From: an uncultured Prevotella sp.
Lineage (GTDB): Bacteria > Bacteroidota > Bacteroidia > Bacteroidales > Bacteroidaceae
DNA length: 62,041 nucleotides
Assembly: GCA_900317685.1 (NCBI GenBank)
Contig: ONHQ01000015.1
Coordinates: 1-62,041, forward strand
Direction: 5' to 3'
Shown: in pieces, positions 1 through 62,041 of the stretch
Layout of the letters: the number at the start of each line of letters is the position of its first letter
Numbering within the stretch: the stretch's first letter is position 1
The notes under the pieces: generated by a model
What the model saw: the letters and a program-made list of their open reading frames with translations, nothing else
Database searches by the model: none
Told to the model about the DNA's origin: nothing
Program-made: the position numbers and the translations under genes

Positions 1-231
1 TCCCTTGAACAACTCCTGGAAGTTGTCCTTCTCGTTGATGTCGTAGTAGGCTTCGAGCATGTTCAGGAACAGACTCTTGCCGAACCGGCGCGGGCGTACA
101 AGGAAAAGGAAGTTGCCTGCCCGTTCCATCCGCTCGAAGAACATACTCTTGTCCACCAGATATTTGTTTTCCCTCCGTACCTGCTTAAAGTCACAGATGC
201 CATAGGGAATGCGCTTGAAATCGTTGTTCAT
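1..231 (-). CDS. AAA-ATPase-like family protein, N-terminal fragment
   Basis: The first 77 codons of a gene that runs off the left edge of the window. The translation starts NNDFKRIPYGICDFKQVRR and continues through YLVDKSMFFERM to a P-loop-like motif, RPRRFGKSLFL. That combination is the hallmark of the AAA-ATPase-like family (PF09820), large in Bacteroidales, whose members usually end in a PD-(D/E)XK nuclease-like domain; that part lies outside the window. The ATG at 229-231 sits 23 bp after a TAnnTTTG promoter box. The physiological role of this family is not established. The family assignment is secure from the motif; the function is not known. Confidence 0.85.
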   Translation of the reverse strand, partial: MNNDFKRIPYGICDFKQVRRENKYLVDKSMFFERMERAGNFLFLVRPRRFGKSLFLNMLEAYYDINEKDNFQELFKG

Positions 232-254
232 CGTCTTGTTGCTTATCGTTGTTG

Positions 255-262
255 CAAATATA
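255..262 (-). promoter_or_regulatory. Promoter -7 box for the AAA-ATPase-like gene
   Basis: Read on the minus strand this is TATATTTG, matching the Bacteroidota -7 consensus TAnnTTTG, 23 bp before the ATG at 231. Confidence 0.6.
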
Positions 263-404
263 ACCTTTTCCTTTCAGATAAGCAAAACTTGGAGGAAGAA
301 AATAGAAATAACCACGACGACTTTCCCACGGCAACATTGTCAGACTGCCAACAGAAGCGCTTGTCACGCTCTGAATTGTCTTGCTTTCTGACAATTTTCG
401 GCCT

Positions 405-749
405 CTGAGAATGCGATTTTCTGAAACAAGTGGGTATTTGACGGAAAAGACGTGAATTTCAGCACATTTCTACAACTCACTGAAAGCCAATCACTTGTAA
501 TTTGCCAACACACTTTCTTCCTTTGATACTACTGATTTGCTCTTGTCAGAAAGCCTTTCTGACCCTATCAGCACGCTTTACTGACCACCTCAGAAACGGT
601 TTCTGACCACTACAGAAACCGTTTCTGATCACTACAGAAAGCCTTTCTGATAAGAAGACAATGATTTTTGCTGGATTTCACAAGCCTTTTCTGCTCAAAA
701 GCCGCCATTATTCTCTCTAGAATACAAGAGAAAGTTGACAGACTTTTGT
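405..749. repeat. ~345-bp dispersed intergenic element, copy 1
   Basis: This stretch shares both ends with a second region at 45938-46281. The left end is CTGAGAATGCGATT here and CTGAGAATCGATT there. The right end is a 37-bp block (713-749) that matches 46245-46281 at 32 of 37 positions and starts CTCTCTAGAAT. Length is 345 bp here and 344 bp there. The interior differs in sequence but in both copies holds 22-bp-period repeats. The right end lies 10 bp beyond the stop codon of the DUF4294 gene. No ORF of note is inside. It may be a non-autonomous mobile element or a transcribed 3' UTR element. Confidence 0.6.
547..656. repeat. 22-bp tandem array, 5 units
   Basis: Units start at 547, 569, 591, 613 and 635, exactly 22 bp apart. 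Each holds a small inverted repeat of the form CAGAAA-nnn-TTTCTG followed by a spacer such as ACCACTA. The units differ by point changes that often keep the dyad, for example GCC, CGG or CCG in the centre. Confidence 0.85.
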
Positions 750-759
750 AAAGCTAATT

Positions 760-1437
760 CTACAGCTGTCCCGCCTCCACGAGGAGCACGACACGCTCTG
801 TGAGGCGGTCGACGCCCTTGGGCTCATAGTCCTTTTTCAGGCTGGCGCCAAACACCCAGGCGAAGGCTTGGTAGAAGCCGGCACGCACGGGACCGAGAAA
901 AGCTTTGATGAGGTCGTAGCTGGAGCTGTTGCATTCGCGATAGACGAGCTTGATGAGCAGCTTACCCTGGCTGTAGGTGAGCTTCTTCATGCGTGGCGTG
1001 TATTCCTTCTTGATGTCGGCCTCCACGCGCTTCATGTGCTCGTCCTTGGCCTTCTTGTTGGGCAGTGTCTCGAGGTAATCGCCGGTCTCGATGATGATGC
1101 GGTTGACTTCCTTGGCAATGGGGAGCACTTTCTTCACATTGTAGACCAGGCGGTTGAAGGCAGCACGCTCCTGCGCGTTCTTGAAAACAGGCTGAGTGAA
1201 CACCCACACATTATTGAGTTCTACATACTGGATGGAGTCACGCCCCATGAGCACCTTGCCTACCTTCACCATCGGCACGAAGGTGGGGTTGTCCATATCC
1301 ACCTGCATATCCTCGGGATTGACATGGCCCGGATGGTCGATGTCGCCCTGTGCATGGGCGGCAACCACCATGCAGAGACACACGGCAACCAGCGCGACAT
1401 GCTTCCACATTCTGATGATGTAATCTGCAACCTTCAT
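760..1437 (-). CDS. DUF4294 family exported protein
   Basis: An exported protein of 225 residues of unknown function. An N-terminal signal peptide ends at VVAAHA, so the mature protein would start with Gln. The rest is charged and probably helical, with a Lys/Glu-rich stretch (KKAKDEHMKRVEADIKKEY) and a Tyr-Arg-Glu-Cys segment near residue 175. It resembles DUF4294 proteins, a Bacteroidota-specific family. A TAATTTTG box (1446-1453) lies 8 bp before the chosen ATG; the ATG at 1410, starting MWKHVALVAV, is an equally good start and would leave a normal leader. No partner gene suggests a role: the upstream neighbour is the YejM-like gene, across about 400 bp of repeats. Confidence 0.75.
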   Translation of the reverse strand: MKVADYIIRMWKHVALVAVCLCMVVAAHAQGDIDHPGHVNPEDMQVDMDNPTFVPMVKVGKVLMGRDSIQYVELNNVWVFTQPVFKNAQERAAFNRLVYNVKKVLPIAKEVNRIIIETGDYLETLPNKKAKDEHMKRVEADIKKEYTPRMKKLTYSQGKLLIKLVYRECNSSSYDLIKAFLGPVRAGFYQAFAWVFGASLKKDYEPKGVDRLTERVVLLVEAGQL

Positions 1438-1445
1438 AACAGCCG

Positions 1446-1453
1446 CAAAATTA
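1446..1453 (-). promoter_or_regulatory. Promoter -7 box for the DUF4294 gene
   Basis: TAATTTTG on the minus strand, 8 bp before the ATG at 1437 and 35 bp before the alternative ATG at 1410. Confidence 0.55.
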
Positions 1454-1605
1454 CACAGATTTGGGCTGATACGGAAATAAATTAAGTTATATTTTGATGA
1501 CTTTCGCTCTCTCAGCGCAAAATCGTCTGATACGACCATCCTTCCTTTCTGCTTCAACAATAAAAGGAAAGAGACAGAAAGCAAGCCCAAAGAAGAAAGT
1601 ATGAC

Positions 1606-1737
1606 AGAATTGAGAATTTGCGAAGAGAGAATTGAGAATTTGCGAAGAGAGAATTGAGAACTTTTCGTTGGAGAATTGAGAACTTTTCGTTGGAGAATTG
1701 AGAATTTATAGCGTCAGAATTGAGATATATTCCTGAT
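1606..1737. repeat. 22-bp tandem array, 6 units
   Basis: Units beginning AGAATTGAGA start at 1606, 1628, 1650, 1672, 1694 and 1716, exactly 22 bp apart. Units 1 and 2 are identical, 3 and 4 are identical, and 5 and 6 diverge in the second half. The rest of the 1438-1850 gap holds only the DUF4294 promoter and the palindrome listed next. Confidence 0.92.
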
Positions 1738-1755
1738 TCCATTGCAATGGAATCA
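1734..1755. repeat. 22-bp perfect palindrome after the array
   Basis: A perfect dyad centred on ATTGCAAT, directly after the sixth 22-bp unit and itself 22 bp long. It could be a protein-binding site or a cruciform; there is no T-tract to support a terminator. Confidence 0.7.
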
Positions 1756-1850
1756 AGAATACTACCCAATATAAAGAGTGGATAACGCCTCTCGCCTATT
1801 CTCCCAGCGAGGTCGTTGGGCGGCAAGTCCGTGAGGCGGTTCCAATCTGT

Positions 1851-3665
1851 CTATTTCTTGAAATAGCGGTTCAGGCAATCCATTGCCTGATTGAACTGCT
1901 TCACGTTGACATGATAGCCGGGAAGCGGACGCAGATGCTTGTCGGTAATTGTCAGCGAGCCGTCGCCCTCCTTCTTCAGAATCACGTCACCCGGAGCGAT
2001 AAAAGCATATTGCAGATCACCGCCCACCACCTGCCAGGCACGGGAAGCGTGGCTGGCAGAAAGCAGATGACCGACGCTGTAGTCCGAGATTGGGTTGGTC
2101 ACGCCCAGATAGTCGTGCATCATCGTGGGCACGATGTCGTAGTGTGTCGTGCGGTAGGCATATTGATGGGGCTTCTGTCCGGGGATATGCAGGATCAGCG
2201 GCACGCAGACCTGCCAGCGCGAGAAGTTACCGTTGTGCGTCCAATAGTTCATATGGTTCTCATTGAACTCCTGTCCGTGGTCACCGGTGAGCATGATGAT
2301 CGTGTTCTTGTCGAGTCCCTCACGCTTCAGCGCCGTGAACACCTGGGCCAGGAAGAGGTCGATGTTGTAGCAACAGTTGCGATAGAGGTTGAAAAACGGC
2401 GTGGGGTCCATGTCGTTGGTCAGTTTGGAATAGTCAGCCTCTGACCATGCCGGACGGAAAGGCTTGTTTTTGTCAGCCGGCAAACCGATGGCATGGGCGA
2501 GATCATAGAAGAGCATGGAATAGAAAGGCTTGCCCGATTTCTTCAGTTCGGGCAGCTCACGGATGAAGTCATCCGTGATCCGCTTGTCACGGTCGTAGGT
2601 GGTTGCTCCCGGAGTATCTGTTTGCAGATGGGGCACGCGCTGGAAGACGATGCGGGAGAATGGCGGATTCTTCAGCGTGGCACTGGCGTGGATGCGTATG
2701 TTGTAGCCTTCGTCCAAGAGCGTGTTGATGAAGGGCGGACTGACATGGCCGCTCTCCATGCTGTTCCAATAGATCGACGGCACACTGAAGAACATGCCGA
2801 AGATGGAATAGCGCGTACCGTTGGAACTGCTGAAATGGTTGTGGTACCACTGATTGTCCATAGCAAACTGCCAGGCCGCTGGCATCGTTTCCTTGGTCAG
2901 CGTACGCATGTTCCACGAGTCAATGAGTATGAAGATAATATTCGGTCGCTTGGCGTTGGCGACCTTCAATGGATGCAACGGGAAGTTGACATTGCCTTTT
3001 CCCACATTTGCGTTCAGCACATTGGGAGAATGCTTCACTCCCCAGCTCTCCAGCGTACGGGTAGCTTCCAATGGAAAATAATAGGGAATCACACGCGTGG
3101 AACTGATGATGGAGCCACGCTGCACGAAGGCGCCGTAGGTGTGCAGACCGTTGGCTACCAGCAGACAGCCCACCAGCCCCCAGGCCAGACCACGGGAAAG
3201 GCGACGGCTGAAGCTCCATTTGCCCGCCAGCCACCAGAGTCCGAGGACCACGAGCACAAGGAAGGCGATGATTAGCGCCGACTTGAAGTAGACGACACCT
3301 CCAATATTGAAGATCTCGCCCGCACCGGGTCCGGTGAGCATATTGAGGATGATGCCGTTGAAATGGAAGCGATAGATGCGGAATATCTCCAGATTAGCCA
3401 CGATCAGCACCAGCAGAAGACACTCTGCAACAATGGTCAGCGTGCGGCCGATCTTCTCATGATGGGTCAGTGCACAAGGCAGACAGAACACCAAGAACAC
3501 GGCGAGGTTGATCAGCGCCGCATGGGACAGACACGAGGTGACAAAATAGCACATGCCCACAAAGTCCATCATCTCTGCCGTGGTATCAGCAAAGAGATAA
3601 CAGAAGAACAACAGCCCCATGAGCAAGGTCGTCAGGAAATAGAAACTTATAAATTTTGCTTTCAT
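1851..3665 (-). CDS. YejM/PbgA-like inner-membrane sulfatase-family protein
   Basis: A protein of 604 residues with about five membrane segments in the first 180 residues, then a periplasmic alkaline-phosphatase/sulfatase-fold domain. The domain opens at RPNIIFILIDS (D249), has a Thr in NGTRYSIFG (T284) where LtaS-type enzymes carry the nucleophile, and GDHGQEF at 461-467. Size and layout match YejM (PbgA/LapC) of enterobacteria, about 586 residues, which senses periplasmic LPS and tunes LpxC stability, rather than lipoteichoic acid synthases; this organism should have no lipoteichoic acid. Whether the domain is catalytic here cannot be told. The LPS-assembly genes nearby suit an LPS role. 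A TAACTTTG box ends 4 bp before the ATG, so the mRNA is probably leaderless. Confidence 0.75.
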   Translation of the reverse strand: MKAKFISFYFLTTLLMGLLFFCYLFADTTAEMMDFVGMCYFVTSCLSHAALINLAVFLVFCLPCALTHHEKIGRTLTIVAECLLLVLIVANLEIFRIYRFHFNGIILNMLTGPGAGEIFNIGGVVYFKSALIIAFLVLVVLGLWWLAGKWSFSRRLSRGLAWGLVGCLLVANGLHTYGAFVQRGSIISSTRVIPYYFPLEATRTLESWGVKHSPNVLNANVGKGNVNFPLHPLKVANAKRPNIIFILIDSWNMRTLTKETMPAAWQFAMDNQWYHNHFSSSNGTRYSIFGMFFSVPSIYWNSMESGHVSPPFINTLLDEGYNIRIHASATLKNPPFSRIVFQRVPHLQTDTPGATTYDRDKRITDDFIRELPELKKSGKPFYSMLFYDLAHAIGLPADKNKPFRPAWSEADYSKLTNDMDPTPFFNLYRNCCYNIDLFLAQVFTALKREGLDKNTIIMLTGDHGQEFNENHMNYWTHNGNFSRWQVCVPLILHIPGQKPHQYAYRTTHYDIVPTMMHDYLGVTNPISDYSVGHLLSASHASRAWQVVGGDLQYAFIAPGDVILKKEGDGSLTITDKHLRPLPGYHVNVKQFNQAMDCLNRYFKK

Positions 3666-3669
3666 GCTG

Positions 3670-3677
3670 CAAAGTTA
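3670..3677 (-). promoter_or_regulatory. Promoter -7 box 4 bp before a start codon
   Basis: TAACTTTG on the minus strand, then CAGC, then the ATG of the YejM-like gene. Transcription would start at or within a base or two of the start codon. Confidence 0.65.
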
Positions 3678-3756
3678 GCTATTTTTTCTGATTCCCTATC
3701 CTCCCGGTGGCTTTTCATGCGCTGTCGGGCTTGTCTTTTCTTGCTATTTCTGCCTC

Positions 3757-4893
3757 TCAGCGCCCCAGCACCCTTCTGTACTCTTCCAACATCTGCTCTG
3801 CCACACGGTTGCCCTCGAAGCGACGGACATATTCGCTGCCACACTGAGCTACGCGCCGGCGCTCTTCGTCATCGGCGAGCAGTCGGTTGAGAGCCGCCGC
3901 CATGGCATCGCTGTCGTCGGGATCGACATAGCTGTTGTCCGGTCCGCCGGCCTCTTCCAGACAGGAGCCGGTGGCCGCCACCACAGGCAGCCCGCTCTGA
4001 GCTGCCTCAATAACGGGCACGCCAAAACCCTCGTAGCGCGAAGGATAGACAAACACGTCGGCCATCTGATAGAGCGCGGGCAGGTCGGCATTAGGCACGC
4101 CATGGAGCAGCACGATGCGGTCGTCGACACCATGGTGGGCGGCATACTCCATTACCTCATTGGTGTAGGACGTCTTGCGCCCGACGATGACCAGACATTC
4201 CCGGCGGGGCAGCTGGGGCAGGGCTTTCACGGCGAGCATCACATTCTTGCGCTCCTCGATGGTGCCGACGTTGAGGATATAGTGGTCGGGCAGCGCATAG
4301 CGGCGCCGCACTGCCGCCCGCTCGTCGTCGCCGGCGGTGCGCCGGAAGTCGCTGCTGCAATTCTGATAGATGACATCAATGCGGTCGGCAGGGTAATCGG
4401 AGTAGTAGAGGATGTCGCGCTTGGTGCACTCGCTGATGGCGATGATGCGGTCGGCCTCGCGCAGCGTGCGGTAGAACTTGCGGCGATAGAGCATCACGTC
4501 GAGCCGATGATAGTATTCGGGATGGCGCAGAAAGATGAGATCGTGGATCGTCACTACGGTCTTGATGCCCGCACGGCGCACGCCCTGGGGCAGTTCACCG
4601 GTGAGTCCATGATACAGGTCGATGCCGTCGCGCCGCAGATCCGTCACGATGCCCTTGCCGCGCCACAGGTCCTGGGCCAGCCGCCAGTGCTTGCCCGAAT
4701 AGGCAAACCGCAACCGCTCTGACGCGTGAACCTGACCACGCAGGTCGGCGCGCCCCTCGTCGGGGGCATAGAGCACGAGTTCGGGACAGTCACTGCTGCC
4801 GGTCAGCGCATTGACCAGATTGCGTCCATAGCTTCCTAAGCCCGACGCGTTGCGCACGATGCGCTTCGCGTCCATTCCTATTTTGATGTTCAT
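3757..4893 (-). CDS. Glycosyltransferase family 4
   Basis: A GT-B retaining glycosyltransferase of 378 residues that transfers a sugar from a nucleotide-sugar donor to a growing glycan at the cytoplasmic face. The N-terminal Rossmann half opens MNIKIGMDAKRIVRNASGLG, the acceptor-side loop is VVTIHDLIFLRHPEYY, and the donor half contains ILNVGTIEERKN and the E-x7-E segment SRYEGFGVPVIEAAQSG. These fit mannosyl- or rhamnosyl-transferases acting on surface polysaccharide. The start at 4893 is chosen over upstream in-frame codons because a TATCTTTG box ends 4 bp before it and homology begins there. It is transcribed alone, divergent from the LicD gene at 5219. Donor and acceptor cannot be read from the sequence. 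Confidence 0.88.
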   Translation of the reverse strand: MNIKIGMDAKRIVRNASGLGSYGRNLVNALTGSSDCPELVLYAPDEGRADLRGQVHASERLRFAYSGKHWRLAQDLWRGKGIVTDLRRDGIDLYHGLTGELPQGVRRAGIKTVVTIHDLIFLRHPEYYHRLDVMLYRRKFYRTLREADRIIAISECTKRDILYYSDYPADRIDVIYQNCSSDFRRTAGDDERAAVRRRYALPDHYILNVGTIEERKNVMLAVKALPQLPRRECLVIVGRKTSYTNEVMEYAAHHGVDDRIVLLHGVPNADLPALYQMADVFVYPSRYEGFGVPVIEAAQSGLPVVAATGSCLEEAGGPDNSYVDPDDSDAMAAALNRLLADDEERRRVAQCGSEYVRRFEGNRVAEQMLEEYRRVLGR

Positions 4894-4897
4894 GCTA

Positions 4898-4905
4898 CAA
4901 AGATA
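4898..4905 (-). promoter_or_regulatory. Promoter -7 box 4 bp before a start codon
   Basis: TATCTTTG on the minus strand, then TAGC, then the ATG of the GT4 gene. This is the same leaderless geometry as at 3670-3677. Between here and the LicD promoter at 5117 I see only a second plus-strand candidate box, TACTTTTG at 4994-5001. Confidence 0.65.
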
Positions 4906-5116
4906 TGGATTCTTTCTAATACAACTCACGATTTTCCCACAAAAAAATAGATGGAAACACCAAAAAGCATCATTTCTCTGTGTTTTCATCCGTTACTTTT
5001 GCTGCTGCCAACCATCACATGATGCGAATAAGACTAAATACGAGATACGGAGGAGAAGACTCTGTCCTTTTCTCTACTTTTCCAAAGGTAGTCATTCATA
5101 ATTCACTAAAAAGTAG

Positions 5117-5124
5117 TACCTTTG
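5117..5124 (+). promoter_or_regulatory. Promoter -7 box for the LicD gene
   Basis: TACCTTTG, about 95 bp upstream of the ATG at 5219, which gives a long leader containing the hairpin at 5173-5202. Confidence 0.6.
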
Positions 5125-5172
5125 CAACGATAAAGAATCGAGTAAGTCTATTATCAAGAATGAGAAGAAACG

Positions 5173-5202
5173 CATTGGCAATTCTAAAGTACATTGCCAA
5201 TG
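5173..5202 (+). promoter_or_regulatory. Leader hairpin upstream of the LicD gene
   Basis: A perfect 10-bp stem (CATTGGCAAT paired with ATTGCCAATG) with a 10-nt loop ends 16 nt before the start codon. It has no T-tract, so it is not a terminator. It may affect translation or mRNA stability, or be an operator. Confidence 0.5.
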
Positions 5203-5218
5203 ATAGATTAAAGAGTAT

Positions 5219-6145
5219 ATGGAACTGGTCAACTTGAAACAAGAGACGCGTGACGGCTACACGATAGACGCAAATATGAAAGCCGTGTGGAACATACAGC
5301 TCACGATGTTTCAGCGCCTCATCGACGTGTGCAAAGCCCATGGCCTCAGGCTGTGGTGCGACGGCGGAACACTCTTAGGAGCCATCCGCCACCATGGCTA
5401 CATCCCTTGGGACGACGACATCGACATCGTCATGCCACGCCCCGACTATGACCAACTCGTCAAGTTGGCCGACGAATTCCGGCCCAAATTCTTCCTGCAG
5501 TCGGTCTACACCGATCCCTACTACATCCGCGGCCATGCCCAACTGCGCTGCGAGGGCACCACGTGTGTACGTCCCAGCGAGTCTTACCGCAAGTTCCATC
5601 AGGGCATCTTCATCGACATCTTCCCCATCGACGGCGTACCCGAGGACGTCGCCGCGCGCAAGGCTCTTGTCAAGATCACACGCCACGACATTCGCCGTCT
5701 CAAGGCTGCCGAACTCAACATTCTCTATTCCGGACGCTGGGGACAGGTATTCCGCAAAATCAGCATCCGCCATACGCTCGCTAAATGCGGACGTCAGAAC
5801 TATTTCAAACACATCGAGGACCGCCTGCGCGCCAACCGTGTGGAAGACTCCGCTCACTGGGCTGAGATAACAATCGACGGCGACCAGTTTGTCTTCGACC
5901 GCCATATCTTCGACAAAACGCTGTGGGTGCCCTTCGAGAACATGCAAGTACCGGTGCCGGCCGGATATGACGAGTTCCTGCGTACACAGTACGGTCCGAA
6001 CTATATGACGCCCATCCACGCCGCCAACAACCATGGTACGGTGATGACCAGCACTACAGAAGACTACCGCGAACTGGCGCCGAAGGTCTTCAAGGAATAT
6101 AAGCGCTCAGCCCTAAGCAGACTGTTGAAGAAACTAAAACACTAA
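5219..6145 (+). CDS. LicD family phosphotransferase
   Basis: A protein of 308 residues of the LicD/Fukutin nucleotidyltransferase-fold family, whose members move phosphocholine or other phospho-substituents onto surface glycans. Visible motifs are LWCDGGTLLGAIRHHGYIPW followed by DDDIDIVMPRPDY (the metal-binding Asp cluster), then FHQGIFIDIFPIDGVP. No signal or membrane segment is seen, so it should act on the cytoplasmic side. It is the only plus-strand gene in this part of the envelope region and has its own promoter and leader. A second LicD gene lies at 42859-43698 with the same motif order. The transferred group cannot be inferred, because no choline-activating gene is nearby. Confidence 0.87.
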   Translation: MELVNLKQETRDGYTIDANMKAVWNIQLTMFQRLIDVCKAHGLRLWCDGGTLLGAIRHHGYIPWDDDIDIVMPRPDYDQLVKLADEFRPKFFLQSVYTDPYYIRGHAQLRCEGTTCVRPSESYRKFHQGIFIDIFPIDGVPEDVAARKALVKITRHDIRRLKAAELNILYSGRWGQVFRKISIRHTLAKCGRQNYFKHIEDRLRANRVEDSAHWAEITIDGDQFVFDRHIFDKTLWVPFENMQVPVPAGYDEFLRTQYGPNYMTPIHAANNHGTVMTSTTEDYRELAPKVFKEYKRSALSRLLKKLKH

Positions 6146-6170
6146 AGACTTGCCAAAACACAAAGCAAGC

Positions 6171-6188
6171 ACACCTTATTATATATAG
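6171..6188. repeat. Dispersed motif ACACCTTATT..., copy 1
   Basis: The sequence ACACCTTATTATATATAG recurs with one or two changes at 39081, 39126 and 54207, all intergenic. Confidence 0.5.
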
Positions 6189-6222
6189 CACGCGCAGGAC
6201 AAAGATCCGGCGCGTGCTATAT
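6183..6222. terminator. Bidirectional terminator between convergent genes
   Basis: A 13-bp perfect stem (6183-6195 with 6210-6222) with a 14-nt loop, GC-rich inside and AT-rich at its base, between the LicD gene (+) and the GT2 gene (-). Confidence 0.75.
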
Positions 6223-6234
6223 GCTTTTATGACG

Positions 6235-7242
6235 TTAGTGCAACCAATGATAGACGGTCACGCCTAAGCGATAACGCCAGTCGTTGGGATTGCGACGCCA
6301 CAGCTTGATATAGTGCATGGGCAGGAGCGGCGTACTGAGCCGCATCCGTTCGAGATAATGACTCAGAGCGGGTGTGAGAGTCTGTACTTGCTTGTCGAGC
6401 AGGGCGAGCGCGGGCTCGGTTGTGTCGGCTAAGCGCAACAGACAGTGGCGATAGACAAACTTTGCACGGCGCGCGAGCAGACGCTCGGTGAGCCACTCGA
6501 TATGAGCCGGTATATCGCCGCGACGCACATAGTGCTCAACCATGGATTTCATCACCGTCACATTATCGCGGAAATGCCGGTCCTCCATGCCGTCGGCTAC
6601 CGTCTGTCCCGGCCTGCCCAACGTGTAACGATAGAGCGGAACGGCCACATACCTCATCGTGCGCACAGCCACCAACGGCGTGAAGTTCCACTCCACATCG
6701 GAATAGGAGACTCCCTCGGTCTGTTTATAACCGATACTCCGCACCAATTCGGTCTTGTAAGCCACGTCGTGCATAGTGATCTTGAGGAAGCCATCGTCCT
6801 GATAGACGTCTGCGAGATCCAGATCCTTGTCGGTTTCCCACTTGAAGGTACGCACTTCCTCATGGTCAGTCCATACCTTCACCATGTCGTTCACAATATA
6901 GTCTGCATCCGAGTGCTCAAGGCTGCCGAGATACTTTTCCAACGAGGGCGTATCGAAACAGTCATCGGCATCGAGCACCTTCACGTATTTACCAGTAGCC
7001 AACGGCAGGGCCGCATTGATGCAAGAGCCGTAGTTGCCATTGCTCTTGTCGATGACACGCACCATGTCGGGCCGTTCCGCTTCGAGCGCGCGCGCCAGTT
7101 TCAGTGTACCGTCATGGCTTCCGTCATTGACAATGATCGCCTCGATGCGCTGGTAGCCAGGACAGAGCAGCGAGCGGACACAGCGTTCGAGATAAGCCTC
7201 CATGTTGTAGGAGGGGATGATCACAGTGATGAGCTTGTCCAT
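6235..7242 (-). CDS. Glycosyltransferase family 2
   Basis: An inverting GT-A glycosyltransferase of 335 residues. The nucleotide-sugar fold is clear: ITVIIPSYNMEAYLERCVRS, then IIVNDGSHDGT, then the DxD motif in VKVLDADDCFD. The C-terminal 120 residues are helical and basic and resemble those of capsule or LPS enzymes. It starts 6 bp after the stop of the GT2 gene upstream (7249-8028), so the two are co-transcribed. Substrates cannot be read from the sequence; the setting is outer-core or surface-polysaccharide assembly. Confidence 0.9.
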   Translation of the reverse strand: MDKLITVIIPSYNMEAYLERCVRSLLCPGYQRIEAIIVNDGSHDGTLKLARALEAERPDMVRVIDKSNGNYGSCINAALPLATGKYVKVLDADDCFDTPSLEKYLGSLEHSDADYIVNDMVKVWTDHEEVRTFKWETDKDLDLADVYQDDGFLKITMHDVAYKTELVRSIGYKQTEGVSYSDVEWNFTPLVAVRTMRYVAVPLYRYTLGRPGQTVADGMEDRHFRDNVTVMKSMVEHYVRRGDIPAHIEWLTERLLARRAKFVYRHCLLRLADTTEPALALLDKQVQTLTPALSHYLERMRLSTPLLPMHYIKLWRRNPNDWRYRLGVTVYHWLH

Positions 7243-7248
7243 ATCCTT

Positions 7249-8028
7249 CTATGCGAGCGTGACCAGTCCATAGGGACAGAAAGTACGGTTGCGGTTGTCA
7301 AAGGCTATGTGGCGGTTGCGGTCCACCACAGTGCCGCGGCGATGATAGAGATGATAACAGTTTGCCGCGAACTGCGCATACTTCTTTTTCACGCCGAGGT
7401 TGAGAAGACGGTTAAACAGGTCGATGTCCTCTACCCCGTATCCCGTCAGTTGCTCGTCAAAGCCGTTGGTCTTTTTCAGGTCCTCGGCCCATACCGCCAT
7501 ATTGGCACTGCGACCATAAAGAGGTTTCCAACAATAGAGATAGCGCATGACAGGCTCAAGCCAGGGAGCATGAATGAGATTGGCGCGACGTGTGAGACCA
7601 TGGGTAAAGAAGCCCAAATGAACGGGCTCACCGCTCGTGAGCCTGCGGGTAAGCTCCGGCAGCAACTTAGCACGGCCACCGGCTACAAAGTAGCCCGGCT
7701 CTGCCCAAGCCTCATGGTCGGCGACAAAATGCGAGTCGAGGATGATGTCCTGGTCGATGAAGATGATGTAGTCGCCCGTGCAGTAGCGTCGTAAAGCCTC
7801 ATTGCGCGACATGGCAGCACGGAAGCCCATGTCGGGAATCCACGAATGATAAAGCGGACAAGGAAAGTCGGACTGATACCGTTCGATGAGCTGGCGTGTC
7901 GCGTCCCCGGAACCATCATCCGCTATGATGACTTCATCGGGCATCCGCGTTTGCCGTTTAATACTATCCAAACTAAGCTTTAAGGCCTCCGGCCAATTGT
8001 AAGTTGTGACGATCAAAGAGATTTTCAT
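7249..8028 (-). CDS. Glycosyltransferase family 2, galactosyltransferase-like C-terminus
   Basis: A GT-A glycosyltransferase of 259 residues. MKISLIVTTYNWPEALKLSL opens the fold, EVIIADDGSGDATRQL follows, and IIFIDQDIILD carries the metal-binding Asp residues. The C-terminal part, NMAVWAEDLKKTNGFDEQ then YGVEDIDLFNRLL, is the GT7-type segment that binds the acceptor in galactosyl- and N-acetylgalactosaminyl-transferases. It is the first gene of a two-gene unit with 6235-7242. No clear -7 box is seen in the 335-bp gap upstream. Confidence 0.9.
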   Translation of the reverse strand: MKISLIVTTYNWPEALKLSLDSIKRQTRMPDEVIIADDGSGDATRQLIERYQSDFPCPLYHSWIPDMGFRAAMSRNEALRRYCTGDYIIFIDQDIILDSHFVADHEAWAEPGYFVAGGRAKLLPELTRRLTSGEPVHLGFFTHGLTRRANLIHAPWLEPVMRYLYCWKPLYGRSANMAVWAEDLKKTNGFDEQLTGYGVEDIDLFNRLLNLGVKKKYAQFAANCYHLYHRRGTVVDRNRHIAFDNRNRTFCPYGLVTLA

Positions 8029-8363
8029 GATGTCGATAAATAATTCTTAGTAACAATTGCCCATACCATAGCGATGACTCTGCACCACTCTTGGAAGGCT
8101 AGCCAATCATTATATACTCTTAAATTCTTTTTTCTTATGACGTAAGACAGGCTGAAATCCCCTACTCCTCCCACCATCTTTTTTTCGCGATTTCGGTTTT
8201 CTGATGGTGAATTGTCTGGGGAAACCACAGTTATCCCTTCTTTCCTGATAAATGCAGATACTCAGGCCTACCTTGCACGAAGGAAGACACAAAATGAGCA
8301 CTGCATGGTGATTATCGTTCTTTTTATACATGTAGGACGCAAGCATTCACCCTTGCTCCCGTA
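8029..8363. other. Intergenic gap with nothing recognised
   Basis: 335 bp between two minus-strand glycosyltransferase genes. I see no convincing ORF, hairpin terminator, tandem repeat or TAnnTTTG box. Its length suggests that the GT2 pair downstream has its own promoter of a type I cannot recognise. Confidence 0.4.
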
Positions 8364-9455
8364 CTATTTCCGCCGCAAGATGTCGACATAATAGTCGAGA
8401 TAGGCATCAGCCGCCTTGTCCCAGTCGAATTGTGCCACCTGCCTCAAAACGGCATCGCGGCACGCTGCCTCATGGCTTTTCCATTGCCGGAGCCCATCGC
8501 TCACTGTGGCAGCCATCGTCTGAGGCGAGAGATCTGTGAAGTAGCAGGCTGCCTCCCCTCCCACCTCAGGCAGAGATGTACAACGGGACAGAAAAACGGG
8601 CTTGCCACAGGTCATTGCTTCAGCAGGAGGAAGACCGAAGCCTTCACTACGCGATGTGAAGAGAAACGCCTCGCAATGCTGGTAGAGCCACGTCTTCTCG
8701 GCCTCATCGACCATGCCGAGCAACGTGACGTTGGTCAGATGATACCGGTCTATGACAGTCTGGAGACGCTGCCGGTCGCTGTCACTGCCTTTGCCGGCTA
8801 CCACGAGTTGCTTGTCGGGCAGGAATGCCATCATGGACACGACCTCGTCAACATTCTTTTTTCTGTCCCAGCCAGAGAGCATCAGCAGGTAGGAATCTGA
8901 GGACAAGCCCTCAGGCCGGCGGCCTGCCAGCGTGTCGTGGCGCGTCACACCATTGTGTACCACACGCTCGGGCAGCGATACCGTGAAGTGATCATGCACA
9001 TCTTGCTGCGTGAACTGCGAGATAAAGGACAGATGAGTGGCAACACGCAACATGTGTTCGATGCGAGCAACTTTGCGGCGCTCTTTCTCCGGACTGATGT
9101 CGTTGTGGAAGAAATTGACGTCGTGGATGGTAAGCAGCGTGCTTGGTGCAAGGCGGCGTCTGACCACAGGCTGCTGCTGAGTGAGGTGCAGCAAATCGAA
9201 GTGAGGAAGAGCGACAAGGGACGGCACATGGTTGAGCAGCAGCGCCCGGAAGTGGTTGAGCACATAGTACCCGACATCCTCACCATATCGTCCCACATAG
9301 TTTTGCGGCACGATGAAGGTAAAGCGAATGTCATCTTGCTCTTTCACCGCCTTGGCCTTGGCGGCCAATCTGCGCGCTATGTTATCGTCAAACTCACTCA
9401 ATCCCACAAAGGGATGCCTGAGATCATAGAGATATATACCAACGTTTTTTGTCAT
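8364..9455 (-). CDS. Glycosyltransferase family 4
   Basis: A GT-B glycosyltransferase of 363 residues. The N-terminal half has LLTIHDVNFFHNDISPEKE and VRRRLAPS; the donor half has LMLSGWDRKKNVDEVV, the helix after LLGMVDEAEK, and the signature FTSRSEGFGLPPAEAMTCG. These match mannosyltransferase-type GT4 enzymes. It follows the LPS kinase gene by 20 bp when started at ATG 9455; a GTG at 9479 would overlap the kinase stop codon by 4 bp (GTGA) and is a possible coupled start. It is the last gene of the run that starts with miaB. Confidence 0.88.
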   Translation of the reverse strand: MTKNVGIYLYDLRHPFVGLSEFDDNIARRLAAKAKAVKEQDDIRFTFIVPQNYVGRYGEDVGYYVLNHFRALLLNHVPSLVALPHFDLLHLTQQQPVVRRRLAPSTLLTIHDVNFFHNDISPEKERRKVARIEHMLRVATHLSFISQFTQQDVHDHFTVSLPERVVHNGVTRHDTLAGRRPEGLSSDSYLLMLSGWDRKKNVDEVVSMMAFLPDKQLVVAGKGSDSDRQRLQTVIDRYHLTNVTLLGMVDEAEKTWLYQHCEAFLFTSRSEGFGLPPAEAMTCGKPVFLSRCTSLPEVGGEAACYFTDLSPQTMAATVSDGLRQWKSHEAACRDAVLRQVAQFDWDKAADAYLDYYVDILRRK

Positions 9456-9475
9456 TATCTGATAAGAGAGATTGA

Positions 9476-10231
9476 TCACAGCTCCAAGGGAAAGCTGATG
9501 TCATGATGTTTGGCGTAATGTGTCCAAAACTTTCGGCGGCTTTCCATCACCTTGCGTTCACAGTCGTCGGGGCTGAAGCCCCTCAATCTCGCATACTCGC
9601 GGGCAAGAATTCTGAAAAACGCTTTCGGCCCCCATAACCGCCGGAAGCACTCGCAGCCCAGTTGCTCACTGACCGCTCCGAAGCGCATACGATTGATGTC
9701 GACGATAGAGAAGCGGAAAGTTCCGTCGTCATCCCGGTCCCAAAGGATGTTGCCGGGCGAATAGTCGCAGTGATACACTTCCTGCTGGTGCATGTGAGCC
9801 GTGAAGTGGGCCAAGGCCAGAGCCAATGGCTCATAAAGCTCAGGCTGCGCCTCAGAGACCTCGTAGAGGCGGTGGCGGTAGGGACATTGCAGGCTGATGA
9901 AATAGCTGAGTCCGATCAGTCCACAATGACGGTACTCGATATAGGCCACAGCCTGCGGCGTTTCGATACCTTTCGCCTTGAGGATAGAGGGATAGGTCCA
10001 TGCGCGCAAGCCCTTGGGCTGACGGAGTCCGAGCGAGTAGGCCAGGCTGTTGATGCCGTGTGGCGCATGATAGCGCTTCACGTTGAGCACCGTGCCGTCA
10101 GGAGCCACAAAGCTCTTGATGAGATTGCGCCGGCCACCATAGATATACGTTCCCTCGCTGTCCATACGATTGGGCAACTGTAGCAGGAAATCCCTCAGCG
10201 CTTCATAGTCGGGATGGATAAGTACTTTCAT
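9476..10231 (-). CDS. LPS kinase, WaaP/Kdo kinase-like family
   Basis: A small protein-kinase-fold enzyme of 251 residues that would phosphorylate a sugar of the lipid A-core region at the cytoplasmic face. The catalytic loop is HQQEVYHCDYSPGNILW (HxD...N) and the metal-binding Asp follows in FSIVDINRMRFG. The Lys of the nucleotide site is probably in NLIKSF. The family (PF06293 and relatives) includes WaaP/RfaP and Kdo kinases. Its position between a galactofuranosyltransferase-like gene and a GT4 gene, downstream of an acyltransferase and an MsbA-like exporter, supports a core-LPS role. The sugar acted on is unknown. Confidence 0.85.
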   Translation of the reverse strand: MKVLIHPDYEALRDFLLQLPNRMDSEGTYIYGGRRNLIKSFVAPDGTVLNVKRYHAPHGINSLAYSLGLRQPKGLRAWTYPSILKAKGIETPQAVAYIEYRHCGLIGLSYFISLQCPYRHRLYEVSEAQPELYEPLALALAHFTAHMHQQEVYHCDYSPGNILWDRDDDGTFRFSIVDINRMRFGAVSEQLGCECFRRLWGPKAFFRILAREYARLRGFSPDDCERKVMESRRKFWTHYAKHHDISFPLEL

Positions 10232-10317
10232 GGAAATCTCTTTAACGAACTACCAAAACGGAAACGGATGACGGGGATGCACACCGCCGGGAAACGACAT
10301 CTGTCGTGCCCCATGGC

Positions 10318-11370
10318 TTAGGCATCTTTCTCCAACGTTTGTAAAGCCTTGGTGACTGCCTCTTGGAGATGGCAACCCTCGGAGAGCCTGCGGGCAACAG
10401 CGAGCGCATTTGTCCGCATGGTGGTCATCTCCTCAGGCGTGATGCGCCGCAGGATGTCATCGAGGTCTCGGAGCGAGTCGATGCAGATGCCAATATGATG
10501 CTGTCTGACCAGTGGTGCCAAGGCAGCCTTGCTCCAGATGATCACAGGAAGCCCGGCACGGAGATAGAACGACATCTTGTGCGGACTGTTGTACTGCAAA
10601 TAGGTTCCGAAGTTACCGGTACAGCCATCCACACTGTCGCCATCCCATATCAGGCCAAAGTCGGCGTCGACATGCGCAATAAATTCGTCGGCGGGCGAAA
10701 AGCCGTGGAAGGAGATGTGCGGAGAGTCTTCGAGTTGACCGAGTCCGTCCTTGTTTCCGTAGACCACAAGACTGTAGCTCTTGACGATGACGGGCATCTG
10801 CAGGAAGAAGCTGTTCTTGCGCGAATTGAGCGATCCGGCATAGACGACCTTCAGCGGGCCATGGATTCCATCGGCATAGCTCCGCTGCTGCGGCATGTTT
10901 GGCGAGAGATAGTCAAACAATCCGAGAGCTCCCGTGGGACGTTTGAGCCCGTTGTCGTGCAGCCACTGCTCCATAGCCTCGTTCGACGCGATGACATAGT
11001 CGGCATGGGACAGCCGGCTTATCTCATGACGCACGCTGAGCTTGCGGCGACGGAAAGAACCAAGATCGTGGATCAACGCCACCACACGAGAGCCTTTGAG
11101 ATGAGCCACATTACAGATAAACGAGAAGTATTTCTTCAAGGGATATTGCAGCAATATGATGTCGTGACGGCCCGTAAACAAACAGAGGCGCGCCACTCCC
11201 ATGAGGTCAAGAAAGAAGGCAGCCACCTTGTTGTCGATAAACGAGCGGTGGAGACCGATATTCTCAAACCCCATTCTCTGCATGATGTCCTCATTGTCGG
11301 TCTTCGCTTTGTTGCCGGCACTCGTGCGATTGTAATAGTTACGCGTTATGAAATAATGATGCTGTGACAC
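10318..11370 (-). CDS. Galactofuranosyltransferase-like glycosyltransferase (WbbI type)
   Basis: A protein of 350 residues with a GT-B layout. It matches the beta-1,6-galactofuranosyltransferase group by the segment FGLIWDGDSVDGCTGNFG followed by LQYNSPHKMSFYLRAGLPVI, which is diagnostic of that family, and by VALIHDLGSFRRR in the N-terminal half. It would add Galf or a similar sugar to the LPS core or O-glycan. No UDP-galactopyranose mutase gene is in the window, so the donor is inferred only from family resemblance. It lies 35 bp after the acyltransferase gene; an 86-bp spacer follows before the kinase gene. Confidence 0.8.
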   Translation of the reverse strand: MSQHHYFITRNYYNRTSAGNKAKTDNEDIMQRMGFENIGLHRSFIDNKVAAFFLDLMGVARLCLFTGRHDIILLQYPLKKYFSFICNVAHLKGSRVVALIHDLGSFRRRKLSVRHEISRLSHADYVIASNEAMEQWLHDNGLKRPTGALGLFDYLSPNMPQQRSYADGIHGPLKVVYAGSLNSRKNSFFLQMPVIVKSYSLVVYGNKDGLGQLEDSPHISFHGFSPADEFIAHVDADFGLIWDGDSVDGCTGNFGTYLQYNSPHKMSFYLRAGLPVIIWSKAALAPLVRQHHIGICIDSLRDLDDILRRITPEEMTTMRTNALAVARRLSEGCHLQEAVTKALQTLEKDA

Positions 11371-11405
11371 GTTGTGATTTTGCTTTATAGGTTATCTACC
11401 ATCCT

Positions 11406-12350
11406 CTACTCTTTCTCGTCCATCTCTTCTTTCCGTTCTATCACCTTGCCGTTGACGACCATGAATCGGCGGTCAAACTCTTCATGAGTACGTTTCCAGT
11501 GGTTGTGAGTCCAGAGATAGTATTCGGGCTGGCGGTTGATGGTTTTCTCCAACATGGCAAAGAACTCGCGCGTGATACCAAATTCAGGCAGTGAGTTCGG
11601 CTCGCGGGTGATGAGATGGTAGGTACACGTATAGTAGCCACGACGCGGACGTGCCATCTCCACGTAGAAGACTGCATTGTTCATCTTGCGCATGATGCGC
11701 TCGGCTCCCGTGAACACCGGCGTGTCGTGGTTGAGGAAGGGCAGCCAGCAATGGATATTTTCCCATTTGGGTGCCTGGTCGGCGATATATCCGAATATAG
11801 ATCTACGCCCTTCCTGCCGGAGTTGGATGAGCTGTCTGAGAATGTCTTTCTTGGGTATGGTGATCGCATTGGGCTGAGACGAACGGATGCGGCGGAAGAG
11901 ATAGTCAAAGGCATCGCTGTGCAGCGGATCATAGATAAGCCCCATGACACGCTCAGGCGGCAAGCCGATGCCTACACAGGAAAGCCATTCCCAATTGCAG
12001 TAGTGGCCGAGGATGGCGGCCACGTCCTGTCCCTCTTTGAAGCATTGCTCCACTTGCTCGGAGTTATAGGTGGTGAACCGGCGGCGCAACTCCTTGTCGC
12101 TGATGCTCAGAAGTTTCAATGCTTCGAAGAAATAGTCGCAGAACCAATGGTAGAAGCGACGCTCCAGATGCACGATCTCTGAGTGGCCTTTCTGTGGAAA
12201 AGCCGTGGAGAGGTTGCGCCGCACGATCTTGCGGCGGTAGCGCACCACATAGTATACGAGCACAAACTCCATGTCAGAGAGCACGTAAAGCACCCGGAAC
12301 GGCAGGAGCGACAGTGCGTAGAAAAGCCAATATACGATTTTCGTCATCAT
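11406..12350 (-). CDS. Lipid A acyltransferase-like protein (LpxL/HtrB family)
   Basis: A protein of 314 residues with an N-terminal membrane-associated helix (KIVYWLFYALSLLPFRVLYV) and the HxxxxE catalytic motif in AILGHYCNWEW. YIADQAPKWEN is the region that positions the acyl donor in LpxL/LpxM enzymes, and FTGAERIMRKMN is also typical. It would transfer a secondary acyl chain from acyl-ACP to lipid A on the inner leaflet. It starts 20 bp after the MsbA-like exporter gene, so acylation and flipping are co-transcribed. ATG codons at 12350 and 12347 are both possible starts. Confidence 0.87.
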   Translation of the reverse strand: MMTKIVYWLFYALSLLPFRVLYVLSDMEFVLVYYVVRYRRKIVRRNLSTAFPQKGHSEIVHLERRFYHWFCDYFFEALKLLSISDKELRRRFTTYNSEQVEQCFKEGQDVAAILGHYCNWEWLSCVGIGLPPERVMGLIYDPLHSDAFDYLFRRIRSSQPNAITIPKKDILRQLIQLRQEGRRSIFGYIADQAPKWENIHCWLPFLNHDTPVFTGAERIMRKMNNAVFYVEMARPRRGYYTCTYHLITREPNSLPEFGITREFFAMLEKTINRQPEYYLWTHNHWKRTHEEFDRRFMVVNGKVIERKEEMDEKE

Positions 12351-12369
12351 TGTCTATCGTTTCGATGGA

Positions 12370-14190
12370 TCAGCTCTGCATGTCGTGCAGACGCTTGTAA
12401 TATCCTTGCAGAGCCATCAGCTCGTCGTGGGTGCCCCGCTCCACAATCTTTCCCTCATGGAGCACACAGATCTCGTCGGCATTCTTGATCGTCGAGAGAC
12501 GGTGAGCGATCGCCACCGTGGTGCGTGTCTTCATCAGTCGCTCCAGCGCATCCTGCACGAGTCGCTCGCTCTCGGTGTCGAGCGCAGAGGTAGCCTCGTC
12601 AAGGATGAGGATGGGCGGATTCTTGAGGATGGCGCGCGCAATGCTGACACGCTGACGCTGTCCGCCTGAGAGACGTCCGCCGCGGTCGCCGATGTTGGTG
12701 TCGAAACCATGCTCCGAAGCCATGATGAAGTCATAGGCATTGGCGATCTTTGCCGCGCGGATGACCTCTTCCTTGCTGGCGTTGTCCACGCCGAAGGTGA
12801 TATTATTATAAAAGGTGTCGTTGAAGAGGATTGCCTCCTGATTGACATTGCCGATGAGCTGACGCAGATCGTGGATACCGAGGTCCTTGACGTTGATGCC
12901 GTCGATGAGCACCTCACCCTCCTGCACGTCGTAATAACGCGGTATCAAGTCCACCATCGTGGATTTACCCGACCCGCTCTGTCCTACGAGCGCAACGGTT
13001 TTGCCCTTGGGAATGACAAGGTTGATGTCATGAAGCACCCACTGGTTGTCATACTTAAACGAGACGTGGCGGAACTCTATCTGGTGTTCAAAGCTGCTGA
13101 TAGTCTTTGGATGAGCCGCTTCCTTGATATGGGATTCGGCCTTGAGAATCTTGTCGACACGCTCCATAGATGCCAGTCCTTTCGGAATATTATAGCTGGC
13201 TTTGGAGAATTCTTTCAGAGGATTGATGATGCTGTAGAGAATCACCATGTAGTAAATAAAGGTAGGACCACTGAGCACTTGCTTGTTGAGCACCAGAATG
13301 CCGCCAAACCAAAGCACGATGACGATCATCACTGTGCCTAAGAACTCGCTCATGGGGTGGGCCAGCTGCTGGCGCGTATTCACCTTCATGATGTTGTCGC
13401 GGTAAGCAGAGTTGATGCTGTCGAAACGCCTGTTCATCTTCTCTTCAGCACAGAAGGCCTTGATGATGCGCAGTCCGCCCAAAGTTTCCTCCACCTGACT
13501 CATGGTGTCGCTCCACAAGCCCTGTGCCTTGATACTCCGCTGCTTGAGCTTTCGGCCCACCTGTCCCATGAACCATCCGAAGATAGGCACAAAGACTATG
13601 GTGAACAGTGTCAGTTGCCAACTGATCAACAGCATGGCCACGAAGTAAGAGATGATCAGCACCGGATTCTTGAACAGCATGTCGATGCTCGACATGATGG
13701 AGTTTTCTATCTCCTGCACATCGCCCGTCATGCGGGCAATGATGTCGCCTTTGCGCTCGTCGCTGAAGAAGCCGAGGTCAAGCGATGTGATCTTGCGGTA
13801 GAGCTGATTGCGGATGTCACGCACCACACCGGTGCGGATAGGGATGATCGTTGCCGAGGAGAGGAAGTAAGCCAGCGTTTTCAAGCCCGTCATCACGACC
13901 AACAGAAGACCAATGAGAAGCAGTGTCGTGGAAGAACCGAACTCCGCGATGACCTGCTGCACCAAATAGTCGGCATTGTTGCTCAACACTTCTTTGTTCC
14001 ATGCCCAAGGCAACATCGTGGTTGCCGTATGGGCATCCTCCGTCTTAAACAGGATTTGCAACAAAGGAATGAGCGTCATAAACGAGAAGATGTTCAGTAT
14101 CGCTGAAAGGATATTGAACAGGATGGACAGTGCCAAATATTTCTTGTAGGGCGGCAGAAACCGTCGGAGTACTTGCAGAAACTCTTTCAT
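12370..14190 (-). CDS. MsbA-like ABC transporter, fused permease and ATPase
   Basis: A half-transporter of 606 residues that dimerises. Residues 1-340 hold six membrane helices; residues 370-600 hold the ATPase with Walker A GQSGSGKST (403-411), the signature LSGGQRQRVSIARA, Walker B ILILDEATSALD and the switch His in VAIAHRLST. Length and sequence fit lipid exporters of the MsbA type, and the neighbouring lipid A acyltransferase supports flipping of the lipid A-core. It follows miaB by 15 bp and probably shares its promoter. Confidence 0.87.
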   Translation of the reverse strand: MKEFLQVLRRFLPPYKKYLALSILFNILSAILNIFSFMTLIPLLQILFKTEDAHTATTMLPWAWNKEVLSNNADYLVQQVIAEFGSSTTLLLIGLLLVVMTGLKTLAYFLSSATIIPIRTGVVRDIRNQLYRKITSLDLGFFSDERKGDIIARMTGDVQEIENSIMSSIDMLFKNPVLIISYFVAMLLISWQLTLFTIVFVPIFGWFMGQVGRKLKQRSIKAQGLWSDTMSQVEETLGGLRIIKAFCAEEKMNRRFDSINSAYRDNIMKVNTRQQLAHPMSEFLGTVMIVIVLWFGGILVLNKQVLSGPTFIYYMVILYSIINPLKEFSKASYNIPKGLASMERVDKILKAESHIKEAAHPKTISSFEHQIEFRHVSFKYDNQWVLHDINLVIPKGKTVALVGQSGSGKSTMVDLIPRYYDVQEGEVLIDGINVKDLGIHDLRQLIGNVNQEAILFNDTFYNNITFGVDNASKEEVIRAAKIANAYDFIMASEHGFDTNIGDRGGRLSGGQRQRVSIARAILKNPPILILDEATSALDTESERLVQDALERLMKTRTTVAIAHRLSTIKNADEICVLHEGKIVERGTHDELMALQGYYKRLHDMQS

Positions 14191-14205
14191 GTCATTTCGA
14201 TTTTC

Positions 14206-15612
14206 TTATTCTTCCCCAACGACTTCTCCCATGAGTGTGGCTGACGATGAGTCTGTGATGCGCACCATGACGCGCTCGCCGGGACGGTGGTTGCCGCGCG
14301 TGATGACGACAGCCTTGTTTTGTGGCGTGCGGCCCATGAGCTGATCGTGGGAACGTTTGGCATAGCGCTCAAGGAGCACCTCAAAGGTCTTGCCCTCGTC
14401 GAGCTTGTTGCGCTCGGCCGAGATCTCGGTCTGCAGACGGATGAGCTCATTGAGACGGCGAATCTTCTCTTCCTCGGGCACATTGTCGGGCAGGTGCTTG
14501 GCAGCGTAGGTGCCGGGACGCTCGCTGTATTTAAACATGAAGGCGGCGTCAAAACCAACCTCACGCACGAGACTCATCGTCTCTTGGAAGTCCTCCTCGC
14601 TCTCGTCGTGATAACCCACAAAGATGTCTGTCGTCAGTCCGCAGTCGGGGATGATACGGCGGATGGCAGCCACCTTGTCGAGATACTGCTGGCGCGTGTA
14701 CTTTCGGTTCATCAAGTGCAGCACCTTGTCGCTGCCGCTCTGTGCCGGGAAATGAATATGGTTGCAGAGGTTGGGCTCATCAGCAATGGCGTGCAGGATG
14801 TCCTCGGTCATATCCTCAGGATTGGACGTGGTGAAGCGCACACGCATGTCGGGTACGCTCTCGGCCACACGCCGCAGGAGTTCGGCAAAGGAACATACGT
14901 GGAGCTCCGTGCCGTCAGCCTCGTTGATGATGATGCCGTTTTCGGGCCGCTGACCGTTGGGCAGCAGGCCATAGCTGTTGACATTCTGTCCCAGGAGAGT
15001 GACTTCCTTGAATCCTTTGTCGTGAAGATCACGCACCTCGCGCAAGATGCTCTCCACGTCGCGCGACCGCTCGCGGCCACGGGTATAGGGTACGATGCAA
15101 TAATGGCAGAAGTTGTTGCAGCCGCGCATGATGCTCACAAAGCCGCTCACATGGGCCGGGCCCACACGCAGAGGCATGACGTCGCGATAGGTTTCCGTAG
15201 TGGACAACTGAACGTCCACGGCAGGCTGCCCTACCTCTACGGCTGCCACCATCTCGGGCAAATGGAGATAGCTGTCAGGACCACACACGAGATTGGCGTG
15301 ATGGTTCTCGATCAGGTCGTTCTTCACGCGCTCGGCCATACAGCCCAGCACGCCGAGAATCGGCTTGGGGTGCTTGGCTTCGGGATTGTCGTGGGCATGG
15401 CGGCGCTGCTGGGCGAAAAGCGTGTCGAGACGATGATAGATCTTGTTCTCGGCATTCTCGCGCACCGAACAGGTATTGAGAAACACCGCGTCGGCATCTT
15501 CTTCGGTGTCAGTGGGTTCATAACCGGCCATCTGCATGACGGAGGCAACGACTTCGGAGTCGGCTACATTCATCTGGCAGCCATAAGTCTCGATATAGAG
15601 TTTCTTGCTCAT
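14206..15612 (-). CDS. miaB: tRNA-2-methylthio-N6-dimethylallyladenosine synthase
   Basis: A radical-SAM methylthiotransferase of 468 residues that adds the 2-methylthio group to i6A37 of tRNAs reading UNN codons. The N-terminal UPF0004 domain has its cluster Cys residues in YIETYGCQMN, FLNTCSVREN and GVLGCMAERV. The radical-SAM CxxxCxxC is CNNFCHYC, followed by TRGRERSR. A TRAM domain closes the protein. MSKKLYIETYGCQM fixes the start at 15612; a TAACTTTG box at 15640-15647 gives a leader of about 25 nt. It heads the lipid A and core-glycan gene run. Confidence 0.95.
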   Translation of the reverse strand: MSKKLYIETYGCQMNVADSEVVASVMQMAGYEPTDTEEDADAVFLNTCSVRENAENKIYHRLDTLFAQQRRHAHDNPEAKHPKPILGVLGCMAERVKNDLIENHHANLVCGPDSYLHLPEMVAAVEVGQPAVDVQLSTTETYRDVMPLRVGPAHVSGFVSIMRGCNNFCHYCIVPYTRGRERSRDVESILREVRDLHDKGFKEVTLLGQNVNSYGLLPNGQRPENGIIINEADGTELHVCSFAELLRRVAESVPDMRVRFTTSNPEDMTEDILHAIADEPNLCNHIHFPAQSGSDKVLHLMNRKYTRQQYLDKVAAIRRIIPDCGLTTDIFVGYHDESEEDFQETMSLVREVGFDAAFMFKYSERPGTYAAKHLPDNVPEEEKIRRLNELIRLQTEISAERNKLDEGKTFEVLLERYAKRSHDQLMGRTPQNKAVVITRGNHRPGERVMVRITDSSSATLMGEVVGEE

Positions 15613-15639
15613 TCTGTATATGCGTATGTAATAAGACTG

Positions 15640-15647
15640 CAAAGTTA
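15640..15647 (-). promoter_or_regulatory. Promoter -7 box for miaB and the LPS gene run
   Basis: TAACTTTG on the minus strand, 27 bp before the miaB start. It is the only clear promoter for the genes from 15612 down to about 8364. Confidence 0.6.
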
Positions 15648-15722
15648 CGAATAATTCCGCTGATATACAAAACTTTAGTAGTTCTTAGGAGGGCTTTATC
15701 AAGAAATGTCAGCGAAAAGATG

Positions 15723-15730
15723 TACCTTTG
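15723..15730 (+). promoter_or_regulatory. Promoter -7 box for the ECF sigma gene
   Basis: TACCTTTG, 89 bp before the sigma factor start. It matches the housekeeping consensus, so the sigma gene need not depend on itself. Confidence 0.5.
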
Positions 15731-15819
15731 TAATGACTTTCTTTCGTTGAAAAGCAAAAATAGCAGTCAAGAAGTTAACATTCTCTTCACCGAAGGGTAT
15801 TGATAATAAAAAACAGACG

Positions 15820-16311
15820 ATGGACAGACAGCATGTTGAACAGCTTTTCCGCCAGCACTACCGCCGCATGTACAGTGTGGCCTGCTCCCTGCTCTATGAT
15901 GAGCAGGAGAGCAAGGACGTGGTGAGCGAGGTCTTCGCCTATCTGTTAGAGAGCTACACAGAGTTGCTGCCCGCCTCAGCCGAAGGCTACCTGATAGTGG
16001 CTGTACGCAACCGCTGTCTGAAACGGTTGCGCGACAAGAGCAACCGCGAGCGCATTCTCCGCCTCTACGCCACCGAGCCTCAGCCCGATGACAGCTGGCA
16101 GGACGACGAGCAACGACTCTGCCGCCTGCGCACTCAAGCTCACAAGTTGCTCTCGGCCGACGACCTGCGCATCTTCACCCTGCGCTTTCTCGACGGCAAA
16201 GACTATAAGGCCATCTGCGCCGAGACCGGCACGAGCCGTATCGCCGTGTGGAAACATCTGTCGCACATCGTCAAAGTGTTGAAAGAAAACTTCAAACTCC
16301 CAGAGCCATGA
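15820..16311 (+). CDS. ECF-type RNA polymerase sigma factor
   Basis: A sigma-70 family protein of 163 residues with region 2 (EQLFRQHYRRMYSVACSLL...DVVSEVFAYLL) and region 4 (LRIFTLRFLDGKDYKAICAE, then the helix GTSRIAVWKHLSHIVKVLKE). No region 1 or 3 is present, as usual for ECF sigmas. It overlaps the start of the anti-sigma gene by 4 bp (ATGA). The pair belongs to the Bacteroidota type in which an anti-sigma with an STN-like domain responds to an outer-membrane receptor. The obvious partner, the STN-containing protein at 17968, is separated from it by a toxin-antitoxin pair. Confidence 0.9.
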   Translation: MDRQHVEQLFRQHYRRMYSVACSLLYDEQESKDVVSEVFAYLLESYTELLPASAEGYLIVAVRNRCLKRLRDKSNRERILRLYATEPQPDDSWQDDEQRLCRLRTQAHKLLSADDLRIFTLRFLDGKDYKAICAETGTSRIAVWKHLSHIVKVLKENFKLPEP

Positions 16312-17054
16312 ACTATTCCGATGAAGAGAAAATCAAGCGTTTCCTCGACGCACAAGAGCATCCCGAGCACTACACCGACGAGGAACTCCAAGAGATCATA
16401 AACGAGGCCCAACCAATCGTACAGCTGAAACGGGCGCTCACAGAGGAGCGGGCCGAAAACGAAGACATCGACGTGGACAGCGCGTGGCAGGCTTTCTGCC
16501 AGGCCCACGAAGCCCAACCGCATTCCAAGGCTGAGCCGCACGCTGATACGACTCCGCAATCCGACCATACAGCTCAGCCAGATGCAGACTCTGTCACAGT
16601 GCTTTCTCACCACCGCCTTCCCCGTTGGCTGCGCGTGGCCGCTGTCTTTCTCGGTTGCGTGTTGCTTACCGGTGTGGCGCTTGCTGCCATGACCGGATTG
16701 GGCTGGCTCCGCAATCCTTTTGCCAAAGAGAAACCTGAGGTGGCACAGCGCACATCGGTCACAGCCTCATCGCAAGATACCGCCGCAACCGCCGACAGCA
16801 TCTCGCCGAGACAGAAAGTAAGCAAACCAGCCCCCGTGGTCAAAGTCTTCGACAATGCTACCCTTGCTGATATCCTTGATGAGATGGGCCGCTACTATGG
16901 ACTAAAGGTAATTTACCGCAACGCTTCCGCCAAAGCTATCCGTCTGCACTTCCAGTGGGATCAGGCCAAAGGCATAGATGCTGCCCTGTCCGTTCTCAAC
17001 GGCTTCCAGCAGATTGCCGTCACACACAATGGCAATGAGATTGTGGTAGAGTAG
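16308..17054 (+). CDS. Membrane anti-sigma factor with DUF4974 domain
   Basis: A protein of 248 residues. Residues 1-100 are acidic and cytoplasmic, one membrane helix follows at about 105-130 (WLRVAAVFLGCVLLTGVALA), then a Thr/Ser-rich linker and a periplasmic DUF4974/STN-like domain from about 180 (VKVFDNATLADILDEMGRYY). In the FecR-type anti-sigma family this domain receives the signal from the receptor N-terminus. No clear FecR central domain is seen between helix and DUF4974, so this is a shortened version. The ATGA overlap with the sigma gene indicates translational coupling. Confidence 0.8.
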   Translation: MNYSDEEKIKRFLDAQEHPEHYTDEELQEIINEAQPIVQLKRALTEERAENEDIDVDSAWQAFCQAHEAQPHSKAEPHADTTPQSDHTAQPDADSVTVLSHHRLPRWLRVAAVFLGCVLLTGVALAAMTGLGWLRNPFAKEKPEVAQRTSVTASSQDTAATADSISPRQKVSKPAPVVKVFDNATLADILDEMGRYYGLKVIYRNASAKAIRLHFQWDQAKGIDAALSVLNGFQQIAVTHNGNEIVVE

Positions 17055-17121
17055 CTTATTGGATGCCTGATATAGTATTGACATGGAGAATGATACGACA
17101 GAATGTTAAATACATAATAAG

Positions 17122-17154
17122 TTACCATAATATGGTAATTTATTGCTATCTTTG
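17122..17154 (+). promoter_or_regulatory. HigBA promoter with palindromic operator
   Basis: A 17-bp palindrome, TTACCATAATATGGTAA (17122-17138), lies 8 bp before the -7 box TATCTTTG (17147-17154). It therefore covers the spacer between -33 and -7, where an antitoxin repressor would block transcription. The ATG of higB is 19 bp further on. Confidence 0.7.
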
Positions 17155-17172
17155 CAACATTAGAGTTAGACT

Positions 17173-17496
17173 ATGAAAATAGACTTCGATGATCAAGACT
17201 TAAAGGAACTGATAGAGACTGGACATAACAAAAAGTACAAGAAGTTCTCTAAAGTCAAAGTCCTTATGGAAGGTCTGCTGAGAGCTTATCGCGTTATGGA
17301 CGTAGCTCCAAGCACCTCAGCCTTGGCTCGGTTCAGTTTTCTCAAATATGAGAAGTTGAAATATGACTACTCAGGCTACAGCTCTGTGAGAATAGCGAAC
17401 GGACATGTGGAACGCCTAATTTTCACAGAGCATGACAATGGAATAAGAATAAAGTTGGTAGAATTAGATGAAACACATTATGGCAACAAATCATAA
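17173..17496 (+). CDS. higB: HigB-like toxin (RelE/ParE superfamily)
   Basis: A protein of 107 residues, the size and position expected of a HigB-type mRNA interferase: toxin first, HigA antitoxin second, coding ends overlapping. Features are KVLMEGLLRAYRVMDVAPST, a Tyr/Lys-rich central strand (FLKYEKLKYDYSGYSSVRI) and the closing RLIFTEHDNGIRIKLVEL, which fits the last two strands of the RelE fold. Catalytic residues cannot be assigned with certainty. Its AT-rich upstream region and own promoter suggest a later insertion between the sigma/anti-sigma genes and the receptor. Confidence 0.8.
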   Translation: MKIDFDDQDLKELIETGHNKKYKKFSKVKVLMEGLLRAYRVMDVAPSTSALARFSFLKYEKLKYDYSGYSSVRIANGHVERLIFTEHDNGIRIKLVELDETHYGNKS

Positions 17497-17851
17497 GAAT
17501 GCAGTACCTTTCGAGCCCGTACATCCTGGTGGAATATTGAAAGAGGAACTGAGAAGCCGCGGCATCCGACAGAAAGACTTTGCCGGGAAGATAGGCTTAC
17601 AACCCACGCATCTCAGTGCACTGCTCAACGGTAAGCGCAACATATCCGCCACTATAGCTGCCAAGCTGGAACAAGAACTGGGTATCCCCGCCACCTTCTG
17701 GATGTCATTGCAAAACAGCTATGAACTCGACAAGAAAGAGATCACTCGAAAAGAAAGTCAACCGGAGACCTTTACCGTCACCATTCCCGCACAAGACCAT
17801 AATCTCTTCCGCGACCTCATACGCCGGATGGGATGGGCTTGTGTATTCTAA
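17480..17851 (+). CDS. higA: HigA antitoxin, XRE-family HTH
   Basis: A protein of 123 residues. FEPVHPGGILKEELRSRGIR followed by QKDFAGKIGLQPTHLSALLN is the HigA-type HTH signature, with NISATIAAKLEQELGIPATF after it. It should neutralise HigB and bind the palindrome at 17122-17138. The ATG at 17480 is preferred because homology starts near MATNHKNAV; an in-frame ATG at 17468 would add four residues and lengthen the overlap with higB from 17 to 29 bp. Confidence 0.88.
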   Translation: MATNHKNAVPFEPVHPGGILKEELRSRGIRQKDFAGKIGLQPTHLSALLNGKRNISATIAAKLEQELGIPATFWMSLQNSYELDKKEITRKESQPETFTVTIPAQDHNLFRDLIRRMGWACVF

Positions 17852-17967
17852 TTAGTACCTTCCTTATATCTATCAATATTTATATTGCGAAGATAAGCAA
17901 GAAAAAGTCTACTTTACGGGTTAACATCCTCGCCTCTCATGGGTACTTGATATAAAAAGGAAATCCT

Positions 17968-20514
17968 ATGATGAAGAAGACACTCCTATTATTATATATG
18001 CTCCTGCTGTGCACTGCCATCGGCCGCGCCCAGCGCGTGAGCCGCGACTTCCACAACGTGACCATGCCCATGGCCTTGCAGCAACTGGGTGGCATGACCC
18101 ATCGCTATACCATCAACTTCATCTACAACGATCTTGAAGACTTTCGCGTGACTGCCGACATCAAGGGTGCGACCATCCCCGAGGCCATCCGACAGCTCAT
18201 CGGCTTCTATCCTATCACCATGACGATGGTCAGCGACAGCATCATCAACGTGGAGTGCTCGCAGAAATCTACGCTACGCTACAAGGGACGCATCGTCGAC
18301 GAGAAAGGCGAGGCCGCCGAATACGCCAACATAGTGTTGCTCTCAACCGCCGACTCCTCGTTTATCGCCGGCGGCGTGAGCAACGAGAGCGGATACTTCG
18401 TCATTCCCTGCAACGCCCGCCACGTCATCGCACGGGTGAGCTACGTGGGCTATAAAACGCGGCAATGGACTGCTACCTCGCCCGACCTTGGTACCATCAG
18501 ACTGCAGGCCGACCGCTATACGCTGAAAGGTGTGACGGTGAAGACGCAACGGCCACAGTATCGCGCCGCGAAGGGTGGCATGACCATCGACGTGGAGCAC
18601 TCGGTACTGAGCAAGATGGGTACCGCCGTCGATGTGCTCGGGCAGCTGCCGCGTGTCACGGCATCGGGCTCCGACATCAAGGTGTTTTCCAAGGGCACGC
18701 CGCTCATCTATATCAACAACAAGAAGGTGACCGACAACCGTGAACTGACGGAACTGAAGTCAGAGAACATCAAGAACGTGGATGTCATCACCGCACCCGG
18801 CTCGCAGTACGATGCCACGGTAAAGAGCGTCATCCGCATCCGCACCCGTAAGCCAGCGGGCGAGGGATGGAGCGTGAGGAACGATGCCAACGCAAAATAC
18901 AACACGATGTGGGCAGGATATGACCAAGCTACCGTCAAATACCGTATCAAAGGACTGGAACTGTCTAACACCACGGCTCTCTATAGCCAAGTATTCAAAG
19001 AGGACATCAACACGGGCTACACACTCATGCCCAAGGACAACACCATCAACATCGACCAGCATTTCAACGACGCTTTCCGGCAGAACGTGCTGTCACAGAC
19101 CTTCCGCTTGAGCTACGACTTCAATGCTGACAATTCCATCGGTGGCAGTTATTGGTACTACAAGACCTTGTCAAGCAACATGGATGCGAACAGCAGCCAA
19201 AATGTCACGCGCAATGGTGTCTATGAGGGCTCCATCCTGCAAAGCCAGCGCCAGCACAGGGACGTGGGGCCACGCAACGAGGCCAACCTCTACTATACGG
19301 GCAAGCTCGGCAACTGGAGCATCGACTTCAATGCCTCTTACCTCCACATGAAATACATGCTGAGCCAGCAGAGCACGGAAGCCAGCACGGAATTAGGTGA
19401 CCGCGACGTGGCGAGCAACGGCGGACAGCGCAGCGACCTGTGGGCTGGGAAACTCGTCGTGACGCACCCGGTAGGGAAGGGCACGCTCTCGTTCGGCTCG
19501 GAATATACGCATACAAAGAGTGTGGGCTTTTATGTCAACAGCGAGAACTATGTGCCTGCCTCCAGCACCAAGCTCTACGAGGCAAACATTGCGGGCTTCG
19601 CCGACTTCTCTCTGCCTTTCGGCCACTATGAGCTCGACGCTGGACTACGATACGAGCATGTCACGACCGACTACTACAGCTTTGGCAAGCGTGAGCAGGA
19701 GCCAAGCCGACGCTATGGCAACCTCTTTCCCAACCTCTCGCTGTCGTGGAATAAGGATTTGTGGTCATGGCAACTGTCCTACACCATGAAGACAACCCGG
19801 CCGGGATACAACAACCTGCGCAACTTCATGCAGTACGATAGCCGCTATCTCTATGAGGGTGGCAATCCCTACTTGCGCCCGGAATATACCCATAACGTGG
19901 AGCTGTCGTTTGTGCATAAATGGCTGAGTGCCTCCGCCGATTACGACTATGTCCACAAACCTATGCTTCATGCCTTTGGCTTGTACGACAACCAGGAGAT
20001 AGCCTATTTCTCGGTTCGCAACATGGGACACTATCAGATGCTTAGTGCCTCCGTGACGGCCTCACCGACATTCAGTTGGTATCATCCCTCTTGGGAGATA
20101 GACTATTCGCAGCTGTTCTTTCATGAGCCCACCAGTCTTTGCTCCAACCATCCCTCGTTTTCCTTCATACTCCGCAACAGCCTTGTCTTTTCGCACGGGT
20201 GGCTGGCGGGCCTCGACCTCTATGGCTACACCGACAGCTATGAACCGATGCGGCAGTCAGCAGGTTTTGTGACCGTGTACGCGCGGTTGCGCAAGTCGTT
20301 CTTCAAAAACCGCCTCGTCTTCCTCCTCCAAGCCTCAGACCTGACCAAGAGCAATCGTGAGCGGTGGACGTATTATGGTACTGATGTCATCAGCCGAAAG
20401 GATGCCAACAATTTCACGCGCAGCATCTCGCTCACCGTGACCTATAACCTCAATGCCACACGCAGCCGCTATAAAGGTACCGGTGCAGGAAACGAAGAGA
20501 AGAAGAGACTGTGA
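17968..20514 (+). CDS. Outer-membrane beta-barrel protein with STN and carboxypeptidase-regulatory domains
   Basis: A TonB-receptor-like protein of 848 residues. The signal peptide ends at IGRA, so the mature protein starts with Gln. Next come an STN/secretin-like domain (about 23-95), a carboxypeptidase-regulatory-like Ig domain (about 100-175, YKGRIVDEKGEAAEYANIVL), a plug-like domain (DVLGQLPRVTASGSDIKVF...IYINNKKV) and a C-terminal beta-barrel of the OMP_b-brl_3 type with many aromatic-ended strands. The STN domain usually signals to an anti-sigma such as 16308-17054. No SusD-like partner gene follows, so glycan import by a SusCD pair is unlikely. The substrate is unknown. Confidence 0.87.
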   Translation: MMKKTLLLLYMLLLCTAIGRAQRVSRDFHNVTMPMALQQLGGMTHRYTINFIYNDLEDFRVTADIKGATIPEAIRQLIGFYPITMTMVSDSIINVECSQKSTLRYKGRIVDEKGEAAEYANIVLLSTADSSFIAGGVSNESGYFVIPCNARHVIARVSYVGYKTRQWTATSPDLGTIRLQADRYTLKGVTVKTQRPQYRAAKGGMTIDVEHSVLSKMGTAVDVLGQLPRVTASGSDIKVFSKGTPLIYINNKKVTDNRELTELKSENIKNVDVITAPGSQYDATVKSVIRIRTRKPAGEGWSVRNDANAKYNTMWAGYDQATVKYRIKGLELSNTTALYSQVFKEDINTGYTLMPKDNTINIDQHFNDAFRQNVLSQTFRLSYDFNADNSIGGSYWYYKTLSSNMDANSSQNVTRNGVYEGSILQSQRQHRDVGPRNEANLYYTGKLGNWSIDFNASYLHMKYMLSQQSTEASTELGDRDVASNGGQRSDLWAGKLVVTHPVGKGTLSFGSEYTHTKSVGFYVNSENYVPASSTKLYEANIAGFADFSLPFGHYELDAGLRYEHVTTDYYSFGKREQEPSRRYGNLFPNLSLSWNKDLWSWQLSYTMKTTRPGYNNLRNFMQYDSRYLYEGGNPYLRPEYTHNVELSFVHKWLSASADYDYVHKPMLHAFGLYDNQEIAYFSVRNMGHYQMLSASVTASPTFSWYHPSWEIDYSQLFFHEPTSLCSNHPSFSFILRNSLVFSHGWLAGLDLYGYTDSYEPMRQSAGFVTVYARLRKSFFKNRLVFLLQASDLTKSNRERWTYYGTDVISRKDANNFTRSISLTVTYNLNATRSRYKGTGAGNEEKKRL

Positions 20515-20654
20515 TGCTTCTGGTGGTGCTTCCACGACAAATGGCAGTCTCCGCAAGGATCATCGCTACGCGAGATGCTCCGTCGATTAAGGCGTCGCAT
20601 TTATCGGCACAGCGGCTATTTTCCTTTTCTTCTCGGTGATGTCGTTGATGACAA

Positions 20655-20808
20655 GCACTGTTCTAATGGCATCAAAGCAGTGTTCTTATGACATCAAAGC
20701 ACTGTTCTCGCGGCATCAAAGCACTGTTCTCACGGGGTCAAAGCACTGTTCTCACGGGATCAAAACTGGGTTCGTATGAGGTTGAAACAATGTTCCCAAT
20801 ATGGTAAT
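20655..20808. repeat. 22-bp tandem array, 7 units
   Basis: Units beginning GCACTGTTCT start at 20655, 20677, 20699, 20721, 20743, 20765 and 20787, exactly 22 bp apart. Four are nearly identical, and the last two have drifted (AACTGGGTTC, ACAATGTTCC) yet keep the spacing. The half-unit GCATCAAAG is shared with the array at 46101-46166. Confidence 0.92.
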
Positions 20809-20824
20809 GCTATAGAAAAAGATC

Positions 20825-20864
20825 GTTCGCTGCGTAGGGAATGATCTTTTCCTACGCAGCGAAC
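20825..20864. other. Strong hairpin with offset second inverted repeat
   Basis: A perfect 14-bp stem pairs 20825-20838 with 20851-20864. Its loop contains GATCTTTT (20843-20850), which is the exact complement of AAAAGATC immediately before the stem (20817-20824). The two pairings compete rather than stack. No T-tract follows. Confidence 0.65.
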
Positions 20865-21300
20865 GCTTGTTTGTCAGGCTGCAAAACCAAGTTCCACGCA
20901 TTGACCAACTCGCCGGCATCAACAGCTTTCAGAACTTGATGGACATTTCCTTGTCCAATTCCAAATGACTATCTCTTCACGCCAAAACGCCACGCCAGCC
21001 TGTTTTCAAAGTTTTCCCTGCTGTGATGCAAGCCTGAGAAACAAAGGGTGCCACACTTGCATCACAGCAAGGATTTTATTTGTTTTTGTAAAAGGTATCG
21101 TGTTCATGAGCTCTCTCCTCCAACACAGTGTTGATCCGGTGCACCTGTCCGTGCCACGACAAATATCCATTGCGCCGAAGATATTTGGTTAGGTCTTCGT
21201 GGCATCCAGCCACGGACTTCTGCCCCTAAGCCCATTTATCTTTCAATTTGATGACGCGCCATACATAATAATAAGGAGTTGCAGGCGTTTTAATAAGGCT

Positions 21301-22809
21301 ATGTCCAAGAAAGAACGTTTCGACAGTTATTCCCATATCCTTAAGTACATCGGCCTCTTTGGCGGTGTACAGGCATTAAGTATTGGCGTAGCGTTGGTAC
21401 GCAACAAGTTGGTGGCACTCATTCTCGGCCCAGGCGGTATGGGACTTGTCTCGTTGTTCAATTCCACAGTGAGCCTTGTTGCCGACCTCTCCAGCTTTGG
21501 CATCGGGCTCAGCGCCGTGCAGGAGATTTCAAAGGCTTACGACCAAGGCGACACAGAGCGCATATCGCGGTCGGTCAACGTCGTGCGCTATTGGAGTGCC
21601 GTGCTGGCATTGCTGGGAACCCTGCTCTGTATCGTGCTCAGTCCGTTTCTCAGTTGGTTCACCTTTTCCTGGAATGGCCACACCCTTCACTTCATCTGTC
21701 TCTCTCCCATCGTGGGGCTCTCGGTCCTCACCCTTGGCGAGACAGCCATCATCAAAGCCGTACGTGTGCTGCGCCGCTTGGCCTTGGTGACCTTCTACAA
21801 CATTGTGGGCGCGCTCATCGTCTCGGTTCCCATCTATTATTTCTGGGGAATGAAAGGCATCGTGCCCTCATTGGTGCTCATGGCCCTTATCCAGTTTCTG
21901 CTTACCATCCATGTTTCTTACCATCTCTATCCCCTTCACCTGCATTTCTCCAAGGCACTCTTCCACGACGGACTGGGGATGATCAGACTCGGAACAGCCT
22001 TTGTCGTCGCCGGACTGTTCACGTCCGGTACCGACTTCTTCATTCGCAGTTACCTCAACAATGTGGCCGGACTGGATATCGTAGGCCTCTACAATGCCGG
22101 TATCATGATGACCTTGACCTACGTGGGCATGGTTTTCTCAGCCATGGATACCGACTATTTTCCCCGGCTGTCGGGCATCAAAAACTTAGGAGTGACCTTC
22201 AACACCACCGTCAACCGTCAGATAGAGATGATCTTCCTGATGGTCGCGCCCCTGTTGGTGGCCTTTATCATCTTTCTGCCCATCATCGTCCCACTCCTCT
22301 ACAGCGGTAAGTTCCTGCCTGTACTCGGCATGGCGCAGGTTGTGGTCCTGGCGATGTATTTCCGCGCCGTGGAAGTTCCGATAGAATATATCACCCTTGC
22401 TCGTGGCGACTCACTGTCTTATCTTCTCATCCAAGCCGTCTATGCCGTTCTCTTTGTCGGTCTCGTCATCGTGGGCCATAGCTATTTCGGACTGGTCGGC
22501 ACTGGTATTGGCGTCACGCTGACCACCCTTATCTATCTCGCCTTCATCCTTTCTTTCTCCAAGTCAAGGTATGGCTTCCATCTCTCTCCCAGCGTCATCG
22601 GGTATGTCGCAGCCCAGTTGCCGATTGGTCTTTTGGCCTACGCCGTGACCTTCGTCGACCGTCCTCTCGTCTACTGGCCGTCGGGCATTGTGCTCTGCGC
22701 GGTCAGCACACTCATCAGCCTGCATTTCATCCGCAAGAAAACCCACCTGTGGGAGAAGGTTTCTGGAAAATTTAAGATGAAGTGGAGAAGACATCAGCAG
22801 ACAGTATGA
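21301..22809 (+). CDS. Polysaccharide flippase (Wzx/O-antigen translocase-like)
   Basis: A membrane protein of 502 residues with about 12-14 helices (for example FFIRSYLNNVAGLDIVGLYN between helices and MIFLMVAPLLVAFIIFLPII). It belongs to the MATE/MOP superfamily branch that flips undecaprenyl-linked oligosaccharides. The start MSKKERFDSYSHILKYIGLF at 21301 is chosen because upstream codons encode no family-like sequence. The GT2 gene follows after 57 bp and probably forms a two-gene unit. No Wzy or Wzz gene is present, so this is an outlying piece of a surface-glycan pathway. Confidence 0.87.
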   Translation: MSKKERFDSYSHILKYIGLFGGVQALSIGVALVRNKLVALILGPGGMGLVSLFNSTVSLVADLSSFGIGLSAVQEISKAYDQGDTERISRSVNVVRYWSAVLALLGTLLCIVLSPFLSWFTFSWNGHTLHFICLSPIVGLSVLTLGETAIIKAVRVLRRLALVTFYNIVGALIVSVPIYYFWGMKGIVPSLVLMALIQFLLTIHVSYHLYPLHLHFSKALFHDGLGMIRLGTAFVVAGLFTSGTDFFIRSYLNNVAGLDIVGLYNAGIMMTLTYVGMVFSAMDTDYFPRLSGIKNLGVTFNTTVNRQIEMIFLMVAPLLVAFIIFLPIIVPLLYSGKFLPVLGMAQVVVLAMYFRAVEVPIEYITLARGDSLSYLLIQAVYAVLFVGLVIVGHSYFGLVGTGIGVTLTTLIYLAFILSFSKSRYGFHLSPSVIGYVAAQLPIGLLAYAVTFVDRPLVYWPSGIVLCAVSTLISLHFIRKKTHLWEKVSGKFKMKWRRHQQTV

Positions 22810-22866
22810 GGCCATGAAGAAACAAACAGTGAACAAAGACTGAACCACGAATAAAGATTGTTGTCT

Positions 22867-24060
22867 ATGAAACATTCCCTTGAGTATACTATCATTCGGC
22901 TAATGCTCTTGGTCCGTCGTGTGGGCGCGAAGATGGGGGGCAGCCTCTGGTTGTTGCAGCGCATACTCTCGTCGCTGTTGCCCGCCGACGATATTGATGT
23001 CGCTGACGAGCCTGTGCACCTCTCCGATGACGACAACGATACAGACCTGGTGCCTCTCGTGGCGATGCTTCCGGCCAAGAAGCGAAATGGCTCCTGCCTT
23101 CGCGACAACGACCTCAGCCACAAGGACGATTACGACTTGGAGATCATCATCCCGGCATACAATGTCGAGCAGTATATCGACCAGTGCTTGCAGTCGGTGA
23201 TCAATCAACGATCTAAATACAAATGCCTCGTCGTAGTCATCAACGACGGCTCCACAGACGGCACCCGACAACACCTTGCCAACTATGAGAATTGCCCCGA
23301 TATAGAAATCATCGACCAGAAGAATGCCGGGCTGGCGGCTGCACGCAATGCGGCACTCCGGCATATCCGTGGACGGTATGTCACGTTTGTAGACTCCGAC
23401 GACTGGCTATTGCCCGGTGCCGTCGACGTGCTGATGGATACGGCAACACAACACGACGCTGACATCGTAGAGGGCTGTTTCCGGCTGTTTATCGGTGCCC
23501 GCTTCTATCCCGGCTACTCCCATCCCTTCGAGGTCTACGATTGTTGGACCGGCCAGCTGCAAGGCTACGCTTGTGGCAAAGTGCTGCGCGCAGAGTTGTT
23601 CGCGCACGTCTGCTTCCCCGAAGGCTATCTCTTTGAGGACACGCTGATGACATTGATTCTCTTTCCACGCTGCCACCGCATCGTCACCATTCCCGACGAC
23701 ATCTATGTATACCGGTTCAATCCCGTGGGCATTACAGCCACCGCTGGTCTGTCGCCAAGGGCTGTCGAGAGTCTGTTAGTGACCATTCAACTAATGGAAG
23801 ATGGCGCAACGAGCGGGCAGCAGACGAGCCAGCAGACTTACGAAAACTTTCTGCTGAACGAGGTTCCCAACACGTTCTGCACCATCTATTCCTTGCACTC
23901 CCCTTCCGTCAACCATCATGTCTTCGCCATCTTCTGCCGTCTGCTACGTCAGTACTACGAAGGCTACACGACGTCAGACCCACACTTGCAACCTTTGGAA
24001 CACGCACTCCTCACCAAAAACTACCGTGCCTGCATGCTTGCGGTGATGACAAGACATTAA
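22867..24060 (+). CDS. Glycosyltransferase family 2 with N-terminal extension
   Basis: A protein of 397 residues. The GT-A fold starts only at about residue 92 (EIIIPAYNVEQYIDQCLQSV), then VVINDGSTDGTRQ and the DxD region FVDSDDWLLPGAVDV. Before it lie an amphipathic or membrane-associated segment (residues 1-38) and an acidic linker (VADEPVHLSDDDNDTDL), which is unusual for GT2 enzymes. The extension may dock the enzyme at the membrane beside the flippase. A terminator closes the unit 40 bp downstream. Confidence 0.87.
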   Translation: MKHSLEYTIIRLMLLVRRVGAKMGGSLWLLQRILSSLLPADDIDVADEPVHLSDDDNDTDLVPLVAMLPAKKRNGSCLRDNDLSHKDDYDLEIIIPAYNVEQYIDQCLQSVINQRSKYKCLVVVINDGSTDGTRQHLANYENCPDIEIIDQKNAGLAAARNAALRHIRGRYVTFVDSDDWLLPGAVDVLMDTATQHDADIVEGCFRLFIGARFYPGYSHPFEVYDCWTGQLQGYACGKVLRAELFAHVCFPEGYLFEDTLMTLILFPRCHRIVTIPDDIYVYRFNPVGITATAGLSPRAVESLLVTIQLMEDGATSGQQTSQQTYENFLLNEVPNTFCTIYSLHSPSVNHHVFAIFCRLLRQYYEGYTTSDPHLQPLEHALLTKNYRACMLAVMTRH

Positions 24061-24097
24061 CGATGACCAAACTTTGGTAATCATCAAAAAACAGCAA

Positions 24098-24124
24098 CGG
24101 CCCATCCTCACGCAGGATGGGCCG
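24098..24124 (+). terminator. Intrinsic terminator after the flippase-GT2 unit
   Basis: An 11-bp GC-rich stem (CGGCCCATCCT and its complement) with a 5-nt loop, followed by CTTTTTATTTTTA. Confidence 0.9.
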
Positions 24125-24163
24125 CTTTTTATTTTTAGTTATAGCCATTTACTCACTCATCCG

Positions 24164-24880
24164 TCAGAACGTCACGCCGACATTGAGGTTAAAACAACCC
24201 GTGCGCGTGTCCTCGAAATCGTAGTGGCCAATGTTTGCCAGACCGATATCATAGCTCATGCCGAGGTAGAGCATTTGGAAACTCACGCCACAGCCCAGGC
24301 GCAGACCACCATCGAAACGTTTGAAGCTCGCTTGGTCGTCACTGAAACTGGAGTAAGCCTCGCGGTGACCATAGTCCTTGATCTTGCCGCCTACGCCTAC
24401 CGCCAGATAGCCTCCGGCAAACGGCTCCACCGAGATGTCGGGGGTAGCCTGATACTTATATTTCAGCAACAGCGGCAGTTCAAGGTATTCCAATCGGTAG
24501 GTGAACTTATTGCCGTCGTAGTTGCCTTTACCTCCTTTCTCCACATAGGAGAGTCCAGTCTCGAAGAACAGCGGGGCAGCACTGGTCAACTGTGTGCCGA
24601 CCACGGCGCCTATGTCCAGTCCCGTGCGTGCGTCACTACCGTCAAGTACGGCTGCATCAGAGTTGACAGTAGCCACCGCCATGCCTAAGCGGAAGCCGAA
24701 GTAGACATTGTTGCCATAGCCGTAGACCGTACGGCCATTGTTGTAACGCCCATGCTGACGGTAGTACTCGGCACGCTTACTGGGCGGAATCGGACGCCCG
24801 TCGGGATAGTATTGTGCTGCGGCAGGCAGCGTCAGCAACACGGCAAAGGCCAGAAACAGAATCTTTTTCATCTTTTCCAT
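24164..24880 (-). CDS. PorT-like outer-membrane beta-barrel protein
   Basis: A protein of 238 residues with a signal peptide ending at LPAAA, so the mature protein starts with Gln. A Tyr/Arg-rich stretch follows (about 24-55), then eight or so beta-strands typical of the outer-membrane beta-barrel family (PF13568): FGFRLGMAVATVN, LFFETGLSYVEKGG, YLELPLLLKYKY, LRLGCGVSFQMLYLGMSYD and the C-terminal FNLNVGVTF ending in Phe. The function of such small barrels is mostly unknown. It has its own promoter, overlapped by a TGTGA-type palindrome. ATG codons at 24880 and 24871 are both possible. Confidence 0.82.
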   Translation of the reverse strand: MEKMKKILFLAFAVLLTLPAAAQYYPDGRPIPPSKRAEYYRQHGRYNNGRTVYGYGNNVYFGFRLGMAVATVNSDAAVLDGSDARTGLDIGAVVGTQLTSAAPLFFETGLSYVEKGGKGNYDGNKFTYRLEYLELPLLLKYKYQATPDISVEPFAGGYLAVGVGGKIKDYGHREAYSSFSDDQASFKRFDGGLRLGCGVSFQMLYLGMSYDIGLANIGHYDFEDTRTGCFNLNVGVTF

Positions 24881-24921
24881 ATTACAATACGATTGATACT
24901 GACCAACCTTAAGGCGGTCTA

Positions 24922-24943
24922 TGTGATAAACATCACAAAGTTA
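24922..24943 (-). promoter_or_regulatory. Promoter with CRP/FNR-type palindrome at the transcription start
   Basis: The -7 box TAACTTTG (24936-24943, minus strand) is followed directly by the palindrome TGTGATAAACATCACA (24922-24937), which fits the TGTGA-N6-TCACA form of Crp/Fnr-family sites. At this position a bound protein would repress. The palindrome could instead form a hairpin at the 5' end of the mRNA. Confidence 0.5.
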
Positions 24944-24968
24944 GCCCTTTTCCGACATTGCCTCCGCG

Positions 24969-25000
24969 GGGAAAAGCCTATTTACCGATAGGCTTTTCCC
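24969..25000 (+). terminator. Terminator-like hairpin with no plus-strand gene before it
   Basis: A 13-bp stem with a 6-nt loop followed by TCTTTTTCTC on the plus strand. The nearest genes on both sides are on the minus strand, so it has no coding sequence to terminate in the T-tract direction. It may end an antisense or small RNA, or serve the sirtuin gene without a T-tract. Confidence 0.5.
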
Positions 25001-25022
25001 TCTTTTTCTCTCTTGAGCAACC

Positions 25023-25148
25023 TTATTTCTTGAAGTCCGCTTCATTATTTCTTGAAGCCCACTTCATTATTACTTCAAGCCCGCTTCATTATTTCTTGAA
25101 GCAATCAGCTGCTTATATTGAAGTCCTGCTTCCTTATTTCTTGAAACC
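25023..25148. repeat. 22-bp array that includes the sirtuin stop codon
   Basis: Units of the form TTATTTCTTGAAG start at 25023, 25045, 25067, 25089, 25113 and 25134 (spacings 22, 22, 22, 24, 21). The last unit starts with the three bases that form the TAA stop of the sirtuin gene and continues into its last codons. Read on the minus strand, the coding tail ...TTCAAGAAATAA is repeated downstream five times. Confidence 0.88.
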
Positions 25149-25841
25149 CAGTATCTCGCAGAGCTCCTTCATTCCCTCTGACGCACCTTTCTGAATGTGC
25201 GTGAATTTGCCATTAGGCGCATTGAACACCGGGTCTGGATCGATCAGATAGACCGGACATCCCTGCGGGGCGTACTGTACGAGTCCGGCAGCGGGATAGA
25301 CATTGAGCGACGTGCCGATGATGACAAAGATGTCGGCTTTCATCGCCTCGCGCGCCGCAGGCTCAAGCATGGGCACGCTCTCGCCAAAGAAAACGATGAA
25401 CGGACGGAGCAGCGAACCGTCGCCGGCTTTGGTACCTGGCACCACATCGCTGTGCTCAGGCGTGAGCTGCTGGATATAGCGCTCGTCGTAAGGATCGATA
25501 CTCGAACACACTTTGGTCAGCTCGCCGTGCAGGTGTATGACATGCGTGGAGCCTGCCTTCTCATGGAGATTGTCCACGTTTTGCGTCAGCACGCTCACGT
25601 CGTAGTCTCTCTCCAAGGCGGCGACAAGCCGGTGACCCTCGTTGGGCTCAGCCTGCCAAAGCTTGTGCCGAAGCATGTTATAGAAGTTTGTCACCAACGT
25701 GGGATCGGCCTCCCACCCCTCGTGCGAGGCTACCTGCTCCACCGGATAGTTCTCCCACAGTCCGTCATTACCACGGAACGTCTTGAAACCACTCTCTACC
25801 GACATACCGGCACCCGTAAGGAAAACAATTTTCTTCTTCAT
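25134..25841 (-). CDS. Sirtuin-type NAD-dependent protein deacylase
   Basis: A SIR2-family enzyme of 235 residues that removes acyl groups from Lys using NAD. The NAD motif is FLTGAGMSVESGFKTFRG, then TQNVDNLHEKAG and the catalytic His in VIHLHGELTKV, then IIGTSLNVYPAAGLV. Only one Cys (KVCSS) lies where zinc-binding CobB proteins have four, so it is probably a zinc-free form of the kind common in Bacteroidota. The ATG at 25841 is chosen because a TATTTTTG box (25875-25882) would leave an upstream in-frame codon at 25913 untranscribed. The 3' end merges into a repeat array. Confidence 0.88.
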   Translation of the reverse strand: MKKKIVFLTGAGMSVESGFKTFRGNDGLWENYPVEQVASHEGWEADPTLVTNFYNMLRHKLWQAEPNEGHRLVAALERDYDVSVLTQNVDNLHEKAGSTHVIHLHGELTKVCSSIDPYDERYIQQLTPEHSDVVPGTKAGDGSLLRPFIVFFGESVPMLEPAAREAMKADIFVIIGTSLNVYPAAGLVQYAPQGCPVYLIDPDPVFNAPNGKFTHIQKGASEGMKELCEILGFKK

Positions 25842-25874
25842 CTTCTTATTGCCTTTAGAACTGTTATTATACCA

Positions 25875-25933
25875 CAAAAATAATATTTTTTTCGCAATAT
25901 GCCGCTTGTTCACAATTAAAAATAGTATCTTTG
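25875..25933. promoter_or_regulatory. Divergent promoters for the sirtuin and FKBP genes
   Basis: TATTTTTG on the minus strand (25875-25882) faces the sirtuin gene; TATCTTTG on the plus strand (25926-25933) faces the first FKBP gene. Confidence 0.55.
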
Positions 25934-25966
25934 CACATTATTTATAATTAGCTTCAAACAATAGAA

Positions 25967-26548
25967 ATGGACAAGACAAGTTACGCGCTGGGCATGAGCA
26001 TTGGTCATCAGCTCCAGCAGATGAACGCAACCGAACTGAATATCGACGATTTTGCAAAGGCCATCCGCGACATCTTTGCCGGAGAAGCTGCCATGACCGA
26101 CATGGACGCTCAGGCTGCCGTACAGGCTTTCTTCCAGCAGAAAGAGGAAGAGCAGGCCAAGGCTGCACAGGCCGAGGGACAGAAGTTCCTTGAGGAAAAC
26201 GCCAAGAAACCGGGCGTGGTCACCCTGCCCAGCGGACTGCAGTATGAAGTGCTGCGCGAGGGCGACGGCAAAAAGCCCAAGGCTACCGATCAGGTAGAGT
26301 GCCACTACGAGGGTACACTCATCAACGGACAGGTCTTTGACAGCAGTTATCGCCGCGGCGAGACAGCCACCTTCCCCCTCAACCAGGTCATCAAAGGATG
26401 GACAGAAGGCTTGCAGCTCATGCAGGAGGGTGCCAAATACCGCTTCTATATCCCTTACACTCTCGGTTATGGAGCCAACGGTGCCGGCCAGACCATCCCA
26501 CCTTACGCTACACTGATCTTCGATGTCGAACTCATCAAAGTGAAATAA
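25967..26548 (+). CDS. FKBP-type peptidyl-prolyl isomerase, cytoplasmic
   Basis: A protein of 193 residues with an N-terminal dimerisation domain (KTSYALGMSIGHQLQQM...) and a C-terminal FKBP domain from about 85 (VVTLPSGLQYEVLREGDGK, HYEGTLINGQVFDSSYRRG, VIKGWTEGLQLM, YIPYTLGYGANG, LIFDVELIKV). It has the FklB/Mip layout but no signal peptide, so it should act in the cytoplasm. It is the first of three tandem paralogues, each with a different N-terminus for a different compartment. Confidence 0.93.
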   Translation: MDKTSYALGMSIGHQLQQMNATELNIDDFAKAIRDIFAGEAAMTDMDAQAAVQAFFQQKEEEQAKAAQAEGQKFLEENAKKPGVVTLPSGLQYEVLREGDGKKPKATDQVECHYEGTLINGQVFDSSYRRGETATFPLNQVIKGWTEGLQLMQEGAKYRFYIPYTLGYGANGAGQTIPPYATLIFDVELIKVK

Positions 26549-26576
26549 CAAAAGATACAGAATAAAACATCAACTA

Positions 26577-27455
26577 ATGAAAAGTTTGAAAGTATTGGCT
26601 GCTTTAGCCATCGCCGCTGCCACATTCTCCGCTTGCGGCAATTCCACTCCAAAAGCTAATCTCAAGACCGACGTCGACTCACTGAGCTATGCCATCGGTC
26701 TCGCACAGTCGCAGTACGTGCGTCAGGCCATCCAGCAGGGCCAGGTCATCGACACAACCTACATGGATGAGTTTGTAAAAGGTATCAACGAAGGTGCCAA
26801 TGCAGGCGACGACAAAAAGCGCGCTGCCTACATCATGGGTCTGCAGATCGGTCAGCAGATCGCCACACAGCTCGTCAAGGGCGTCAACCATGAAGTCTAT
26901 GGCAACGACTCCACCAAGACCATCTCTCTGAAGAACCTCCTCGCAGGTTTCGTCACAGGTGCCACTGGCAAGAAGGGCCTCATGACTCCTGAGATGGCCA
27001 ACCAGGTTGCTCAGACCAAGATGGAGATCATCAAGAGCAAGACCATGATGAAGGAATACGGTGCCAACAAGGTTGCCGGTGAGAAGTTCCTCGCTGCCAA
27101 CAAGAAGAAACCGGGAGTTGTCACGCTGCCCTCCGGCCTGCAGTACAAGGTCATCAAGGAAGGACACGGCGCTATCCCCACAGACACCACTACCGTTACG
27201 GTCAACTACGAAGGCCGCACCATCGACGGCAAGATCTTCGAAAGCTCATATACCAACGGCCAAGGCCCTGTCACCATCCAGCCCAAGCAGTTTATCCCCG
27301 GTTGGACACAGGCTCTGACCCGTATGCCCGCTGGTTCTGTTTGGGAGGTTTACATTCCTCAGAGCTTAGCCTACGGTGCTCGTGAGGCCGGACAGATCAA
27401 GCCTTTCTCTACCCTCATCTTCAAGATTGAGCTGATCAAGGTAGGCGGCAAGTAA
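26577..27455 (+). CDS. FKBP-type peptidyl-prolyl isomerase, lipoprotein
   Basis: A protein of 292 residues. A lipoprotein signal peptide ends in ATFSAC, so it is anchored in a membrane. The Mip-like dimerisation domain (VDSLSYAIGLAQSQYVRQAI) covers residues 33-160 and the FKBP domain runs from about 180 (VVTLPSGLQYKVIKEGHG...FIPGWTQALTRMPAG...LIFKIELIKV). It lies 28 bp after the cytoplasmic FKBP gene and is clearly co-transcribed. It probably assists folding of exported proteins in the periplasm. Confidence 0.93.
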   Translation: MKSLKVLAALAIAAATFSACGNSTPKANLKTDVDSLSYAIGLAQSQYVRQAIQQGQVIDTTYMDEFVKGINEGANAGDDKKRAAYIMGLQIGQQIATQLVKGVNHEVYGNDSTKTISLKNLLAGFVTGATGKKGLMTPEMANQVAQTKMEIIKSKTMMKEYGANKVAGEKFLAANKKKPGVVTLPSGLQYKVIKEGHGAIPTDTTTVTVNYEGRTIDGKIFESSYTNGQGPVTIQPKQFIPGWTQALTRMPAGSVWEVYIPQSLAYGAREAGQIKPFSTLIFKIELIKVGGK

Positions 27456-27486
27456 TCATCTCGCCGTTCCTGTCACGACAAAATAT

Positions 27487-27537
27487 TCACCCCCTCCAGG
27501 CTGCACTCCTCAAGGAGACAGTCAGAAGGGGGATTTT
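27487..27537 (+). other. Structured spacer between FKBP genes
   Basis: ACCCCCTCC pairs with GAAGGGGG across a branched loop that includes the palindrome CTCCTCAAGGAG; GATTTTTAAAATCC follows. It could be a weak terminator, an attenuator or an mRNA-processing hairpin before the third FKBP gene. Confidence 0.45.
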
Positions 27538-27556
27538 TAAAATCCAACACTCTACA

Positions 27557-28567
27557 ATGAAAAAGATTCTAACCATAGCCACGCTGATCGTCTCAGCACT
27601 TGCCATCCTCCCCGCTCAGGCCGGCAACAACAAGAAAAACAAAAACAAAGACAAGAAGGCCGAGGCCTGCACCGAAGCTTGCTGCGCTCCCGTGAAACTC
27701 ACCTCCACGTCCGACTCCGTCAGCTACGCCGCCGGCTATGCAGCCACACGCGGTCTGCTGCCTTATCTGCAGCAGCGCCTGCATGTCGACACAGCCTATA
27801 TCAACGAGTTTGTACGCGGCTTCCGTGAGGCCGTCGCCAAAGCCAAGGATCCGGCCTACGGTGCTTACCAGGCCGGAACGACCATCGCCCAGCAAGCCAC
27901 AGAGAGCATTCTCCCAGGCATGGGACGCGAGTTCAAGGACAGCAAAGACTCTCTGCAGAGCAAACTCTTCTATGAAGGCTTCATCGCTGGCGTCAAGGGT
28001 GACACCACTATATATAAGGAGGCTACAGCCGCTAAGTATTTCGAGCAGAAAGCCGAGGCTGTCCGCAACGCCAAGAACGCCGCTTGGAAAGCCGAGAACG
28101 AGAAGTGGCTCGCCGACAACGCCACAAAGCCGGGCGTAGTAACCATGCCCGACGGACTGCAGTATAAGGTGCTCAAGGCCGGCAACGGCGCCAAGCCTGC
28201 CGCTGACCAGACCGTGGAAGTGAAGTACGAAGGCAAGACCATCGACGGCAATGTCTTCGACGCTACCGAAAAGCATGGCGGCAAAGGCACAGACAGCTTC
28301 CGTTGCGACCAGGTCATCAAAGGCTGGACTGAGGCGCTGACCAACATGCCTGTGGGCAGCAAGTGGGAAGTCTATATCCCGCAGAATCTCGCTTACGGCG
28401 AGAGAGAAGCCGGACAGATCAAGCCCTTCTCTACGCTGATCTTCACCATCGAGCTGGTTGGTATCGAGCAGCCCAAGGCCAACGACACCAAAGCCGACAG
28501 TGCCAAGAAAACGACTTCCGCCAAGAGCGCACCTGCTAAAAAGGCTGGCAAGAGAGGACGGAAATAA
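27557..28567 (+). CDS. FKBP-type peptidyl-prolyl isomerase with basic tails
   Basis: A protein of 336 residues with a signal peptide ending at LPAQA. A Lys/Asn-rich segment and a Cys cluster follow (NNKKNKNKDKKAEACTEACC), then the dimerisation domain (SDSVSYAAGYAATRGLLPYL), the FKBP domain (about 195-300) and a C-terminal Lys/Ala-rich tail ending KKAGKRGRK. The basic tails are unlike those of the two paralogues upstream and suggest binding to LPS, nucleic acid or another polyanion. The four closely spaced Cys may bind metal or form disulfides. Confidence 0.9.
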   Translation: MKKILTIATLIVSALAILPAQAGNNKKNKNKDKKAEACTEACCAPVKLTSTSDSVSYAAGYAATRGLLPYLQQRLHVDTAYINEFVRGFREAVAKAKDPAYGAYQAGTTIAQQATESILPGMGREFKDSKDSLQSKLFYEGFIAGVKGDTTIYKEATAAKYFEQKAEAVRNAKNAAWKAENEKWLADNATKPGVVTMPDGLQYKVLKAGNGAKPAADQTVEVKYEGKTIDGNVFDATEKHGGKGTDSFRCDQVIKGWTEALTNMPVGSKWEVYIPQNLAYGEREAGQIKPFSTLIFTIELVGIEQPKANDTKADSAKKTTSAKSAPAKKAGKRGRK

Positions 28568-28638
28568 TATGCTGTTTCTATACAAGTAGCTATGCAATAA
28601 GGCGGAACCGAAAGCTAAAAAGGTTCACATCCTTTACT

Positions 28639-28672
28639 AAATGCACGAATATTGCAAAATATTCGTGCATTT
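28639..28672 (+). terminator. Intrinsic terminator after the FKBP genes
   Basis: A perfect 15-bp stem (28639-28653 with 28658-28672) closed by a GCAA tetraloop and followed by TGTTGTTT. Confidence 0.88.
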
Positions 28673-28697
28673 TGTTGTTTATCTCGTTTTAATTGCC

Positions 28698-28705
28698 TAC
28701 TTTTG
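28698..28705 (+). promoter_or_regulatory. Promoter -7 box for the Lrp/AsnC gene
   Basis: TACTTTTG, 36 bp before the ATG. Confidence 0.55.
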
Positions 28706-28741
28706 CTTATTGGAAACAAGTTAGACATTATATAATTACCT

Positions 28742-29209
28742 ATGCAGATGGACAAAATCGACAACTTGGATAAGAAAATCCTTTCTATCCTCTCAAAGAA
28801 TGCACGTATTCCTTTCAAGGACGTTGCAGCCGAGTGCGGTGTCTCGCGTGCCGCCATTCACCAGCGTGTACAGCGCCTCATCGACAATGGAGTGATCCTC
28901 GGAAGCGGATTCGATATCAATCCCAAGAGCTTAGGATACAGCACCTGCACCTACGTAGGACTGAACCTGGAGCGCGGATCAATGTACAAAGACGTCGTCA
29001 AGCGCCTCGTCAACATCCCCGAGATCGTGGAGTGCCACTTCACCACAGGCCCCTACACCATGCTCATCAAAGCTTACGCGCGCGACAATGAGGAGCTCAT
29101 GGATCTGCTCAACAACAAGTTGCAGACCATCCCCGGCGTTGTCTCTACCGAGACGCTCATCTCTCTTGAGCAGAGCATCAAGCGCGAGATGCCGGTCAAC
29201 CATGACTAA
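28742..29209 (+). CDS. Lrp/AsnC family transcriptional regulator
   Basis: A DNA-binding regulator of 155 residues. The N-terminal winged HTH (LDKKILSILSKNARIPFKDV, then AAECGVSRAAIHQRVQRLID) is followed by the RAM/AsnC ligand domain (VNIPEIVECHFTTGPYTMLI, then GVVSTETLISLEQSI), which forms octamers and usually senses amino acids. It is monocistronic: it has its own promoter and a hairpin after it. The target genes are unknown; the adjacent peptidase genes would suit amino-acid control but give no proof. ATG at 28748 is an alternative start. Confidence 0.93.
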   Translation: MQMDKIDNLDKKILSILSKNARIPFKDVAAECGVSRAAIHQRVQRLIDNGVILGSGFDINPKSLGYSTCTYVGLNLERGSMYKDVVKRLVNIPEIVECHFTTGPYTMLIKAYARDNEELMDLLNNKLQTIPGVVSTETLISLEQSIKREMPVNHD

Positions 29210-29240
29210 TTAGCAACCAACGTTTCTGATTTGCCAATGA

Positions 29241-29267
29241 GCAGAGCCCCCACTGACGAGGCTCTGC
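29241..29267 (+). other. Hairpin before the amidotransferase-dipeptidase gene
   Basis: An 8-bp stem, GCAGAGCC paired with GGCTCTGC, with an 11-nt loop, ending 1 bp before one candidate start codon (29269) and 19 bp before the other (29287). It may end the Lrp transcript or restrict translation of the next gene. Confidence 0.45.
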
Positions 29268-29268
29268 C

Positions 29269-31110
29269 ATGGCGATATTAGGTCGAATGAAATTCAAAAA
29301 CTTTTCTCTGGCGCAAAACCTCAATGAGGTCTACGCCGCTTTTCCCGAAGCGAAGCAGAAGCCGCTCATCGGTCTGACGACCAATTTCAGTGACGGCGAC
29401 GCCACGATTCGGGACAGATACTATATGCAGGTGGTCAAAGCCGGTGGCACGCCGGTGCTCATCCCCCCTGTCGATGACAACGACACCCTTGTCAACACGC
29501 TCGAGCATCTCGACGGACTGTTGCTCACCGGTGGCGCTGACTTCAACCCATTGTGGTGCGGTGAGGAACCGGCACCGCAACTCCACCATATCAACGCACA
29601 GCGCGACCGAGCCGAACTCATGCTCACCCGTCTGGCCTACAACCGCCAGATACCTATGCTCGGCATCTGCCGCGGCATACAGACGCTGGCCATGGCCCTC
29701 GGCGGAAAGGTACTGCAGGACATCGCCCTGACCAATACCAACCGCATGAGCAGTCCCGTGAAGCACTCGCAGGACGCTGACCGCGAGGAACCGACGCACT
29801 CGGTGGAGCTCGCCGAAGGTTCGGTGCTCGCCAGCCTCTATGGCAGTGGGCGCATCTATGTCAATTCTTTCCACCATCAGGCGGTAGGAGAGCCGGGCGA
29901 GAAGTTCCGTGTGACGGCCAAAGCTCCCGATGGTGTCATTGAGGCCATTGAGAGCACTGAGTTCAAAGGCATCATGGGCGTGCAGTGGCATCCCGAGTGG
30001 CTCGGCGAAGAAGGGCTGCCCGTCTTCCAGTGGCTCGTCAGAGAGGCCGAGCTGTTCCACAAAGCCAAACAGCTTCATGAGCGCATCCTGACGCTCGACA
30101 CCCATTGCGACACCCCGATGTTCTTCCCTCAGGGCGTGCGCTTCGACCAGCGTGACCCGCGGATTCTCTACGATTTGCACAAGATGACCGACGGCCGGCA
30201 GGATGCCGTCATCATGGTGGCTTATCTGCCACAGCCCAAACTCGGTCAGCAATTCTCGCAGACTGTCGACATCGCAGGCATTCTCAAGCACAACCCCGAC
30301 ATGCAGGGCATCAGCAACCAGCTGTCGCCGATGGCCTACGCCGACCTAATCTTCGACAAGCTCGAACGCATCGTCGACGAGCAAAGTCAGTATATCAGCG
30401 TGGCCCGCACACCTGCCGACCTCTATGAGGACAAGCGTCAGGGACGCAAGAGCATCATGTTTGGCATCGAAAACGGACTGGCACTCAACCACGATGTCGC
30501 CAACGTGCGCCACTTCGCCCAGCGCGGCGTGGTCTATATCACGCTTTGCCACAACGGCGACAACGACATCTGCGACTCGGCCCGCGGCTGCAACACCCAC
30601 AACGGCGTGTCGCAGTTTGGTGAGAAAGTCATCCAGGCCATGAACGCCGAAGGCATTATGGTCGATCTCAGCCACGCCGCCGAGAAATCGTTCTACGACG
30701 CCCTTGACATCAGCCGCACACCGATTGTCTGCTCGCACAGCAATTCGCGTGCGCTCTGCGACGTGCCCCGCAACCTCACCGACGACCAGCTGCGAGCCCT
30801 CGCCCGCAAAGGCGGAGTAGCCCATGTCACGCTCTATCATGGCTTCCTGCGCAAGGATGGCGAGGCCACAGTGCTCGATGCTATCGAGCATCTCGAGCAC
30901 GCCATCGACATCATGGGCATTGACCATGTGGGCATTGGCACAGATTTCGACGGCGACGGCACCGTGCGTGGATGCGCCGACGCGTCGGAACTGATCAACT
31001 TCACCATGCAGTTGCTCCGCCGCAGATACAGCGAACGTGACCTCGTGAAGATTTGGGGCGGCAACTGGCTGCGCGTCATGGCACAGGTACAGGCCGTCCG
31101 CAACCAATAA
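29269..31110 (+). CDS. Fused class I amidotransferase-like (C26) and membrane dipeptidase-like (M19) protein
   Basis: A two-domain cytoplasmic hydrolase of 613 residues. Residues about 30-260 form a gamma-glutamyl-hydrolase/PuuD-like domain with nucleophile Cys134 in LGICRGIQTL and His241/Glu243 in GVQWHPEW. Residues about 272-605 form an M19 renal-dipeptidase-like domain: DTHCD (His279, Asp281), GIENG, VDLSHA, CSHSNSRAL and GIGTDFDGD supply the zinc ligands. The first domain would cleave gamma-glutamyl bonds and the second dipeptides, which suggests stepwise breakdown of gamma-glutamyl peptides such as glutathione. ATG at 29287 (MKFKNFSLAQNLNEVY) is a likely alternative start. Confidence 0.87.
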   Translation: MAILGRMKFKNFSLAQNLNEVYAAFPEAKQKPLIGLTTNFSDGDATIRDRYYMQVVKAGGTPVLIPPVDDNDTLVNTLEHLDGLLLTGGADFNPLWCGEEPAPQLHHINAQRDRAELMLTRLAYNRQIPMLGICRGIQTLAMALGGKVLQDIALTNTNRMSSPVKHSQDADREEPTHSVELAEGSVLASLYGSGRIYVNSFHHQAVGEPGEKFRVTAKAPDGVIEAIESTEFKGIMGVQWHPEWLGEEGLPVFQWLVREAELFHKAKQLHERILTLDTHCDTPMFFPQGVRFDQRDPRILYDLHKMTDGRQDAVIMVAYLPQPKLGQQFSQTVDIAGILKHNPDMQGISNQLSPMAYADLIFDKLERIVDEQSQYISVARTPADLYEDKRQGRKSIMFGIENGLALNHDVANVRHFAQRGVVYITLCHNGDNDICDSARGCNTHNGVSQFGEKVIQAMNAEGIMVDLSHAAEKSFYDALDISRTPIVCSHSNSRALCDVPRNLTDDQLRALARKGGVAHVTLYHGFLRKDGEATVLDAIEHLEHAIDIMGIDHVGIGTDFDGDGTVRGCADASELINFTMQLLRRRYSERDLVKIWGGNWLRVMAQVQAVRNQ

Positions 31111-31139
31111 AGAATATGTTTGTAGAATCGTAAACAACG

Positions 31140-32183
31140 ATGACCCGAAAGAAAAGATCCATCCTTATCGTGACAAGCTGCTTATGTGTGGTCGCTGCCC
31201 TGGCAGTGGCCTTTTGGCCGGCAAAGACGGCATCGGTCGATGACACCGAGGATACAGAAGAAACAGAAAAGGTAGCACCCGTGGGGCCCGCCTTTAACGC
31301 TGACTCAGCCTACGCCTACACCAAGGCGCAATGCGACTTTGGCCCCCGCGACATGAACTCCAAGGGCCACGATGCCTGCGGCGAGTGGATCGTGGCACAG
31401 TTTGAGCGGCTCGGCTGCAAGGTGACGCGACAGAAAGCCGATCTCAAAGGCTACGACGGCACCATCCTCCACAGCATGAACATCATGGCGAGCTACAACC
31501 CCGCTGCCACCACGCGTATCATGCTCTGCGCCCACTGGGATTCACGTCCCTGGGCCGACAATGATCCCGACTCCACCAATTGGCACAAGCCCATCTTAGC
31601 GGCCAACGACGCTGCCAGCGGCGTGGCCGTGATGTTGGAACTGGCAAGACTGCTCGCCCAGAAGAGCGTTGCCGCCAAGCTGCCGCAAAACCTTGGCGTG
31701 GACTTCGTGTGCTTCGATGCCGAAGACTGGGGCACACCACAGTGGAGCGACAAGCAAGATGACGGAAGCTCGTGGGCACTCGGCGCGCAATATTTCTCCG
31801 CCAACCTGCCACAAGGCTACGCTCCGCGCTACGCCATCCTGCTGGATATGGTCGGCGGACAGGGGGCTCAGTTCTATCAGGAAGGCATGTCGAAACAATA
31901 TGCGCCCGAAATCGTGAAGAAGGTGTGGCGCGCTGCCCGTCAGGCCGGCTTTGGCAGTTTCTTCCCCAAGAGCGACGGCGGCATGATCACCGACGACCAT
32001 ATTCCCGTCAACCAAACGGCGAAGATTCCGTGTATCGACATCATTCCTTACTACCCCAACTGCCAGCAGAGCTCTTTCGGACCTACATGGCACACACTTG
32101 CCGACGACATGGAGCATATCGACAAAAACACGCTGAAAGCTGTCGGACAAACTCTCGTACAAGTCATCTTCTGCGAGAAATAA
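31140..32183 (+). CDS. M28-family protein, probable glutaminyl cyclase
   Basis: A protein of 347 residues with an N-terminal hydrophobic anchor (residues 8-26) and a zinc-hydrolase fold. The segments AHWDSRPWAD, ANDAASG (Asp157), FDAEDWG (Glu195) and TWHTLADD (His318) match the single-zinc site of animal-type glutaminyl cyclases, which related oral Bacteroidota also have, better than that of two-zinc aminopeptidases. It would convert N-terminal Gln of exported proteins to pyroglutamate in the periplasm. Several exported proteins in this window start with Gln after signal-peptide cleavage. The last codons and TAA stop are the first unit of a repeat array. Confidence 0.8.
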   Translation: MTRKKRSILIVTSCLCVVAALAVAFWPAKTASVDDTEDTEETEKVAPVGPAFNADSAYAYTKAQCDFGPRDMNSKGHDACGEWIVAQFERLGCKVTRQKADLKGYDGTILHSMNIMASYNPAATTRIMLCAHWDSRPWADNDPDSTNWHKPILAANDAASGVAVMLELARLLAQKSVAAKLPQNLGVDFVCFDAEDWGTPQWSDKQDDGSSWALGAQYFSANLPQGYAPRYAILLDMVGGQGAQFYQEGMSKQYAPEIVKKVWRAARQAGFGSFFPKSDGGMITDDHIPVNQTAKIPCIDIIPYYPNCQQSSFGPTWHTLADDMEHIDKNTLKAVGQTLVQVIFCEK

Positions 32184-32262
32184 AGACTCTCCTGCAAGAA
32201 ATGAAGATTGACTTCAGCGAGATATAAAGACCACCTTTAGCGAGATATAAAGACTAAAAAAG
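32173..32262. repeat. ~22-bp array that starts inside the glutaminyl-cyclase-like gene
   Basis: Four units of the form GCGAGAnATAAAGAC start at 32173, 32194, 32217 and 32240 (spacings 21, 23, 23). The first contains the last two codons (GAG AAA) and the TAA stop codon of the gene; the later units repeat the stop-containing stretch. Confidence 0.82.
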
Positions 32263-32292
32263 GCGCACCCCGTGGGGTGCGCCTTTTTTAGT
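32253..32292. terminator. Bidirectional terminator between convergent genes
   Basis: A 19-bp nearly continuous stem with A-tract and T-tract arms around the GC core GGCGCACCCC and a GT loop, between the M28 gene (+) and the HU gene (-). Confidence 0.92.
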
Positions 32293-32314
32293 ATCGTAAC
32301 GATAATTGTTTACA

Positions 32315-32590
32315 TTATTTGTTCACAGCCTCCTCGAATTCAGATCCTGCGTTGAACTTAACGACCTTCTTAGCAGCGATCTGGATCTTCTCACCTGTTG
32401 CGGGGTTGACACCCTGGCGAGCGGGACGCTCCTTGACAGCGAAAGTACCGAAGCCAACCAGCTGTACCTTGTCACCAGCGACCAATGCTTCCTTTACGGC
32501 TGCGATAGTAGCATCCAAAGCTTTTTTTGCACTCTCAGCGTTCAGGCCTGCGCCCTCTGCTACCTTTCTTACTAATTCTGACTTGTTCAT
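32315..32590 (-). CDS. HU-family DNA-binding protein
   Basis: A histone-like protein of 91 residues. It has the HU alpha-helical body (NKSELVRKVAEGAGLNAESA...ALDATIAAVKEAL) and the DNA-binding arms, marked by GFGTFAVKERPARQGVNPAT followed by GEKIQIAAKKVVKFNAG. It bends and compacts DNA as a dimer. It is monocistronic, with its own promoter and a strong shared terminator downstream. Confidence 0.96.
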   Translation of the reverse strand: MNKSELVRKVAEGAGLNAESAKKALDATIAAVKEALVAGDKVQLVGFGTFAVKERPARQGVNPATGEKIQIAAKKVVKFNAGSEFEEAVNK

Positions 32591-32642
32591 AATTTTACTC
32601 TATATTGGTGATTATTTAGTCTGAGTGATACAAATACGCTGA

Positions 32643-32650
32643 CAAATATA
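32643..32650 (-). promoter_or_regulatory. Promoter -7 box for the HU gene
   Basis: TATATTTG on the minus strand, 52 bp before the HU start. Confidence 0.5.
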
Positions 32651-32755
32651 GGGCATTCCTTTCACAAAACAAACAAAAAAACAAAAAAAATGAGATGGAG
32701 CTTGAAAAAAGGTCCTTATTCGCTGTGTTTATGGCTATATCAGAGACTTTTTTCG

Positions 32756-32763
32756 TAATTTTG
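32756..32763 (+). promoter_or_regulatory. Promoter -7 box for the rhomboid gene
   Basis: TAATTTTG, 48 bp before the ATG at 32812. Confidence 0.55.
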
Positions 32764-32811
32764 CAGCAGTTTTCACGCATTTCCATATAACAACAAAGAA
32801 ATCGCCGTATC

Positions 32812-33717
32812 ATGTTCAGAATACCAACAGTTACTAAGAATCTCCTTATCATCAACGTCCTGGCATTTCTTGCCATGAAGTTGCTCTTGCCTGTCACCGG
32901 CATTGACCTCAATAGCCTCTTCGGCTTGCACTTTTTCATGGCCTCTAATTTCCAGGTCTATCAGCTGGTCACCTACATGTTTATGCACGGAGGATGGGAG
33001 CATATCATCCTCAACATGTTCATGCTTTGGATGTTCGGCGCTGTCGTCGAACAGGTTTGGGGTGGAAAGAAGTTTCTTTTTTATTACATTTTCTGCGGCG
33101 TCGGCGCCGGTGTGATGCAAGAAATCGCACAGTTCTTCTGGGTCTATTTCATGCTCGACGGACAGCAGGCGCTCAGCCTGGGCGACTCGATCACCGTCAT
33201 GCATCAACTGTCCACGCAGCTCAACGGACTGACCACCGTGGGTGCCTCGGGCGGCATCTATGCCCTGCTGCTGGCCTTCGGGATGATGTTTCCCGACGAG
33301 AAGATGTTCATCATCCCCATCCCCATTCCCATCAAAGCCAAGTGGATGGTGCTCGGCTCCATTGCCATCGAGTTTTTCTCTGCCCTCTCCATGCCCGGCA
33401 GCAACGTGGCCCATCTGGCCCATCTCGGCGGCATGATCTTCGGATTCTTCCTCATCCGCTATTGGAGAAAACATCCCGGACAGTCCTACCGCCCCGGCAA
33501 CACGCAGTTCTTCTCCAATCTCAAGGCCAAATGGGACGCACGCTCGCAGCATCACAGCCATACTGAGCGCAGCGGTAATCCCGATTGGGACTACAACGCC
33601 AACAAGAGAGCCAACCAGGAAGAGGTCGACCGCATCCTTGACAAGATACGCAAGAGCGGATACGACAGCCTTACACGCGAGGAGAAACAAAAGCTCTTCG
33701 ACCAAAGCAAGAAGTGA
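32812..33717 (+). CDS. Rhomboid-family intramembrane serine protease
   Basis: A protein of 301 residues with six membrane helices. The catalytic Ser146 is in VGASGGIYA and the catalytic His is in NVAHLAHLGG (His201 or His204); the L1-loop HGGWEHIILNMFML and the WMFGAVVEQVWG segment are typical. A basic cytoplasmic tail ends in DRILDKIRKSGYDSLTREEK, the short helical domain common at the C-terminus of Bacteroidota rhomboids. It overlaps the EEP gene by 4 bp (ATGA). Substrates are unknown. Confidence 0.93.
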   Translation: MFRIPTVTKNLLIINVLAFLAMKLLLPVTGIDLNSLFGLHFFMASNFQVYQLVTYMFMHGGWEHIILNMFMLWMFGAVVEQVWGGKKFLFYYIFCGVGAGVMQEIAQFFWVYFMLDGQQALSLGDSITVMHQLSTQLNGLTTVGASGGIYALLLAFGMMFPDEKMFIIPIPIPIKAKWMVLGSIAIEFFSALSMPGSNVAHLAHLGGMIFGFFLIRYWRKHPGQSYRPGNTQFFSNLKAKWDARSQHHSHTERSGNPDWDYNANKRANQEEVDRILDKIRKSGYDSLTREEKQKLFDQSKK

Positions 33718-34787
33718 TGAGGAAGATCAAGCAGGTCACGCTTCAGATCATTGCCGGGGTCAACATTGCCACCATCATCATATTGCTGATGACAGGATAT
33801 TCGGGATGGCTGCGTCCCGAAACCTTTCCCATGCTCAGCAACATAGGCTTGCTATTGCCTGTGCTCATCGTCATCAACCTTGGCTTTCTGGTCTTTTGGG
33901 TGCTCATCAAGTCTCGCGGCATGCTCATCCCCATCGCCGGCTTCCTCCTCAGCTACGTTCCCGTCAGACAATACTGCCCGGTCAACATCCCGCAAAGTGC
34001 GCCGGCCGGCAGCTTCAAAGTGCTGTCATACAACGTCTGGCAGTTTGGCAATGCCAGTCATCCCAACCCGATTCTGGAATATATCAAAGCACAGAAAGCC
34101 GACATCGTATGCCTGCAAGAGGCCAACATCAACGCTCTCGGCGGACAATATGTCGACTCGGTGATGCAGAGCGACTATCCCTTTCGCGATACCATCATGC
34201 ACGGCGGCGACGTTGTGGCAATGTTCAGCAAGTTTCCCATCCACAGCAAGGAGCGCATCCACTTCGAGTCCAAGGGCAACGTGAGCGCGGCCTTTCGCGT
34301 GCAGATCCAGGGACGCACGGTCATCGTCGTCAACAACCATCTGGAGAGTACCGGTCTCAGTCCCGAAGAGAAAAGCGACTTCAAACTCATGGTCAAGGGC
34401 GACCTGCCCTCTGACACGGCACGCCATGTCTCGAAAATGCTCATCAAGCAACTCGGCACAGCCACGAAGAAGCGCGCCCCACAGGCCGAGGCCGTGGCCC
34501 GCTACATCGCTTACCACCGAGGCACACCCATCATTGTATGCGGCGACTTCAACGACAGCCCGGTGTCATACGTCCACCGCACCATCGCCAAAGACCTCAC
34601 CGACTGCTATGTCGCCACAGGCAATGGCCCCGGCATCAGCTATCATGTCAACGGCTTTTTCGTGCGCATCGACAACATCCTCTGTACCGACGACTTCACG
34701 CCCTACGACTGCCACATCGACCGCTCCATTAAGGCTTCGGACCATTATCCTATCGCTTGTTGGCTGAAAATGAGCAACAAACACTAA
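33714..34787 (+). CDS. Membrane-anchored endonuclease/exonuclease/phosphatase-family protein
   Basis: A protein of 357 residues. Two or three membrane helices occupy residues 1-80, then an EEP domain starts at FKVLSYNVWQFGN. The metal and catalytic residues are in IVCLQEANIN (Glu), VVNNHLEST (Asn/His), VCGDFNDSP (Asp/Asn) and ASDHYPIACWL (Asp/His). The domain faces the periplasm if the helix count is even. Members of this family cleave phosphodiesters in nucleic acid, phospholipid or inositol phosphate; the substrate here is unknown. It is translationally coupled to the rhomboid gene. Confidence 0.87.
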   Translation: MMRKIKQVTLQIIAGVNIATIIILLMTGYSGWLRPETFPMLSNIGLLLPVLIVINLGFLVFWVLIKSRGMLIPIAGFLLSYVPVRQYCPVNIPQSAPAGSFKVLSYNVWQFGNASHPNPILEYIKAQKADIVCLQEANINALGGQYVDSVMQSDYPFRDTIMHGGDVVAMFSKFPIHSKERIHFESKGNVSAAFRVQIQGRTVIVVNNHLESTGLSPEEKSDFKLMVKGDLPSDTARHVSKMLIKQLGTATKKRAPQAEAVARYIAYHRGTPIIVCGDFNDSPVSYVHRTIAKDLTDCYVATGNGPGISYHVNGFFVRIDNILCTDDFTPYDCHIDRSIKASDHYPIACWLKMSNKH

Positions 34788-34826
34788 AAACATTCGCTAA
34801 AATTTTCTAAAGCGTGAAAAAATAGT

Positions 34827-34834
34827 TATCTTTG
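34827..34834 (+). promoter_or_regulatory. Promoter -7 box for secDF
   Basis: TATCTTTG, about 104 bp before the ATG, which gives a long leader. Confidence 0.55.
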
Positions 34835-34844
34835 CACATCTTAT

Positions 34845-34888
34845 ATGCGAAAACAATCGCAGATCTATGCGGAGACAACCGCAGATCA
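34845..34888 (+). repeat. Two 22-bp repeats in the secDF leader
   Basis: Two adjacent 22-bp units, 34845-34866 and 34867-34888, both start ATGCG, share ACAA and end CGCAGATC. Each can form a short GCG/CGC hairpin. They lie 11 bp after the -7 box, so they would be in the mRNA leader. Confidence 0.75.
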
Positions 34889-34937
34889 CTCTCGAAGAAA
34901 AAACAAAAAGAGAAAAATAAAATAATAAACTAACAAA

Positions 34938-37900
34938 ATGCAAAACAAAGGAATTGTCATTGCAACCGGCGTTCTCCTTACGCTCGTTTGCATCTTCTAC
35001 TTGTCATTCCCTATCGCCACGCATTACTACGACGAGCAGGCTGCCAAGTTGAAGGATCCCATCGCCCAGCAGGATTACAAGGATTCTGTGAAGTATTTGG
35101 GCGTCTACAGCTACCAGAAATGTCTTGAGACACAGATCGGTCTCGGTCTGGACTTGAAAGGCGGTATGAACGTTATCCTCGAGGTCAGCGTGCCTGATGT
35201 CGTTGAGAACCTCGCCGACCACAAGACCGACATGGCTTTTGTCAAGTCCATGAGAGACGCTCGTGCCGAGCAGGAGCGCACACAGGGCGACTTCGTCAGC
35301 CTCTTCATCGACGCTTATCACAGAAATGCTCCCGGACATCACCTCGCTGAGGTCTTCGCTACACAGGAACTTCAGGGCAAGGTCTCACCGACCAGCTCCG
35401 ATGCCGAAGTAGAGAAGGTCATCCGCGAAGAGGTCAACTCAGCCATCGACAACTCCTTCAATGTCGTCAGAACACGTATCGACCAGTTCGGTGTCGTACA
35501 GCCCAACATCCAGAAAGTGCAGGGTGCTGAGGGCCGCATCATGGTCGAGATGCCGGGTATCCGCGAGCCGGAGCGTATGCGTAAGCTGCTGCAGGGTAGT
35601 GCCAACCTGGAGTTCTGGGAGACCTACAACGCTCAGGAGATCGCTCCTTACCTCCAGCAGCTCGACAGCCGTCTGGCCAATGGCGACAGCGAGAGCGACA
35701 CGACCAAGGTAGCAAAGAGCGACAACACCAAGAAAGCCGCTGCCAAGAAACCCGCTACCACACAGGCTAAACCGAAGTTCAAGCTCAACAACGCCAAGAA
35801 GACCAGCGTACAGACCACTCCCGACGCTCAGCTTGCCGAGGCAAAGAAGCTGCATCCGCTGCTCGCCATGTTGCAGACTACCAACCAGGGTCTGAGCGTT
35901 GTCGGCTATGCCAGCGTCCGCGATACCGCAGCCATCAACCGCATCATCTACGGCGCAGTGGCCAAGCAGGTGCTCCCCACCGACCTGAAACTGCTCTGGA
36001 GCGCAAAGCCTGCTGACGTAGGCGCCAAGAACATCTTCGAGCTCCACGCGCTGAAGGTCACCACGACCAACGGACGTGCTCCGCTGGAGGGTGATGTCGT
36101 CACCGACGCTTCCGACCAGTTCAACAATATCACCGGTCAGCCTGAGGTCAGCATGACCATGAACTCTGATGGTGCACGCCGCTGGGCAGAGCTCACCAAG
36201 GCTAATGTGGGCAAGGCTATCGCCATCGTGCTCGACGGTGTCGTCTATTCCGCTCCTCGTGTCAACGGTGAGATCGACGGTGGACAAAGCTCCATCTCCG
36301 GTAACTTCACCATTGAGGATACCAAAGACCTGGCCAACACATTGAAGTCCGGCCGTATGCCTGCTCCTGCTCACATCGTTCAGGAAGAGGTTGTCGGTCC
36401 TACCTTGGGTGCACAGTCTATCCAGCAGGGTCTCATCTCCTTCGTCATTGCCTTCGTGCTGCTGATTGTCTTCATGCTGGCAATGTATAACATCATCCCC
36501 GGAAGCATCGCTGTTGGCGCTCTGCTCATCAACGTATTCTTCACGCTGGGTATCCTTACGTCGTTCCAGGCAGCCTTGACCATGTCCGGTATCGCCGGTA
36601 TGGTATTGTCACTCGGTACTGCCGTCGACGCCAATGTGCTGATCTATGAGCGTATCAAGGAAGAGCTGCGTGCCGGTAAGGGCATGAAGCAGGCCATCAA
36701 CGCCGGCTACAGCAACGCCTTCTCCGCCATCTTCGACTCCAACCTTACTTCGTTGATCACCGGTGTGATCCTGCTTCTTGTGGGTACAGGTCCTATCCGC
36801 GGCTTCGCAACGACCTGGATCATCGGTATCTGCTGCTCCTTCTTCAGTGCCGTGTACTTGACACGTCTGCTCTATGACTACAAGCTCAACCACGACAAGT
36901 GGATGCACTTGAAGTTCGACACCAAACTCTCCAAGAACCTCATGCAGGGCACGAACTACAAGTTCATGCACATGTTCAAGGCCAGCTTCTCTGTTTACGC
37001 TGTGTTCATCATCATCAGCATCATCAGCTTCGCAGTACGCGGACTGAGCCTGGGCATTGACTTCACGGGTGGCCGCAACTATGTCGTCACACTCGACAAG
37101 TCTGTTCCTGTAGAGGATGTGCGCAACGTACTGAACAACGCTTTCGTCAACACCAGCGGTCCTAACGCCGGCAAGCCTGCTACGACAAACGTCATCGCTA
37201 TCGGCACCGACGGCAAGACGATCCGTGTATCCACCAACTGGAACATCGACAGCAACAAGCCTACCGAGGACGACAAGGCTGAGACGATCCTCTACAACGC
37301 CTTGAAGAAGGGCGGCTTCGTCAGTCAGGCTAACGTCAACGCCTTCAAGAATCCTGATATCCGTCAGGGCGGCTCTATCATCAGTTCTTCTAAGGTCGGT
37401 CCGTCCGTCGCTAAGGACATCACGCGCAACGCCTTCATCAGTGTGGGTCTCGCCCTGTTCTTCATCTTCCTCTACATCTTGCTGCGCTTCCGCAACCTCG
37501 GCTTCTCCGTGGGTTCTATCGCCGCTCTTGCCATCGATACGACAATGGTTATCGGCCTCTACTCACTGTGCTACGGTTGGATTGGCTTCTCACTGGAAAT
37601 CGACCAGACGTTTATCGGTGCCATCCTGACGGTGATCGGTTATGATATCAACGACTCTGTGGTGGTCTTCGACCGTATCCGTGAGAACCTGCGCAAGCAT
37701 CCGAAGGGCAACAAGTACGATCTCTTCAACCTGAGTATCAACGAGACGTTGGCCCGTACCATCAACACGTCAGCCAGTACGCTCATCGTGTTGCTCGCCA
37801 TCTTCATCCTTGGTGGTGACTCCACACGCAGTTTCTCGTTCGCTATGATCATCGGTGTGTTTGTCGGTACGCTGAGCTCTATCTTCCTCGCATCGCCGAT

Positions 37901-37976
37901 CGCTTACCTCATCCTCGGCAAGAAGGGCAAGAAAGACGAGAAAGAAGCACTGGCCGAAGTACAGGCACAGGCATAA
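34938..37976 (+). CDS. secDF: Protein translocase subunits SecD and SecF, fused
   Basis: A protein of 1012 residues that uses the proton gradient to pull exported proteins out of SecYEG. The SecD half has its first helix at 5-28, the D1 motif LGLDLKGGMNVILEV near residue 72, P1 domain and six-helix membrane block (GIAGMVLSLGTAVDANVLIY); SecF starts near 665 (FKASFSVYAVFIIISIISF, GLSLGIDFTGGRNYVV) and ends in a Lys-rich tail. Residues about 247-296 are a low-complexity insert rich in Lys, Ala, Thr and Ser within P1. The 3' end is CACAGGCATAA, repeated 14 bp later as CACAGGCGTAA. Confidence 0.96.
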   Translation: MQNKGIVIATGVLLTLVCIFYLSFPIATHYYDEQAAKLKDPIAQQDYKDSVKYLGVYSYQKCLETQIGLGLDLKGGMNVILEVSVPDVVENLADHKTDMAFVKSMRDARAEQERTQGDFVSLFIDAYHRNAPGHHLAEVFATQELQGKVSPTSSDAEVEKVIREEVNSAIDNSFNVVRTRIDQFGVVQPNIQKVQGAEGRIMVEMPGIREPERMRKLLQGSANLEFWETYNAQEIAPYLQQLDSRLANGDSESDTTKVAKSDNTKKAAAKKPATTQAKPKFKLNNAKKTSVQTTPDAQLAEAKKLHPLLAMLQTTNQGLSVVGYASVRDTAAINRIIYGAVAKQVLPTDLKLLWSAKPADVGAKNIFELHALKVTTTNGRAPLEGDVVTDASDQFNNITGQPEVSMTMNSDGARRWAELTKANVGKAIAIVLDGVVYSAPRVNGEIDGGQSSISGNFTIEDTKDLANTLKSGRMPAPAHIVQEEVVGPTLGAQSIQQGLISFVIAFVLLIVFMLAMYNIIPGSIAVGALLINVFFTLGILTSFQAALTMSGIAGMVLSLGTAVDANVLIYERIKEELRAGKGMKQAINAGYSNAFSAIFDSNLTSLITGVILLLVGTGPIRGFATTWIIGICCSFFSAVYLTRLLYDYKLNHDKWMHLKFDTKLSKNLMQGTNYKFMHMFKASFSVYAVFIIISIISFAVRGLSLGIDFTGGRNYVVTLDKSVPVEDVRNVLNNAFVNTSGPNAGKPATTNVIAIGTDGKTIRVSTNWNIDSNKPTEDDKAETILYNALKKGGFVSQANVNAFKNPDIRQGGSIISSSKVGPSVAKDITRNAFISVGLALFFIFLYILLRFRNLGFSVGSIAALAIDTTMVIGLYSLCYGWIGFSLEIDQTFIGAILTVIGYDINDSVVVFDRIRENLRKHPKGNKYDLFNLSINETLARTINTSASTLIVLLAIFILGGDSTRSFSFAMIIGVFVGTLSSIFLASPIAYLILGKKGKKDEKEALAEVQAQA

Positions 37977-38003
37977 TATCACAGGCGTAAGGCAAAGCCT
38001 TGA

Positions 38004-38068
38004 AGGCTTTGCCTCGTCCTGCCAACCATAAAAAATCCCCGCCAGGCAGTAGCTTGGCGGGGATTTTT
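38004..38068. terminator. Terminator region between secDF and the ADP-ribosylglycohydrolase gene
   Basis: The main hairpin is a 14-bp stem (38031-38044 with 38055-38068) with A-tract and T-tract arms around CCCCGCCA, effective in both directions. A second perfect hairpin (GGCAAAGCCT paired with AGGCTTTGCC, 37991-38013) precedes it. Confidence 0.9.
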
Positions 38069-38070
38069 TT

Positions 38071-38136
38071 TATTTTGTCAGTCGTTTATTGCTATTTCGT
38101 CAGTCGTTCATTGTTATTTTTCCATTCACTCTTTAC
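38071..38136. repeat. 22-bp array that reaches the ADP-ribosylglycohydrolase stop codon
   Basis: Three units start at 38071, 38093 and 38115, exactly 22 bp apart. The first two read TATTTTGTCAGTCGTT and TATTTCGTCAGTCGTT; the third is diverged and contains the TAA stop codon (38133-38135) of the minus-strand gene. On that strand each unit ends in a stop-like TAA or TAG. Confidence 0.8.
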
Positions 38137-38927
38137 AGGTCTTCCTGCATCCGCTGGTAGTATTGCTGCACGATGTCGAGCATGTCGGGCTCCAGATAGG
38201 AGCAGGCTTGCTCATAGAGCGTGTCGGGCACTTCATAGAAGGCCTCAGCGATGGATCCGGTAATAGCGGCCTTGGTGTCGGTGTCGCCACGCGTCATGAC
38301 AGCATTGCGGATGGCATTTTCATAGCTGTTGCTGTCCAGGAAGCAACGGATGGCCCATGGCACTGTCTCCTGGCACGACGAGTCGAAATGTCCCTCAGCA
38401 CCAATTTTCATGATGTCATTGAGCGGTGGCAGCTCATAGCCGAAATTATGCTTTACAGCGCTCTCTATCTCTTCCTTGGTGATACGGCAGGTACGTAGCC
38501 AGTAGATGAGCGTAGCCACGCACTGAGCGCCCCGTATGGCCTCCTTATGCAAATGGCTGCACTGTGCGCTCTTCTTGGCCTCGTCCATCACCTCATGGTA
38601 ATCGTCGAAGAGCCAGCCCACGGGACTCACGCGCATGGCAGCACCGTTGCCCCATGAGTTGTGGGGTTTGGGCTCGTCACTTTTCAGCCATTCTGCAAAC
38701 ATATTGCCGTATCCGCCTTTGGGATTGGGATAGCGGCGGCCCCAGTCGTGCAGCGCTTCGCTATAGCTGCGATGGTTAAGGATAGCGTCAGCCACGGCAA
38801 TGGTCATGATCGTATCGTCGGTATAGTCGCAGCGTGGCTTATCGAGAAACAGTTCAAAATTGTCTGTGGGGATCTCGTCAAATTCAAACCGCGACCCCAC
38901 AATGTCGCCAATGATTGCTCCCAGCAT
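38133..38927 (-). CDS. ADP-ribosylglycohydrolase-family protein
   Basis: A protein of 264 residues of the DraG/ARH fold, which removes ADP-ribose from proteins or other acceptors with two metal ions. Motifs are MLGAIIGDIVGSRFEF, YTDDTIMTIAVADA (Thr-Asp-Asp metal site), WGNGAAMRVSPVGW and, at the C-terminal side, VMTRGDTDTKAAITGSIAEA (GDTDTxA metal site). No ADP-ribosyltransferase gene is in the window, so the target is unknown. It is monocistronic, with tRNA-Arg just upstream on the same strand. Confidence 0.92.
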   Translation of the reverse strand: MLGAIIGDIVGSRFEFDEIPTDNFELFLDKPRCDYTDDTIMTIAVADAILNHRSYSEALHDWGRRYPNPKGGYGNMFAEWLKSDEPKPHNSWGNGAAMRVSPVGWLFDDYHEVMDEAKKSAQCSHLHKEAIRGAQCVATLIYWLRTCRITKEEIESAVKHNFGYELPPLNDIMKIGAEGHFDSSCQETVPWAIRCFLDSNSYENAIRNAVMTRGDTDTKAAITGSIAEAFYEVPDTLYEQACSYLEPDMLDIVQQYYQRMQEDL

Positions 38928-38995
38928 AGTCGTGTGTTTTAGTTATAGTAGCACAGATAAAATCATCATCATCTGTCTTTGGTAAAAGATTATAG

Positions 38996-39067
38996 TACTC
39001 TCACTGGGAATCGAACCCAGATCAAAGGTTTAGGAAACCTACGTTCTATCCATTGAACTATGAGAGC
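38996..39067 (-). tRNA. tRNA-Arg (anticodon CCT)
   Basis: A full cloverleaf of 72 nt without encoded CCA. Acceptor stem GCTCTCA pairs with TGAGAGT (first pair G-U), D arm GTTC/GAAC, anticodon loop TTCCTAA (anticodon CCT, reads AGG), 4-nt variable loop, T arm CTGGG/CCCAG with TTCGATT, discriminator A. One mismatch is at the top of the anticodon stem. Confidence 0.95.
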
Positions 39068-39080
39068 GACACTGTCCTAT

Positions 39081-39143
39081 ACACCTTATTATTATATAGG
39101 CTTTGCCTATATGATATATAGGCCTACACCTTATTGTATATAG
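39081..39143. repeat. Dispersed motif ACACCTTATT..., two copies, with a hairpin
   Basis: ACACCTTATTATTATATAG (39081-39099) and ACACCTTATTGTATATAG (39126-39143) lie just outside the 5' end of the tRNA gene. Between them is an 8-bp hairpin, ATATAGGC-TTT-GCCTATAT (39094-39112). The rest of the tRNA-trpS gap shows nothing else. Confidence 0.55.
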
Positions 39144-39276
39144 TGCTCAGATTTTCGCACATCCATCACCCTTGGGGTCACTGGTGTATAAGACGTTTGC
39201 AAAGATACGAGATTTCTTTCAGACCACCAAACGTTTGGGACCTCTTGTCGCTGTTTGGTGGCCTAAAAGCAGTCTC

Positions 39277-40386
<1,110 letters not shown>

Positions 40387-40406
40387 TTACTTGATAATTG
40401 TTGCTA

Positions 40407-40414
40407 CAAAGTTA
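40407..40414 (-). promoter_or_regulatory. Promoter -7 box for trpS
   Basis: TAACTTTG on the minus strand, 38 bp before the trpS start. Confidence 0.55.
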
Positions 40415-40458
40415 ATGTAAACTCCCTCAAGCATCGCATGAAAGCAGTGGTCTGTGCC

Positions 40459-41715
40459 TTACAGCATATAGCGGCAGTCGACCACAGTCTTGGCAGTCTG
40501 CTTGCGCACATCCTTGAACTCAGGCCATGCCGTAGTGATGGCGAATGCGTCAGCACGGTTGAGGATGTCGTCGTAGCTGGCTGCATAGTCCATCGTCAAG
40601 TCGTAGTGCTTTCTGAACTCTTCCATGGCTACGGGATCGTAACCGATGATATGCTTAAAGCCGCAGGCGATCAGCTCCTTGGCAATCTTGGCGCTTGGCG
40701 TGTCGCGCACATCGTCGCTGCCCGGCTTGAAGGAGAGGCCAAGCAGTCCGATGACCGCATTGTGGTCGTTATTGACAGCCTTGGCGATCTTGTCAGCGAT
40801 GAAAGCGGGCATGTGATCATTGGTGGCAATGACATTTTTCAGGATAGAAGCGTCGAAGCCGGCCGTACGCGCTACAGCATAGAGCGCATTGGTGTCTTTT
40901 GGCAGGCAGTATCCGCCATATCCGCAACCGGGATAGACATAGGACGCCATCGGCGCATTGTTCCATCGTTTGTCCTCATGCAGGATATGGAAAGCCTCAG
41001 CCGTGTCGATACCGCCAATGGTGTCGGCCACCACACTCATCTCGTTGCTGTAGCTGATGAGCGTGGCGAGCAGCGTATTTGAGAGGTATTTGATAAACTC
41101 GCCCGTGTTGAGCGTCACGCAGTGGATCGGCGCAGAGACAGTGGCATAGATGTTTCTCAGCACATCGGCCGAACGGTCGTCGCTCACGCCGAGCACGATG
41201 CGGTCGGCATGCATGAAGTCATCCCAGCAATGTCCCTCACGCAGGAACTCTGGGTTATTGGCCACGCCGAGGTCCTGTCCCACTTTCAGTCCAGTGGCTT
41301 CGATATGCGGGATAACCTTCGACGACGTTGTCGAGGGGGGCACCGTCGACTTGACGACGAGCACCTGGTATTTGTCCTTTGGTCTGACGGCGAGTGTCTG
41401 GTCGATGGCTTTAAGCAGATAGGTCAGGTCAGCCTGTCCGTCCTTGCCGTATGGCGTACCCACACAGTAGTATATGCAGTCGCTCTCTGCCACCGCCTCA
41501 GCCAGTGCGTCGGTGACGATAGCGTGGAAGCGATGGTTGAGATGACGTGTGAGCGCCTCGTCGAGGCCATGCTCCAGGAAGGGCAGCTTACCGCTCTGGA
41601 TGGTGCTCAGGCGCTCGTTGTTCACCTCCACGCCGTAGACAGTGTGTCCATATTCCGCAAAGCCCAGCGACGTGGTGAGTCCCACGAAGCCCAGGCCGAA
41701 AACAGTAATAGTCAT
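40459..41715 (-). CDS. UDP-glucose 6-dehydrogenase-like protein
   Basis: A protein of 418 residues of the UDP-glucose/GDP-mannose dehydrogenase family. It has the NAD motif VFGLGFVGLTTSLGFAEYGH, the central helix region (NPEFLREGHCWDDFMHADRI), the catalytic Cys in GCGYGGYCLPKDTNAL and the C-terminal domain with LLGLSFKPGSDDVRDTPS. It would oxidise UDP-glucose to UDP-glucuronate in the cytoplasm. It is the last gene of a five-gene operon, 37 bp after an epimerase that resembles UDP-glucuronate decarboxylase, which supports that substrate choice over GDP-mannose or UDP-ManNAc. Confidence 0.87.
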   Translation of the reverse strand: MTITVFGLGFVGLTTSLGFAEYGHTVYGVEVNNERLSTIQSGKLPFLEHGLDEALTRHLNHRFHAIVTDALAEAVAESDCIYYCVGTPYGKDGQADLTYLLKAIDQTLAVRPKDKYQVLVVKSTVPPSTTSSKVIPHIEATGLKVGQDLGVANNPEFLREGHCWDDFMHADRIVLGVSDDRSADVLRNIYATVSAPIHCVTLNTGEFIKYLSNTLLATLISYSNEMSVVADTIGGIDTAEAFHILHEDKRWNNAPMASYVYPGCGYGGYCLPKDTNALYAVARTAGFDASILKNVIATNDHMPAFIADKIAKAVNNDHNAVIGLLGLSFKPGSDDVRDTPSAKIAKELIACGFKHIIGYDPVAMEEFRKHYDLTMDYAASYDDILNRADAFAITTAWPEFKDVRKQTAKTVVDCRYML

Positions 41716-41752
41716 AATACCTGTATCGTGTTAATTAAAAAGCTGTTGTTTT

Positions 41753-42844
41753 TTACCATTTATACTCACTCTCGGGGCTTTCCTTCAAGAACTGCAGGAA
41801 GCGTGCCACGCCCTCTTCCACCGGAATGGTAGGATTGTAGCCGAGCACACGGCGTGCCTTGGAGATGTCGGGGCAGCGGCGCTGTGGGTTGTTGGTGAGA
41901 TACTGCTTATCGTCGGAGGTGGCGTAGCGTACCTGTCCTTTGTACCCGAAGATCTCGCTGCCGGCTTTCTGATAGATCTCTGCGAGCTGTGCGATGGTGA
42001 TCTCAGGCTTCTCGATGCCAATGTTGAAATAGTCGTAGCTGCCGTGCAGGAGTATCTTGAAGTAACCGCATACCGAGTCAGCGATATAGCAGAACGTACG
42101 TGTCGGCGTTCCGTTGGAGAGGATGACGATGTCGTTGCCCTGCATCACGTTGAGCGCGAAGTCAGCAGGCACACGCTTGTCGCCGATGCGCATACCCGGC
42201 CCATAGTTGTTGAAGGGACGCACCACACCGATCGGCATGTTGTATTTCTGAGCGAAGAGCATGCACATCGTCTCGCCGAATCGCTTCGACTCGTCGTAGC
42301 AGCTGCGTGGCCCCGTGGCGCAGACATAGCCATAATAGTCCTCGGATGTGGGCACGTGGGCAGGGTCGGGATTGCCATAGAGCTCGCTGGAAGAGAAGAA
42401 GAGGAAGCCGCGCACCTGCTTCTCGCAATAGTAGTCGAGCAGACGACGCAGTCCCCAGATGTTGGCGTCAAGCGTCTCGATAGGGTACTGACGATAGAAC
42501 ATAGGCGAAGCGATGGATGCCATATGAATGATCAGATTGGCTTCGTCGGCTCCCGCCACGTCCTCGATCCGGTCTTTGATGATGTCGAACTTCTGAATGT
42601 CAAAGCGTGGGTTGGCCTCGAGCTTTTGTATCCATCCGGGGCGTCCCAGCATGAAGTTGTCGAGACCGATGACCTTTTTGATGCCGAGCTCCTCAGCCTC
42701 AGCGTCGAAGAAGTGCATCATATAGTATCCCAGGAAGCCGGCACATCCCGTGACGAGGATGGTGGCACCGCTAAACTTAGCACGCTCCTCAGGAGTGAGT
42801 CCCGCGAGGGTGTGCTTTATGTCATTGATGAGAATGTTTTCCAT
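41753..42844 (-). CDS. NAD-dependent epimerase/decarboxylase, UDP-xylose synthase-like
   Basis: An extended short-chain dehydrogenase of 363 residues. NAD motif: ILVTGCAGFLGYYMMHFF. Catalytic region: FFSSSELYGNPDP and CYDESKRFGE (Tyr, Lys), then RPFNNYGPGMR. The run ATGPRSCYDESKR, with Arg before Ser-Cys-Tyr, resembles the UDP-glucuronate decarboxylase signature (GxRxCYDEGKR) more than dTDP-glucose or CDP-glucose dehydratases. With the dehydrogenase encoded downstream, it would make UDP-xylose or its 4-keto intermediate. An alternative is a CDP-sugar enzyme serving RfbF of the same operon. Confidence 0.78.
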   Translation of the reverse strand: MENILINDIKHTLAGLTPEERAKFSGATILVTGCAGFLGYYMMHFFDAEAEELGIKKVIGLDNFMLGRPGWIQKLEANPRFDIQKFDIIKDRIEDVAGADEANLIIHMASIASPMFYRQYPIETLDANIWGLRRLLDYYCEKQVRGFLFFSSSELYGNPDPAHVPTSEDYYGYVCATGPRSCYDESKRFGETMCMLFAQKYNMPIGVVRPFNNYGPGMRIGDKRVPADFALNVMQGNDIVILSNGTPTRTFCYIADSVCGYFKILLHGSYDYFNIGIEKPEITIAQLAEIYQKAGSEIFGYKGQVRYATSDDKQYLTNNPQRRCPDISKARRVLGYNPTIPVEEGVARFLQFLKESPESEYKW

Positions 42845-42858
42845 GATGGTGATATGTG

Positions 42859-43698
42859 TTATTTTTCTTTGTTTTGTTGCTTGTCCACGCCTTTGAACTC
42901 ACGATAGGGCCTGTCGAGTTCCAGCAAGTCGAAGTTGTGCTGCTTGCGGCTTTCCATTGGTGGCAGCTTCATATAGTCGCCATACATCTGCGAGAGATAG
43001 TGCTGATAGTCCTTCACGCCCATAAAGGTCTTACCCTCAAACTCGTAGGGTGCATAGACGCCCTCCACGCTTTTGGGCATGACACCTTTGAGCCCGTCGG
43101 TATAGTCAGCGACATATTTCGTGGAGTCGTAGTCATAGCGTGTGAGTATGCGTCTGATTTTCTGTTGCAGTCGCGGCAGCGTGGTGACGCGTCGTGTGAG
43201 CAGGAATATCCATGAGCTGGGGCCGTGGCCATGGCGGTAAGGGTCGCGGTGGATCCAGTAGAGCGCCTGACGGAGAAACTCGTAATGCATGAAATGGGCC
43301 CAGCGCACCAGTCTGTTGGTGGGCACCGCATCGAGCGGAAACACGTCGACATAGATGCCGCCGAGGTAGCTCAGGTGCATGCGCTCAATCAAAGTGGTAG
43401 AGGCGTCCTGCACCTTGCCGAAAGGCAGCGGGTAGGCGGGGTCGTTCTCTGCGCATACAAACTCGTAGGGCTCGGGCAGCCATTCGCGGCTGTGAGCGAT
43501 GAAACGCTCATAGTCGGGGCGAGGCATGAGTATGTCCATGTCGTCATCCCATGGGATGAAGCCTTTGTGACGCACGGCACCGATGAGACTTCCGGCAAAG
43601 ATGCCGTAGGTCAGCCCATGGGCTTTGCAAGTCTTGTCGATAGCCTCGAGCACGCCAAGCATCTTTTCTTGCAGCGGTCTGATTTCGTAATTAGCCAT
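42859..43698 (-). CDS. LicD family phosphotransferase
   Basis: A protein of 279 residues of the LicD nucleotidyltransferase-fold family. LTYGIFAGSLIGAVRHKGFI is followed by PWDDDMDILMPRPDYERF, the metal-binding Asp cluster, then YLGGIYVDVFPLDAVP. The start at 43698 (MANYEIRPLQEKMLGVLEAI) is chosen because the upstream in-frame codons lie inside the RfbF reading frame and show no family similarity. It lies between RfbF and the epimerase in a sugar-nucleotide operon, so it probably decorates the glycan built from those sugars. The phospho-donor is unknown. Confidence 0.88.
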   Translation of the reverse strand: MANYEIRPLQEKMLGVLEAIDKTCKAHGLTYGIFAGSLIGAVRHKGFIPWDDDMDILMPRPDYERFIAHSREWLPEPYEFVCAENDPAYPLPFGKVQDASTTLIERMHLSYLGGIYVDVFPLDAVPTNRLVRWAHFMHYEFLRQALYWIHRDPYRHGHGPSSWIFLLTRRVTTLPRLQQKIRRILTRYDYDSTKYVADYTDGLKGVMPKSVEGVYAPYEFEGKTFMGVKDYQHYLSQMYGDYMKLPPMESRKQHNFDLLELDRPYREFKGVDKQQNKEK

Positions 43699-43741
43699 GA
43701 TATTGGTTGAATGAGAAAAAGCGGGAAGGAGCGTCCCACGG

Positions 43742-44509
43742 CTATTTCGCCCAGGGCGCATTGCCCTCCTCCCACATCTTGTTGAGCAGGTCGCGGTCGC
43801 GCACGGTGTCCATGCATTGCCAGAAGCCATCGTGGCGATAGCTGGCCAGCTCGCCTTCGGCCGCCAGACGCTCAAGGGGCTCGCGCTCCAAAGTAGTCTG
43901 GTCACCCTCGATATAGTCGAAAATCACGGGATTGAAGACAAAGAAACCGCCATTGATCCATCCCTGATTGACCTGTGGCTTCTCCTTGAACGAACGGACG
44001 AGGCCGTCGTCGTCGAGCTGCAGTTCGCCAAAGCGGGCCGTGGGGTGCACAGCGGTGACGATGGCTTTCTTTCCCGACCGGTGGTAGCTGTCCACGAGGT
44101 GGCTGATGTCGACATTGGAGACTGCGTCGCCATAGGTGCACATGAAGTCTTCGTTGCCGATGACATCCTTGAGCCGTTTGAGTCTTCCGCCCGTCATTGA
44201 GCCCTGCCCCGTGTCGACGAGCGTGACGCGCCAGTCGACGGGGTGCTCATTGATGTATTCCACGTGGTTGTTAGCCAGGTCGATGGTGAAGTCGTTGCCC
44301 AAAGAATAGTATTGCAGGAAATAGTTTTTGATGACCTCGCCCTTGTAGCCCAGAGCCACGACGAAGTCTTTGTAACCATACCGTGCATAGTGATTCATGA
44401 TATGCCACAGGATAGGCTTTCCGCCTATCTCCACCATGGGCTTGGGGATGAGCTTGGTGTACTCAGAGAGCCGGGTGCCGAAGCCGCCGGCAAGGATGAC
44501 CACTTTCAT
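43742..44509 (-). CDS. rfbF: Glucose-1-phosphate cytidylyltransferase
   Basis: A nucleotidyltransferase of 255 residues that makes CDP-glucose from glucose-1-phosphate and CTP. The pyrophosphorylase signature VILAGGFGTRLSEYTKLIPK is followed by PMVEIGGKPILWHIMNHYA, diagnostic of RfbF, and later FMCTYGDAVSNVDISHL and INGGFFVFNPVIFDYI. In 3,6-dideoxyhexose pathways RfbF works with CDP-glucose 4,6-dehydratase (RfbG), which is not recognisable in this operon. CDP-glucose may feed another route or the dehydratase may be elsewhere in the genome. Confidence 0.94.
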   Translation of the reverse strand: MKVVILAGGFGTRLSEYTKLIPKPMVEIGGKPILWHIMNHYARYGYKDFVVALGYKGEVIKNYFLQYYSLGNDFTIDLANNHVEYINEHPVDWRVTLVDTGQGSMTGGRLKRLKDVIGNEDFMCTYGDAVSNVDISHLVDSYHRSGKKAIVTAVHPTARFGELQLDDDGLVRSFKEKPQVNQGWINGGFFVFNPVIFDYIEGDQTTLEREPLERLAAEGELASYRHDGFWQCMDTVRDRDLLNKMWEEGNAPWAK

Positions 44510-44533
44510 GTATCAATTATATTTTTAGTGAAA

Positions 44534-45643
44534 CTATAGGCTGTTGATGGTGTCACAGATGAGTGTGATGTCGTCCTCGGTGAGCTCGGGATGCATAGGG
44601 ATGGAGATCACTTTCTGATACACATCCTCCGTCACGGGCAGATGGTAATCGGCCTTGAAATACGACAGCTGATGGTTGGGACGGTATTGCACGCCATACT
44701 GTATCTCTTTCTCTTTGAACAGTTGCTCGAGTTTTTCTCTCTTTCCGTGGAGGATTTCCAGCGGGAAGATGTGAGGTACGATCTCGTTGGCATAGTCCAT
44801 CTCGATGAGCTTCACGTCGGGGTTGTCTTTCAGTCTGCGGGTATATTCCAAGGCGATGCGGCGGCGGGCAGGCGCAAACTCTGGCTCAAAACGCCCCAGC
44901 TGCACCTTGCCGATAGCGGCGAAGATGTTGCTCATGTGGTAGCGGTAGCCCTGGTCCACCACGTCAAACACCCAGCTGCGCTGGCCGGCATAGCGCTTCT
45001 CCGAGTCTTTCTGCACACCGAGCAGGCGGGCGTCACTGACTTTCTGTATGGTGTCCTCGTTGGTGGTGAACACTGCGCCACCCTCGCCGGAGGTGATGTT
45101 TTTGATGCCGTCGAAGCTGAAGCAGACCACGTCGCCAAACGATCCGATCTTGCGGCCGCCGCATTTACATCCGAAGGCATGAGCGGCATCCTCGATACAG
45201 CGCAGTCCGTGCTCACGGGCAAAAGCCTGATACTGCTCGGCCATACGACAGTTGCTGCCATAGTAGACCGGCATCATCGCTGTGGTGCGCGGCGTGATGC
45301 GGCGCTCAGCGTCCTTGAGGTCGAGTGTCAGCGTCTCGGGATCTATGTCGCAACTCACTGGATGGCAACCGGCTCCGGTAATGGCCTGGTAAGATGAGAC
45401 AAAGGTAAACGACGGCACCAGCACGTCGTCGCCCGGCCGTGTGCAAGCCTGCACGGCTAAGTGAAGAGCCGCTGTGCCACTGTTGACGCACATACAGCGA
45501 CGGCCACCGCCGATGTAGTCTTGCAGCTCGTTTTCAAATTCTCCTACTGTGGCTCCCATTCCCAGGTAGCCGATATCTTCTATGACGTGGGCTACGGCAG
45601 CACTCTCTGCCTTGCCCACCACTGATTTTGATAATCTGATCAT
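44534..45643 (-). CDS. DegT/DnrJ/EryC1/StrS-family sugar aminotransferase
   Basis: A PLP enzyme of 369 residues. CVNSGTAALHLAVQACTRPG holds the PLP-phosphate region, IEDAAHAFGCKCGGRKIGSF the Asp that binds the pyridine nitrogen, and SFDGIKNITSGEGGAVFT the Schiff-base Lys. The family aminates keto-sugars attached to nucleotides; relatives (ColD, RfbH) act in dideoxysugar routes. It is the first gene of the operon, 24 bp before rfbF. Substrate is not inferable with certainty; a 4-keto or 3-keto product of the epimerase is a candidate. Confidence 0.9.
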   Translation of the reverse strand: MIRLSKSVVGKAESAAVAHVIEDIGYLGMGATVGEFENELQDYIGGGRRCMCVNSGTAALHLAVQACTRPGDDVLVPSFTFVSSYQAITGAGCHPVSCDIDPETLTLDLKDAERRITPRTTAMMPVYYGSNCRMAEQYQAFAREHGLRCIEDAAHAFGCKCGGRKIGSFGDVVCFSFDGIKNITSGEGGAVFTTNEDTIQKVSDARLLGVQKDSEKRYAGQRSWVFDVVDQGYRYHMSNIFAAIGKVQLGRFEPEFAPARRRIALEYTRRLKDNPDVKLIEMDYANEIVPHIFPLEILHGKREKLEQLFKEKEIQYGVQYRPNHQLSYFKADYHLPVTEDVYQKVISIPMHPELTEDDITLICDTINSL

Positions 45644-45937
45644 ACTTTATTTTAAGCGAATCAAGCGCCAAGTGCAAATTTACAAAATCTTTTTGACTTG
45701 CATTGTGGGTTGTAGGACTTTCTTTTAAAAAAGGGGGAATCTAAGGAAAAAACTACAAGAAATGAGGAACTATCGCCGATGGGCCCGTTCCTCATCAATG
45801 ATTCTTCAAGCCTGCGCTGTCCCCGTCCCCGCTGACGGACAGCGGCAAGACGGGAGCAGGCTAACGCGCCACGCTGTGGCATAAGCCTCAACTGGCTCAT
45901 ACGCACAATTGTCGGGTAAACTGACAAAAAACGGGCC
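45644..45937. other. Intergenic stretch with nested inverted repeats
   Basis: No gene. A compact structured block at 45809-45862 has an outer 7-bp stem (AGCCTGC paired with GCAGGCT) enclosing GCTGTCC paired with GGACAGC; CCGTC in the inner loop could also pair with GACGG outside it. Another hairpin, GCCAC-GCT-GTGGC, follows. The block ends 75 bp before the dispersed element at 45938. Confidence 0.5.
45675..45682 (-). promoter_or_regulatory. Promoter -7 box for the sugar-nucleotide operon
   Basis: TAAATTTG on the minus strand, 31 bp before the DegT-family gene. Confidence 0.5.
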
Positions 45938-46281
45938 CTGAGAATCGATTCTTTGCGAGCAAAGTGTCTCTTGCTCCAATTTTTCGCGAAAATAGCACAG
46001 TTTTATAATTGCGTGATTAACAATGACTTCCGAAAAACCAACATTTCTTGCGATTGTCAGAAAGGCTTTTTGATGAAAAATTCTCTAGAGAATTTTTCAT
46101 CAAAAAGCCTTTATGACCTTGTCAAAGTACCTTTTTCATCGCATCAAAGTACCGTTTTCTACCTTACATCTCACTGAAATGACATTTTCGCGATGGTTTT
46201 TTGTGACTTTGAACGTCGTTTTTGCTTTTCTGTGGTCTTCTACGCTCTCTAGAATGCAACAGAAAGTTGAAAGTGTTTTGT
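45938..46281. repeat. ~345-bp dispersed intergenic element, copy 2
   Basis: It shares its left end (CTGAGAATCGATT) and right 37 bp (46245-46281) with the element at 405-749 and is 344 bp long against 345. Inside are 22-bp-period units (starts near 46058, 46101, 46123, 46145) and a perfect 52-bp palindrome. The right end lies 11 bp beyond the stop codon of the mannosyltransferase-like gene, the same placement as copy 1 beyond the DUF4294 gene. Confidence 0.6.
46061..46112. repeat. Perfect 52-bp palindrome
   Basis: Both 26-bp arms match exactly, with no spacer; the centre is TTCTCTAGAGAA. With one mismatched pair the symmetry extends to 46057-46116. The outer part, AAAGGCTTTTTGATG, resembles the 22-bp units beside it, so it may be an inverted duplication of a unit and a half. 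Confidence 0.95.
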
Positions 46282-46292
46282 CACGGAATTTA

Positions 46293-47582
46293 CTATCTGC
46301 TACCATTGCCCGAAAGCGTCGGTTTAAGTGTTCCGCATCCCGTCAGGCACAATGCTGCCAACATAAAGAAGAAAGGCATGAAAGGAGCCTTGAAGCGGGT
46401 CTCACCATGAGAAAGCAATACTAAGGCCAAAGATCCGGCAACAATGACGAACAAAGGCAGAAACAGACTACGATATTCTCGCTTGCGCAGCAACTGCGCT
46501 GTCGACATGACAGCCATCAGTAGGATGAAGATATAGCAGATCTCATTGATTAGTGCAAAATACTGAATCGGCGAGAGACTATTGATCTCATGCGCTATTG
46601 AGGAGACAGGCAACGTGACATAGTTATTCTCGGCACGTTGCTTATTCTTCAAAAACGCCGCTATGTTGTCGATGTCTTCGTAATACATCCAGAAGAGTCG
46701 CCCGGGCACTTTTTTCAGATAGGCGATTTTGTGGTTGCCGAGCCATTGCAGAGAGCGTTGTCTCCAGATGTCGCGGCATTGCAGGGCAGTCAGTTTTTCA
46801 CGGTTAGCGATGTAGCGGGCTGTACCTTGAGGGTAAGCGTACCGACTGTAATCCACCTTTGTGCTCTTCTCATAGGTGCTTTCCACAAAGTTAAACCATA
46901 AGGTAGTGGGCTGCGTAAGGAAAAAGCCTGTACGCAGATAGCAGGACGTGCCGAAGGCTATGAGCAAGGCTGCATAGCCTCCGATGACGCAAGCATAGCG
47001 CTTGAGAATCAGTTTACGATTGAAAATAAGATGATAAAGAAGCGCGGAACCAATGTAAATAGGAGAGATGGGGCGTATCCATGTGGCAACGGCAAATAAA
47101 AGGCCTGCCGCTATCCATGTCCTTACGCTGTTGCTCTTCAAAGTGAGATACAAAGCCGTAAGGGCAAGCGCCACAGAGGGAATCTCAGAGAGCAACATGG
47201 TACTCTGCCCCCAGTTGTTGGGATAAGCAATATATAGCAGAATGGCGATAAGCCCCGTGCGATGGTTGAAAAGCAGTTCTGTAATCCGCGCAATAACGTA
47301 AGCAGAAACTGCCTTTAGGGCACACATCAGCACCAGTACGGGCACGATGCTGCGTGTCAGCCATAGCGAAAGAGCGATCAGATTGATTTGTCCGATGTTC
47401 CAAATAAAAGGCTGACCCATAATGGAGGAGTGCGACGGATAGGGTTGACCGTCTTTTAACGACATCAAGGCATACTCTATGTATCCGTCACCATCGTTCG
47501 TAGGTGTATAGCCGACAAACAGCAATATCGCTAAGAGGAAGAAGAAAAAAGCAATACTTATCTTACAATAGCTACTTTGCAT
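46293..47582 (-). CDS. Polytopic membrane glycosyltransferase (mannosyltransferase/ArnT-like, GT-C)
   Basis: A membrane protein of 429 residues with about 10-12 helices. After the first helix comes a periplasmic loop with the acidic motif YTPTNDGDGYIEYALM (the catalytic Asp of GT-C enzymes), and the C-terminal helices end in SHGETRFKAPFMPFFFM, the family's characteristic Glu-Thr-Arg-Phe segment. It would transfer a sugar from a lipid-phosphate donor on the periplasmic side. It starts inside the last 25 bp of porZ and is co-transcribed with it. Its base composition is visibly more AT-rich than that of its neighbours, which suggests later acquisition. Confidence 0.8.
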   Translation of the reverse strand: MQSSYCKISIAFFFFLLAILLFVGYTPTNDGDGYIEYALMSLKDGQPYPSHSSIMGQPFIWNIGQINLIALSLWLTRSIVPVLVLMCALKAVSAYVIARITELLFNHRTGLIAILLYIAYPNNWGQSTMLLSEIPSVALALTALYLTLKSNSVRTWIAAGLLFAVATWIRPISPIYIGSALLYHLIFNRKLILKRYACVIGGYAALLIAFGTSCYLRTGFFLTQPTTLWFNFVESTYEKSTKVDYSRYAYPQGTARYIANREKLTALQCRDIWRQRSLQWLGNHKIAYLKKVPGRLFWMYYEDIDNIAAFLKNKQRAENNYVTLPVSSIAHEINSLSPIQYFALINEICYIFILLMAVMSTAQLLRKREYRSLFLPLFVIVAGSLALVLLSHGETRFKAPFMPFFFMLAALCLTGCGTLKPTLSGNGSR

Positions 47583-49552
47583 ACTACTCCTTTCTCGCCC
47601 TCGCTGGTTGCTACTTCCACCATGTAGACGCCGCTGGCCACGCGCTTGCCATCCCTGTTGATGCCATACCATTTATATTCTCCATTGCTGGCAATGCCCT
47701 CGTTGACCAGCACGCCGTTGCTCGTGACGATCTTCACGCTGGCTCCATTTTCCAAACCGGTGATAGTGATGGCTCCGGTATAGTCGGGCTTCACAGGATT
47801 GGGGTAAGCCCAGACGTTGTCCTTGGTCATGCCATTGCTGGCGTCACTAAAGTTGCCGGTATAAGAGCACAGTCCCTGATCGGTGCCGATGAAGAGTTCT
47901 CCTGTGGCATAGTTAAGCGCTAAAGAGAGAATATTGTCTGACAGCAGCTTGCTGTTGGTTTTGGTGAAGTGAGCCAGTGTCGTGATGTTGTCAGCAGCGA
48001 TGAGGTATAAGCCATTGCCGTTAGTTCCGAACCACTTACGATTGTTCTTGTCGACGACAATGCTCTGAATGTTTACTCCGGAGAGTAAATAGTCGGCATA
48101 GTTCGTACCATCGTTGCGTGGTACCTTCACCTGAGTGAGAATAGGACTTGCAGCAGTGATTTGATCCGTTTCCAACATAAACGGTCCTATGTTGGTACCT
48201 ATCCACATGTTGTTGTCTTTGTCCTCTACTATACATTTACAAGAGGTGATACCCAAAGAAGTGCCATCTTCATTGACAAAAGGTCCCTGATAGCTGTTGA
48301 GCGCATTGGTTTCAGTCTGGTAGGCATAGAACGACGGCACTGTCCAATGGTCATTGACAAACCATACCAGTCCTCGGCTGTCGGTCATCATACCTTTCAA
48401 CGATCCGAGGCTCTGAGGCTCCGGAAACAGATATTTCAACTTCATCAGCTCAGCATGTGGAAAAGATTTCCACTCTCCGTCTTTTGTGTATTCCAGTATC
48501 GACTGCGTGGGAGCCTGACTGTTCAGCGCCCATAGATTTCCGTCCTTGTCATACATCACGCCATAGACCAACTCATAATCCTTGCTCTTCTTGTTGAAAC
48601 TCTCAATGAGAGAGTTATCGCTGTTCCACAACTTAACAAACTGTCCGTTGCGGAACTCATAGAGTCCTTCACGCGATCCGGCCATCACGTGGCTGTTGTC
48701 GCGAGGGTCGATATCAAGGCAGAAGACATCCTGATAGTTGATACCTGTCTGCGTCGCCATGTCGTCCTGAAAGAAAGACCACTCGTTGTTGCTCAGCACT
48801 TGTATGCATCCCGGATTTATATTCATCGTACCATTGCAACTATACAGCTTACCGCCATACATCTTCAAGAATCCGAAATAGTTGTATTTTGGTCCACCGG
48901 GCTGCAGTGTCTTGACGAGTGTCTTGAGCTCTTCCGATACCGTGCCGGGCTTAGCCGTGTATCCCCCCACGCGCGTCCAGTTGGCTTTGTCGAGGAGATT
49001 GTCGGTCAGCTTGCCGCGATAGAGACCATTGGCAGCACTGGCGGCATAGAGGTATCCGTCCTTGACATAGGCGTAATTGACTGAGAAGCCCAGTCTGTAA
49101 GTGTTGGTGATCTCAGCATCGGCCACGTTCAGCGCCACGATACCGAAGGCGGTGGAGAGATAGGCCATGCTGCCGTTGACATCCACGCCGTTGACCGTCT
49201 TGGTGTCAGTGGTGGAATAGTTCTGATAGTCGGTCATGTTCACCACATCGCCGTTGGGTGCGAGCAAGTCGATGTTGTAATCGTCATAGACGATGACCAG
49301 CCGACGAGCCTTCTGCGACCATCCGATGTGTGCGATGCCGCAGTCGCTGAGTCCCGAGATCTTGTCGTAGGTTGTCAGGCTCTGGTCACTTCGGTCGTAG
49401 CGATAAAGGCCGCCAGAGGCCAGCACATAGATGTTTTTTCCCTCGCCCTCCACGATTTCGGTAGGGTCGTAGTAGCTCAGATAGGCTTTCCACTGGGCAT
49501 GGAGCAGGAGTGGAAAGAACAGGATGAAAAGAAGCAGGCGATACTTGCTCAT
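47558..49552 (-). CDS. porZ: Type IX secretion system protein PorZ
   Basis: A secreted protein of 664 residues. The signal peptide MSKYRLLLFILFFPLLLHA is followed by mature QWKAYLSYYDPTEIVEG. Two beta-propellers with repeats such as NIYVLASGGLYRYDRSD and LWALNSQ make up most of the protein. From about 580 is a T9SS type A sorting domain (YPNPVKPDYTGAITITGLEN ... GVYMVEV). In Porphyromonas, PorZ sits on the cell surface and delivers anionic LPS to the sortase PorU. It lies in the leuS-yitT-rdgB operon, 146 bp after rdgB across a CTATAG array. An in-frame ATG at 49573 is an alternative start. Confidence 0.88.
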   Translation of the reverse strand: MSKYRLLLFILFFPLLLHAQWKAYLSYYDPTEIVEGEGKNIYVLASGGLYRYDRSDQSLTTYDKISGLSDCGIAHIGWSQKARRLVIVYDDYNIDLLAPNGDVVNMTDYQNYSTTDTKTVNGVDVNGSMAYLSTAFGIVALNVADAEITNTYRLGFSVNYAYVKDGYLYAASAANGLYRGKLTDNLLDKANWTRVGGYTAKPGTVSEELKTLVKTLQPGGPKYNYFGFLKMYGGKLYSCNGTMNINPGCIQVLSNNEWSFFQDDMATQTGINYQDVFCLDIDPRDNSHVMAGSREGLYEFRNGQFVKLWNSDNSLIESFNKKSKDYELVYGVMYDKDGNLWALNSQAPTQSILEYTKDGEWKSFPHAELMKLKYLFPEPQSLGSLKGMMTDSRGLVWFVNDHWTVPSFYAYQTETNALNSYQGPFVNEDGTSLGITSCKCIVEDKDNNMWIGTNIGPFMLETDQITAASPILTQVKVPRNDGTNYADYLLSGVNIQSIVVDKNNRKWFGTNGNGLYLIAADNITTLAHFTKTNSKLLSDNILSLALNYATGELFIGTDQGLCSYTGNFSDASNGMTKDNVWAYPNPVKPDYTGAITITGLENGASVKIVTSNGVLVNEGIASNGEYKWYGINRDGKRVASGVYMVEVATSEGEKGVVCKVAIVR

Positions 49553-49585
49553 GGTAGCGATTTTGAAGGACATTAAAGACAGAGT

Positions 49586-49690
49586 CTATAGAGACTATAG
49601 AGTTTATAGAAGCTATAGCAACTATAGACGTCTATAGCACCTATAGCGTCTAAAGCTCTATAGCGTCTATAGCACCTATAGCTTCTATAA
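49586..49690. repeat. Array of twelve CTATAG hexamers at 9-bp spacing
   Basis: Hexamers CTATAG (or one-base variants TTATAG, CTAAAG, CTATAA) start at 49586, 49595, 49604, 49613, 49622, 49632, 49641, 49650, 49658, 49667, 49676 and 49685. The 3-bp spacers vary. It fills nearly the whole rdgB-porZ spacer. CTATAG is its own complement. Confidence 0.95.
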
Positions 49691-49698
49691 AAAACTAA

Positions 49699-50304
49699 TT
49701 ACAGCATCTCGCTTTTCAAGTGCACGGCGAGCTGCTCTACAGCTTTTGCGCGATGCGAGATCGTGTTTTTGATCTCCTCGCCGAGCTCAGCGAAGCTCTT
49801 GTCATAGCCGTCGGGGATGAAGAGCGGGTCATAGCCGAAGCCCTCAGTGCCGTGTTTCTCGGTAGCGATGCGCCCGCGCACCTCGCCCTCGAACTGATAT
49901 TCTCGGCTACACACCGGGTTGTCGCCTTCCATGGTGATCAGTGAGATGACCGTGCGGAAGCGTGCACGGCGGTTGTCCTCACCGTCGAGCTCACGCAGGA
50001 GTTTCGCCATGTTGGCCTCACTGTCGTGGTCTGTGCCTTCGGCATAGCGGGCAGAGTGCACGCCCGGCGCACCGCCGAGTGCCTCCACCTCCAGCCCCGT
50101 GTCGTCGGCGAAGCAGTTGAGATGATAGTGGTCAAAGATATATTCTGCTTTCTGATGTGCATTTTCCTCAAGGGTATTGCCCGTTTCGGGGATGTCCTCG
50201 TGGCAGCCGATGTCACTGAGAGAGACAATCTCGAAGTCAGGACCGAGGATTTCACGTATCTCGCGCAACTTATGCTGGTTGTTGGTAGCAAAAACTATTT
50301 TCAT
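49699..50304 (-). CDS. rdgB: Non-canonical purine NTP pyrophosphatase (RdgB/HAM1)
   Basis: A protein of 201 residues that removes ITP, dITP and XTP from the nucleotide pool. It has [18 protein letters not shown], the metal site [20 protein letters not shown] (Asp-Asp) and the base-binding segment [14 protein letters not shown], with [10 protein letters not shown] at the C-terminus. Length is typical. It overlaps the yitT gene by 4 bp (ATGA) and follows it in the leuS operon. Confidence 0.96.
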
Positions 50305-51305
50305 GCTTTATTGTTTTGTTCCTGATCCGCCTGGTCTTTGGCAGCCGGCGGAATGTCGAAAAGAATCTGTTTATTCTTGAGTTTCTTAGGCACGTTGACC
50401 TTGATGCGGTCAAAGCCCTCGCCATATACACCGATGACCGAGCTCTGGCTGACGAAAGCCTGCGGGTCGATCATCTTGATGAGACGGAAGATCGTGACGC
50501 TCTCGTTTTTCTTGGCAAGGATACAGAGCACCTTCATGTCCTGCCCGGTGTACCATCCGTGTCCGTCGAGAATCGTCACGCCGTGATCCATCTGTGTGCC
50601 GATGGCGTTGGCGATCTCCTGATATTTCTTGGAGAAGATCATGAACTGCACACTCTGCCGCTGGATGTTCATCACGTGATCGAGCATGAAGTTCTCCACC
50701 ACCATGGTGCAGAAACCAAACACCACCTTGTGGGCGCGGCCGAGATAGTCGCCGAACTGCGGGAAGAAGAAGCAGGAGCCGATGATACAGAAGTCCACCG
50801 CCATGAGCACCTGGCCCAGCGATACGTCGCGATATTTATTGACGCAGGCGGCAATGATGTCGGTTCCACCCGTCGATCCGTTGTTGAGGAAGACGATTGC
50901 CAAGGCCGATCCCGTGAAGCAACAGCCGATGAGCAGCGACATGAAATCCTGTCCCGGTCCGAGAATCTTGACATAGTGCCCCGCAGCATCCACCGGCATG
51001 AGCACCTGAGCGAACTTCAAGAGGAAGTAAAGCGTGAAGATGGCATAGATCGTCTTCATCAGAAACTTCCAACCAAGAATCTTCAATGCCACGACGAGCA
51101 ACGCCAGGTTGATGATCATGTAGGTATTCTCTATCTTAAACCCCGTCGCGTAGTAGATGATAGCCGACATACCTGTCACGCCGCCCGTGACGATTTCATA
51201 GGGCAGGAGAAAGATGGTGAAGGCGGCAGCATACAAAACGAGGCCAAGGGTTATGCCTACATAATCCTTAGCCTCGTTGTATATGATACGATGATCAATG
51301 GTCAT
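50301..51305 (-). CDS. YitT-family membrane protein (DUF161/DUF2179)
   Basis: A protein of 334 residues with about six membrane helices (DUF161: [20 protein letters not shown], then [28 protein letters not shown]) and a C-terminal cytoplasmic DUF2179 domain ([20 protein letters not shown], then [20 protein letters not shown]). Function is unknown; transport has been suggested for the family. It starts 3 bp after leuS and overlaps rdgB, so the three genes are tightly coupled, an order I recall from other Bacteroidales. Confidence 0.92.
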
Positions 51306-51308
51306 ATA

Positions 51309-54170
51309 TTATTTGATAACGATATTGATAATCTTCTTGGGCACGACGATGACCTTGACGATCTGCTTACCGTCGAGATACTTCTTGCTGCGCTCGTCGT
51401 CGAGTGTGGCCTGCTGGATGTCGTCTTTCGAGGCGTCGGCAGGGAACATCTTCTGATAGCGGGCCTTGCCATTGAAGCTGACTGTCATCTGCAACTCATT
51501 GTCCTGCAGGTAAGCCTCGTTCCATTTCGGCCACTGTGCGTCGCACACTGATCCCTTCTCGCCGAGCTGGTGCCAGAGTTCCTCAGCGATATGTGGTGCA
51601 AAGGGAGCGATGAGGATGACCACATCGCGCAGGAGTTCACGGTTGTGGCACTTCTGCTGGCCGAGCTCACTGACACAGATCATGAAGGCAGAAATACTCG
51701 TGTTGTAAGAGAACGACTCGATGTCGCCGGTCACTTTCTTGATGAGCTTGTGCACACTCTTCAAGCTGTCCTTTGAGGGCTCAGCCTCGTCGACGAGCCA
51801 TTTGTCGGTGCGGTTCTCCCAAAACAGGCTCCAAAGTTTCTTCAGGAAACGGAAACAGCCGTCGATGCCATTGGTGTCCCAAGGCTTGCTGGCCTCGACA
51901 GGACCGAGGAACATCTCGTAGAGACGGAGTGTGTCGGCGCCATAGTCACGCACAATGTCGTCGGGGTTGACCACGTTGTACATCGACTTTGACATCTTCT
52001 CAATGGCCCAGCCGCAGACATATTTGCCGTCTTCAAGGATGAACTCGGCATTTTTGTACTCAGGGCTCCACTGCTTAAAGGCCTCTATGTCGAGGATATC
52101 GTTCTTCACAAGGTTGACCCATACGTGGATCGGGGTGACTTCCTTGTAGTTCTTGCGCAGGTTGTAGCTGACGAACACCGGTTTGTCGGCAGTGCTGAGC
52201 TCGCCCACACGATAGACAAAGTTGCTGCGCCCCTGGATCATGCCTTGGTTGATGAGCTTCTGGAACGGCTCTTCCTCGCAGCTCACGCCATAGTCATGGA
52301 GGAACTTATTCCAGAAACGGCTGTAGATCAGGTGGCCGGTGGCGTGCTCGGTGCCGCCCACATAGAGGTCGACATGGCGCCAGTATTCGTCAGCCTTCTT
52401 CGAGACGAGCTCCTCGTCGTTGTGGGGATCCATATAGCGCAGGTAGTAAGCACTGCTGCCCGCAAAGCCCGGCATGGTGTAGAGGTCGAGCGGGAAGACG
52501 GTCTTCTGGTCGATCTTGGTGTTCTCCACCACCTGCTTGTTGACGGTATCCCAAGCCCACTTGGTGGCGCGGCCCAAAGGTGGCTCACCGCTCTCGGTCG
52601 GTTTATACTCCGAAATCTCGGGCAACTCGATAGGCAGGCACTCTTCGGGCACCATGCGAGGGATGCCATTGTCGTAATAGACAGGGAAAGGTTCACCCCA
52701 ATAGCGCTGGCGAGAGAAGATGGCGTCACGCAGACGGTAGTTGACCTTCACGCGTCCGATACCCTTCTCGGTGACGAATTTCTTCGTAGCGGCAATGGCT
52801 TCCTTCACAGTCAGTCCGTTGAGCGAGAAGCCGTCAAGGCCTTGTTTGCCCTGTTGCGGCGAGTTGGTGACGATGCCTTCCTTGGCGTCGAAGCTCTCCT
52901 CCGAGACGTCGGCCCCCTCGATGAGCGGGATGATGGGCAGACCAAAATGCTTGGCAAAGGCATAGTCGCGGCTGTCGTGAGCCGGTACGGCCATGATGGC
53001 GCCCGTACCATATCCGGCGAGCACATACTCCGAAACCCAGATAGGGATGGCATCGCCCGTCAGCGGGTTGATGGCGTAAGAACCGGTGAACACACCCGTG
53101 ACCTTGCGGTCGGACATACGCTCCAGCTCAGTGCGCTTTTTGACATAGTCGATATATTTGTCCACCTCGGCTTTCTGCTCCTTAGTGGTCACCTGGCTGA
53201 CATAGTCAGACTCGGGGGCGAGCACCATAAACGTCACGCCGAACATGGTGTCGGCACGGGTAGTGAAGATGGTGAACTTCACGTCGGAGTCCTTGACCTG
53301 GAACTCCACCTCAGTACCTTCTGAGCGTCCGATCCAGTTCTTCTGCGTTTCCTTGATGGAGTCGCTCCACTGGATGGTGTCGAGTCCGTCGAGCAGACGC
53401 TGAGCGTAAGCCGAGACACGCAGACACCACTGGCTCATCTTCTTCTGTACCACGGGGAAGCCGCCACGCACAGAGACGCCCTCGACAACCTCGTCGTTGG
53501 CCAGCACGGTGCCCAGTCCGGCGCACCAGTTGACCATCGTCTCGCCCTTGTAGGCGATACGGTAGTTCATCAGCGCGTCGCTCTTCTGCTTGTCGTCCAT
53601 GGCATTCCACTCTTCAGCGGTGAAGCTGACGGTGTCGTCGCCCTGTGCCACGTTGAGTCCTTCAGTACCCTGCTGCTCGAAGTAGGCAATGAGCTTGTCG
53701 ATGGGCTGTGCCTTCTTCAGGTCGTTGTCGTAATACGAGTTGAACATCTTCTCGAAAGCCCACTGTGTCCAGTGATAGTAATGGGGGTCGCAGGTGCGCA
53801 CCTCGCGGTCCCAGTCAAAGGAGAAGCCGATCTTGTCGAGCTGCTCGCGATAGCGGTTGATGTTCTGCTCAGTGGTGATGGCAGGGTGCTGTCCCGTCTT
53901 GATGGCATACTGCTCGGCGGGCAGTCCGTAGGCGTCATATCCCATAGGATTGAGAACATTGAAGCCGTTGAGCCGCTTGTAGCGAGCATAGATGTCACTG
54001 GCAATGTATCCCAACGGATGACCTACATGCAGTCCCGCACCAGAAGGGTAAGGAAACATGTTGAGCACGTAGTATTTCGGACGGTTAGGGTCCTCTGTGA
54101 CCTTGTAGGTCTTATGGTCGACCCACTCTTTCTGCCACTTTTTCTCAATCTCTCTGAAATTGTAGTCCAT
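51309..54170 (-). CDS. leuS: Leucyl-tRNA synthetase
   Basis: A class Ia synthetase of 953 residues that charges tRNA-Leu. The HIGH motif is in [20 protein letters not shown], the KMSKS motif in [16 protein letters not shown], and the CP1 editing domain lies in between ([20 protein letters not shown], then [16 protein letters not shown]). It is somewhat longer than the E. coli enzyme (860), as in other Bacteroidota, because of inserts in the catalytic half. It heads the operon leuS-yitT-rdgB-porZ-mannosyltransferase. Confidence 0.97.
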
Positions 54171-54206
54171 GTGTGTATATATCTTGTTTTATTGTTTCTT
54201 TGGCTT

Positions 54207-54224
54207 ACACCTTATTATAAATAG
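54207..54224. repeat. Dispersed motif ACACCTTATT..., copy 4
   Basis: ACACCTTATTATAAATAG lies in the leuS leader, 14 bp after the -7 box. Confidence 0.45.
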
Positions 54225-54237
54225 GGCATACTACATG

Positions 54238-54245
54238 CAAAGTTA
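54238..54245 (-). promoter_or_regulatory. Promoter -7 box for the leuS operon
   Basis: TAACTTTG on the minus strand, 67 bp before the leuS start; the leader contains the ACACCTTATT motif. Confidence 0.55.
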
Positions 54246-54318
54246 CACAAATCAATCCACAAAACAAAATCAATGGTGCAAAATGTGAGGGCGGAGGAAG
54301 AAATGAGAAAAGCCATAG

Positions 54319-54353
54319 GTTGTCTATGACCAAATAGAATACAGATAGACAAC
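54319..54353. promoter_or_regulatory. 9-bp inverted repeat upstream of ahpC
   Basis: GTTGTCTAT (54319-54327) and ATAGACAAC (54345-54353) are perfect complements 17 bp apart. They carry the ATAG/CTAT elements seen in OxyR sites but in a different spacing. They lie about 75-115 bp before the ahpC -7 box. Confidence 0.45.
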
Positions 54354-54368
54354 GTCTTATCCTGCGAT

Positions 54369-54434
54369 ATAGATTTTATCTATGATGCGATAGTCTTTGT
54401 CTGTTGTCATCATCAAGGAATATCCATAACTTTG
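54369..54434 (+). promoter_or_regulatory. ahpC promoter with OxyR-like site
   Basis: ATAGATTTTATCTAT (54369-54383) matches the OxyR half-site ATAGnTnnnAnCTAT at every fixed base. A second, weaker half-site, ATAG-N7-CTGT (54390-54404), follows after 6 bp. The -7 box TAACTTTG is at 54427-54434, which puts the OxyR-like site in the usual activator position. Confidence 0.7.
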
Positions 54435-54527
54435 CATCAGAAAACAAAAATAACACTCACAACATCACAAACAACAGAGGTCTTCCTCGCAACAACACAA
54501 CACAAAATTAATAAAAAATAAGAGATT

Positions 54528-55094
54528 ATGGAAACGATCATCAATCAGCACGCACCCGAGTTCACCGTTCAGGCTTTCCAGAACGGCAATTTCAAAACCG
54601 TCAGCAACAAGGACATCGAAGGCAAGTGGGCATTGTTTTTCTTCTATCCTGCCGACTTCACCTTTGTCTGCCCCACTGAACTGGAGGACCTTCAGAGCAA
54701 ATACGATGAGCTCAAGGCCATGGGCGTAGAGGTTTTCTCGGTGAGCACCGACAGCCATTTCGTACACAAGGCATGGCACGACACCTCTGACCGCATCGCC
54801 AAATTGCAGTATGCCATGCTTGCCGACCCGCTCGCTGTGCTCTCCCGTGGCTTCGGCGTCTACAAAGAAGATGAGGGCGTGGCTTACCGTGGCACCTTCC
54901 TCGTCAACCCCGAAGGACTCGTGAAACTGGCTGAGATTCAGGACAACAGCATTGGCCGCAACGCCGACGAACTCGTCCGTAAGGTTCAGGCTGCACAGTA
55001 TGTTGCATCGCACAACGGTGAGGTTTGCCCCGCAAAATGGCACGAAGGTGCTGAGACGCTCAAGCCCAGCATCGACCTCGTCGGTAAGCTCTAA
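54528..55094 (+). CDS. ahpC: Alkyl hydroperoxide reductase subunit C (peroxiredoxin)
   Basis: A typical 2-Cys peroxiredoxin of 188 residues that reduces peroxides in the cytoplasm. The peroxidatic Cys48 is in DFTFVCPTELEDL and the resolving Cys167 in GEVCPAKWHEG; the Arg in SRGFGVYKEDEGVAYRGTF completes the site. It is recycled by AhpF, encoded 78 bp downstream. An OxyR-like site precedes the promoter, in line with known peroxide control of ahpCF in Bacteroides. Confidence 0.97.
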   Translation: METIINQHAPEFTVQAFQNGNFKTVSNKDIEGKWALFFFYPADFTFVCPTELEDLQSKYDELKAMGVEVFSVSTDSHFVHKAWHDTSDRIAKLQYAMLADPLAVLSRGFGVYKEDEGVAYRGTFLVNPEGLVKLAEIQDNSIGRNADELVRKVQAAQYVASHNGEVCPAKWHEGAETLKPSIDLVGKL

Positions 55095-55172
55095 GGTGCA
55101 CAACGGGCTTTTTCAGTAAAGCATTACGACTGCACGAAGTACACAACTCTCTAATTCCAACAATTTCAACTT

Positions 55173-56726
55173 ATGCTCGATCTTAATGTTATCACCCAAG
55201 TGAAAGGTGTACTGGCCCATCTCAGTGCCCATTTCACGTTTGCCGTAGAGCGGGACGACAGCGATGCCGACGCCACTCATTTCAGTCAATTTGTAGAGGA
55301 TGTGGCTTCGTGCAGTTCACATATCACTGTGGAGTATCACAGTGGCAAGGCTTTTCGCTTTTCTATTCTTCGCGACGGACAGGACACGGGTATCGCCTTT
55401 CGGGGCATCCCCAACGGACATGAGTTCACCTCGCTGTTGCTGGCACTGCTCAACGCCGACGGACAGGGACGCAATCTGCCCGATGACCGTCTGCGCCGAC
55501 GCATCGCGTCGCTGCAAGGCGACATCAGGTTGACGACCTACGTCTCGCTGACCTGTACCAACTGTCCCGATGTGGTGCAGGCACTCAACGTCATAGCGCT
55601 GCTCAACCCGAATGTCTCTCACGAGATGGTCGACGGGGCAGTCGCGCAGCAGGAAGTCGACGAGCTCAACATCCAGGCAGTGCCCTCGGTGTATGTCAAC
55701 GGGGAGTTGCTGCACGTGGGACGCGGAGAGCTCGGCACGCTGCTCAACGAACTGGAGGATCATCTCGGCACAGACAGCAGCGCGGAACACGAGGCTGTGG
55801 AGCACCGCTATGATTTGGTGGTACTCGGAGGCGGCCCGGCAGGAGCAGCAGCCGCCATCTACGCGGCAAGAAAAGGGCAGAAGGTGGCGGTCGTGGCCCA
55901 GCGCATCGGCGGACAGGTCAACGACACAACGGGCATCGAGAACATTATCTCTGTGCCAAAGACCACCGGTGCGCAATTGGCTGCCGACCTTTCCAAACAC
56001 TTGGAGGCTTATCCCATTGACACATACACCAACCGCAAGATCACACGTGTGGACTTTTCACAAAAGGACAAACGGGTAGAGGTGAGAGGAGGAGAATCAT
56101 TCATCGCCCCGCGTGTGATCATTGCTACGGGTGCCGGATGGCGCCGTTTGGGACTGACAGGCGAGGACAAGCTCATCGGCCACGGCATTCATTTCTGCCC
56201 ACACTGCGACGGACCTTTCTATAAAGGCAAGCACGTAGCTGTCATCGGAGGCGGAAACAGTGGCGTAGAGGCGGCCATCGACTTGGCCGGAATCTGCGAT
56301 CATGTGACAGTACTGGAATTTGGTTCTCAGATGCGGGCCGACAAAGTGTTGCAGCAAAAATTGCGCGCACTGCCCAATGTCGACATTCATTTCCGCAGCC
56401 AGACCATCGGTCTCTCGGAGCAGAACGGAGGACTCACGGGCATCGACGTGCGTGATCTCGACAAGGACGAGGTGCGGCACATCAGTCTCGACGGCGTGTT
56501 TGTACAGATCGGCTTGCAGCCCAACAGCGACATGTTTAAAGATCATGTGGAGCTCACACCGCGTGGCGAGATCATCATCGACGACCGCAACCACACCTCT
56601 GTGGCAGGCGTATACGCGGCAGGCGATGTGTCGACAGTACCTTTCAAGCAGATCATGATTGCCATGGGCGAAGGAGCCAAGGCAGCTCTCGCCGCTTTTG
56701 AGGACAGCCTCTATCAAGAACAATGA
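55173..56726 (+). CDS. ahpF: Alkyl hydroperoxide reductase subunit F
   Basis: A flavoprotein disulfide reductase of 517 residues. The N-terminal double-thioredoxin domain holds Cys128/Cys131 in SLTCTNCPDVV, then an FAD motif VVLGGGPAGAAAAIYAARKG, the redox pair Cys342/Cys345 in HFCPHCDGPFY, an NAD motif VAVIGGGNSGVEAAIDLAG and the C-terminal FAD segment VYAAGDVSTVPFKQI. It passes electrons from NADH to AhpC. The last codons and TGA stop are repeated 43 bp downstream (CTCTATCAAGAA in both). Confidence 0.97.
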   Translation: MLDLNVITQVKGVLAHLSAHFTFAVERDDSDADATHFSQFVEDVASCSSHITVEYHSGKAFRFSILRDGQDTGIAFRGIPNGHEFTSLLLALLNADGQGRNLPDDRLRRRIASLQGDIRLTTYVSLTCTNCPDVVQALNVIALLNPNVSHEMVDGAVAQQEVDELNIQAVPSVYVNGELLHVGRGELGTLLNELEDHLGTDSSAEHEAVEHRYDLVVLGGGPAGAAAAIYAARKGQKVAVVAQRIGGQVNDTTGIENIISVPKTTGAQLAADLSKHLEAYPIDTYTNRKITRVDFSQKDKRVEVRGGESFIAPRVIIATGAGWRRLGLTGEDKLIGHGIHFCPHCDGPFYKGKHVAVIGGGNSGVEAAIDLAGICDHVTVLEFGSQMRADKVLQQKLRALPNVDIHFRSQTIGLSEQNGGLTGIDVRDLDKDEVRHISLDGVFVQIGLQPNSDMFKDHVELTPRGEIIIDDRNHTSVAGVYAAGDVSTVPFKQIMIAMGEGAKAALAAFEDSLYQEQ

Positions 56727-56769
56727 GGACAGCCCCGGCAATAAGGACTCCCTCTATCAAGAAAAATAG
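56702..56769. repeat. Array that includes the ahpF stop codon
   Basis: Three units beginning GGAC start at 56702, 56727 and 56745. The first and third share CTCTATCAAGAA; the middle one is shortened. On the plus strand they end in TGA (the ahpF stop), TAA and TAG. The first-to-third distance, 43 bp, is close to two 22-bp periods. Confidence 0.75.
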
Positions 56770-56783
56770 TTTTTAGTTCGGTT

Positions 56784-57347
56784 TTATAGCGTAGAAGGAC
56801 GGAGTCGCCTGACAGTGATTCCGTCCTTTTTTCCTGCCACATAGACAAAGGGCCCCTTGCCCTCGTGCATGAGTTTATCGACAAAGAGCGGTTCATGACT
56901 CAGCATCAGCGAGCAGAAAAAGGTGTCGCCCACGCTGAGCTTGGTGTTCCGGGCCTCTACGATGCGGAAGTTTCCACCGCCGAGATGCTCCACCCGGCAT
57001 ACGCGGTTGGGCAGCCAACTGAGTTCCAGCAGGTCACCGATAGCGAGATCCTCACACGAAACCTTGTCGCAGAGCGTAATGTCGCTCTGCACGTCAGCAG
57101 GTAGGTTATCGGTTTTGAAAGACTCATAGTCGCGGTAGCCCAGAAAGCGGGACAGCACGTCAAGGGTATAGGAGCGTGGAGAAGAGACACTGTCGACATA
57201 GCCCCAAAAGCGTTTCAGCGTGGAGGGACTGACCTTTTCCTCAGTTTTGGAAAAGATCAGTTCGCTAAGTGTTTCAAAGTCCTTGGGCGAGTCATAGTGT
57301 TGTCCCGTGACGTCTTCAATGCGTTGGATGAGTATCTCGTCTTTCAT
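56784..57347 (-). CDS. Hypothetical protein, Bacteroidota-type
   Basis: A soluble protein of 187 residues that I do not recognise. Residues 1-85 are helical with HTH-like character (FETLSELIFSKTEEKVSPST, then LKRFWGYVDSVSSPRSYTLD), reminiscent of a small regulator N-terminus. Residues 105-187 look like an SH3-type or beta-barrel fold: IGDLLELSWLPNRVCRVEHL, LSVGDTFFCSLMLSHEPLF, PFVYVAGKKDGITVRRL. The start at 57347 (MKDEILIQRIEDVTGQHYDS) is the most conserved-looking Met. The AhpF terminator hairpin lies inside its last codons. A lipoprotein gene lies 19 bp upstream and may share its transcript. Confidence 0.65.
   Translation of the reverse strand: MKDEILIQRIEDVTGQHYDSPKDFETLSELIFSKTEEKVSPSTLKRFWGYVDSVSSPRSYTLDVLSRFLGYRDYESFKTDNLPADVQSDITLCDKVSCEDLAIGDLLELSWLPNRVCRVEHLGGGNFRIVEARNTKLSVGDTFFCSLMLSHEPLFVDKLMHEGKGPFVYVAGKKDGITVRRLRPSTL
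56795..56828 (+). terminator. ahpF terminator within the convergent gene's 3' end
   Basis: AAGGACGGA (56795-56803) pairs with TCCGTCCTT (56820-56828) and runs into TTTTTT on the plus strand. On the minus strand the same bases encode the last residues of the hypothetical protein at 56784-57347. Confidence 0.8.
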
Positions 57348-57366
57348 TCCTAAAAGTTTTATCTTT

Positions 57367-57813
57367 TTATTCTTGCCTTTCGCTGATCCGGTATCCCTCG
57401 TATTTCTTGTCAAGCACCACCAGCTTCATCGGTTGCACGGAATAGGATTGCGGAGTGGGCTTAACAGCGATATGCCAAACCAAAGTAAGACGCTTGTCAT
57501 CGCTGCGCTCGATACGTAGAAGTGAGATATCAGTGGAATGGTTGGTGACGGGCAGTACTTTTGCTACGACAAAACGCTTGTTGAAGTCTATCTTTGTCGG
57601 CTCACCGCCCTTACCCATAAAGGCAGCCTCACCAAAACATTGCTCCAGCTCTGCCTGGCTGCGGATGATCAGCAGGCCAGCGGGTTGCCTGGCATCGTTG
57701 CGAAAGAAATAGTTGCGGGCTTCGGAAAAGCTGACAGCATGGTTGCCGGTAGCGCAGGAAGCCGTAAGCAGACCTGCAGCAAGAAGCGTTATCAATGAAT
57801 GTAGTCTCATCAT
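57367..57813 (-). CDS. Small lipoprotein of unknown function
   Basis: A protein of 148 residues with a lipoprotein signal peptide (LITLLAAGLLTASC). The mature part has two beta-rich segments, FSEARNYFFRNDARQPAGLL and FNKRFVVAKVLPVTNHSTDI, and ends with VQPMKLVVLDKKYEGYRI. The last part vaguely resembles PrcB-type domains, but I would not assign it. It is probably anchored to the inner or outer membrane. The gene ends 19 bp before the hypothetical gene above. No clear -7 box is seen upstream. Confidence 0.7.
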   Translation of the reverse strand: MMRLHSLITLLAAGLLTASCATGNHAVSFSEARNYFFRNDARQPAGLLIIRSQAELEQCFGEAAFMGKGGEPTKIDFNKRFVVAKVLPVTNHSTDISLLRIERSDDKRLTLVWHIAVKPTPQSYSVQPMKLVVLDKKYEGYRISERQE

Positions 57814-57962
57814 GAATGTATTTTTTTGTTACATTCTACTAAATTCAAAACTTGCGGACAGTTTGCACGAAATGGCAACAAATAGTGTTTGTTCATCATC
57901 CTGACTGTCGTGATGCAGCCCCCACTCCATCGTTTGTTCATTTTTTGGGGGACAGTGTCCCG

Positions 57963-58526
57963 TCATTTCTGCTCCAAGAGTATGTGCTTGGCAAACTCCC
58001 AAACGACGATGCCGGCGGTGACGCTGACATTCAGACTGTGTTTGGTACCGAACTGAGGTATCTCCAGGCAGCCGTCGCTCATGTCCACCACACTCTGTAA
58101 CACGCCTTTGACTTCATTGCCAAAGACGACGGCATAGCGCTGTGCTACGCCTTTCTTATGCTGTGCAGCCAACGATTCTCCGAGGTGCTGCAACTTGGTA
58201 CTGCCTTCCACCTGCTCGATGCTATAGACGAAATAGCTCTCACGCTGGAGCTCCGCCACGGCGTCCTCGGTATTCTTGAAGTATTTCCAGTCGACACTGT
58301 CCTCTCCGCCGAGTGCCGTCTTATGGATTTCGGCATTAGGCGGGCAGGCGGTGATGCCGCAAAGATAGACGGCTTCGACACGAAAAGCGTCACAGGAGCG
58401 GAAGACAGAGCCGACGTTGTAGAGCGACCGCACATTGTCGAGTACGACAATCAGCGGCAGCTTTGTGGCTTCCTTGAACTCCTCCACCGTGAGGCGGTGC
58501 ATCTCTATGGTCCTGAGCTTATGCAT
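57963..58526 (-). CDS. TrmH/SpoU-family RNA 2'-O-methyltransferase
   Basis: A knotted SPOUT methyltransferase of 187 residues. Motif 1 is VVLDNVRSLYNVGSVFRSCD, motif 2 is YAVVFGNEVKGVLQSVVD and motif 3 is EIPQFGTKHSLNVSVTAGIV, which binds SAM in the knot. The N-terminus is short, so this is a single-domain TrmH/TrmL-type enzyme that methylates a ribose in tRNA or rRNA. The exact nucleotide cannot be told. A repeat-rich spacer separates it from sufE upstream. Confidence 0.92.
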   Translation of the reverse strand: MHKLRTIEMHRLTVEEFKEATKLPLIVVLDNVRSLYNVGSVFRSCDAFRVEAVYLCGITACPPNAEIHKTALGGEDSVDWKYFKNTEDAVAELQRESYFVYSIEQVEGSTKLQHLGESLAAQHKKGVAQRYAVVFGNEVKGVLQSVVDMSDGCLEIPQFGTKHSLNVSVTAGIVVWEFAKHILLEQK

Positions 58527-58554
58527 AGTTCAATGTTGAATGATGAATTGCAGC

Positions 58555-58834
58555 CTCACCCCCGTACCCCTCTCCAAGGGGAGAGGGGAGTGATATGTTA
58601 GATAAACAGTCTCTTGAGCATATAGAAGAATTCACAAAAAGATCCATCTTCTCAGCATCAAGCACCCGTAAAACATTCTTCTCCCCTCTCCCCTTGGAGA
58701 GGGGTACGGGGGTGAGGCTATTTGGGATGAGCCTTTGATGTTTCCTTTCTACTCTTGAAGCATATCACTCCCCTCTCCCCTTGGAGAGGGGTACGGGGGT
58801 GAGGCTACTTGGAGAGGGGTTTGGGAGTGAGGCT
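58555..58834. repeat. Four copies of a ~44-bp GC-rich repeat, one inside the sufE coding end
   Basis: Copy A (58555-58597) and copy C (58761-58806) are inverted and match apart from one base; copy B (58681-58719) is a shorter inverted copy; copy D (58807-58834) is partial. The core is CCCCTCTCCAAGGGGAGAGG, itself a dyad. Copy D encodes the last residues of SufE (SLTPKPLSK) and the junction with copy C supplies its TAG stop. The repeat would form strong hairpins in RNA and may act as a terminator. Confidence 0.88.
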
Positions 58835-59245
58835 ATTATACGCCAGCGCATAGGCCTTGATCTGTTTCACCATGGCCAGCAGACCATTGGAGCGGGTCGG
58901 CGAAAGGTGCTCGCGCAGACCGATCTTGTCAATGAAGTAAAGGTCAGCATCGAGGATCTCCTTCGGCGTATGGCCGCTGATCACCTGTATGAGCAGGGCG
59001 ATGATGCCCTTGACGATGAGCGCGTCGCTGTCGGCAGTAAACACGAGCTTGCCGTCGACAAAGTCGCACTGCAGCCACACACGGCTCTGACAGCCGTCGA
59101 TGAGGTTTTGCTCGGTCTTGTATTTCTCGTCGAGTGGTTTGAGCTCATTGCCTAAGTCGATGAGCATCTGATATTTGTCCATCCAGTCGTCGAAGTCGCT
59201 GAACTCCTCCACGACCTCGTCCTGCAATTCATTAATCGTCTTCAT
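58805..59245 (-). CDS. sufE: SufE-family cysteine desulfurase activator
   Basis: A protein of 146 residues. The sulfur-accepting Cys is in LIDGCQSRVWLQC (about residue 51); FDDWMDKYQMLIDLGNEL is the helical region that docks on SufS, and GHTPKEILDADLYFIDKIGL closes the fold. It takes persulfide sulfur from SufS for iron-sulfur assembly; no suf genes are beside it. It overlaps the U32 peptidase gene by 14 bp. The C-terminal residues after about 137 come from a GC-rich repeat and are probably not part of the conserved fold. Confidence 0.93.
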   Translation of the reverse strand: MKTINELQDEVVEEFSDFDDWMDKYQMLIDLGNELKPLDEKYKTEQNLIDGCQSRVWLQCDFVDGKLVFTADSDALIVKGIIALLIQVISGHTPKEILDADLYFIDKIGLREHLSPTRSNGLLAMVKQIKAYALAYNSLTPKPLSK

Positions 59246-60491
59246 ATTCTACTTTCTCCAACTTAAAGAATTTATCATTTGGTCTTACCTTTCCCTTCAC
59301 GGGGATGGAGACCAGCCATCCCTGCTCAGCCCGCTGGACAGGCTTGAGGTCATAGCGGATCTCGGTGCAGTCGAGATACATCGCTCCGGTGGTGTTGCCA
59401 GTGATAAGCAGCTTGTCGCCCACCTCAAAGGGAGCAGCCTCAACGGCAATCTCGGCTACGTTGAGTTTTGAGAAATACTTCGTCACCTTACCCACGAGAC
59501 GCTTGCGCTCAGTGGCAAGCGATCCGTAGTGCTTATTCCACTCGCCCATGGTCTGTCCCTGATAATAGCCGTCCCAAAAGCCACGGTTGAAGACGGTGGC
59601 AAGCCGCTTGTCCCAGGCGTCTTTCTTCTCTTCGGTAAACGTGCCGTCGAGGACGGCCCTCAGTGCTTCCTTGTAGCAGGTGACTACGGTATAGACATAT
59701 TCGGGTCCACGTGCGCGCCCTTCGATCTTAAAGACGCGCACACCGGCCTTCATCATCTTGTCGAGAAAGCGTATGGTCTTCAGATCCTTGGGACTCATCA
59801 CGTATTTGTTGTCGATCTCAAGCTGATTGCCGGTCTCTGCATCTGTGACGATATAAGAGCGGCGGCAGATCTGCACGCACTGCCCGCGGTTGGCTGAGCG
59901 GTCGGCAGCAGCCAGACTCATGTAGCATTTGCCCGAGACGGCCATGCACAATGCTCCATGACAGAACATCTCGATGCGCACCGGCTTGCCGGCGGGGCCA
60001 CAGATGTGTTGCCGCTCAATTTCATCATGGATATGGCTCACCTGCTTCATGTTGAGCTCGCGGGCCAGGACACTCACGTCGGCAAACTGAGCGTAGAACT
60101 TCAGTGCCTCCACATTGCTGATGTTGAGCTGGGTGGAGAGGTGCACTTCCATGCCTACCTGGCGGCAATAGACCATCACGGCGACGTCAGAGGCGATGAC
60201 GGCAGAGATGCCGGCCTCATGGGCAGCATCGATGATGGTGTGCATCGTGTCCATATCCTCGTCATAGATGATGGTGTTGACAGTGAGATAGGTCTTCACG
60301 CCATGCTCGTTGCAGATACGGGCGATGTCATGAAGATCACTGATGTCGAAATGATTGGCACTGTGCGACCGCATGTTCAGCTGTCCGATACCAAAGTATA
60401 CGGAGTCGGCTCCGGCCTGCAGGGCAGCGGCGAGTGACTCACGTGAGCCCACGGGGGCCATGATCTCAAAATCCTCTATTTTAGCATTCAT
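59232..60491 (-). CDS. Peptidase U32 family protein (TrhP/YegQ-like)
   Basis: A protein of 419 residues with a TIM-barrel (IMAPVGSRESLAAALQAGAD, then VYFGIGQLNMRS) and the U32 signature EMFCHGALCMAVSGKCYMS followed by ANRGQCVQICRR, whose Cys residues probably bind an iron-sulfur cluster. Close relatives (TrhP) hydroxylate uridine-34 of tRNAs using prephenate rather than cleave peptides; another branch (RlhA) acts on 23S rRNA. It is the first gene of a unit with sufE. A TACCTTTG box ends 4 bp before the ATG, so the mRNA is probably leaderless. Confidence 0.9.
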   Translation of the reverse strand: MNAKIEDFEIMAPVGSRESLAAALQAGADSVYFGIGQLNMRSHSANHFDISDLHDIARICNEHGVKTYLTVNTIIYDEDMDTMHTIIDAAHEAGISAVIASDVAVMVYCRQVGMEVHLSTQLNISNVEALKFYAQFADVSVLARELNMKQVSHIHDEIERQHICGPAGKPVRIEMFCHGALCMAVSGKCYMSLAAADRSANRGQCVQICRRSYIVTDAETGNQLEIDNKYVMSPKDLKTIRFLDKMMKAGVRVFKIEGRARGPEYVYTVVTCYKEALRAVLDGTFTEEKKDAWDKRLATVFNRGFWDGYYQGQTMGEWNKHYGSLATERKRLVGKVTKYFSKLNVAEIAVEAAPFEVGDKLLITGNTTGAMYLDCTEIRYDLKPVQRAEQGWLVSIPVKGKVRPNDKFFKLEKVEYEDD

Positions 60492-60495
60492 AGTG

Positions 60496-60525
60496 CAAAG
60501 GTAATCAAATAATTGCTTATCTTTG
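60496..60525. promoter_or_regulatory. Divergent promoters 42 bp apart, both with minimal leaders
   Basis: On the minus strand TACCTTTG (60496-60503) ends 4 bp before the U32 start; on the plus strand TATCTTTG (60518-60525) ends 8 bp before the C1 peptidase start. Both boxes are followed by CAC. The -33 regions of the two promoters must overlap the other gene. Confidence 0.65.
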
Positions 60526-60533
60526 CACTTGCA

Positions 60534-61562
60534 ATGAAGAAATTAGCTTTTGGCCTGCTTGGCCTTGTGATGATCATCAGCTGCGGACGCCCTCAGAGCC
60601 GCAAGCCGGTGAGGAGTGAGTTCAGAAATGATGTGGTCATCAAGACGACACCGGTCCTCGACCAGGGGCGCAGCCCGCTCTGCTGGGCTTATGCCATGCT
60701 GGCGACCATCGAGTCGGAGCATCTCATGCAGGGCGACTCGGTGCATCTCTCCGTCGACTATCTGGCCAGGATGCTGCTCAAGGACGAGGCGACGCATTAC
60801 TATTTCAACCGCAGCGATGGCCGCATCTCTCTGCGCGGCATGGCGTCGATGGTCTTTGATCTCATGGCGATGTACGGCATGCTGCCCTACGACAGCTATT
60901 ATAATAACGAGCCGGTCGACTATCCTGTCGTGGCCCGCACAGTGCAGCAGATTGCCCGTGCAAGCGCTTCTCTCGGCATGCTCAACGGACGCGTCGACAA
61001 AGCGCTCGACGAGCACATCGGCTATCTGCCCGGCACCATCATGATGTTGGGAGCCCGCTACACGCCCCTGGAGTTTGCCCATAGCGTATGCCGTCCCGAG
61101 GAATATCTCTCGCTGACGAGCTTCTCCCATCATCCTTTCGGCAAGCCGTTTATCTTGGAGGTCCCTGACAATCAGATGCGCGACTATTTCCTCAACGTCC
61201 CTATCGACTCGCTCATGCGTACCGTCGTTCATGCGCTCAAGCACGGCCATTCTGTCTGTTGGGAGGGCGACATCAGCGAACCGGGCTTTGACTTTCAGCG
61301 CGGTGTCGCCGTACTGCAAAACGACAAGGCTGACTATGACCAGTTCGACCGGCAGCGCGCCTTCGAGACCTTTCGCACCACCGACGACCATTGCATGGAG
61401 CTCTGCGGACTGGCCCATGACCGGCAAGGCCACCGCTTCTTCATCGCAAAAAACTCATGGGGCAACGGCAACCCCTTCGACGGGTTCATGTATCTCAGCT
61501 ATCAGTACGTCAAACTCAAAACTATTGCTGTATACCTCAGCAAGGAGGCAATAGGGAAATAA
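60534..61562 (+). CDS. Papain-like (C1 family) cysteine peptidase, lipoprotein
   Basis: A protein of 342 residues with a lipoprotein signal peptide (AFGLLGLVMIISC). The C1 active site is complete: Gln44 and Cys50 in VLDQGRSPLCWAYAMLATIE, His286 in TTDDHCMELCGL and Asn in IAKNSWGNGNPF. The order and the Glu-Ser after the Cys helix resemble bleomycin-hydrolase/C1B peptidases of Bacteroidota. It would act outside the cytoplasm, anchored to a membrane. MKKLAFGLLG at 60534 is the only start giving a signal peptide without extra hydrophobic residues. No propeptide is evident. Confidence 0.88.
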   Translation: MKKLAFGLLGLVMIISCGRPQSRKPVRSEFRNDVVIKTTPVLDQGRSPLCWAYAMLATIESEHLMQGDSVHLSVDYLARMLLKDEATHYYFNRSDGRISLRGMASMVFDLMAMYGMLPYDSYYNNEPVDYPVVARTVQQIARASASLGMLNGRVDKALDEHIGYLPGTIMMLGARYTPLEFAHSVCRPEEYLSLTSFSHHPFGKPFILEVPDNQMRDYFLNVPIDSLMRTVVHALKHGHSVCWEGDISEPGFDFQRGVAVLQNDKADYDQFDRQRAFETFRTTDDHCMELCGLAHDRQGHRFFIAKNSWGNGNPFDGFMYLSYQYVKLKTIAVYLSKEAIGK

Positions 61563-61640
61563 CACCAAACCTTCACGCTGACAATTAGGCAACAAGAAAG
61601 CTTTAAAAATAACTTTCTGATTCATTTCAAAGCAAGAAGA

Positions 61641-61674
61641 TAGCTTTTTACAGCTAACTTCTTGCTTTTTTAAA
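61641..61674 (+). terminator. Terminator after the C1 peptidase gene
   Basis: A stem of AAGCAAGAAG and TAGCT with their complements (one bulged or mismatched position), followed by a T-run, about 80 bp after the stop codon. Confidence 0.7.
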
Positions 61675-61684
61675 TTATTATACT

Positions 61685-61692
61685 TAATTTTG
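61685..61692 (+). promoter_or_regulatory. Promoter -7 box for the exported-protein fragment
   Basis: TAATTTTG, 23 bp before the ATG at 61716. Confidence 0.55.
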
Positions 61693-61715
61693 CAGATAAA
61701 TTAATTCTTAATCAT

Positions 61716-61967
61716 ATGAAGATGAAAAAATTTCTACATCTATTCTTAATTTGCGTCTTTACATTGATAGGTTTAGAGCAAGCCAATGCAGAGGATGTTG
61801 TGTACAAGACTTTGGATTTTGCAAAGGCATCAGAGAGTAAAAAAATCTATTCTTACGCATACGACTGGACGGCGACAGATAATGGGGATACTTGGCTTAT
61901 ACACACGTTTAATAATAATGGAAGCAAGTGGAAGTTTATTAGATACTCAACTTTCGCAAGTGAATAA
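61716..61967 (+). pseudogene. Truncated exported protein, N-terminal remnant
   Basis: 83 codons only. A signal peptide (FLHLFLICVFTLIGLEQANA) is followed by DVVYKTLDFAKASESKKIYS and YAYDWTATDNGDTWLIHTFN, the kind of opening found in long Bacteroidota surface proteins with choice-of-anchor domains. It stops abruptly at STFASE with no folded domain completed. The region is AT-rich, and a new promoter box lies 60 bp downstream. A frameshift or an insertion may have cut the gene; the rest is not visible in the remaining 74 bp. Confidence 0.6.
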
Positions 61968-62026
61968 TCCGAGATATATAGGTGCATAAAAATAGCTAAA
62001 GGCTTCCGTAAATCGCGGAAAATCAG

Positions 62027-62034
62027 TATCTTTG
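62027..62034 (+). promoter_or_regulatory. Promoter -7 box at the window edge
   Basis: TATCTTTG followed by TAGTGTC at the end of the window. A gene should start just beyond, perhaps that of an element inserted into the truncated gene. Confidence 0.45.
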
Positions 62035-62041
62035 TAGTGTC

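What the first reader, a model, noticed from the sequence alone, without database searches (positions are those of the whole stretch)
547..46166. Locus-private tandem arrays with a shared 22-bp period
Arrays at 547-656, 1606-1737, 20655-20808, 34845-34888 and 38071-38136 have unit spacing of exactly 22 bp throughout, even where units have drifted. Those at 25023-25148, 32173-32262 and 46058-46166 have 21-24 bp. Unit sequences are unrelated between most loci (AGAATTGAGA, GCACTGTTCT, TTATTTCTTG), so this is not one repeat copied around the genome. What is conserved is the unit length, two helical turns. That points to one process that repeatedly duplicates a 22-bp piece of local sequence, or to a protein that needs this spacing. 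I know of no described system that fits.
Basis: partly seen in the sequence, partly recalled or inferred. Interest (0 to 1): 0.88.

Follow-up and report, generated by a model that had tools for sequence, protein, structure and literature searches.

The report
Prevotella repeats with a 22-base step
The gaps between genes in Prevotella-type gut bacteria are dotted with short back-to-back repeats whose sequences mostly differ from place to place but whose repeat length is most often 22 bases, which points to an unknown copying process or binding rule in this bacterial lineage.

Summary
In 0.95 Mb of the window's genome (nearest named relative found: Hallella mizrahii), intergenic tandem arrays peak at 22 bp: 23 arrays (17 outside the window), against at most 8 at any other period. 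The peak recurs in 80 named Prevotella-type loci (44 arrays) and 13 same-genus stretches (13). Tandem Repeats Finder found none in 1.36 Mb from other Bacteroidales families, other Bacteroidota and E. coli (85 versus 0; p about 3e-13, arrays not fully independent). There is no ladder at 11 or 33 bp.

Most units are locus-private (12 of 20 compared). The Sir2-end array has six units here and one in two relatives; the secDF leader differs by exactly 22 bp. Adjacent units are on average more alike than distant ones. No common motif, half-unit conservation or hairpin covariation was found. A minority sits in a dispersed MITE-like element whose 22-bp register persists at about 50% identity.

Best reading: lineage-specific stepwise duplication of local DNA with a 22-bp ruler; agent unknown, and fresh two-copy duplications support it only modestly. 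Main rival: selection for 22-bp spacing by a DNA-binding protein.

The parts
547..656 (.). 5 x 22-bp array, mostly palindromic unit CAGAAA-N3-TTTCTG + spacer; Hallella mizrahii has a different 22-bp array (GTCA-N11-TGAC units) at the aligned site
1606..1737 (.). about 6 x 22-bp array AGAATTGAGAAYTT...; neighbouring units identical in pairs (44-bp steps); about 2 units in H. mizrahii, by eye
20625..20941 (+). dispersed MITE-like element: 22-bp array (20653-20808, 7 units of the type AARCANTGTTCTYAYGGRRTCA) followed by a hairpin core with CTACGTAG-like 8-mers 22 bp apart; 10 copies with the core in the 0.95-Mb sample
25023..25148 (-). 6-unit array built from the last bases (stop codon included) of the Sir2-family gene 25134-25913(-); two relatives have one unit
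32167..32262 (+). about 4 units of 21-23 bp repeating the 3' end and stop codon of ORF 31140-32183(+); two relatives have one unit and an insert that carries its own 22-bp array
34844..34888 (+). 2 x 22-bp units in the secDF leader (secDF 34938-37976); both closest relatives have one unit, an exact 22-bp difference
38071..38136 (.). 3 x 22-bp units between the convergent 3' ends of secDF and an ADP-ribosylglycohydrolase-family gene (38133-38927, -); present in two relatives without gaps inside the array
39080..39143 (.). 2.9 units of about 22 bp beside a tRNA gene (38996-39067, -); similar units elsewhere in the genome sample
46058..46166 (.). weak 22-bp periodicity next to a long palindrome (about 46056-46117)
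   Evidence: (offset scan only; missed by TRF)

Best explanation
These are minisatellites made by a lineage-specific process that duplicates local DNA in steps of 22 bp. Shown: a sharp 22-bp peak confined, in this sample, to the window's family; single-copy states in close relatives; greater average likeness of neighbouring units; unrelated unit sequences at most loci. Inferred: an enzyme or complex with a 22-bp ruler (for example two nicks or contacts 22 bp apart followed by fill-in, or replication slippage locked to a fixed footprint) adds units. Arrays then lengthen by duplicating one or two neighbouring units (22 or 44 bp) and drift. They survive mainly between genes because 22 is not a multiple of three. 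Some arrays lie in a dispersed MITE-like element, where spacing and certain bases look conserved.
For: Period spectrum in own genome, 80 named loci and same genus; none outside the family with TRF. No ladder at 11 or 33. Single-copy versus multi-copy states for the 25023, 32167 and 34844 arrays. Neighbouring units more alike than distant ones: mean difference 0.048, 0 of 300 order shuffles as large, 18 arrays, of which 12 positive, 5 negative, 1 equal. The preference is present at all identity levels: 26 of 126, 22 of 76 and 22 of 93 arrays in three bins; 5 of 23 near-perfect two-copy duplications, next best 2. No common motif, no half-unit conservation (0 of 32 arrays with p<0.05), no covariation, no strong context preference.
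Against: No agent was identified. Among two-copy duplications the excess is modest at >=95% identity (5 of 23) and absent as a lone peak at 85-95% (13 of 92 at 22, against 16 at 14, 13 at 18, 11 at 16, where short periods also have more chance matches). Polarity is not fixed: loss of a unit in both relatives could explain the 34844 case. The extra copies at 25023 and 34844 are not perfect copies of the old unit. Two-copy 22-bp arrays are more diverged than other-period ones (82 against 92% match), though TRF's score threshold biases this. In the dispersed element the register is kept despite about 50% identity, which a pure mutation model does not predict. My confidence was lowered slightly, from 0.5, when I rechecked.
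Confidence: 0.47

Rival explanations
1. Selection for spacing: a DNA-binding protein (or a set of paralogues) that loads side by side on DNA every 22 bp keeps arrays whose register is fixed while their sequence drifts.
For: In the dispersed element 43 of 52 recognisable units sit at exact 22-bp register and 6 more share 1-bp shifts in two copies, at about 0.52 mean identity in units 2-4; conserved positions include AA(1,2), TGTT(7-10), T12, GG(16,17), A22. Orthologous noncoding DNA shows 0.114 gap openings and 0.291 gap bases per mismatch; by my rough estimate tens of indels would be expected in the element arrays. In all 22-bp arrays TRF counts 0.129 indel bases per mismatch, and 57 of 88 have none (TRF penalises indels). 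The 38071 array has no gap inside it in three species.
Against: No motif shared between loci; no conserved half-unit; no clear preference for promoters or 3' ends; the indel-to-mismatch ratio in 22-bp arrays is like that of 14-20 bp arrays (0.116-0.177); arrays come and go between species about 10% diverged.
Confidence: 0.29
2. They are remnants of dispersed MITE-like or REP-like elements that carry a 22-bp minisatellite, like BrickBuilt in Porphyromonas gingivalis.
For: 10 copies of one such element's core in 0.95 Mb of the own genome and dispersed hits in two relatives; several H. mizrahii arrays share CTGAGATGAC.
Against: 12 of 20 own arrays have no relative among the other arrays; arrays at gene ends are built from the gene's own last bases.
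Confidence: 0.12
3. Ordinary replication slippage or helical-phase slippage common to bacteria.
For: Neighbouring units are alike and 44-bp steps occur, as in any minisatellite; fresh two-copy duplications have many lengths.
Against: No 22-bp TRF array in 1.36 Mb outside the family, and other periods are less skewed (Fisher p 0.001); no peaks at 11 or 33.
Confidence: 0.08
4. Arrays of RNA or DNA hairpins selected for structure, with 22 nt per hairpin plus spacer.
For: Units are enriched in inverted repeats: score >=5 in 36% of 119 arrays against 18% of 3200 control intergenic 22-mers and 14% of shuffled units.
Against: No covariation in 34 palindromic arrays: 10 compensatory changes against a permuted mean of 13 (177 of 200 permutations reach 10), 170 one-sided changes; G-T 43 and A-C 35. 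Most arrays score below that hairpin level.
Confidence: 0.04

Closest known systems
BrickBuilt minisatellite-in-MITE of Porphyromonas gingivalis (PMC4596501; abstract, section list and passages seen)
   Same: Intergenic tandem repeat of nearly the same length (23 nt) in the same order (Bacteroidales, recalled), inside a dispersed element; resembles the window element at 20625-20941.
   Different: One repeat sequence, found 19 times in strain ATCC 33277; not a shared unit length across unrelated, locus-private sequences. The passages seen report no such period rule in Prevotella.
Tandem repeats of archaeal Borg elements (PMC9879509; passages seen)
   Same: Locus-unique units inferred to arise from local sequence; fast turnover; can start inside the end of an ORF.
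   Different: Borg units are perfect, A-enriched and of several lengths (18, 20, 21 nt in the examples seen); here the length is concentrated at 22 and units are diverged.
Heptamer direct repeats (TAACTGA) of Beggiatoaceae, Cyanobacteria and five Bacteroidetes (PMC4679880; passages including parts of the abstract)
   Same: Taxonomically restricted, mostly intergenic direct repeats.
   Different: One sequence with a 7-bp unit; here many sequences with one unit length. A 7/14-bp class also exists in the genomes studied here but is separate.
REP palindromes (GTAG- and CGTC-tagged; PMC3733652, search listing only)
   Same: Short intergenic palindromic repeats.
   Different: Families defined by sequence, not by a fixed tandem step; tags not tested here.
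Iterons and transposase end-site arrays, e.g. 22-bp MuA or TnsB sites (recalled, no call)
   Same: Protein-binding repeats of about 22 bp.
   Different: Sequence-conserved and tied to a replication origin or a transposon; not shown here.

Membership tests
Bacterial minisatellite / VNTR | head-to-tail units of about 10-100 bp | tested here: met
Bacterial minisatellite / VNTR | unit number differs between close relatives | tested here: met
   (6 v 1, 2 v 1, about 4 v 1 units); between species, not strains
Bacterial minisatellite / VNTR | units arise by duplication of neighbours | tested here: met
   adjacent units more alike on average, 0 of 300 shuffles, 12 of 18 arrays positive; two arrays (L068, L082) have 1-bp shifts that exaggerate it
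BrickBuilt-like minisatellite in MITE | same element, with array, at many places in the genome | tested here: met
   only for the element at 20625-20941: 10 core copies in 0.95 Mb; 12 of 20 arrays not dispersed
BrickBuilt-like minisatellite in MITE | terminal inverted repeats and target-site duplication | not tested
   element ends not mapped
Structured RNA or hairpin array | compensatory base changes | tested here: not met
Structured RNA or hairpin array | match to a known RNA family | tested here: not met
   only a tRNA in the window at Rfam gathering scores
Operator / iteron array | one conserved motif shared between arrays | tested here: not met
   (met only inside the dispersed element family)
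Operator / iteron array | bound by a protein | not testable with these tools
   no binding data

The most novel reading that the evidence does not exclude
A dedicated, lineage-restricted enzyme with a 22-bp ruler writes tandem copies of whatever local DNA lies between genes in Prevotella and close relatives, and a DNA-binding protein with the same 22-bp footprint then retains some of the arrays: a sequence-independent, length-specific repeat-making system.
Probability: 0.25. Interest if true: 0.88.

Novelty: new variant of a known kind. Interest (0 to 1): 0.7.

Why it matters
Minisatellite unit lengths are usually idiosyncratic to each locus (general knowledge). A group of bacteria in which unrelated arrays share one unit length, while the sampled sister families show none, implies a molecular ruler in DNA duplication or DNA binding. 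If the agent is found, the origin of tandem repeats, usually treated as random slippage, becomes testable in a common gut and oral genus. The arrays may also serve as variable markers for telling Prevotella strains apart, if copy number varies within species, which was not tested.

Tried and rejected
Hairpin hypothesis: it looked attractive by eye (palindromic units at 547, 34844, 25023, and in L264, L082) but failed the covariation test. One-turn-conserved, one-turn-variable unit: rejected. An 11-bp sub-period: weak only (0.289 at shift 11 against 0.237-0.296 at shifts 1-10). Universal motif: none; the best 6-mer (GATGAC, in 8 of 82 units) comes largely from one family of repeats. Gene context: of 109 arrays 74 are co-directional, 22 convergent, 13 divergent, in noncoding DNA of 224, 59 and 71 kb; within 30 bp of a stop codon 18 of 118 flanks, of a start 11 of 100; a mild shift away from divergent regions, not pursued. 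Retention rather than birth: not favoured, since 22 bp is about equally frequent at all identity levels, but two-copy events are ambiguous. Indels between species pairs: too few close pairs; the five tandem-like ones included the same 22-bp event at 34844 twice. MAG artefact: arrays are also present in named isolates (H. mizrahii, H. multisaccharivorax, Segatella baroniae, S. maculosa, S. copri). Caveats: coding regions were called by a longest-ORF rule, so some arrays counted as 'coding' (21 at 22 bp in the 80 loci, 6 in the own sample) may be intergenic; the 1606 array is itself one of these. One of the 23 own arrays (L036) is heptamer-like with 22% indels. Some arrays are orthologous between loci (window 38071, L071, L074; the 7.1-kb array of L071 and L074; L101 and L112), and stretches of G120/G121 overlap L071/L074 by under 700 bp each, so counts are not fully independent and p-values are approximate. 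Other genera of the same family were sampled in only 100 kb (TRF: one array each at 21, 22 and 23). Class and phylum samples come from 8 genomes each. With the offset scan the class sample has one p=22 hit in 400 kb, although TRF has none. The array print-out used for judging by eye showed at most 46 arrays.
Full report
OBSERVATION. Tandem Repeats Finder and an independent self-offset scan confirm 22-bp arrays at 547, 1606, 20653, 25023, 34844 and 38071, a looser 21-23 bp array at 32167, and one more at 39080. The 46058 feature is only seen by the offset scan (from 46097) and lies beside a long palindrome. In the window's offset scan of periods 8-60, six places fall at 22, four at 44, one each at 8, 9, 23 and 28, and none at any other period.

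GENOME SAMPLE. The genome has 3.25 Mb in 86 contigs. I took 60 stretches of other contigs; with the window that is 953,723 bases. Intergenic TRF arrays (score >=50) number 23 at period 22 (6 in the window, 17 in the other 0.89 Mb), 6 at 23, 3 at 21, and at most 8 at any other period. The stricter offset scan gives 17 intergenic places at 22, 5 at 44 and at most 4 elsewhere, and a Markov-1 control has none at any period.

RELATIVES. A scan with the window's SecDF protein brought 80 loci (the best of 211) from named records, nearly all labelled Prevotella, Prevotellaceae or genera split from it; the nearest are Hallella mizrahii (L071) and UBA7764 (L074), both 99% at the protein level. These loci (1.45 Mb) hold 44 intergenic 22-bp arrays; the next commonest class is 35 of period 7; 45 of 80 loci hold at least one array of 21-23 bp, coding or not. 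Thirteen stretches of the same GTDB genus (0.26 Mb) hold 13 at 22 bp and at most 2 at any other period. Outside the family TRF finds none in 18 stretches from 18 other Bacteroidales families, none in 20 stretches (8 genomes) of the same class, none in 20 stretches (8 genomes) of the same phylum, none in 30 short secF-centred phylum loci of 105 kb (not pooled), and none in 4 x 50 kb of E. coli MG1655. Pooled: 85 arrays in 355 kb of noncoding DNA inside the family against 0 in 143 kb outside, binomial p 3e-13; against arrays of other periods as control (90 and 11), Fisher p 0.001. By the offset scan there is one p=22 place in the class sample. Some arrays are orthologous between loci, so these p-values are approximate. 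Other genera of the family were sampled thinly (100 kb; TRF one array each at 21, 22 and 23), and the SecDF identities of the seven sampled genomes are 56-61%, against 64-75% in five of the same genus.

SHAPE OF THE SPECTRUM. With a period-independent test (23 of 30 columns), offsets in the family sample give 66 places at 22, 12 at 21, 8 at 23, 16 at 44, 25 at 14, 7 at 11 and 3 at 33. So there is no ladder of helical turns; 22 stands alone apart from its harmonic and the 7/14 class. The 22-bp share is similar at low, middle and high identity (26 of 126, 22 of 76, 22 of 93). Among two-copy duplications outside larger arrays it is 5 of 23 at >=95% identity (next best 2), but at 85-95% it is 13 of 92, no more than 14 (16) or 18 (13). 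The excess therefore rests mostly on arrays with more copies.

UNITS. Of 20 own-genome arrays with a 22-letter consensus (19 from TRF plus the 1606 array, added by hand), 12 are unlike any other and 8 fall in two dispersed sets: the element below and one pair on two contigs. There is no common motif among 82 units. Variable columns do not cluster in one half of the unit (0 of 32 arrays at p<0.05). Inverted repeats are enriched (36% of 119 arrays at score >=5, against 18% and 14% in two controls), but base pairs are not kept by compensation (10 compensatory, permuted mean 13, 170 one-sided changes). Arrays are spread over intergenic classes roughly as noncoding DNA is, with some deficit in divergent ones.

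DYNAMICS. In the two closest relatives the 34844 array has one unit instead of two, an exact 22-bp difference. In eight more distant leaders I saw no clear second 22-bp unit by eye; L068 has an 11-bp doubling there. The 25023 array has six units here and one in both relatives; the single unit is the end of the Sir2-type gene with its stop codon. The 32167 array likewise repeats the end of ORF 31140-32183, which is single in both relatives; there the relatives carry an insert with its own 22-bp array. At 547, H. mizrahii has a different 22-bp array in the aligned place. In 18 arrays of four or more units, neighbours are on average more alike than non-neighbours (mean difference 0.048; 0 of 300 shuffles; 12 arrays positive, 5 negative, 1 equal). 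This is what stepwise local duplication gives.

THE DISPERSED ELEMENT. The 20653 array is part of an element (about 20625-20941) with ten copies carrying its core in the 0.95-Mb sample (14 core matches at <=2 mismatches, 4 judged chance by eye and dropped), and dispersed hits in both relatives. Counted upstream from its hairpin core, 43 of 52 recognisable units are at exact 22-bp register, 6 are at -1 in two copies and 3 elsewhere, while corresponding units 2-4 share only about 0.52 identity (the two shifted copies lower this). Positions 1, 2, 7-10, 12, 16, 17 and 22 carry most of the information. Orthologous noncoding DNA shows 0.114 gap openings per mismatch, so by rough estimate many more shifts would be expected without constraint; the scoring matrix was built at this register from the other copies, and units that became unrecognisable are missed. 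Here spacing and bases do look selected, which keeps the protein-binding rival alive.

INTERPRETATION. For the private arrays I favour a duplication process with a 22-bp ruler acting on local DNA; confidence 0.47 (lowered slightly on rechecking). The agent is unknown and the fresh-duplication evidence is thin. Selection for spacing is the chief rival (0.29). A mixture (mutation makes, binding keeps) is quite possible.

LITERATURE. Eight searches of the held library listed no report of a shared 22-bp period in Prevotella or Bacteroidaceae that I recognised from titles, abstracts and passages; only three papers were opened, each for abstract or passages. Most subscription papers and all bioRxiv preprints are not held, so absence is not proof. 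BrickBuilt (PMC4596501, abstract and passages) is the closest single element. Borg repeats (PMC9879509, passages) are the closest case of locus-unique arrays inferred to come from local DNA.

Noticed in passing
window 20956-21179: A second dispersed repeat with a long hairpin (CTGCTGTGATGCAAG ... CTTGCATCACAGCAAG), matched at several other contigs of the genome, often apart from the 22-bp element.
   Followed up: partly
window 58780-58835; L018:109-188, L043:15149-15201, L059:7437-7484: Recurrent 25-28 bp tandem units of the type AGCCTCACCCCCGTGCCCCTCTCC at several contigs (likeness judged by eye): another dispersed repeat family.
   Followed up: no
L025, L031, L036, L043, L044, L057, L058 and many of the 80 named loci: A separate class of heptamer arrays (periods 7, 14; units such as TCATTCA, ATAATGT, TTATACA), with 35 period-7 arrays the second commonest intergenic class in the 80 loci.
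   Followed up: no
window 49584-49689: A 9-bp-step array (GTCTATAGC) of nearly 12 units upstream of ORF 47558-49573(-).
   Followed up: no
L022:241-441 and L040:14730-14979: Long 23-bp arrays (8.7 and 10.9 copies) in the same genome, one base off the common period.
   Followed up: no
L247, L248, L115, L071: Several 22-bp arrays are flanked by one unit in inverted orientation, as if two opposite ends had been brought together (by eye).
   Followed up: partly
L037:6541-6803: About three tandem copies of a 92-bp stretch that looks like a tRNA gene with spacer (not checked with a tRNA finder).
   Followed up: no
L068, about 60-90 bp upstream of secDF: An 11-bp doubling (TATGCGTATTG TATGCGTATGG) in the same leader where the window has its 22-bp doubling.
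   Followed up: no
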